Positions 1 through 23,872 of a stretch of 23,872 bases of DNA are shown here, one piece after another; position 1 is the stretch's first letter; the number at the start of each line of letters is the position of its first letter. The notes under the pieces are model-generated. The model made no database searches. It had not been told where the DNA came from and saw only the letters and a program-made list of their open reading frames with translations. A program made the translations under genes and the position numbers. Origin of the DNA: Baffinella frigidus (taxonomy: Eukaryota > Cryptophyceae > Cryptomonadales > Baffinellaceae); NCBI GenBank assembly GCA_026770585.1, contig MU646627.1, positions 91,126 to 114,997 on the forward strand, read 5' to 3'.

Positions 1-62
1 AACCCCAAACCCCAAACCCCAAACCCCAAACCCCAAACCCCAAACCCCAAACCCCAAACCCC
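1..62. repeat. CCCCAAA heptamer array at the window end
   Basis: About eight perfect head-to-tail copies of CCCCAAA start at base 1, with the C-rich strand reading 5'->3' as expected for the left end of a chromosome. The same unit forms similar arrays inside introns (for example 17031-17075), so this may be a chromosome end or simply an internal array where the assembly stopped. It differs by one base from the CCCTAAA unit that dominates the window. Confidence 0.85.
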
Positions 63-129
63 CAAACCAGGGTCCCTGGCGGGCGCGCTGGCCCTCGCCC
101 TGAACCCGCGCGCAGGGCGCAACACCCAC

Positions 130-176
130 TTTGACCAGTGAGGACTTTGACCTGTCAGGACTTTGACCAGCGAGCG
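130..176. repeat. Short tandem repeat, unit about 20 bp (AGGACTTTGACC)
   Basis: Three imperfect copies of a unit containing 'ggactttgacc' lie in a row. The TTGAC core recalls the GTTGAC/GTCAAC motif that recurs through the window. No coding potential is seen. Confidence 0.5.
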
Positions 177-187
177 TGTACGGGTGG

Positions 188-252
188 GGACTAGCCAGGG
201 ATAGGCCCGCCTCGGGAGATCTCTTGGGGGCGGGCCTATCCCTGGCTAGTCC
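188..252. repeat. Perfect inverted repeat, 24-bp arms
   Basis: The arms 188-211 and 229-252 are exact reverse complements separated by 17 bases. The arm contains the GGATAGGCCCGCC sequence that also seeds the minisatellite at 683-1016. It would form a very stable hairpin on either strand. Confidence 0.85.
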
Positions 253-292
253 TCCCCGCAGGGGCGCCTCGAGTGCAGGACCACGCGCCCCT

Positions 293-417
293 CCTACTGG
301 GGTACCTCGCTCATAAGAAACCGCCCCTCCCCTAGGACCGTACAGCAGGCCTATGCCTGGGGCACTAGGGAATCCTATGGGGGGGGTGCTTTCTTATGAG
401 CGAGGTACCCCTGTAGG
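293..417. mobile_element. Foldback/MITE-like element with 28-bp terminal inverted repeats
   Basis: The arms 293-320 and 390-417 are reverse complements with one mismatch, starting CCTAC and ending in a run read as CTCATAAGAAA. The 69-base interior has no ORF. Similar GGACCAC-type sequence lies just outside both ends and could be remnants of a target-site duplication. Part of the arm (GAGCGAGGTACC) recurs alone at 612-623. It is non-autonomous, as no transposase is present. Confidence 0.75.
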
Positions 418-682
418 ACCACCGCAGCGCCCTAGGCATCGGCCTCCTGTCGTGTTCTAGGGTGTGATGTCTGTTAGCTCTAACGAGAGCCATGGGGATA
501 GGTATCCCTTACGTGACCAGAAACCAATACGCTCCTACCGTAGGGCATACGTTGGAGCCTAGGATAAAATATGACCCCCTCGCCACTTAAGGGATAGGCC
601 TACGCCTCCTTCTGAGCGAGGTACCCTGTACGGGTGGCCAAGATGCGCGGGGGGGAAGATGTGATATGGATGTAGGATAGGA

Positions 683-1016
683 TGCGCCCGCTTCGGGATG
701 AGAAGGACGGGCCCACCTCGGGATGGAGTCTGGGGCGGGCTCGCCTCGGGATGCAGGCTAGGACAGGCCCGCCCCAGGACGTCGTGTGGGACGGGCCCGC
801 CTGGGGAGGGATGTACCCTAGGACGGGCCCGCCGCAGGGCCAGAGGGGACGGGCCCGCCTCGGAGGGGATGTAGTCTAGCACGGGCCCGCCTCGGGGCGT
901 TGTCTCACGGGCCCGCCTCGGGATGGAGGAGTCTAAGACGGGCCCGCCTCGGCGCCAGAGGGCGAGAAAGACAGGACCGCCTCGGGATGTAGGTTAGAAC
1001 GGGCCCGCCTCAGGGG
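683..1016. repeat. GC-rich minisatellite built on GGGCCCGCCTCGGG
   Basis: About twelve imperfect units of roughly 25-33 bp carry the core GGGCCCGCC(T)CGGG followed by a variable 'atgnagnctagga' spacer. Open frames on both strands here are by-products of the low stop content of this GC-rich repeat. Related cores occur at 201-211 and 1430-1510. Confidence 0.8.
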
Positions 1017-1513
1017 TGGGGGGGGCTCGGGGCGAGAAGCCACGTCTCGTGCAGAAGGGGGGGAGCTTATTTCGGCGTGACTTAGTACACAATTTACAAT
1101 AGCACCCTTGCAACCACCCAAACCGGGTCTCCTTTTCTTCTTCTTTATTACCCTCAGAGCCTTTTGAAAAGAGATCAAGTTAACTACCTACCGCAGCTTG
1201 CTTCGGCGGGCGGGCTGGCTTCCTGAGGCGATCATTGAATTCCATTTCCTTTACTGAGAGAGCCACATCTGCGGCCCCCATTCAAAGGGGGCCGCATCCG
1301 CGGCCCCCCGTTGAACAGAGCCACATCCGCGGCTCCCGTTGAACGGTTGAGCCACGCCCGGTCCCTTCCCGAAATACCCCAATATATATCACTCTACTCC
1401 ACCCAAGAGCTCCAAGAGCTCCCGAGGCGGGCCTATCCCACGCGAGTCCTCGCACGATCAGTCAACTGCGTCCTGAGGCGGGCCTATCTCGTCCTGCGGC
1501 GGGCCCATCCGGG
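1017..1513. other. Non-coding region with short direct repeats
   Basis: There is no convincing gene. Between 1258 and 1350 lie three imperfect copies of a unit read as GAGCCACATCCGCGGC plus CCCGTTGAAC. From 1428 to 1513 there are three more 'GGCGGGCC(T/C)AT' segments related to the minisatellite upstream. The remainder is unremarkable. Confidence 0.5.
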
Positions 1514-1600
1514 TCACGTGGCCTGGAGGAGGGAGAGGACGGCGTGGAGGGCGGAGTACGGTCCCTTGAGGGACGCGACGCGCGTGAACAGCTCCCCCAC
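1514..1600 (-). CDS. Minus-strand gene, last exon (stop at 1516-1514)
   Basis: A strong acceptor (pyrimidine run of about 15 bases then GCAG) precedes 28 codons, VGELFTRVASLKGPYSALHA and so on, ending in TGA. Third positions are almost all G or C. Entry phase 0 matches exon 3. Beyond the stop on the minus strand lie repeats. Confidence 0.55.
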   Translation of the reverse strand: MGELFTRVASLKGPYSALHAVLSLLQAT

Positions 1601-3610
1601 CTGCAAAAAAAGAAGAAGTTGAGTAATACGCGCGGGGGTCCCCCACCTGCAAACACGAGAGAGATTTACGTCGGAAACGAACGCTGTGGCCACTACATAT
1701 GAACATCGAATACAAGAACCCATGACGACCCTGCGGTGTCCCCAGGCTCCTAGGTACCGCCTTCCAACGAAACGATCAAACCACTCCACCGGTGGTACCA
1801 AAAAAGGTCTCTCGTAGGTTCCACTGGAGGGCGGGAGGACCTTGTCAGCGAGGGCCGAAGCGGCGGCGGAGAGGGGGGATGGCGAGAGCGAGAGCTCGTC
1901 GCGCGCTTCCCCGTCGCGAATCGCATTCATTGAAAACCGTATTTATCAATAATGAATAATCAATATGATTTATTAAACAACAATACAGACAACAATTAAT
2001 ATTATGTATTAACAAGGAAGGTCTCGCACCTTATCAGCGAGGGCGGCGGCGGCGGCGGAGAGGGGGGACGGCGAGAGCGAGAGCTCGTCACGCGCCTCCC
2101 CGTCCAACACCCGGATCCTCCACCGGATGTCCAGCACCAACCTGCGGTTTCGAGGGGTTCGGTTCAGGAGTGTACTCCGTTTGGAATGTACTCCACTTCA
2201 AACCCTGAACTGTCCCAGGGGTTGGTGGGTTCAGGGTTCGCGATCCACTACAGAGTGCACGGTCCTGCTACTCGCGCAGTCTCTAGTTCACTCTCAGTCT
2301 ATTTGGTCTAACCAAGTTGGCGATCCACTAGAGTGCCACTGCTACGCGCGCACTCTCTCGCTCTGTCTCAATCTATTTGGTCTCACGAATTGGGTGAGCA
2401 AGGGCGCATACCCAGCAGTGCGAAGGCGGAGGAAGGTGGGCGTCGCTGGTGCTGATGGGTCCGCGGCCTGCAACCATCCACACGATTCAGGGTGCAGGGT
2501 TTGGGGTCTAGAGTTTGATCCTCAGCCAAAAAACATTGAAGGGAGAGAGACCGGGAAGGTCCTGTTCGGGACACTAGGAGGAGAGAGAGAGACCTGTTTT
2601 AGTCACGTGTTCGATTAACTAGCCTCAGCACAAGGGTGAAGAGCAGTTCCGCAAGCCAAAGCGAGAGCAGATCCGTCCCGAAAACCAACACACAGCACTG
2701 CCACACGTGAGACAAAACACACCAGGAGCGCAGGACGCATAGCTGCAGGGTCTGCGAACAAACCTCAGGATTTGTCTCACTCGGGTTGTCCGACTATTCT
2801 CATGTTGACATGCTGGGGTTGTCGTACAAATCCGTCAACTTCGGAGCGGAAAAGATCCCGGGCTCACCGAATCGGTGAGCCGAAACAATGTGAGACAGAG
2901 CTAGAACCTCGGGATGAGCCGCGGCCAGCGAAGAAAGAGTCGCGTCCCGCCGCACGGCCGCGTACTACTATTGTACAGCCCGTACACTACGTGTACATAC
3001 GTGGACAGCCCCTACAACACTTGTTCAGCCGCTACAATACGTGTAAAGGCCCTGCAACAATGGAATATCCCCTACAACGCTTGTACCTCTGGGTGTGCCG
3101 CGGCGAGCGAAGACAGAGTCGCGTCCCGCCGCACGGCCGCGCGCGCGTACGCAGAATATGTACGGAGAAGAGCCGGTACGTCCCCAGAACGTTGCGTTTC
3201 CGCGATCGCGTCCCGCATCGCGTCCGCCGCCTGGGGGGGACAAGAGCCGTTTATGGGGAGGAAGAGCCATTTATGGGGGGGGGGGGCCGTTGAATGGAGG
3301 GAAGAGTGTTATTGAGGAGGCGAGCAGTTCATGGGGGGGAAGCCGAGTATGGGGGAAAGTTGCGTATTTATGGAGGGGGGGCGCCAGGGTATGTGGCCAC
3401 AAACCCTGGAGGGCGGCGAACGCGCCTGTGTCGGCACCCCGGATTCCAGCCGGAGTGAGTCTCACTCCGACTCACTCTCGACACCCACCTCTGCCTCGCT
3501 CGGGTTGAAAGAACATTTTCAAGTCGAAAAACTGGGTGCGTGGTGCAAACCGGGCGAAAAAGAGCCCACTCTCACCGGACAAATCAGACAAAGACAGAGC
3601 TGGGACTCCG

Positions 3611-3643
<33 letters not shown>

Positions 3644-4963
3644 AACTAATCAAGGGACCCCGTAACCTCGATGTCGTCGCCCTCTATGGAGGGCTGGTGC
3701 AAGACTCAGCCGGACTCTCAGTTCTGGCTCAGTCTATTTGGTCCCACCATTTCGGAGAGACGGGCTCTTTTCCGCCACAAAGTTAACTGATTTGTAAGCA
3801 TGTCAACTTAATCCTAGTCAGCAAACCCGAGTGAGGCAGAACTAGGACTCCTCGTCTCTCGGGCGCAGACTTGGGGCGCCGCAAAACGCGCCTCCTAGCT
3901 CTGTCTCAGTCTCTTTGGTCTCACCAATTTGGTGAGACCGGGTTCTTTTCCGCTCCAAAGTTGACGAATTTGTACCACGGACCCAATATGTCAACTTCAT
4001 CATAGTCAGCGAACCCGAGTGAGGCAGAACTAGGACTCCTCATCTCTCGGATGCAGACCGGTCTGACTCCTTGGTGAGCGAGCACACGACTCCTTGGTCA
4101 GCCCAGATAGACTGATGCAGAGCTAGGACTCGGTGACCCTCCGAGGGTTTGTGGCGGGTACAGGGGAGTACCGAGGGGGCAAGGTGCGCGGCCCGCAGCG
4201 TCATCCGCCCGCCCCCCTCCACCCCTCTGTCCCGCGCCGCAGCACCACCCCCGGCTGCGCCGCCGGATGGGTGCGTGCGGGCGGGGGGGGAGAGGAGGAT
4301 GTCGAGCGAGAAAGGCAGCCCGTCGCAGTGCCCGTCGCAGTCCACCGCGAACGTGACGCCCCCAGGGGAAGCGCCGCCCCGGGCTGCCGCGCCTCCGGGG
4401 GGAGGCGCCGAGGAGGATGCACCCCCCGCGGCCCGCCCCACCACGGTCTGGCGCCACGCGTCGACTGTCACCCCCGTGATCTCCCCCAGGACCGCGGCGG
4501 CGCGCTCGCGCTCGCCGCGTTCGGCCACCGCAGCGCCCCCTGCCCCGCGGCCTGAGGGCCCGACCAGGGCTGCATCGGTTCGGGCGATAGTCTGTGCGAC
4601 AAGCAGCTCGTCGCCCGCGCGTCCGAGATGCTCAAGCAGCTCCCGTCGCGCGCCCTGCCCTTGCCCTTGCTCCTCTGCCGCGCTCTTCTGCCGCTTCGCC
4701 AGCATCCCGCCCACGGTCGCCGCGGAGCGACACGCCCCCAGTCTATCCTCCTCCAGCGCGTGCCGCCGCACGCGGAAGCCCAGACCCCCGCCCTCGCCCT
4801 CCCCATCGCCCCCCGCGGCCCCGCCCGCGCAAGCGGGAACCAGCGTGCCGGCGCCTTCCTGCTGGAGGCCCTGCGGCGGGGGGAGCACCGCGTCTTCGCC
4901 CGCGTCCCCGCCCGGCGGAGGGACATCGCTGTCGCGCTGCACGCTGCGCCGTTCGTGCGACAT
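1514..4963 (-). CDS. Proposed four-exon minus-strand gene, unknown Ala/Gly/Pro/Arg-rich protein
   Basis: The proposed model joins 4963-4172, 2467-2412, 2141-2030 and 1600-1514, giving about 348 residues and a TGA at 1516-1514. Phases at the three junctions are 0, 2 and 0 and all match. Exon 1 is a long frame with strongly G/C-biased third positions, as expected for coding sequence in this genome. The protein starts MSHERRS. It has a Pro/Gly-rich N-terminus, a helical charged middle around residues 70-150, a GITGV-type segment, a short Cys-containing patch (VDCDGHCDG) near residue 230, and a hydrophobic amphipathic C-terminal helix from the last exon. I recognise no family. It is transcribed divergently from the gene starting at 5380. 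The weakest part is the small exon 2467-2412; if it is wrong, exon 1 and the last two exons could belong to different genes. Confidence 0.45.
1639..1650 (-). repeat. Acceptor-side echo of the last minus-strand exon
   Basis: TTTGCAG followed by GTGGGGGA repeats the acceptor and first eight bases of the 1600-1514 exon, then diverges. It lies upstream of that exon in the direction of transcription. Confidence 0.5.
1841..1917 (-). repeat. Donor-side echo of minus-strand exon 3
   Basis: About 77 bases repeat the 3' two-thirds of exon 3 (2030-2141) with scattered mismatches and end in AAG|GT. The copy lacks the 5' part and acceptor. Between it and the exon is an AT-rich stretch (about 1918-2012) unlike the GC-rich surroundings. 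Confidence 0.8.
2030..2141 (-). CDS. Minus-strand gene, exon 3
   Basis: The acceptor is ACCGCAG at 2148-2142 and the donor is AAG|GTGCGAG at 2030/2029. One base plus 37 codons read LVLDIRWRIRVLDGEARDEL and then a Ser/Pro/Ala-rich helix ending LADK. The second half is duplicated downstream in the intron (1917-1841) in the same frame and with its own donor-like GT. Confidence 0.55.
2412..2467 (-). CDS. Minus-strand gene, candidate exon 2
   Basis: The acceptor is GGTTGCAG at 2475-2468. Eighteen codons (Ala/Pro/Thr then Leu/Arg-rich) are followed by two bases and the donor GTATGC. Entry phase 0 and exit phase 2 fit the exons on either side, which is the main reason for proposing it. Third-position bias is weaker than in the other exons. 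Confidence 0.35.
2768..2904. mobile_element. CTAGCTCTG-family MITE-like element, copy A
   Basis: This is an element of about 137 bp ending in TGAGACAGAGCTAG. Its interior has GTTGACATGCTGG, GTACAAATCCGTCAAC, then GGAGCGGAAAAGATC and a CTCACC..GGTGAG small hairpin. The order and sequence match the copies at 3717-3844, 3895-4033 and 6705-6845. Confidence 0.75.
2918..2962. repeat. 45-bp direct repeat, first copy
   Basis: Matches 3097-3141 with only a couple of differences, 179 bases away. The pair flanks the minisatellite at about 2963-3090. Confidence 0.85.
2963..3090. repeat. Minisatellite, unit about 24 bp (GTACAGCCCCTACAAC)
   Basis: Four or five imperfect copies of 'gtacagcccctacaacacttgt' lie between the 45-bp direct repeats. 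No ORF here is credible. Confidence 0.65.
3097..3141. repeat. 45-bp direct repeat, second copy
   Basis: Second copy of 2918-2962, followed by an alternating GC run (GCGCGCG). Confidence 0.85.
3613..3641. repeat. (CT)n microsatellite
   Basis: Fourteen uninterrupted CT dinucleotides. Confidence 0.95.
3717..3844. mobile_element. CTAGCTCTG-family MITE-like element, copy B (inverted)
   Basis: It runs from CTCAGTTCTGGCTCAG to TGAGGCAGAACTAG and is in reverse orientation to copy A. It is followed by AGGACTCCTCGTCTCTCGG, which also follows copy C, so copies B and C may have arisen by tandem duplication. Confidence 0.7.
3895..4033. mobile_element. CTAGCTCTG-family MITE-like element, copy C (inverted), best ends
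   Basis: It has terminal inverted repeats CTAGCTCTGTCTCA and TGAGGCAGAACTAG (12 of 14 matching). Inside are CTCACCAATTTGGTGAG (a 17-base hairpin), TTTTCCGCTCCAAAGTTGAC, and TGTCAACTT. It has no ORF. The family has at least five recognisable full or near-full members in this window. Confidence 0.8.
4172..4963 (-). CDS. Minus-strand gene, exon 1 (start codon at 4963)
   Basis: This is 264 codons with a third-position G/C excess on the minus strand, clear from the start to about 4200. ATG at 4963 is preferred because the near-palindrome at 4951-4974 and the promoter region lie beyond it. An in-frame ATG at 4993 would add ten residues. The open frame runs on to 4040, but the sequence below about 4130 matches the dispersed CTAGCTCTG repeat family, so the exon probably ends at a TCG|GTACTC donor (GT at 4171-4170). 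The overlapping plus-strand open frames here are Ser/Pro/Arg-rich shadows. Confidence 0.65.
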
Positions 4964-4974
4964 GTTGCACGAAC
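4951..4974. promoter_or_regulatory. 24-bp near-palindrome over the minus-strand start codon
   Basis: The arms GTTCGTGC (4951-4958) and GCACGAAC (4967-4974) flank ACATGT, and 22 of 24 positions are self-complementary. The minus-strand ATG (4963-4961) sits in the centre. A regulatory role is possible but is only inferred. Confidence 0.35.
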
Positions 4975-5379
4975 GTGAGGGAAGGACGGGCACCCGGGAC
5001 CGCGCTTGTCTTGATCAGGAAAGCGCGTCCATCTATTCACTATTGGGCGAAAAGTGAACGTCGACTCAGAAAGTCAACATAAAAAGCCCTCCAGGACTGC
5101 ACGGATTTCTGATCGGGCCGTTGGTTGGGGTGGGCGGTCAGTTTCGATGCCAACCACGCTCCCCCACTTCCTTCCCTGCGCACGCCCTTGCGCCGGCCGC
5201 TAGGAGCACCCCTGCCCGCGCCTGCAGGCGATCTCGATACCGCGAAGTTTTCGCTCTTTGGGCCGGGGGAGGGGGTGTGGGGGCGAACCAGGAAGAGGGG
5301 GGTTTGTTGGATTGTGAGGTGGGGTTGAGCGGGGGGCGACGCGGGTTGGTGCAGGCCCAGCAGTGCGCCTCCCTGCACG
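4964..5379. promoter_or_regulatory. Intergenic region between divergent genes
   Basis: This 416-base stretch lies between two outward-facing start codons and is free of the heptamer arrays, which fits a shared promoter/5' UTR region. At about 5043-5054 'ttgggcgaaaag' resembles an E2F/DP-type site (TTTCGCCC on the other strand), and 'gttttcgctctttggg' follows at about 5248. No TATA box is obvious. The site calls are inference. Confidence 0.4.
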
Positions 5380-5535
5380 ATGCTGTCTCAGCTGGTCAAG
5401 TCGGCGGCGCACAAGGAGGAGACAGATTCCCCCTCCTCGCATGGCAAAGCGAAGCAGCGCGGCGCGCTCATGCCCGCCGACGCACTGCGGGCCATCGCTG
5501 GACAGAGGGCCGGGATGCCAGAGCCGGAAGAGAAG
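5380..5535 (+). CDS. Plus-strand gene, exon 1 with start codon
   Basis: This exon is 52 codons starting MLSQLVKSAAHKEETDSPSS and ending PEPEEK before donor GTGCGG, with high third-position G/C. No in-frame upstream ATG gives comparable sequence. The Met is the first after the divergent promoter region. Confidence 0.7.
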
Positions 5536-8500
5536 GTGCGGCCTCATCCCTCAGCGTGACTTCCCATCAACAGGAAGTGATAAAAAACGGGTTCGGAAGC
5601 CCGCCGGGCAGACGCGGTGAGGAATGGTGGCGGGAGCAGGTTGTGGACTGGGACGGCTGAACTGTCCCTAAACCCTGAACCTAACCACACACCCCACACC
5701 CTAAATCCTCAACTCTGATCACTAAACCCTAAACCCCAAAACCTAAACCCCAAGCCATAAATTAAACCCTTAACCCTAAACCCTAAACCGCGACCCACAA
5801 GGTTGCGGACGGGGACAGGATCTACAGGGCCCGCAACGCGAAACCCTAAACCCCAAACCCTACACCTTGAACCTCAACCCTCAACCCTCAACCCCAAACC
5901 CAAAACCCAAAACCCAAAACCCAAACCCCAAACCCCAAATCCCAAACCCCAAACCCCAAACCTAACCCCTGAAGGATAGACCCTAACACCCACACCAGGT
6001 TGCGGACTGGGACAGGATCTATTGGGCGCGGATGGCGAAAGCCTCGCCGACCCTCCACATCTGCAAAGCCTTGGACAAGTCGGTACGCTCCTAGGCCTTA
6101 GGGTTCGGGGTTTTGGTTTTAGGGGCTCAGGGTTTAGGGTTTAGGGCCTTGGGGTTTAGGGTTCAGGGTTTAGGTTTTAGGGCCTCCGCTGCGCCTCCTT
6201 CATCTGGCCCGAGGCACGCTCCGCGCCTCCGGGTTGCTAGTGGTAGGGCCAGCTCTGCGCTGAGTGAACCCTGCGCGCGCCATCACCTTCGCTGGTGTTA
6301 CATCAACGTCACGAGTGGACGCCAGCGGTGATGAACCTTCATGAGACCATTCTGTCCAATTCCGTGCATGAGAGGTGACCACCTTTCGCCTCTCGCCTGC
6401 AGGTGCTGGAACTGTTGGACCATCTAGCGGCGCTCTCGGCCTGGCGCTCCGACGCGTTTCGCGAGCGCATCCTTCCTCTCCGGCACTCCCCCTCACCCCC
6501 CTACACCCTACACCCTCACTCTCGTAGACTATTCTCAAGTTGACATGCTGGGTTCCCGGTACAAATTCGTTAACTTGAGAGCAGGAACGAAACTCTTTCT
6601 CACCAAAGTGGTGAGCCAAAATAGGCCTCATCTCGGCCTGGCGTTGCGACGCGTTTCGCGGGCGCATCCCCCCCCTGCGGCAACCCCCCCACCCATCACA
6701 AGTTCTAGCTCTGCCTCAGTCGGGTTAGCTGACTATTCTCAAGTAGACGTCCTGGTTTGATGGTGAAAATCTGTCAACTGTGGAGCGGGAAAGATCCCGG
6801 GCTCACCAAGAGCCCTTGGCGCACCGAATTGGTGAGACCAACTAGGCCATCTCGCGGCGCTCTCTGCCTGACGCGCCGATGCGTTTCGGCACTGGTGAGT
6901 CTGGGATCACCAATGCCGGAGGGGCGGACTCCCCCAACCCCCCTACACCCTAATCACCAAACCCTAAACCCGAAACCCCACATCCTAAACCATGCGGGTA
7001 AACCCCAACCCCGAACCCCTGACCCCCACACCCCACACCCCACCCCAAACAGGCACTTCACGACGCTCTGGTTCATCTGCTCGCAGCTCTGCCAATGTTT
7101 TGGGGGTTAAATCCTAGACCCTAGACCTTGAACCCTTCAAATTAATCCCTAACCCATGAATCTCAAACAGGCACTTGACGACGCTGTCGGTGATCTGTTC
7201 GCAGCTGTACCGGGCGAAGGCGGACCTGCTTAGGGGTTAGGGTGTAGGGTTTACCCTCAGCCCTAACCCCCACACCCCACCCCTGCCCAAACTCTCAACC
7301 CTAAACCCTAAACCCTAAACCCTAAGCCCCAAACCCTAAATCCTCAACCCTAAACCCCAAACCCTAAACCCCAAAAGCTAAACCCTGAACCGTGAACAGG
7401 CACTTCACGACGCTCTCGGTGATCTGCTCGCAGCTGTGCCGCGCGAAGGCGGACCTGGGGGGCAACGCGACCAAGGTGGTGGCGCAGGTGCTTCCTCTTC
7501 CTCTTTAGTACTCCCAAGCCTTGGAGTTGAGTGATCCAAAAGTCTACATAGTGATCCAAAAGTCGACGAGCCGGAAAGGCCCGTTTCGGATTGGTGCACC
7601 CCGGAGTGGAGGACCGTGATCGTCCTTCAGAGTCACTTTGAATCCCGTAGGACGAGAGAATGAATCAGCGTCGGTGGAGACGGGATAATTCAGCGTCTCG
7701 TCTCTTGTGGGAGAGCTGGGACCCACTGTAGGCCCATACCGTACACAGGTTTTTGGAGTCTGGCCGTACACAGGATTCTAGAGCCCAAATACACTGTGTA
7801 TTGTTCGCACGCTGGTTTAGGGTTAAGGGTTTAGGGACCGCAAGCTGGGATAGAGGTAGGGGTTAGGGATAGGGTTGAGGGTTCCGGTTTTAGGGTTAAG
7901 GTTTCGGGGATTAGGGTTTAGGGTTAAGGATCTAGTGTTGGGATTTGGAGTTTTGGATTTGGAGTTGAGGGATAAGGGTTTACGGTTTACGGTTTACGGT
8001 TAAGTTTAGGGTGCTGGGGTTAACAAAAAAAGCCCCCTCAGGTACGGGCGCTGCTGATCGAGGTCTAGGGTCTAGGGTCTAGGGTTAGGAGTTGGAGTTC
8101 AGGGGTTTGGAGTTTACGGTTTACGGTTAAGTTTCAAGTTTAAGTTTAGGGGGTGCGGGTTAACGAAAACCACTCCCTCAGGTGCGGGCGCTGCTGATCG
8201 AGTCTCAGCGCGACGAGGACCTCGTCGTCTCGCGCGAGCTTCAGAAGCGCCGCAACGACCCCTCGATGCACCTCGAGGAGCAGATTGAGAAGCTCACCAC
8301 ACAGGTTCATAACCAAAACTGCTCCCTAGTAGATTTGTTTTAAAGCGGCTCTCCTGGTACACATAATAAAACTCGGCTATTTTATAATGACACAATGGCT
8401 CCAGTTCCGTAGTGAGGGATCGTGCTTTTAACGTTTGGGAAGCGGCGGAATGACCCCTCGATGCACCTCGAAGAATAGATCGAAAAGCTCTCTATGCAGG

Positions 8501-11500
8501 TGTATGATCTGAAGTGATAACCTGAACCTAGCCCCCCCAGTTCCTCCACGCAGGTGGCCCTCCCCAATTCCGGACAGAAATAGATTTGATTCAAATCACA
8601 TTTTTGCTATCTTAGGGGCGGGTTTTGTGCTATGGTAAAGCTATGTAGAGGAAAGATAGCAAATTGAACGCTCACGGTAACACAAAACATTATTTCAAAT
8701 CGAATGATTTCGCAAATGGGATACTTCAAATTGAATGATTTCGCATTATATTTGAACATTACGAAATCTGATCAGATTTCGTATGATTCAAATTGACGGT
8801 TTCGCAGTAGATTCCGGGGCGCGCGCGCGCGAAATCCGCCGCGTGGCACGCACCGGGAAGCCTCTGGCCATCTGGAGTGGAGTAGGGTCGTCACACTCTC
8901 GGTTCCAACCACACGGTGGTCTACAGACCTTTCATCAAAAGCCAACTTTCCCAGGGGGCAGTTACCTTTAAGGATTTTGGTCACGTTACCGCTAAATTTG
9001 GTCACGTTACCGCTAAACCTAGCGGAAGCGAAACCATCGTAGCCCACCGTGTGGATGATCCGTGACCCACAAGCCCTAAACCTTGAACGCTGAAGCGCAG
9101 CTGCAAACAACGAAGACGGATTTCTTGACAACGCGGACCGCGCGGCGGTGGGAGCGCCTGGTGCTCATCCTCGAGATCAGGTCCTTCCCCAAACACCACA
9201 CACCAAACACCGCACACCAAACACCACACACCAAACACCAAACGCCAAACGCCAACCCTCTGGGCAGGTTCCTCGAGACGCGCGCTTAACCCCACACCCC
9301 AACCCCCAAAAACCAAAACCCAAACTCCAAACTCCAACCCCCAAACCCAAACCGCACCCCCCCGGCCTGGGCAGGTTTCTGGAGACGCGGGGGAACAAGC
9401 TGAAGAAGAGCGAGGAGAAGTACATCACGCGCATCAAGGCCTCGACCACCCTCAAGGGCCTCCTCGCGGGCGCCCAGGAGGAGACAGCTGTCAAGTACGA
9501 TCACCAACTTAGTCCCGGACCTGAATAGATTTAATTTCGGGAATGTCCTTCTAAACACATAACTTTTAGGGCTTTAAAATCTTCGTACTTCTAGGGCTTT
9601 AAAAGATGTGGATTTGTACCAAGAATAGTTTAGATGGACAGTTCCCGTAATTAAATCTATTCAGGTTCGCGAAGAAACTGTTCACTAACCCGGGCGAGTT
9701 TTGTACCAGGGCGACGACTAATCCCAGCGGGGTTTGTACCGGGGAAAGGGAGGATTAGTCAACTGTTTCAAGGCCTCCTCCATGCTTCACGGCCCTGACG
9801 ACGCGCAAGGGGCTGCTCGCGGGTGCCCAGGAGGAGACCGCTGTCAAGTTAATAGTTTCCGACGCCTTCGCGAAGCAATAATGGCTCCAAGCCCCGTACA
9901 AATTTTGTATGGGACACGACCATGGACACGACCGTGAAGTCGTTTAAATGTCCATGAAGGGTATTTTAGGATCGTGTCCAATGTCTGGTACAAAATTTGT
10001 ACCAGGGCTTGGAGCCATTATTGCTTCGCGAAGGCGTTGTGAACTATGAAAGTACGGGCTTCAACCGTTTACTATCCCGCGCGGGGTTTGTACCTGGGCG
10101 ACGACTGATCCGGACAGGATTTTGTACCGGGGGAAGGGAGGATTAGTGCACAGCATCAAGGTCTCGACTACGCTCGCAGGGATGCAGAAGGATCAATCGA
10201 TTGCCAAGTATCCTACACCACACACACCACACACCACACACCACACACCACACACCACACACCACACACCACACCCCACACACCACACACCACACNNNNN
10301 NNNNNNNNNNNNNNNNNNNNNNNNNNNNNNNNNNNNNNNNNNNNNNNNNNNNNNNNNNNNNNNNNNNNNNNNNNNNNNNACACACCACACACCACACACC
10401 ACACACCACACACCACAACCCACACCCCACACCCCACACCCCACACCCCACAACCCACACCCCACACCCCTGCAGCTGATATGTAACTCCTACAAGTCTG
10501 GGGGTGGAGTGCAGTGCCCTCATCTGTCCCTCCAAGAACCATGGGTGTGGAGTGTGGTAGGTCCTAGGGGAGAGGCCCGGTGCTAGGAGCCCGAGGTCGA
10601 GCAAAGCCTTTCGTACTTGAACGATTGCTTTAAGTACACGTTAAGAACAAAAGTACCCCGCACGACGATTAAGGTCGAGAAATCTTCCTTGGTGCGGACC
10701 TCGATGCTTTCGGCATGCGCCTTTGGGTTAAGGGGTCAGGGGTTAGGGGTTAGGGTTTGGGGTTTAGAGCCCGAGGTCGAGCATAGCCCAGGAGGAGACA
10801 TCAGTTAACTTGACTTTGAAAGTCACCCTTAAGTGCACGGCAGTTGACTAACCCGGGCAGGATTTGTACCCGGGCGATGACTTATCCACACAGCGCACTA
10901 CAGCGGGGTTTCTTGAATAACTCGGAAATGAATAAGCCATAGCCCCTACGGTCGGCACTACCGTAGGCAGGGATGGGGGAAGGGAGGGAAGAAGGCGCCG
11001 AAGACACCCAAGGGGAAGGGTGGGCCGCATGTGGGGTTCCCTTAACTCTCAACCCTAAACACGAAACCCAACGCAGGAAGGGGGGGGGGGGCAAGGGCGG
11101 CAAGGGGAGGGGGAAGACACCAAAGGGGAAGACGGGGGCGCACGCTGGGATTCCGAAGACGGCGATGACCATGATCAAGAACGAAGCCGACAGGCTGGAG
11201 GGGCGCGAGGCCGCGGTAACACGAAACCCCAAAATCTTAAACCCCGAATCCGCTAGGGTTTGAAACCTCTAGGGACCCCCTTCAGGGTTTAGGATTCAGG
11301 GCTCGGGGTGTAGGATTCAGGTTTGAGGGTTTTGGGGGGAGGGTGGGCCGCACGCGGGAATTGCAAAGACGTCTTGATCATCGTCATCGATGACGATGAT
11401 CAACAACAAGGCGGATCGCCTCGAGGGGCGCGAGGCTGCCGCGTTACCGGTAACACTACATCCTGAACCCTCGACCCTCAATCCTGCATTCCGAATCCTG

Positions 11501-14500
11501 AAAACCTAAATAAGTGCAAGCGTCGTTCGTGGCGGACCGCTTGAACTCTGAACCCTAACCCCAAACCCTGAACTCATAAACCCTAATCCCTAACCCGCAA
11601 ATATCTTCTCATAAACCCTAAGCCGTAACCCGCAAATATCAAATGTCTGTTTCGTTCAGGTTATGTAACCCGCAAATGTCTCCCCCCCCTCAGGTGTTGA
11701 AGCAGGAGGAGCGAGGGATGTCACAGCGGGACGCTCTTCGCCATTAAACCCTGCACCCTAACCCCTAAACCCTAATACCCAACCCTTAAATTCCAACCCG
11801 CAAATGTCAGTTTCGTGCAGGTTATGTCACTCGCAAACGTCCATTTCCCCTCAGGTGTTGAACCAGGAGTAGCGCGGGATGTCACAGCAAGACGCGCTGC
11901 GACATCAAACCCTGAACCCGAACCCTAACGCCAACCCCCAAACCCTAAGCAATAGCCCCTAAACCGTAAACCCTACACCATAATCTCAAAAACAACAAAC
12001 CTAATCTCAAAAATAACAAACCATGGATGTCTGTTTTTTCCTCAGGTGTTGAAGCAGGAGGAGCGAGTGATGTCACAGCGGGATGCACTTCGCGCGGCGG
12101 CCGCGGACTTTGAGGCTGAGAAGGACGACATTCTCGCTGAGCACCAAGAGGTGCTTTCACCAGGGTTTGGGGTTTGTGTGTTGGGTGTTGGGCGTTGGGC
12201 GTTGGGGGGTTCTCGGCTGAGAGAGGGTTTATTCCCTGGGTTTGGGTGTAGGGTGCACGGTTGAAGGTTTGGGGAGCGGCTGCGGATTTCGAGGCTGAGA
12301 AGGACGAGATTCTCGCTGAGCATTCAGAGGTGAGAGGGATTTTTCCACCAGGGTTTCAGGGTTGAGGGGTTGGAGTTCAGGGTTTGGGGTTGAGGGTTTG
12401 GGGAGATTCTGGCTGAGAGCCTGGAGGTGAGGGTGGCGCAGTCTTGATTTATTCCAGTTAGGTGAACTTCTCTGCACACCACGGTGTGTGATGCATGGAA
12501 GTGTGCCCCCCCCCGTGCTGTAGGACAGCCCCACAAGTTGACGATGCTGGTACTGAACTTGTCAACTTTGGGCGGATGGTTCTGTGGGTTCAGGAGGAGC
12601 AGGGGATCTTCCTCCTGAACCCGAAACAGAACCCTAAAGTCAACGATGCTGGTAATAGGCTGTCAACATTTGGCGGCAGGTTCTGCGGACGCAGGAGGAG
12701 CAAGGAGTCCTCGCGACAGCCCCAAAAGTTGACGATGCTGGCGCGAATCTGTCAACTTAGGCCCGCACGTTGACGATGCTGGTACTGACCTGTGAACATT
12801 TGGCGGCAGGTGGTGCGGATGCAGGAGGAGCAGGAGACCCGCGCGGCCCGCCTCGACAAGCGCATTTGTCAACTTAGGCCCGCACGTTGTTAACTTAGGC
12901 CCGCATTTTGTCAACTTAGGACAATTCGGCAACTTAGGTTTGTCAACTTAGGCCCGCAATTTGTCAACGTAGGCCCGCAAGTTGACGATGGTGGTACTAA
13001 TCTGTCAACATTTGGCGGCGGCAGGTTCTGCGGATGCAAGAGGAGCAGGAGACCCTCGCAGCCCGCCTCGACAAGCGCAGCAAGGTCTCCTTTGGGGTTT
13101 CTGGTTCAGGGTTGAGAGATTTGGGTTTCGGGTTCAGGGTTGAGAGTTTTGGGTTTCGGGTTCAGGGGTTCGGGTTTCGGGGAGCCTCATAACCTGTACT
13201 CCACGAGAGGTTTCCACCCGCCTCGACAAGCGCAGCAAGGTTCCCACCTCATCCCTGAACCCTAAACCCTGAATCCTAAACGCTAAGTCCTGAACCCGAA
13301 ACCCGAACCCCCGCGATTAGAGCCCGCCTCGACAAGCGCAGCAAAGTCTTCTTCTTCCTCCTCGACAACAATTTGAGTGTAGGTTGACTCGACACGGGAC
13401 ATGCTGCTGGACACGACTGCATCCACCTCTCGACGTCACTGCCGTCGTGTCGCCTCGGGGTTGAGGGTTCGGGGTGTGGGTTTAGGGTTCAGGGGTTTTG
13501 GTTTTGGGGGGCCTCACAACCTGTACTACGCGAGAAGTTTCCACCCGCCCTCAGCGTGGGAGCAAATCGCCTTTTTCAATCCCCATGATTTGCACTGGAT
13601 GTGACCGGAATTCGGCCACCTGTGGTACTAATCAAGGGAGCCCGGTCCGGCGCAAGCGGTAGTAGGTTCGTTAAGTCGATCGTTTTTCAAAAGACTGGGT
13701 GTAAAGAGGACGCAGCGCTGGATATTGCTGGGTGGTGTCCACCTAAGATTTGGTTGCCCGCGCTCGACATCAGGGTGTGGAGAAAAATCTCTGAATTGAC
13801 TTTGACTTTAGATGGACGCACCCCAGGAGTGCGCGGTTACCTGGATAAGACGTGTAGCGCTCCCGCGTAGAATGCTCAGCCTCACCTCCTGCTGCCCTGG
13901 ACCCCAAACCCCAATCCCTGAACCCTGAACCCTGAACCGCGCTCGACATCAGGATGTGGAGGAAAAGCTCCGCCGCGGGGAGGACCGTCTCAAGACGCAG
14001 CGAACCCAGGTCCCAAACCCTAAACCCGAAAGGTCCGCCATCTCTAGCTCTGTCGCTGTCTGGTTGGTCTCACGAATTTGTACCTGAAGAAAAGAAAGAA
14101 AAGCTCCGCCGCGGAGAGAACCGTCTCCAGACGCATCGATCCCAGGTCTTTCGCAGTCTTTTTGGTCTTACCAATTTGGTGTGACCGGGCGCCTTTCTGC
14201 TCCAAAGCTGACGGATTTGCACCGCAGACCCAGCATGTCAACTTAAGAATAGTCTCCCAGCCTTCGAGATGTTCGAAAAAGCACCGCCGCGAAGAGGACC
14301 GTCTCATGACGCAGCGGTCGCACGTTTCGGAGATTGAGGCTTGAGGGTGTAGGGTTCAGGGTGAGGGTTGTGGGTTTAGGATCCATATAGTGGACTACCA
14401 AACATTTCCTCAAAAGTCAACTTGCCCCGAGGCCATTAAGTTGAAGGCTTTTCTAATGAAAATTCGGTCACGCTGCCCGCGGATATCCGGGGTCCTGAAC

Positions 14501-16198
14501 CCCTCGTAGTCCACCGTGTGGTTCCGGAGATTCGGGGTTTAGGGTGAGGGTTTAGGTTGTAGGGTGTGGGTCTAGGGTTTACCTTCTCCGAACCGGATCC
14601 TGCACGATCCGGTCGCAGCTCAGATTTGCCCTGGCCGTTGGAACCATTTGGCCACTTAGCAGCCGGGCGTTGGAACCATTTCGTACGGGTGCGTACTTTT
14701 AAAATTACATTGCTGAAGGCGCTAGAGAAAAGCGTTCCGGGTCAGATAGTGGGGCTTGAGATCCGAATAGGATGTTGATTAGGAGGGATTACATAAGGGA
14801 GCCCAAGATTTGATCATGCCGCCTAAATAAATTACTGCGGCCTCCTAATTGAATAATCTAGACCGCCTAATTCAAATCATCAGGCTGCCCGATTAAATGA
14901 ATTGAGCCTCGTATTCCAGGTGGAGGGAATGATTCTCGTGCTGGAGGCACTCAAGGAGCGCATCCAAGACAGTATGGTTGGGCTCGAGATCCGCTCTAGA
15001 GAAGGCGCCATCATTAATTAGACAACCTGTATAGTTTAATTGTGAGGCCTACGTAGTTTAGTTAGGAGGGATAATTAAATGTTAGACTTCCCTATGTAAT
15101 TCCTCCTATGCAATTTAATTATTCCTATTAAACCTCGTATTCCGCCTAATCAAATAAACTGAACCTCGTATTGCAGGTGGAGGGGAAGATTCCAGTGCTC
15201 GAAGCTCTTAAGGAAAGCATCCAGGATCGCATGGTCGGGCTCGAGATCCGATCACTCTCGATCCTCCACACTTTCGCCGAGCATCAGGTGGCCTACACCC
15301 TCAACCCTGAAAAAATCCTAAACCCGAAACGCTGAACCCAACATATACCCTTAGCCCTCAGCCCAAACTCTAAACTCCAAACAGTAACCCATGACCCCTA
15401 AACCCCAACCCTAAAACCCTGAACACTAAACACTTAACCCCAAATCCTAGGCCCTAAACCCTAAACCTTAAACCAGGCGGCGCCAGTGGCGAAAATGGCG
15501 AAGGAGGCTCTGGAATTCGCGGTAAACCCTACACCCTAAACCCTAAACCCTAAACCCTAAACCCTAAACCCTAAACCCTAAACCCTAAACCCTAAACCCC
15601 ATACCCCAAACCCCAAACCCCAAACCCCAAACCCTAAACCAGAAACCCTAAGCCATAAGCCATAACCCCGAATCCCTAAACGCTACACCCTGAACCAGGT
15701 CGCGTCCGGCGTGGCGGCACCAATCTCGCCCGAGCAATGGCAGGCGCGCCCCTCATCCCGAAACCCTCCACCCGAAACCTTTAATCCCAAACCTGGACCC
15801 TAACCCCTAACCCCTAAACTCCAAATGTGGCCCTCAAACCCCAAACCCGAAACCCCAAACCCGAAACCCCAAACCTAACCCCAAGCCACCGAACCGTAAA
15901 TCGTGTGCGGGTTACTCACGCGCTTCTCCGGAAGCAGGCGGTGGGAATGGCATCGGATGGCCCCGGAGCCGGGCCCATCCGTCTCGTCCACCCAAGCAGT
16001 TGACTAATCCTCACCCCTCCTGGTACTAACCGCGCGCGGAATCGCTCCACCCCCGGTACAAACCCGCCCGGATTACTCAAGGACTTGTTTGCAGGCGGCG
16101 GGAATGGCATCGACGCCCGGAGCCGGGCCCGGGGGGGTCGCGTCCATGAAGAGTCCGGGCGCGTCCGGACAACTAGGTTTCATTCCCCAAATCTAACC

Positions 16199-16230
<32 letters not shown>

Positions 16231-16426
16231 ACCATCAAGCATCAACCCTCAACCCTCAAACATCAACCATCCACCATCAACCATCAACCATAAATCCTCA
16301 CCACTGAACTCTGCACCCTGAACTCTGCACCCTGAACCATAAACCCGAAACCCGAAACCCGAAACCCGAAACCCGGAACCCGGAACCCGAAACACAACCC
16401 TCAACCCTCATCCCTCATCCCTCAAC

Positions 16427-16467
<41 letters not shown>

Positions 16468-19400
16468 CAGGACTGGCGGAGCTGTTGGATCGGGCGAGTG
16501 GTCTGGAGAGCGAAGAGCGCAAGGTCTAACCCCTAAACCTAAACCCCCGAAACCCTCAACCCGCAAACCCGAAAACCGCGGATCGTTTTGTACTAAACCC
16601 TAAACCAGAAACCACCGAAACCCTCAGACTAAAACCCCGGCACCCCAAACCCAAAACCCAAAACCCAAAACCACAGACCCAAACCACAAACCCCAAGCCC
16701 TAAACCACAAACCCCAAACCCTAAACCACAAATCCTGAACCCTAAACCCCAGACCTGAACATCAAACCCCAAACCCTAGACCCCAAATCCAGATCCCTGA
16801 GCCCCAACAACCAAACACCCAATCCCGCACCCTAAACCCTAACACCAAACCCCAAACCCTATCCCCCCAAAATCTCAAGACAGGCACTCATGGACGCGCT
16901 GCGCCAAATAGAGCTCAGCAAAACCTAACCACTAAACCATACACCATAAAACACAAAACATAAAACATAAAACATAAAACATAAAACATAAACCCTAAAC
17001 CCGAAATCCTACACCCAAAACCCCAAACTCCAAACCCCAAACCCCAAACCCCAAACCCCAAACCCCAAACCCCACACCCTCAACTATCCACCCTGAAATA
17101 TATACCCCAAACCCTAACCCCTAAACCCGAACCCCTGAATCCTCATCTCTCAAATCTAAACCTCAAACCTCTAAACCCCAAAACCCAACCCCAGGCACTG
17201 GTGGACGCGCTGCGGCAAATGGACCCCGAGAGGAGAGGGGTGGGGACAGAGGACACGGACCGCGTCGTTAGGTACACCCTAACCCCGAAACCCGGAACCC
17301 GAAACCCGATACCCGAAGCACGAAACACGGAACCCGAAATCCTAACCCCAGAACCCAAACCCCGAACCCCAAACACCAAAATCTTATCCCTAAACCCCAG
17401 ACCCAAACCATGAACGATAATATACAATACATTCAACCCCAAACACAAAACACAAAACCCAAACCCTGAACCCAAACGATCAATGAAAATAAACAATACA
17501 TTCAACCCAAAACCCCAAACTCCAAACCCAACCCCCAAACCCAAACCATAAACGACAAACACAAAATGTTTTCAACCCCAAACCACAAGCCACAAACCCC
17601 AAACCCCAAACCCCAAACCACAAACCCCAAACCACAAACCCCAAACCCAAAACCCCAAACCACAAACCCCCAACCCTAAACCCAAACCATCAACGATAAA
17701 TAAATTTTAAAAATCAACCCCAGACCCTGAACCCGAAACGCGAACCCTGAACCAGGCGGGGGGCTGCGGATGGAGGAGATGAGATGGGTCCCGCGCAGCA
17801 GGTGGATACTCTAAACCCAGAACCCTCAACTCTAAACCCTGAACCCTGACCCCTGGCCAAACCCCTGCACCCTAAACCCAAAACCCCAAACCCTAAACCC
17901 TAAACCCTAAACCCCAAACCCCAAACCGTGAACCCTAAACCCTAAACCCTAAACCCTAAACCCTAAACCCTAAACCCTAAACCCTAACCATAAACCCTTA
18001 ACCCCAAACCCCAAACCCCAAACCCAAACCCCCACACACCAAACCCGAAACGCGAACACAGGCGTTGATGCGGGGGGGCAAATCGCCCTCTCAGAACATG
18101 TCGCCTGCCCTCCGAAAGAGCATAAGGTATGCCCTACGCCCCAAGTTTACGAACCGAAAGAGCGTCAAGTAAACCCTACGCCCAATATCACGAACCCCTT
18201 GACCCTGGACCCTGATCCTTGAACCTTGACCCATGAACCCTAAACCAGAAACCCTGAGCACTAAGCCCCCAACCCTAAACCCTAAACCCTGAACCCTAAA
18301 CTCTAAACCCTGAACCCTAAACCCTGAACCCTAAACCCTAAACACTAAACCCTAAACCCTAAACCCAAAATCCTAACTCTCCTCAGCAGGCCCCCCCAGA
18401 GGCAATGCCCCGAAAGAACCGAGCCGCGCACGGAGCCGTGACGATTACGGAACCCTACACCCTACACTCTAGACACTAATCTCATCTCGGAACATACCAG
18501 AATCTGTCCACATCAAAAGGCGTAAGATAGCATCATCGTATGCGTAAAATAGCATATACACCCTTACCTTCCGCGTGGGGAGCCTAAGATAGCGGGACAG
18601 ATTATGTCCTGTTCCGAAATTAAATCCCAGCCTCTCCTCTGCTGAAGGAACCGAGTCGCCACTCGCAGCTGGGATCCGTTGATACCAACCCTCTAAACAA
18701 CAAGCCCCAAACTCTAAACCCTAAACACTAAACCCTTAACCCTAAACCCTAAACCCTTAACCCTAAACCCTAAACCCTTAACCCTAAACCCTAAACCCTA
18801 AACCCTAAGCCCTTCTTCCTACCTACAGGGCCGTCGAGGGTCAACCCAAAATTCCCGAAAGATCCGAGTCACCTTTCGCAAAGAGGCTGACCTCAAACCT
18901 CGACAGTCCAAATATCAGCCCCAAGGCAACCTCAGGTCAGTGCCCGATCGATGTCAATAGGCTAACGTCCTGAAACCCGGGTAGTTACGCCTACGGTATT
19001 GCCTACGGTAGGCCGTAAGGCTCGTAGGACCTAAGTTTCATAGGACCCCCCCTAGGGCCCTACGGCCTACTGTAGGCAATACCGTAGGCCTAACTACCCG
19101 CTTTTCTGGACGTTAGCCTATGAATGTGATGGAGGTCAACCCGAGCGAGGCAGAGCGAGGAGGTAGCCCGTGGGCCGTGGGTCACTATGGCGCCCGAGGC
19201 CACGCAATCTGAACCGCCTTCTATGCTATCGTAAGGGTGGTTTTTTTTGGATTTCGCTATATTTGTTTCCACATAGATTTATCATAGGAGAAAACCCACC
19301 CCAGATAGCAAAAACACTGTTTGAATTGCGTGGCCTCGTCCATGAAGGTCCTTGGTCGGATAGCGAGTGGGCTAACAGTTCGGATCGATTTTTATAAGGT

Positions 19401-22400
19401 GTTGTAAAAGGACGTGCAAGTACAAATCCCTGGTACAAATTGGAATGAAGACCGATTTGGTCGTCACTTGTAAAGGACCGGAATTTTTAGAATCGCGATT
19501 GGTTCTTGTCACGTCGAATTTCCGTAATCCGTACCCGAATTAAAAAGATACGTTTGCCCCCTCGCTATTCGACCGACCAAGGTAGAGCGGTTTCCACATC
19601 TGTTGGCCACACGAAAACAGGGAAATCATGCCAAACGTTGATCATGTTAGGACTCAACTGTCAAATGTTGGCATTGCTCGATTGTTTCGTGGCCAACAGA
19701 TGCGAAAACCGCTCTATCTGGATGTTGGGGTTGAGCATTTCGTTTGCCACGCCATATCGCTCGTGGGGGTTCGGCTCTTTCTGGGCGCTCTTGTAGGCGC
19801 TAGACTTTGCCAAATGCAAACATTTCCCCCTTATTCCTTCCGGGGAATTGACTTTAGGCGATCCCTTCCAAGAAACTGGCGTGTTACAACCCGGGGATGC
19901 TAATAGCAGGTATCCAGGTTGTAGGGTTCCACACGGTGGGCTTCACAGATCCGTCCATTTAGTTTCGTGGTACGAATTCAGAATTTCTCGATACAAAGAC
20001 ATTTAATTGACCGATATTTCGACCTGATTCCTGGTCAAGATCTCCTTTGAAGCTCACTTTGTGGAGGGTTTTGTCTTCCTAATTAAATCTTGGAACATAA
20101 CTGAACAGTTGCACGTTTTGCTATCGTAGGTATAAATTTGATACCAAATATAGCAACGACCACCCTAACATGTCACATACGAAATCTAAGAAAGCATCAA
20201 ACCGCAACTGATTCAGTTGTGTTTCTAGATTAAATTGAGACGTGAAAGAGTCCTTCAACCCCACCACCCAAACACCAAAACCCTAAACCCTAGACCCTAA
20301 ACCCCAAACCCTCAACCACAAACCCTCAACCACAAACCCTAAACCCCCCACCCCAATCCCTAATCCCTAAACCCTACCCCCCCCCAAAACCCAAAACGCT
20401 ACCCCCAGAACTCTCGGAGGACCGAGCGGGGGCGGCACGCCCAGAGTCAATCCCTCAACCCTAACCCCCGAACCCTAAACCCTAAACCCTAAACCCTAAA
20501 CCCTAAACGCAGCGGGAGGTTCAGAGCTAGGCTTGATCTCTCGATCGGGCTCGACCGAAGAAGGAGCGCCGGCGCAAGGGAGGAGAAGGGTGCGCAAGGG
20601 CGACGACCCAGTACAGCCCCACCCCTCAATCTCATCTCGGAACATACGAGAATCTGTCCTGATAAAAAGGCGTAAGATAGCAACATTTGATGCCTAAAAT
20701 AGCATATACACCCTTGCCTTCCGCACGGGGAGCCTCAGATAGCGGGGCAGATTCTATCTTGTTCCGAAAATAAATCTCAACACCACCCCTCCGAAGTGGA
20801 CCAGGCCCCGATTGTAGCGTCCTCGATTTCCGCCTGAGCCGGTTCGAATTCGGCCCGGTTGGAGCCGTTTTCAGGCGGGGAATGGATGGAGGTGGTTCTA
20901 GCCGCATGCTAGGTTTGGTCCACTTCGGAGGGCTAGTGGAGGAACGCCGGCTGGGAGGCGGAGGGTGCGCATGGGCAACGATATAGTTGGGAGCCTCACC
21001 TCCTCAACCCGAAACCCGGAATCCCAACCCCCAAATCCTAAACCCGAAACCCGGAACAGGAAACGGGGAAGCTGCGGGCGGAGCTAGAGGAGCGGTAAAC
21101 CCCAAACCCTAAACCCTGATCCCTCAAACCCACACCTTAAACCCTAAACCCTAAACCCCAAACCCTAAACCCTAACCCCTAAACCCTAAACCCTGAACCC
21201 CAAACATTAAACCCCAAACATTAAACCCCAAACCCTAAACCCTAAACCATGAGCCATGAACCATGAACCCTAAACCCCAACTCCTAACCCGTAAGCACTA
21301 AACCCTAAACCCGAAAGCAGGCGGTTGGATCTAGAGGCGCGGGAAGACCAAATCGAGCGGCAAAGGTCCGACCCTCAGCCCCAAACCCGAAAACCGGAAC
21401 CTTGAACCGTAAAACCCGAACCCGAACCCCTCAGACAGATAAGCGGACGAGCGGGAGAGCCCTGATTCCTAAATCCTAAAGCCTGAATCCTGAACACTGA
21501 ACACTGAACCCTAACCCCTAAACCCTGAACCCTAAAGATCAAACCATCTCCTAAACCCTAAACCCTGAACCCAAACGCCAGACCCTAAACCCCAGACCCA
21601 AAACGCGAACAGAGAGGCGGACGAGCGAGAGTCACAACAAAGAGAGCTGGCGATCCTCAAGAAGGTCATCAGCCCTCAAACCAAGCTTGTCCCAATCTAC
21701 CTATTGGCCCGAGTCTAAACACCAAACCTCAAAGGAGCATGGTGTATTTTTTTAAGGCGCATAGGACTCGGGTGCAGGTTTAAGAAGGTCATGAGCCCCC
21801 AACCTTCAACCTGTACCCGAGTCCTATGCGACTTCAAAAAATACACCATGTTTCTTTGGGGTTTGGGGTTTAGACTCGGACCGATAGGTAGACTGGGACT
21901 ACAAAGAGAGCTGGCGGTCCTCAAAAATTTATCACTGAAACCCCAAACCCCTAACCCCAAACCCTGAACCAGAAAATCGAAATCAGAAATTCCAAACCCC
22001 AATTCGCAAACCCAAAACTCTATGCCCTAAACCGGAGGCCAGCAAAGAGAGGTGGCGACCCTCAAAAAGGTCATGAACCTCACAACCCTCAACCCTCATC
22101 CCTCAACACTACATCCCCAAACCCTGCACCGGACTAAACCCTAAACCCTGAACCCTACACCCTAAACCCTTTACCCGAAAACCGAAACCCTAAACCCTAA
22201 ACCCCAAACCCTCAAAACTCAACAGGAGCGGCAAATCGCGGTGCACGAGGCAGAGTTCCACCACAAGTCTCGCGCTCAGGTTCGAAACCCAAGTCCTCAA
22301 ACCCTAAACCCTAAACCCTAAACCCTAAACCCTAAACCCTAGACCCCAAACCCCAAGCCCCAAGCCCTAGGCCCTAAACCCTAACCCCCAAAACCCAAAA

Positions 22401-23407
22401 CCTGAACCCTAAACCCTAATATCTAATCTCTATACACCATGAACCCTACATGAGAAAGAGTTGAAGGAGACGGTGGAGGAGTTCCCTGAACCCTAAACCC
22501 TGAACCCTAAACCCCAAATTCCAAACCCTAAACTATATAGACCCTTAACGAGCAGGAGAAATAGTTGAAGGAGACGGAGGAGGGGTTCCTGGTTCATGTT
22601 GTTTTACCTAAACCCTAAACCCTAAACCCTAAACCCTAAACCCTAAACCGCCTCAAGGATCCTGCGGGATCCGTGTGGTAAACCCTTATCCCTAATCCCT
22701 AATCCCTAAACCCTAAACCCTAAACACTAAACCCTAAACCCTAAACCCTAAACGAGCAGGAGAAAGAGTTGAAGGAGACGGAGGAGGGGTTCAGGGGCGA
22801 GCTGGCGGCGATGACCTCGCGCCATGCGGAATCCACCGCCAGCATCATCGCCCTTCAAAAGGAGGTGTGTGCATCCGAGATCCAAAGTTGACGGGTGTGC
22901 ACCGCAAAGTCTGCATGTCAACTTAAGAGTAGGCCCCGAACCACCCGCCCTGGCCTCGGGTTTCGGGTGTAGGGTTAGGGGTGAGAGATTCAGGGCCGAG
23001 CTGGCGGCGATGACGTCGCACCGTGCGGAATCCACTGCCGAGATCATCACGCTCCAGAAAGAGGTACACGGGGCTGGTGTCAGGTGGTGTTTGGGTTTCG
23101 GGTGTCCAATAGTGCAGGGTGTAGGGTGTAGGGTGAAGGGTTCAGAGCCGAGCTGGATTCACTCACGTTAAATCATGAGGAATGCACTTCCTGGCGAGGA
23201 TCACCCTTCAGAAAGAGGTATGCATCCGTCCTAACCTGAGCCCCCCGAAACCCGAGACCCGAAACCCGAAACCCGAGACCCGAAACCCGGAAGCCGAAGC
23301 CCCAAGCCCTAAACACTAAACCCAAAACCCAAACCCAGGTGGACAAGGGGCTGGGGGACCTGGAGCGCAAGGCAGACAAGCTGAAAGTCAACCGCGCATC
23401 CGACCGC
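5380..23407 (+). CDS. Long multi-exon gene, unknown charged helical/coiled-coil protein (3' end outside window)
   Basis: I propose 28 exons in order: 5380-5535, 5574-5639, 5999-6082, 6403-6486 (donor unclear), 7400-7487, 8182-8304, 9101-9180, 9375-9494, 11077-11215, 12046-12150, 13025-13084, 13953-14009, 15177-15287, 15477-15521, 15699-15743 (GC donor), 16095-16176, 16471-16523, 17195-17271, 17756-17801, 18062-18126, 18829-18935, 20513-20610, 21060-21094, 21321-21365, 21613-21664, 22226-22279, 22760-22864, 23339-23407. Exon phases (0, 1 or 2) match from exon 5 to exon 28 without a stop, which is strong evidence for a real gene. The product (about 750 residues here) has a short polar N-terminus, helical stretches rich in E, K, R, Q, L and A, a basic Gly/Lys linker (exon 9), Ser/Pro-rich linkers (exons 15-22) and a second helical part (exons 23-28). 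It looks like a structural or scaffold coiled-coil protein. I recognise no family and see no catalytic motif, signal peptide or membrane segment. Confidence 0.7.
5574..5639 (+). CDS. Plus-strand gene, exon 2
   Basis: The 22 codons start EVIKNGFG and end GEEWWREQ, with acceptor CAACAG and donor GTTGTG. The preceding intron (5536-5573) is only 38 bases. Ending at GAGCAG rather than the GTGAGG at 5617 keeps phase 0 with exon 3. Confidence 0.65.
5640..5660 (+). repeat. Acceptor-side echo of exon 3 (first)
   Basis: GTTGTGGACTGGGACGGCTGA immediately follows exon 2 and repeats the first ~20 bases of exon 3 (GTTGCGGACTGGGACAGG), then breaks off in telomere-like repeat. Confidence 0.7.
5662..5998. 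repeat. Intron 2: CCCTAAA/CCCCAAA/CCCAAAA arrays
   Basis: Degenerate heptamers fill the intron, interrupted by a second acceptor-side echo of exon 3 at 5802-5840 (GTTGCGGACGGGGACAGGAT and about 20 further bases). Confidence 0.8.
5999..6082 (+). CDS. Plus-strand gene, exon 3
   Basis: The 28 codons read VADWDRIYWARMAKASPTLH then ICKALDKS. Acceptor is CACCAG and donor GTACGC, phase 0 at both ends. Two truncated upstream copies support its boundaries. Confidence 0.7.
6083..6402. repeat. Intron 3: TTTAGGG-orientation heptamers plus unique sequence
   Basis: From 6096 to 6184 the G-rich heptamer orientation appears (GGGTTTA, GGGGTTT). The rest, 6185-6402, is non-repetitive with no recognised feature. 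The GLGFR-type peptides encoded here are translations of the repeat. Confidence 0.7.
6403..6486 (+). CDS. Plus-strand gene, exon 4 (donor not identified)
   Basis: Acceptor CGCCTGCAG is followed by VLELLDHLAALSAWRSDAFR and ERILPLRH. The frame stays open past 6486 into low-complexity C-rich sequence, and there is no GT in the phase needed for exon 5. Echo copies downstream end CGGCAC TG|GTGAGT, so the ancestral donor was probably just after CGGCAC and has changed in this copy. Confidence 0.55.
6521..6626. mobile_element. CTAGCTCTG-family element, partial copy D
   Basis: Contains GACTATTCTCAAGTTGACATGC, GTACAAATTCGTTAAC, GAGCAGG and CTCACCAAAGTGGTGAG in the family order, lacking clear outer termini. 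It sits directly upstream of an exon 4 echo. Confidence 0.6.
6622..6670 (+). repeat. Echo of exon 4 (middle copy)
   Basis: Repeats CTCGGCCTGGCG..GACGCGTTTCGCG of exon 4 with mismatches and lacks the 5' part. It follows element copy D. Confidence 0.7.
6705..6845. mobile_element. CTAGCTCTG-family MITE-like element, copy E
   Basis: It starts CTAGCTCTGCCTCAGTCGGG and ends GGTGAGACCAACTAG. The interior keeps GACTATTCTCAAG and CTGTCAACTGTGGAGCGGG. It also sits directly upstream of an exon 4 echo, which suggests copies D and E were duplicated together with the exon segment. Confidence 0.75.
6846..6894 (+). repeat. Donor-side echo of exon 4 with intact GTGAGT
   Basis: Repeats CATCTCGCGGCGCTCTCTGCC, with an in-frame TGA in place of a Trp codon, and ends CGGCACTG|GTGAGT. 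This donor would give exactly the phase 2 needed for exon 5, but the stop prevents use of this copy in the proposed frame. Confidence 0.65.
7053..7095 (+). repeat. Acceptor-side echo of exon 5 (first)
   Basis: AAACAG followed by GCACTTCACGACGCTCTGGT and on to CAGCTCTGCC repeats the start of exon 5, then becomes heptamer repeat. Confidence 0.75.
7171..7230 (+). repeat. Acceptor-side echo of exon 5 (second)
   Basis: About 60 bases with few mismatches to the 5' part of exon 5, up to GCGGACCTG, then TTAGGGGTTAGGG. The acceptor-side truncation matches the first echo. Confidence 0.8.
7400..7487 (+). CDS. Plus-strand gene, exon 5
   Basis: One base plus 29 codons, HFTTLSVICSQLCRAKADLG and GNATKVVAQ, with acceptor GAACAG and donor GTGCTT. 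Two upstream partial copies mark the acceptor. Exit phase 0 matches exon 6. Confidence 0.65.
7488..8181. repeat. Intron 5: unique sequence then TTTAGGG heptamers
   Basis: Bases 7530-7800 are non-repetitive, with 'gatccaaaagtc' and 'cgtacacagg' each present twice. From about 7812 the G-rich heptamers dominate, and GTTTACGGTTTACGGTTTACGG shows the period of seven. An acceptor-side echo of exon 6 is at 8042-8062, preceded by a matching pre-acceptor stretch (CCCTCAG). Confidence 0.7.
8182..8304 (+). CDS. Plus-strand gene, exon 6
   Basis: The 41 codons begin VRALLIESQRDEDLVVSREL and end EEQIEKLTTQ, rich in E, Q, R and L with hydrophobic spacing suggesting a helix. Acceptor is CCCTCAG, donor GTTCAT, phase 0 both ends. 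Confidence 0.75.
8440..8499 (+). repeat. Donor-side echo of exon 6
   Basis: Repeats the 3' half of exon 6 (AAGCGGCGGAATGACCCCTC onward) to TATGCAG|GTG, with an in-frame TAG replacing a Gln/Glu codon. The 5' part is missing. Confidence 0.8.
8560..8820. other. AT-rich insert with tandem motif and palindrome
   Basis: The motif TCAAATTGAATGATTTCGCA occurs three times (about 8694, 8726, 8787). A 24-bp perfect palindrome spans 8760-8783. 'Ttgctatctt' and 'aagatagcaa' (about 8607 and 8664) form a further inverted pair. The block looks like an inserted element with unclear ends. Confidence 0.5.
8909..9054. mobile_element. ACACGGTGG-family MITE-like element, copy 1
   Basis: Terminal inverted repeats CCACACGGTGGTCTAC and GTAGCCCACCGTGTGG match at 15 of 16 positions over a 146-bp element. 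An internal direct repeat, TTTGGTCACGTTACCGCTAA, is present twice in tandem. A second copy is at 14383-14521. Confidence 0.8.
9101..9180 (+). CDS. Plus-strand gene, exon 7
   Basis: The 26 codons plus two bases read LQTTKTDFLTTRTARRWERL and VLILEI. The acceptor is taken at GAAGCGCAG (9099-9100) because that gives phase 0 with exon 6. The donor GTCCTT gives phase 2, matching exon 8. Confidence 0.6.
9183..9373. repeat. Intron 7: ACCAAAC/ACCACAC heptamers
   Basis: Seven-base units of CACCAAA, CACCACA and CGCCAAA fill the intron. An acceptor-side echo of exon 8 lies at 9268-9287 (GCAG then GTTCCTCGAGACGCGCGC). Confidence 0.75.
9375..9494 (+). CDS. Plus-strand gene, exon 8
   Basis: The frame reads FLETRGNKLKKSEEKYITRI, then KASTTLKGLLAGAQEETAV, ending with two bases before GTACGA. 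The three donor-side echoes downstream share the CAA|GT ending. Phase 2 entry and exit fit exons 7 and 9. Confidence 0.7.
9520..9665. mobile_element. MITE-like element with ~30-bp terminal inverted repeats
   Basis: The outer ends CCTGAATAGATTTAATT and AATTAAATCTATTCAGG are complementary, and the repeat continues inward to GGGAATGTCC/GGACAGTTCCC. It contains a tandem CTTTTAGGGCTTTAAAA-like unit. It lies 25 bases after the exon 8 donor and has no ORF. Confidence 0.85.
9677..9766. mobile_element. GTTGACTAATCC-family element
   Basis: The ends (ACTGTTCACTAACCC and GGATTAGTCAACTG) are roughly inverted. Inside are two TTTGTACC-containing units, each followed by a purine-rich stretch. Related sequences occur at about 10065-10150, 10842-10890 and 15995-16083. 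Confidence 0.5.
9769..9848 (+). repeat. Donor-side echo of exon 8 (first)
   Basis: CAAGGCCTC..AAGGGGCTGCTCGCGGGTGCCCAGGAGGAGAC..GTCAA|GT repeats the 3' two-thirds of exon 8 with a small indel that breaks the frame. Confidence 0.8.
9852..10047. mobile_element. Foldback element with ~50-bp terminal inverted repeats
   Basis: The arms (about 9852-9911 and 9988-10047) are near-perfect reverse complements, running from ATAGTT through CGCCTTCGCGAAGCAATA and GGCTCCAAGCCC to GTACAAATTTTGTA. The interior holds a second, nested inverted pair (GGACACGAC../..ATCGTGTCC). It begins directly at the end of an exon 8 echo. Confidence 0.9.
10154..10207 (+). repeat. Donor-side echo of exon 8 (second)
   Basis: ATCAAGGTCTCGACTACGCTC to GCCAA|GTATCC repeats the 3' part of exon 8, diverged in the middle. 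It is preceded by GTTGACTAATCC-family sequence like that before the first echo. A third short remnant (GCCCAGGAGGAGACATCAG) is at 10787-10805. Confidence 0.7.
10208..10295. repeat. (CCACACA)n array, left of the gap
   Basis: Period-7 array of CCACACA with occasional CCCCACA. It continues on the other side of the gap at 10380-10470, where the unit shifts to CCCCACA. Confidence 0.9.
10296..10379. other. Assembly gap (84 N)
   Basis: Run of N inside the CCACACA array. The true array length is unknown, and open frames drawn across it are meaningless. Confidence 0.99.
10480..10970. other. Intron 8, right part: mostly unassigned
   Basis: Contains GAGCCCGAGGTCGAGCA twice (about 10588 and 10769), a short G-rich heptamer patch (10728-10765), the exon 8 remnant at 10787-10805, and a GTTGACTAACCC-family fragment near 10847. 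No gene is supported. Confidence 0.5.
10971..11033 (+). repeat. Acceptor-side echo of exon 9
   Basis: After TAGGCAG, GGAAGAAGGCGCCGAAGACACC and so on repeat the basic Gly/Lys first half of exon 9 and then stop at GGGCCGCATG. Confidence 0.7.
11077..11215 (+). CDS. Plus-strand gene, exon 9 (basic linker then helix)
   Basis: One base and 46 codons: a KGGGGKGGKGRGKTPKGK basic segment, then AGIPKTAMTMIKNEADRLEG ending REAA before GTAACA. Entry phase 2 and exit phase 0 fit exons 8 and 10. The G-run at 11081-11091 is a likely spot for sequencing or slippage errors. Confidence 0.7.
11335..11443 (+). repeat. Donor-side echo of exon 9 with an inverted duplication
   Basis: Repeats the 3' two-thirds of exon 9 up to GAGGCTGCCGCG. 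In place of the ATGACCATGATCAAG segment it carries a 30-bp perfect palindrome (11374-11403), and the first arm creates a stop. Confidence 0.8.
11457..12045. repeat. Intron 9, 3' part: heptamers and two exon 10 echoes
   Basis: CCCTAAA/CCCTGAA repeats are broken by acceptor-side echoes of exon 10 at 11694-11742 and 11855-11903. Both are preceded by a shared intronic segment (GCAAATGTC..TTCGTTCAGGTTATGT). The duplicated unit is therefore intron plus exon start. Confidence 0.8.
12046..12150 (+). CDS. Plus-strand gene, exon 10
   Basis: The 35 codons read VLKQEERVMSQRDALRAAAA then DFEAEKDDILAEHQE. This is a strongly helical, heptad-like segment. Acceptor TTTTTTCCTCAG is good, donor GTGCTT, phase 0 at both ends. 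Truncated copies flank it on both sides. Confidence 0.8.
12274..12329 (+). repeat. Donor-side echo of exon 10
   Basis: GCGGCTGCGGATTTCGAGGC through ATTCAGAG|GTGAGA repeats the 3' half of exon 10. A shorter one is at 12402-12426 (GAGATTCTGGCTGAGAGCCT..GAG|GTGAGG). Confidence 0.85.
12530..12865. repeat. Tandem array of GTTGACGATGCTGG units with exon 11 echoes
   Basis: The unit is a hairpin-forming GTTGACGATGCTGGTACTG..TGTCAAC segment, then GGCGG.AG and the start of exon 11. Acceptor-side echoes of exon 11 are at 12577-12610, 12680-12715 and 12810-12863. The last is almost full length, losing only the final codons. Confidence 0.8.
12866..12981. repeat. Tandem repeat TTTGTCAACTTAGGCCCGCA
   Basis: About six copies, some truncated, of a ~21-bp unit containing GTCAAC. 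The unit joins the third exon 11 echo to the next GTTGACGATG unit, so it probably expanded from part of it. Confidence 0.85.
13025..13084 (+). CDS. Plus-strand gene, exon 11
   Basis: The 20 codons read VLRMQEEQETLAARLDKRSK, helical. Acceptor GGCGGCAG, donor GTCTCC, phase 0 at both ends. Confidence 0.75.
13217..13239 (+). repeat. Donor-side echo of exon 11 (first)
   Basis: Exact copy of the last 23 bases of exon 11 (CGCCTCGACAAGCGCAGCAAG) followed by GTTCCC. A second is at 13321-13345, and a weaker match is near 13540. Confidence 0.85.
13552..13870. other. Intron 11, non-repetitive stretch
   Basis: No heptamers and no recognised element here except an acceptor-side echo of exon 12 at 13757-13793 (CCCGCGCTCGACATCAG then GGTGTGGAG). 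An 89-codon plus-strand frame across 13601-13870 has no splice support and is not called. Confidence 0.5.
13953..14009 (+). CDS. Plus-strand gene, exon 12
   Basis: The 19 codons are DVEEKLRRGEDRLKTQRTQ, highly charged helix. Acceptor CGACATCAG, donor GTCCCA, phase 0 at both ends. Confidence 0.75.
14044..14254. mobile_element. CTAGCTCTG-family sequence, copy F, split by an exon 12 echo
   Basis: 14044-14084 starts CTAGCTCTGTCGCTGTCTGG and ends TTTGTACC. 14150-14254 resumes with GTCTTTTTGGTCTTACCAAT, CTCCAAAGCTGACGG and TGTCAACTTAAGAATAGTC. Between them lies a donor-side exon 12 echo (14093-14144), so element and exon copy were duplicated or rearranged together. Confidence 0.6.
14093..14144 (+). 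repeat. Donor-side echo of exon 12 (first)
   Basis: GAAAAGCTCCGCCGCGGAGA through CGATCCCAG|GTC. The reading frame stays open, so this could be an extra exon by chance, but its 5' end lacks a good acceptor. Confidence 0.75.
14274..14323 (+). repeat. Donor-side echo of exon 12 (second)
   Basis: CGAAAAAGCACCGCCGCGAAG through GCGGTCGCAC|GTTTCGG repeats exon 12, 5' end missing. Confidence 0.75.
14383..14521. mobile_element. ACACGGTGG-family MITE-like element, copy 2
   Basis: The right end GTAGTCCACCGTGTGG is intact and the left end CCATATAGTGGACTAC is partly degraded. The inner CTCAAAAGTCAACTTGCCCC and GGTCACG segments align with copy 1 (8909-9054). A lone end (CCACACGGTGGGCTTC) is at 19929-19944. 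Confidence 0.75.
14580..14919. other. Intron 12: unique sequence and CCTAATTAAAT-rich tract
   Basis: GTTGGAACCATTT occurs twice near 14637 and 14670. 14713-14757 resembles part of exon 13. From 14780 the intron is AT-rich with repeated CCTAATT(A/G)AAT motifs, of different composition from the heptamer introns. Confidence 0.55.
14920..15000 (+). repeat. Acceptor-side echo of exon 13
   Basis: GAGCCTCGTATTCCAG then GTGGAGGGAATGATTCTCGT through GGGCTCGAGATCCG repeats the first 25 codons of exon 13 in an open frame, lacking the final ~11 codons and donor. The upstream AT-rich intron is duplicated with it, since both end CCTCGTATT(C/G)CAG. Confidence 0.85.
15177..15287 (+). CDS. Plus-strand gene, exon 13
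   Basis: The 37 codons start VEGKIPVLEALKESIQDRMV and end LSILHTFAEHQ. Acceptor CGTATTGCAG, donor GTGGCC, phase 0 at both ends. Confidence 0.75.
15295..15476. repeat. Intron 13: degenerate CCCTAAA heptamers
   Basis: The intron is almost entirely 7-base units with point variants, running directly to the acceptor AAACCAG. Confidence 0.85.
15477..15521 (+). CDS. Plus-strand gene, exon 14
   Basis: The 15 codons are AAPVAKMAKEALEFA, with phase 0 at both ends and donor GTAAAC (the donor also starts the following CCCTAAA array). Confidence 0.6.
15522..15698. repeat. Intron 14: longest perfect CCCTAAA array
   Basis: About ten consecutive perfect CCCTAAA units (about 15536-15600) pass into CCCCAAA units and then degenerate copies. 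The intron consists of little else. Confidence 0.95.
15699..15743 (+). CDS. Plus-strand gene, candidate exon 15 (GC donor)
   Basis: The 15 codons are VASGVAAPISPEQWQ after acceptor AACCAG. The only phase-compatible end is CAG|GCGCGC, which would need a GC-AG intron. Exons 14 and 16 are also phase-compatible without it, so it may be a cassette exon or a relic. Confidence 0.4.
15938..15985 (+). repeat. Acceptor-side echo of exon 16
   Basis: GAAGCAG then GCGGTGGGAATGGCATCG and GGAGCCGGGCCC repeat the first half of exon 16, then diverge. Confidence 0.8.
15995..16083. mobile_element. GTTGACTAATCC-family element, second copy
   Basis: It starts CAGTTGACTAATCC and ends GGATTACTCAAGG, with two GGTAC-containing inner motifs like 9677-9766. 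Its end lies 11 bases before the exon 16 acceptor. Confidence 0.5.
16095..16176 (+). CDS. Plus-strand gene, exon 16
   Basis: The 27 codons plus one base read AAGMASTPGAGPGGVASMKS and PGASGQL, a flexible Gly/Ser/Ala/Pro linker. Acceptor TTTGCAG, donor CTAG|GTTTCA, exit phase 1 matching exon 17. Confidence 0.6.
16185..16470. repeat. Intron 16: successive CCCTCAA, CCCGAAA and CCGAAAA arrays
   Basis: This is the clearest example of unit switching within one intron. CCCTCAA copies (16196-16260) pass to CCATCAA, then CCCGAAA (16340-16390), then CCGAAAA (16430-16465). All keep period seven. Confidence 0.9.
16471..16523 (+). CDS. Plus-strand gene, exon 17
   Basis: Two bases plus 17 codons, LAELLDRASGLESEERK, helical. 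Entry phase 1, exit phase 0, donor GTCTAA. Confidence 0.65.
16524..17194. repeat. Intron 17: mixed heptamers, (CATAAAA)n and (CCCCAAA)n
   Basis: Includes CATAAAA units (16945-16990) and about six CCCCAAA units (17031-17075). An acceptor-side echo of exon 18 is at 16884-16919 (ACAG then GCACTCATGGACGCGCTGCG). Confidence 0.85.
17195..17271 (+). CDS. Plus-strand gene, exon 18
   Basis: The 25 codons plus two bases read ALVDALRQMDPERRGVGTED then TDRVV. Acceptor CCCCAG, donor GTACAC, exit phase 2. Confidence 0.65.
17272..17755. repeat. Intron 18: heptamers and a repeated AT-rich segment
   Basis: A segment ATAAACAATACATTCAACCC or close variant, following CCAAAC.AT.AA.GA.AA, occurs three to four times (about 17405-17440, 17478-17505, 17545-17575, 17685-17715) among CCCCAAA/CCACAAA units. 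This suggests a larger tandem unit of about 70-130 bases. Confidence 0.75.
17756..17801 (+). CDS. Plus-strand gene, exon 19
   Basis: One base plus 15 codons, RGAADGGDEMGPAQQ. Entry phase 2 and exit phase 0 are both compatible. Acceptor AACCAG, donor GTGGAT. Short, so mainly supported by phase. Confidence 0.5.
17802..18061. repeat. Intron 19: CCCTAAA and CCCCAAA arrays
   Basis: Contains about eight consecutive CCCTAAA units at roughly 17936-17990 flanked by CCCCAAA units. Confidence 0.9.
18062..18126 (+). CDS. Plus-strand gene, exon 20
   Basis: The 21 codons plus two bases read ALMRGGKSPSQNMSPALRKS and I. This is a Ser/Pro-rich basic linker. Acceptor AACACAG, donor GTATGC, exit phase 2. Confidence 0.65.
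18127..18828. repeat. Intron 20: echoes, heptamers and a MITE-like element
   Basis: A donor-side echo of exon 20 at 18154-18169 carries about 30 bases of the following intron (CCTACGCCC, then ATCACGAA or GTTTACGAA). CCCTAAA units fill 18240-18375. An acceptor-side echo of exon 21 is at 18390-18433 (encoding PERTEPR against PERSESP). The element 18487-18617 and a pure CCCTAAA/CCCTTAA run (18715-18810) follow. Confidence 0.75.
18487..18617. mobile_element. TCGGAACA-family MITE-like element, copy 1
   Basis: The terminal inverted repeats TCGGAACA..AATCTGTCC and GGACAGATT..TGTTCCGA bound 131 bp. The inside has GTAAGATAGCA, AAAATAGCATATACACCCTT and CCTAAGATAGCGGG. Copy 2 at 20637-20767 has the same length and similar flanks (AATCTCATC before, TAAATC after). 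Confidence 0.85.
18829..18935 (+). CDS. Plus-strand gene, exon 21
   Basis: One base, 35 codons and one base: AVEGQPKIPERSESPFAKRL then TSNLDSPNISPKATS, a Ser/Pro-rich linker with possible SP phosphorylation sites. The acceptor CTTCTTCCTACCTACAG is one of the best in the gene. Donor GTCAGT. Confidence 0.7.
18957..19121. mobile_element. Foldback element with ~60-bp terminal inverted repeats
   Basis: The arms 18957-19017 and 19061-19121 pair almost throughout (ATAGGCTAACGTCC.../...GGACGTTAGCCTAT, with CCTACGGTATTGCCTAC inside). It starts 22 bases after the exon 21 donor. Confidence 0.9.
19196..19337. mobile_element. MITE-like element with GAGGCCACGCAAT ends
   Basis: Perfect 13-bp terminal inverted repeats (19196-19208, 19325-19337) bound 142 bp of AT-rich sequence with a T8 run. 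No second copy is seen in the window. Confidence 0.75.
19338..19582. other. Intron 21, unassigned stretch
   Basis: No heptamers, gene or full element are seen. The motif GGTACAAAT near 19434 is shared with several elements. Confidence 0.4.
19583..19716. mobile_element. MITE-like element with ~35-bp terminal inverted repeats
   Basis: TAGAGCGGTTT..CATCTGTTGGCCAC and GTGGCCAACAGATG..AACCGCTCTA enclose 134 bp. The interior holds ACGTTGATCATGTT. Plus-strand frames of 90-96 codons across it lack splice or family support. Confidence 0.85.
19929..20079. other. Single ACACGGTGG-family end and unassigned sequence
   Basis: 19929-19944 is one terminus of the family at 8909 and 14383. No opposite end is found. 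The rest of the stretch has no recognised feature. Confidence 0.45.
20080..20238. mobile_element. MITE-like element with ~33-bp imperfect inverted repeats
   Basis: The left arm TAATTAAATCTTGGAACATA..CAGTTGC pairs with the right arm GCAACTGATTCAGTT..TCTAGATTAAATTGA. The interior contains inverted TTTGCTATCG/ATAGCAACG. Confidence 0.7.
20255..20512. repeat. Intron 21, 3' part: CCCTAAA heptamers to the acceptor
   Basis: Dense heptamers, with a short GC-rich segment at 20402-20448 that may be a decayed acceptor-side echo of exon 22. Confidence 0.8.
20513..20610 (+). CDS. Plus-strand gene, exon 22
   Basis: Two bases plus 32 codons: GGSELGLISRSGSTEEGAPA then QGRRRVRKGDDP. This frame was chosen because entry phase 1 and exit phase 0 (donor CCA|GTACAG) fit exons 21 and 23. 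The other frames do not fit. Confidence 0.65.
20637..20767. mobile_element. TCGGAACA-family MITE-like element, copy 2
   Basis: This is 131 bp, the same length as copy 1 (18487-18617) with scattered substitutions and the same terminal repeats. It lies 27 bases after the exon 22 donor and 19 bases before the next element. Confidence 0.85.
20787..20932. mobile_element. MITE-like element with perfect 17-bp inverted termini
   Basis: CCCTCCGAAGTGGACCA (20787-20803) and its exact complement (20916-20932) bound 146 bp. Sub-terminal hairpin-forming sequence lies around GCCGGTTCGAATTCGGC. Confidence 0.9.
20941..20990 (+). repeat. Donor-side echo of exon 22
   Basis: GAACGCCGGCTGGGAGGCGG..GGGTGCGCATGGGCAACGAT, then A.A|GTT, repeats the 3' third of exon 22. 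Confidence 0.7.
21060..21094 (+). CDS. Plus-strand gene, exon 23
   Basis: The 11 codons plus two bases read ETGKLRAELEE. Acceptor GGAACAG, donor GTAAAC. Start of the second helical region. Confidence 0.6.
21095..21320. repeat. Intron 23: CCCTAAA heptamers with variants
   Basis: Contains small tandem runs of CCCCAAACATTAAA and ACCATGA units. All of it is heptamer-based. Confidence 0.85.
21321..21365 (+). CDS. Plus-strand gene, exon 24
   Basis: One base, 14 codons and two bases: RLDLEAREDQIERQ. Acceptor AAAGCAG, donor GTCCGA, phase 2 in and out. Confidence 0.65.
21435..21460 (+). repeat. Acceptor-side echo of exon 25
   Basis: AGACAGATAAGCGGACGAGCGGGAGAG resembles the acceptor and first bases of exon 25, then passes into heptamers. 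Confidence 0.6.
21613..21664 (+). CDS. Plus-strand gene, exon 25
   Basis: One base plus 17 codons, EADERESQQRELAILKK. Acceptor GCGAACAG, donor GTCATC. Entry phase 2, exit phase 0. Confidence 0.65.
21687..21904. mobile_element. Large foldback element carrying a splice-junction copy in its loop
   Basis: The arms of about 100 bases (21687-21788 and 21803-21904) are near-complementary, including GGTGTATTTTTTTAAGGCGC / GCGACTTCAAAAAATACACC and CCCGAGTCCTATGCG / CGCATAGGACTCGGG. The loop contains AAGAAGGTCATGAGCCC, a copy of the exon 25 end and donor (AAGAAGGTCATCAGCCC) found 20 bases before the element. Confidence 0.85.
21901..21930 (+). repeat. Donor-side echo of exon 25 (first)
   Basis: ACAAAGAGAGCTGGCGGTCC and TCAAAAAT follow the foldback directly. 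A second echo at 22040-22070 (AGCAAAGAGAGGTGGCGACC..AAAAAG|GTCATG) keeps the donor. Confidence 0.8.
21931..22225. repeat. Intron 25, 3' part: CCCTAAA, CCCCAAA heptamers
   Basis: Heptamers occupy the stretch on both sides of the 22040-22070 echo and run to the exon 26 acceptor. Confidence 0.8.
22226..22279 (+). CDS. Plus-strand gene, exon 26
   Basis: The 18 codons are ERQIAVHEAEFHHKSRAQ. Acceptor CTCAACAG, donor GTTCGA, phase 0 at both ends. Confidence 0.65.
22280..22759. repeat. Intron 26: CCCTAAA arrays with two exon 27 echoes
   Basis: Clean CCCTAAA arrays (22300-22340, 22610-22650, 22705-22755) alternate with acceptor-side echoes of exon 27 at 22452-22487 and 22556-22590. The second has AAATAG in place of AAAGAG. 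Confidence 0.85.
22760..22864 (+). CDS. Plus-strand gene, exon 27
   Basis: The 35 codons read EKELKETEEGFRGELAAMTS then RHAESTASIIALQKE, helical. Acceptor CGAGCAG, donor GTGTGT, phase 0 at both ends. Two echoes lie on each side. Confidence 0.75.
22884..22937. repeat. CTAGCTCTG-family core fragment, copy G
   Basis: CCAAAGTTGACGGGTGTGCACC..GCATGTCAACTTAAGAGTAGGCC matches only the GTTGAC-GTCAAC core of the family. Confidence 0.65.
22990..23063 (+). repeat. Donor-side echo of exon 27 (first)
   Basis: Encodes FRAELAAMTSHRAESTAEII and TLQKE before GTACAC, open throughout. Its only nearby AG would give a phase that does not fit exon 27 or 28, so it is taken as an echo rather than an exon. Confidence 0.7.
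23141..23217 (+). repeat. Donor-side echo of exon 27 (second)
   Basis: TTCAGAGCCGAGCTGGATTC through CAGAAAGAG|GTATGC, more diverged than the first. Confidence 0.7.
23230..23338. repeat. Intron 27, 3' part: CCCGAAA/CCCGAGA heptamers
   Basis: CCCGAAA units predominate, changing to CCCAAAA next to the acceptor. Confidence 0.85.
23339..23407 (+). CDS. Plus-strand gene, exon 28 (last in window)
   Basis: The 23 codons read VDKGLGDLERKADKLKVNRA and SDR. Acceptor AACCCAG, donor GTACCC, phase 0 at both ends. The gene is expected to continue past the window. Confidence 0.65.
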
Positions 23408-23872
23408 GTACCCCCCAAACCCAAAACCCGACACCCGGAACCCGAAACCCAAAACCCGAAACCCGAAACTCGGTAACCTTGAACCGCGCGTCTGACCGCG
23501 TGGACCCCAAACCCTAAACCCTAGCGGCCATAGCGCCACAATTCAATTAGGCGGCCGTGTTGATTTAATTGGGCGGGCTAATTAATTCGTAGGCGCCCCC
23601 ATGTAATTCCTCCTCCTGGATAGGATGAATTAAATAGGGGCGCCTACGAGTTGGCAGAGCTAGGGGGTGCTGGGGTTCAGGGTTCAGGGTTCAGGGTTCA
23701 GGGTATCCAGCTCAACCTCACTTGGAGTGAGGGTAGGCCCTAGGAGCGCCCCCCCCCTCAAAACGAACCGATCATCTGATCGCGTAACTCCAAAACCAGG
23801 AAGAACCCCCCCCCCCAACCGTCCTGCCCCTCGCCCTCCACCCTGAACCCTAAACAACCCCAGACCCCCCCC
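23408..23872. repeat. Intron 28 (incomplete): heptamers, exon 28 echoes and a short inverted repeat
   Basis: CCCGAAA-type heptamers are followed by donor-side echoes of exon 28 at 23473-23491 (GAACCGCGCGTCTGACCGC|GTGG) and 23764-23781 (GAACCGATCATCTGATCGC|GTAA). A 13-bp perfect inverted repeat TCGTAGGCGCCCC is at 23587-23599/23637-23649 within an AATTAAAT-rich tract, and GGTTCAG heptamers are at 23672-23703. Confidence 0.75.

Follow-up and report, generated by a model that had tools for sequence, protein, structure and literature searches.

The gene in this window (the whole stretch of 23,872 nucleotides of Baffinella frigidus DNA that was analysed) carries in its introns truncated copies of its own exons, here called echoes. 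The question is what process put them there, and why each keeps one exon edge and not the other.

Gene model

Twenty-seven exons were modelled across 5380-23407, all on the + strand, from tblastn with a distant protein, P0001, from the reading frame and from splice sites. The modelled exons jump from E21 to E24, the stretch 18936-21059 lying outside the model, and the numbering is not that of the first-pass annotation.

5380..5535, +, E1, start codon (reading; outside the P0001 alignment)
5999..6082, +, E2 (reading frame, splice sites)
6403..6482, +, E3, GC donor (P0001 tblastn, E 0.005)
7400..7487, +, E4 (P0001 tblastn)
8182..8304, +, E5 (P0001 tblastn)
9101..9180, +, E6, without supported echo (P0001 tblastn)
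9375..9494, +, E7 (P0001 tblastn)
11077..11215, +, E8 (P0001 tblastn)
12046..12150, +, E9 (P0001 tblastn)
13025..13084, +, E10 (P0001 tblastn)
13953..14009, +, E11 (P0001 tblastn)
15177..15287, +, E12 (P0001 tblastn)
15477..15521, +, E13 (weak P0001 tblastn, E 1.5)
15699..15743, +, E14, GC donor (weak P0001 tblastn, E 4.4)
16095..16176, +, E15 (frame continuity, splice sites)
16471..16523, +, E16 (weak P0001 tblastn, E 0.67)
17195..17271, +, E17 (splice sites, echo)
17756..17801, +, E18, tentative (splice sites)
18062..18126, +, E19 (weak P0001 tblastn, E 7.6)
18390..18437, +, E20, tentative (reading)
18829..18935, +, E21, tentative (reading)
21060..21094, +, E24 (weak P0001 tblastn, E 5.8)
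21321..21365, +, E25 (frame continuity)
21613..21664, +, E26 (frame continuity, echoes)
22226..22279, +, E27 (weak P0001 tblastn, E 0.23)
22760..22864, +, E28 (P0001 tblastn)
23339..23407, +, E29 (splice sites)

P0001, a 976-aa reading frame on a 4133-bp contig, is the sole database relative of the draft protein (46% identity over 66% of the query). It matches 11 of the 27 exons at E <=0.005 (E3 to E12 and E28) and six more weakly; the other 10 were placed by frame and splice sites. Pfam gave the draft protein one match, below the cut-off (E 6.9), two scans of viral contigs gave neither a relative nor a match, and the dinoflagellate spliced leader was absent from a scan of the window. GC donors occur at E3 and E14, and the first exon base is G at 53 of 55 introns, a count that includes dynein introns and leaves out one intron around E20-E24, as does the count of intron orientation given below.

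Exon echoes and their polarity

Exons were compared with introns by blastn, and a match was counted if it scored more than 28.3 bits. No null scored higher than this: the reversed window peaked at 26.5, 10 block shuffles at 27.4 and the reversed dynein locus at 28.3. Thirty-two exon-derived matches exceed this threshold, every one in an intron neighbouring its exon. All are on the + strand (16 upstream, 15 downstream) save one, at 11372-11389, which on reading falls inside a short palindrome within an E8 echo.

Upstream copies
5802..5847, +, E2, acceptor and head (48.2 bits; weaker earlier copy at 5640-5654)
7053..7093, +, E4 (57.2 bits)
7171..7228, +, E4 (83.3 bits)
8042..8062, +, E5, intron tail copied too (34.6 bits)
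10975..11040, +, E8 (41.9 bits)
11694..11741, +, E9 (74.3 bits)
11855..11901, +, E9, in-frame stop (45.5 bits)
12579..12606, +, E10 (29.2 bits)
12680..12714, +, E10 (36.5 bits)
12814..12864, +, E10, almost the entire exon (79.7 bits)
14701..14766, +, E12 (34.6 bits)
14920..14996, +, E12 (68.0 bits)
15938..15976, +, E15 (42.8 bits)
16884..16912, +, E17 (35.6 bits)
22452..22484, +, E28 (51.8 bits)
22556..22588, +, E28, TAG stop by reading (56.3 bits)

Downstream copies
6631..6669, +, E3, exon end (58.1 bits)
6847..6888, +, E3, ambiguous edge, in-frame stop (54.5 bits)
8439..8501, +, E5 with donor, in-frame stop (59.0 bits for 8439-8490)
9784..9849, +, E7 with donor (67.1 bits)
10153..10208, +, E7 (29.2 bits for 10153-10175; remainder by reading)
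10786..10808, +, E7 (29.2 bits)
11388..11439, +, E8 (50.0 bits)
12276..12322, +, E9 (68.0 bits)
13217..13239, +, E10 (42.8 bits)
13321..13344, +, E10 (44.6 bits)
14098..14145, +, E11 (65.3 bits)
14277..14316, +, E11 (55.4 bits)
21898..21927, +, E26 (41.9 bits)
22040..22069, +, E26 (37.4 bits)
22983..23063, +, E28 with donor (79.7 bits)
23482..23499, +, E29, weak (24.7 bits, under the null maximum)

The first-pass annotation had proposed that upstream copies keep the acceptor side of the exon and downstream copies the donor side. With the kept edge defined as the side with fewer missing bases, 30 of the 31 + strand copies conform, the E10 copy at 12814-12864 by a single base (4 missing against 5). 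The remaining copy, of E3 at 6847-6888, is short by 17 nt at one end and by 21 at the opposite end and resumes, by reading, at the donor (..CG|GCACT); its edge is ambiguous. E3 was considered as an exception to the polarity and rejected, its other copy conforming once the GC donor is accepted. Copies of clearly opposite polarity, named beforehand as the finding that would overturn the pattern, did not appear when the exons were compared with the introns.

The estimate of about 20 echoes of each kind also holds, at 20 upstream and 20 downstream, if weaker copies added by eye are included. That nearly every exon has copies was too strong a statement: 14 of the 27 modelled exons have a supported echo, or 15 with the weak ones of E29. 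Echo-bearing exons have a median length of 84 nt (n=15), greater than the 48 nt of the rest (n=11, not counting E1; Mann-Whitney p = 0.0015). In-frame stops interrupt copies of E3, E5, E9 and the dynein exon D9, while stop flags in the E28 echoes are unreliable, phase being lost between E21 and E24. The echoes support the view that the introns grow and fill with splice-site decoys. By eye, what follows the donor in the first E28 echo looks like the head of E29 with a 2-nt gap.

What lies between the copies

The first-pass annotation was silent on what separates an echo from its exon. Often it is an array of CCCTAAA/TTTAGGG-like repeats, telomere-like by sequence resemblance, and sometimes a dispersed element. 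CCCTAAA-like arrays make up 41% of the intron DNA in the window gene and 72% and 81% in dynein genes; inverted repeats are lacking in them. In 17 of 40 echoes an array lies 10 bp or less from the inner edge, a proximity found at about 6% of random non-array intron positions.

5830..5996, +, array separating two E2-head copies
7230..7397, +, array separating two E4-head copies, first a short G-rich part and then C-rich
11745..11804, +, array separating two E9-head copies, the duplication being 101 bp
12162..12274, +, G-rich array from the E9 end to its echo; next array 17 bp past the second copy
16920..17192, +, array separating two E17-head copies
21460..21609, +, array separating two E26-head copies
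22484..22549, +, array separating two E28-head copies
15523..15696, +, intron E13-E14, 98% telomere-like array
17273..17753, +, intron E17-E18, 99% telomere-like array

Direct duplications flank the arrays above the 99% level of the null in 39 of 147 cases, as against 1 of 147 in the inverted-flank control. They occur at 20 of 49 arrays in the window gene, 3 of 26 in the dynein gene C23, none of 6 in the dynein gene C65, and 16 of 66 in six loci that were not chosen for echoes, two of which (L023 and L024) have none. The test covered the window and eight further loci, three of the six unselected ones (L009, L011 and L013) being on the window's own contig; it left out L012 and L021 (mostly N), the short loci L001-L008 and L029-L037, and arrays that were under 35 bp long or lay too close to an end. 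Its null is heavy-tailed (99.9% at 122), probably since random flank pairs can be neighbours, and thus errs on the strict side. Fifteen of the 39 arrays are sandwiched, with both copies of the duplicated stretch, S, no more than 8 bp from the array; S measures 16-101 bp and is cut at the array edges.

All 27 introns consisting of at least 85% array are mainly C-rich in the sense strand. This is less striking than it would be against the toss of a coin, because the arrays of the window gene are mostly C-rich anyway (48 of 65 segments).

The dispersed element, element C, is about 100 bp long and lies within introns or outside the gene. It gave 29 hits, of which seven repeats of the same places were dropped to leave 22.

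6527..6625, +, element C separating E3 copies, with duplicated flanks
6731..6846, +, element C separating E3 copies, its flanks scoring under the 99% null
14159..14254, -, element C separating two echoes of E11, with duplicated flanks
22872..22932, -, element C separating E28 from its echo, with duplicated flanks

A further copy separates copies of the dynein exon D14. Direct duplications of 33-78 bp flank 12 of the 22 copies above the 99% null, and inverted ones none of the 22; outside the window gene and dynein C23 the count is 7 of 14. Both gaps are 10 bp or less in only three of the 12. In the 150 bp beyond the duplicated stretch another element is present in seven and missing in five. At 8322-8418 of L012, where S is 63 bp and the gaps are 2 and 9 bp, neither element nor array lies outside.

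What the copies share

The first-pass annotation explained the echoes by recurrent tandem duplication of segments straddling an exon border, with survival only of arrangements that leave one complete exon. Recurrent duplication that is local, direct and partial is borne out; straddling finds no support on the donor side. Among 18 donor-side pairs (20 less two copies without a donor, ending at 10808 and 21928), none shares an intron head above the 95% null, which array-like heads raise, making the test weak. An anchored version, in which several anchors were misplaced, gave 0 of 20, with 14 of the 20 scoring 3 or less. Reading finds short pieces in common, with gaps, in the E9 and E28 pairs. 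On the acceptor side, the two members of a pair have their intron tail in common in about seven of 20 cases (E5, E9, E10 three times, E11 and E12).

The polarity is no sign of survival filtering. Any direct duplication across one border yields the same polarity and one complete exon; the polarity is forced by geometry and is therefore no evidence of selection. Selection could be visible solely as a lack of whole-exon copies. No complete extra exon with both splice sites occurs among the 31 supported copies here and six in dynein. The expected number of whole-exon copies per 40 would be about 30 if the duplicated unit equalled the spacing of the copies, and 7.4 or 1.8 for shorter units. The strength of this deficit depends on the unit length assumed, because the expectation falls as the unit shortens.

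Dynein genes and the possible birth of introns

The pattern recurs outside the window, in the dynein gene C23 on another contig, where all six echoes have the expected polarity. It is not universal: the dynein gene C65, with eight introns that are 81% array, has no echo above the null.

In C23 a copy of the end of exon D14 continues in register into 14 nt of the head of D15 (13 of 14 identical) and then into array (L038, 5551-5604). It is coding sequence as if the intron were absent, and points to the birth of an intron by array insertion. This is one clear case, while the general test was negative. When the donor and acceptor contexts of 45 introns were compared in register, no trace of intron birth emerged in general (head p = 0.57, tail p = 0.61), nor did one in a shift-tolerant version (p = 0.34), with two runs of at least 7 nt against 0.34 expected; three introns around E20-E24 were left out, and three of the 45 (at E15, E16 and dynein D22 ends) were off register by 1-2 nt.

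Origin of the echoes

The explanation we prefer, at a probability of roughly 0.5, is that arrays and small elements are inserted at staggered breaks and that repair duplicates tens of bases, leaving exon echoes as by-products. A break with staggered ends would open in or beside an exon; telomere-like repeat DNA (CCCTAAA variants), perhaps from a telomerase-like source, or a small dispersed element would be inserted during repair, and fill-in of the overhangs would duplicate tens of bases directly on both sides (S, insert, S). Were the duplicated stretch to cross or touch an exon border, one copy would remain in the complete exon and the other become an echo, its polarity set by geometry alone. 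Were it to lie inside coding sequence, the insert would have to be spliced out, which would work only in the intron-like sense of the array (C-rich, ending CCAG|G). DNA inserted at breaks, the evidence suggests, enlarges old introns, and it may create new ones. A bolder version, which we hold only tentatively, is that arrays at staggered breaks are ready-made introns, the C-rich array bringing donor, branch-like and acceptor sequence, so that insertion into an exon would give a new intron and insertion at a border an echo, one process filling the genes.

Several results count against insertion at breaks. The general test for intron birth was negative, in 23 of 40 echoes the nearest array is more than 10 bp from the inner edge, some pairs clearly have an intron tail in common, and a second insert lies beside S in 11 of the 15 array sandwiches and 7 of the 12 element C cases. 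The few element C cases with both gaps short and the negative loci L023 and L024 weigh the same way, and the duplications are long beside the 4-12 bp of Daphnia (PMC4202315).

The close rival, possible though less likely, and closest to the first-pass model, is a series of small tandem duplications by template switching or slippage in unstable, array-rich introns, each unit running from a breakpoint in the intron to another that lies 20-100 nt inside the exon; any array or element between copies would be part of the unit or a later entrant. Intron and exon DNA are indeed common to the pairs of E5 (120 nt, 90/124), E9 (11640-11789 versus 11801-11948), E10 and E12, and an E3 copy and element C recur as a unit (6434-6590 versus 6631-6794). 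The second inserts just mentioned also fit, as does the array-array pair of E28 (22556 and 22760), which is alike with a score of 25, in the top 1% of the null; yet the seven array-array pairs as a group are no closer than unrelated arrays (mean 12.7 versus 12.9). This rival is further opposed by the donor-side pairs with no shared intron head, by the missing whole-exon copies if the unit equals the copy spacing, and by cases with no second insert outside: in four of the 15 sandwiches S has no other array within 15 bp (barely so in one, at 17 bp), to be set beside the five element C cases. Insertion at breaks gains over tandem duplication because the same flanking duplications surround a different insert, element C.

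It is improbable that element C and other small inverted-repeat elements themselves cause the duplications on insertion, the arrays being later filler. The duplicated flanks of element C, within and outside these genes, and its position between exon copies speak for this, but 10 of its 22 copies have no duplication above the null and most array sandwiches are without it. The target duplications left by transposons are typically short, with a fixed size, unlike those of 33-78 bp found here.

That the echoes serve as alternative or regulatory exons, or as selected splice decoys, is more doubtful still. Many keep AG or GT dinucleotides on reading, and the E28 echo at 22983-23063 keeps its donor; each, however, lacks one splice edge, several contain the in-frame stops noted above, and the complete exon matches P0001 better than the copy does in the six exons that can be compared (E3, E4, E9, E10, E11 and E28). 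Least credible of all is duplication of whole exons whose extra copies decayed or were truncated, for which the E10 copy short of only 4 and 5 nt at its ends and the stops might be cited, since truncation would strike either end equally, whereas 30 of 31 and 6 of 6 copies keep the expected side, and no supported copy has both exon ends complete.

Significance and comparison with known systems

The origin and growth of introns is a long-standing question, and in few systems can the act still be seen. This genome has kept many copies of the inserts, of the duplicated flanks and of partial, decayed exons, and more than one gene contains them. Should insert and duplication arise in the same event, much of this organism's intron sequence would be made by break repair that uses telomere-like DNA, and the orientation of the near-pure array introns would offer a natural test of which sequences the spliceosome will take for an intron. 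In the open-licence literature nothing was found on introns with a body of telomeric repeats or on partial exons with such a polarity, which is weak evidence of absence.

Staggered breaks have been invoked before. New introns of Daphnia pulex carry direct repeats at opposite ends, attributed to staggered breaks in rounds, and 55 of 90 have internal repeats (PMC4202315). The repeats shared with exons are 4-12 bp there and 16-101 bp here; the string 'telomer' is absent from that paper, and the in-register test in Baffinella gave no general signal. Across many taxa, 213 introns have direct repeats of 4-30 bp at or near their borders, read as insertion footprints (PMC11782384), whereas the long duplications here surround arrays inside introns, the permutation test at intron ends being null.

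Intron gain by AGGT tandem duplication resembles the present case in the direct duplication of coding sequence and in the G that begins nearly every exon (PMC3443670, PMC4974935), but most echoes are in mid-intron, split from their exons by arrays or elements, not at intron ends. Introners likewise place repeated DNA as whole introns, with small inverted-repeat elements nearby; unlike them, the main body of the intron here is a simple heptamer array without terminal inverted repeats (PMC7789003, PMC11453091). In the intron-rich chlorarachniophyte Amorphochlora amoebiformis, half of the 26 introns specific to that lineage contain [AT]n repeats, nine being at AG|GN sites; its intron repeat is [AT]n, its telomere repeat is TAACCC, and exon echoes are not mentioned in the portion cited (PMC12730881).

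The interstitial telomeric sequences of human and horse, inserted at double-strand breaks, are alike in having telomeric or telomere-like repeats beside a target that is duplicated in a minority of cases (PMC7215372). Of 66 horse insertions, three have a duplication and two a deletion, addition and duplication, and their authors ascribe the direct duplications to staggered breaks (PMC7215372). Duplications are rare in that system and no human array lies in an exon (PMC7215372). In Baffinella, by contrast, the arrays fill introns, 39 of 147 have duplications, and the near-pure array introns are oriented.

Exon echoes and their polarity

The window lies in contig C321 of a 382-Mb eukaryotic assembly, and its gene runs on the + strand from 5380 to at least exon E29 (23407). 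A blastn comparison of its exons with its introns gave 32 matches above 28.3 bits, the null maxima being 26.5 (reversed window), 27.4 (10 block shuffles) and 28.3 (reversed dynein locus). All 32 echoes, or partial exon copies, lie in an adjoining intron and 31 are on the sense strand, 16 upstream of the parent exon and 15 downstream. The first-pass annotation had proposed that upstream copies keep the exon start and downstream copies the exon end; 30 of the 31 fit and one is ambiguous. Its estimate of about 20 echoes on each side was borne out (20 and 20, once weaker copies are added by eye), but its statement that nearly every exon has copies was too broad, a supported echo being found for 14 of 27 modelled exons.

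The polarity extends to a dynein heavy-chain gene on contig C23, located via PF12774, where all six supported echoes show it. This gene has 23 modelled exons over 8.6 kb, which when joined read as dynein sequence, and its introns are 69% C-rich and 3% G-rich array (telomere-like CCCTAAA-type repeat). One of its echoes, from exons D14 and D15, passes the exon junction without an intron. A second dynein gene, on contig C65, has nine larger modelled exons, and its eight introns are 81% array; comparison with these introns gave no echo above the null. Array introns are thus present in all three genes and echoes in two.

Three further observations concern the window echoes:
21680-21900: imperfect palindrome, ~220 bp by reading, separating E26 from its echoes
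~21782-21805: short copy of the E26 donor side, near the centre of that palindrome
22864-23090: past the donor in the first E28 echo, sequence that resembles the E29 head, apart from a 2-nt gap, and may be a second junction lacking its intron

Arrays and element C between direct duplications

In the window, arrays called with a hidden Markov model based on CCCTAAA account for 40.6% of intron sequence and 0.2% of exon sequence; the figures are 1.8% for the 5.4 kb preceding the gene and 0.9% for shuffled sequence. An array stands no more than 10 bp from the inner echo edge for 11 of 20 upstream echoes and 6 of 20 downstream ones, compared with 6% of random non-array intron positions. Direct duplications exceeding 99% of the null flank 20 of 49 arrays in the window gene, 3/26 and 0/6 in the C23 and C65 dynein genes, and 16/66 in six loci selected without regard to echoes (L009, 5; L011, 1; L013, 5; L014, 5; L023 and L024, none), the first three of which are on the window's own contig. 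The inverted-flank control gave 1/147. Fifteen arrays are sandwiched between direct copies no more than 8 bp away on both sides. In L009, directly upstream of the window, an open exon found by reading has copies on both sides, each across an array, the upstream one with the acceptor and the downstream one with the donor side.

A dispersed element of ~100 bp, element C, occurs in 22 distinct copies across the window and the fetched loci. Twelve have flanking direct duplications above 99% of the null (inverted control, 0/22), as do 7 of the 14 copies outside the window gene and the C23 dynein gene. In three of the 12 both duplicates are 10 bp or less from the element, and in five the 150 bp beyond the duplicated stretches contain no second element. 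The clearest case, at 8322-8418 of locus L012, has 63-bp copies at gaps of 2 and 9 bp, with neither element nor array outside them.

Other repeats in the window are as follows:
705-952: GC-rich tandem repeats preceding the gene, with units of ~28 and 58 bp
3820-4058: element C (3912-4007) flanked by 51-bp direct copies at distances of 41 and 0 bp, upstream of the gene and directly preceded by a second element C
9505-9662, 9690-9770, 9861-10045, 10063-10147, 15994-16075: further short inverted-repeat elements, by reading
18478-18629 and 20628-20779: 152-bp duplicate pair, 87.5% identical, ~2 kb apart, around the stretch after E20
Several places: one short inverted-repeat element with ends like cagttgactaatcc

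Insertion or tandem duplication

Any direct duplication across one border forces the echo polarity, so polarity does not separate the two models compared here. We prefer insertion at staggered breaks, in which the insert would be new and its flanks the duplicated target, at a probability of about one half. It is favored because two kinds of insert, arrays and element C, leave the same footprint, and because 4 of the 15 array sandwiches (one barely) and 5 of the 12 element C cases lack a second insert outside. Furthermore, intron heads are shared above the null by none of 18 donor-side pairs, a weak test, and the D14-D15 copy crosses its junction intron-free.

Serial tandem duplication, in which the insert belongs to the duplicated unit or arrived later, is a less probable but serious alternative. 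Intron tails are common to the pairs of E5, E9, E10, E11 and E12, an outer array stands beside 11 of the 15 sandwiches, a second element is near 7 of the 12 element C cases, and E3 copies recur jointly with element C. Against this, the seven array-array pairs as a group resemble each other no more than unrelated arrays do, although one (E28) exceeds them. Both processes may act. Truncated copies of whole exons are argued against by the echo polarity.

Array-rich introns

Where array makes up 85% or more of an intron, it is mainly C-rich in sense in 27 of 27 cases (one mixed, 0.62 to 0.33), begins within 6 nt of the donor in 24 and finishes within 5 nt of the exon in 23. As C-rich segments already make up 48 of the 65 array segments of the window gene, the excess is less extreme than against a coin toss, but it is real, at about 3 in 10,000 by our own arithmetic with introns treated as independent. 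Orientation and extent fit arrays functioning as intron bodies. Across the 55 introns of the three genes, the first exon base is G at 53 and the donor is GC at five.

Intron numbers differ between relatives. The two dyneins are 50% identical across 520 aligned aa, a region in which the C65 gene has four introns and the C23 gene 22, a more than fivefold difference, with one position in common. The window gene has a single database relative above threshold, P0001 (976 aa, from a 4133-bp contig), with 46% identity over 66% of the query; the Pfam search of the window-gene protein gave no family at or above the cut-off. Against the 27 modelled exons, P0001 shows 11 good and six weak matches, all collinear, and because its frame is open throughout, few introns are possible there. 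Between QKRR and RNDP it has ~30 additional residues (~76-105), which may be an in-frame intron annotated as coding sequence.

Inserts may have given birth to introns, as the D14-D15 echo, the dynein paralogues and the comparison with P0001 suggest. A direct test for in-register similarity between intron ends and flanking exons was negative over 45 introns, so this stays a proposal, and intron loss is an alternative explanation of the differing numbers in both the dyneins and the window gene.

Comparison with known systems

The present combination and density of features was not found in the open-licence literature searched. Precedents include staggered-break duplications reported at telomeric inserts in the horse (PMC7215372) and footprints of staggered breaks reported within introns of Daphnia (PMC4202315). 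Many taxa are described as having direct repeats close to intron borders (PMC11782384), and AGGT duplication is described as a route of intron gain (PMC3443670). Introners (PMC7789003, PMC11453091) and the repeat-rich, lineage-specific introns of Amorphochlora (PMC12730881) complete the comparison.
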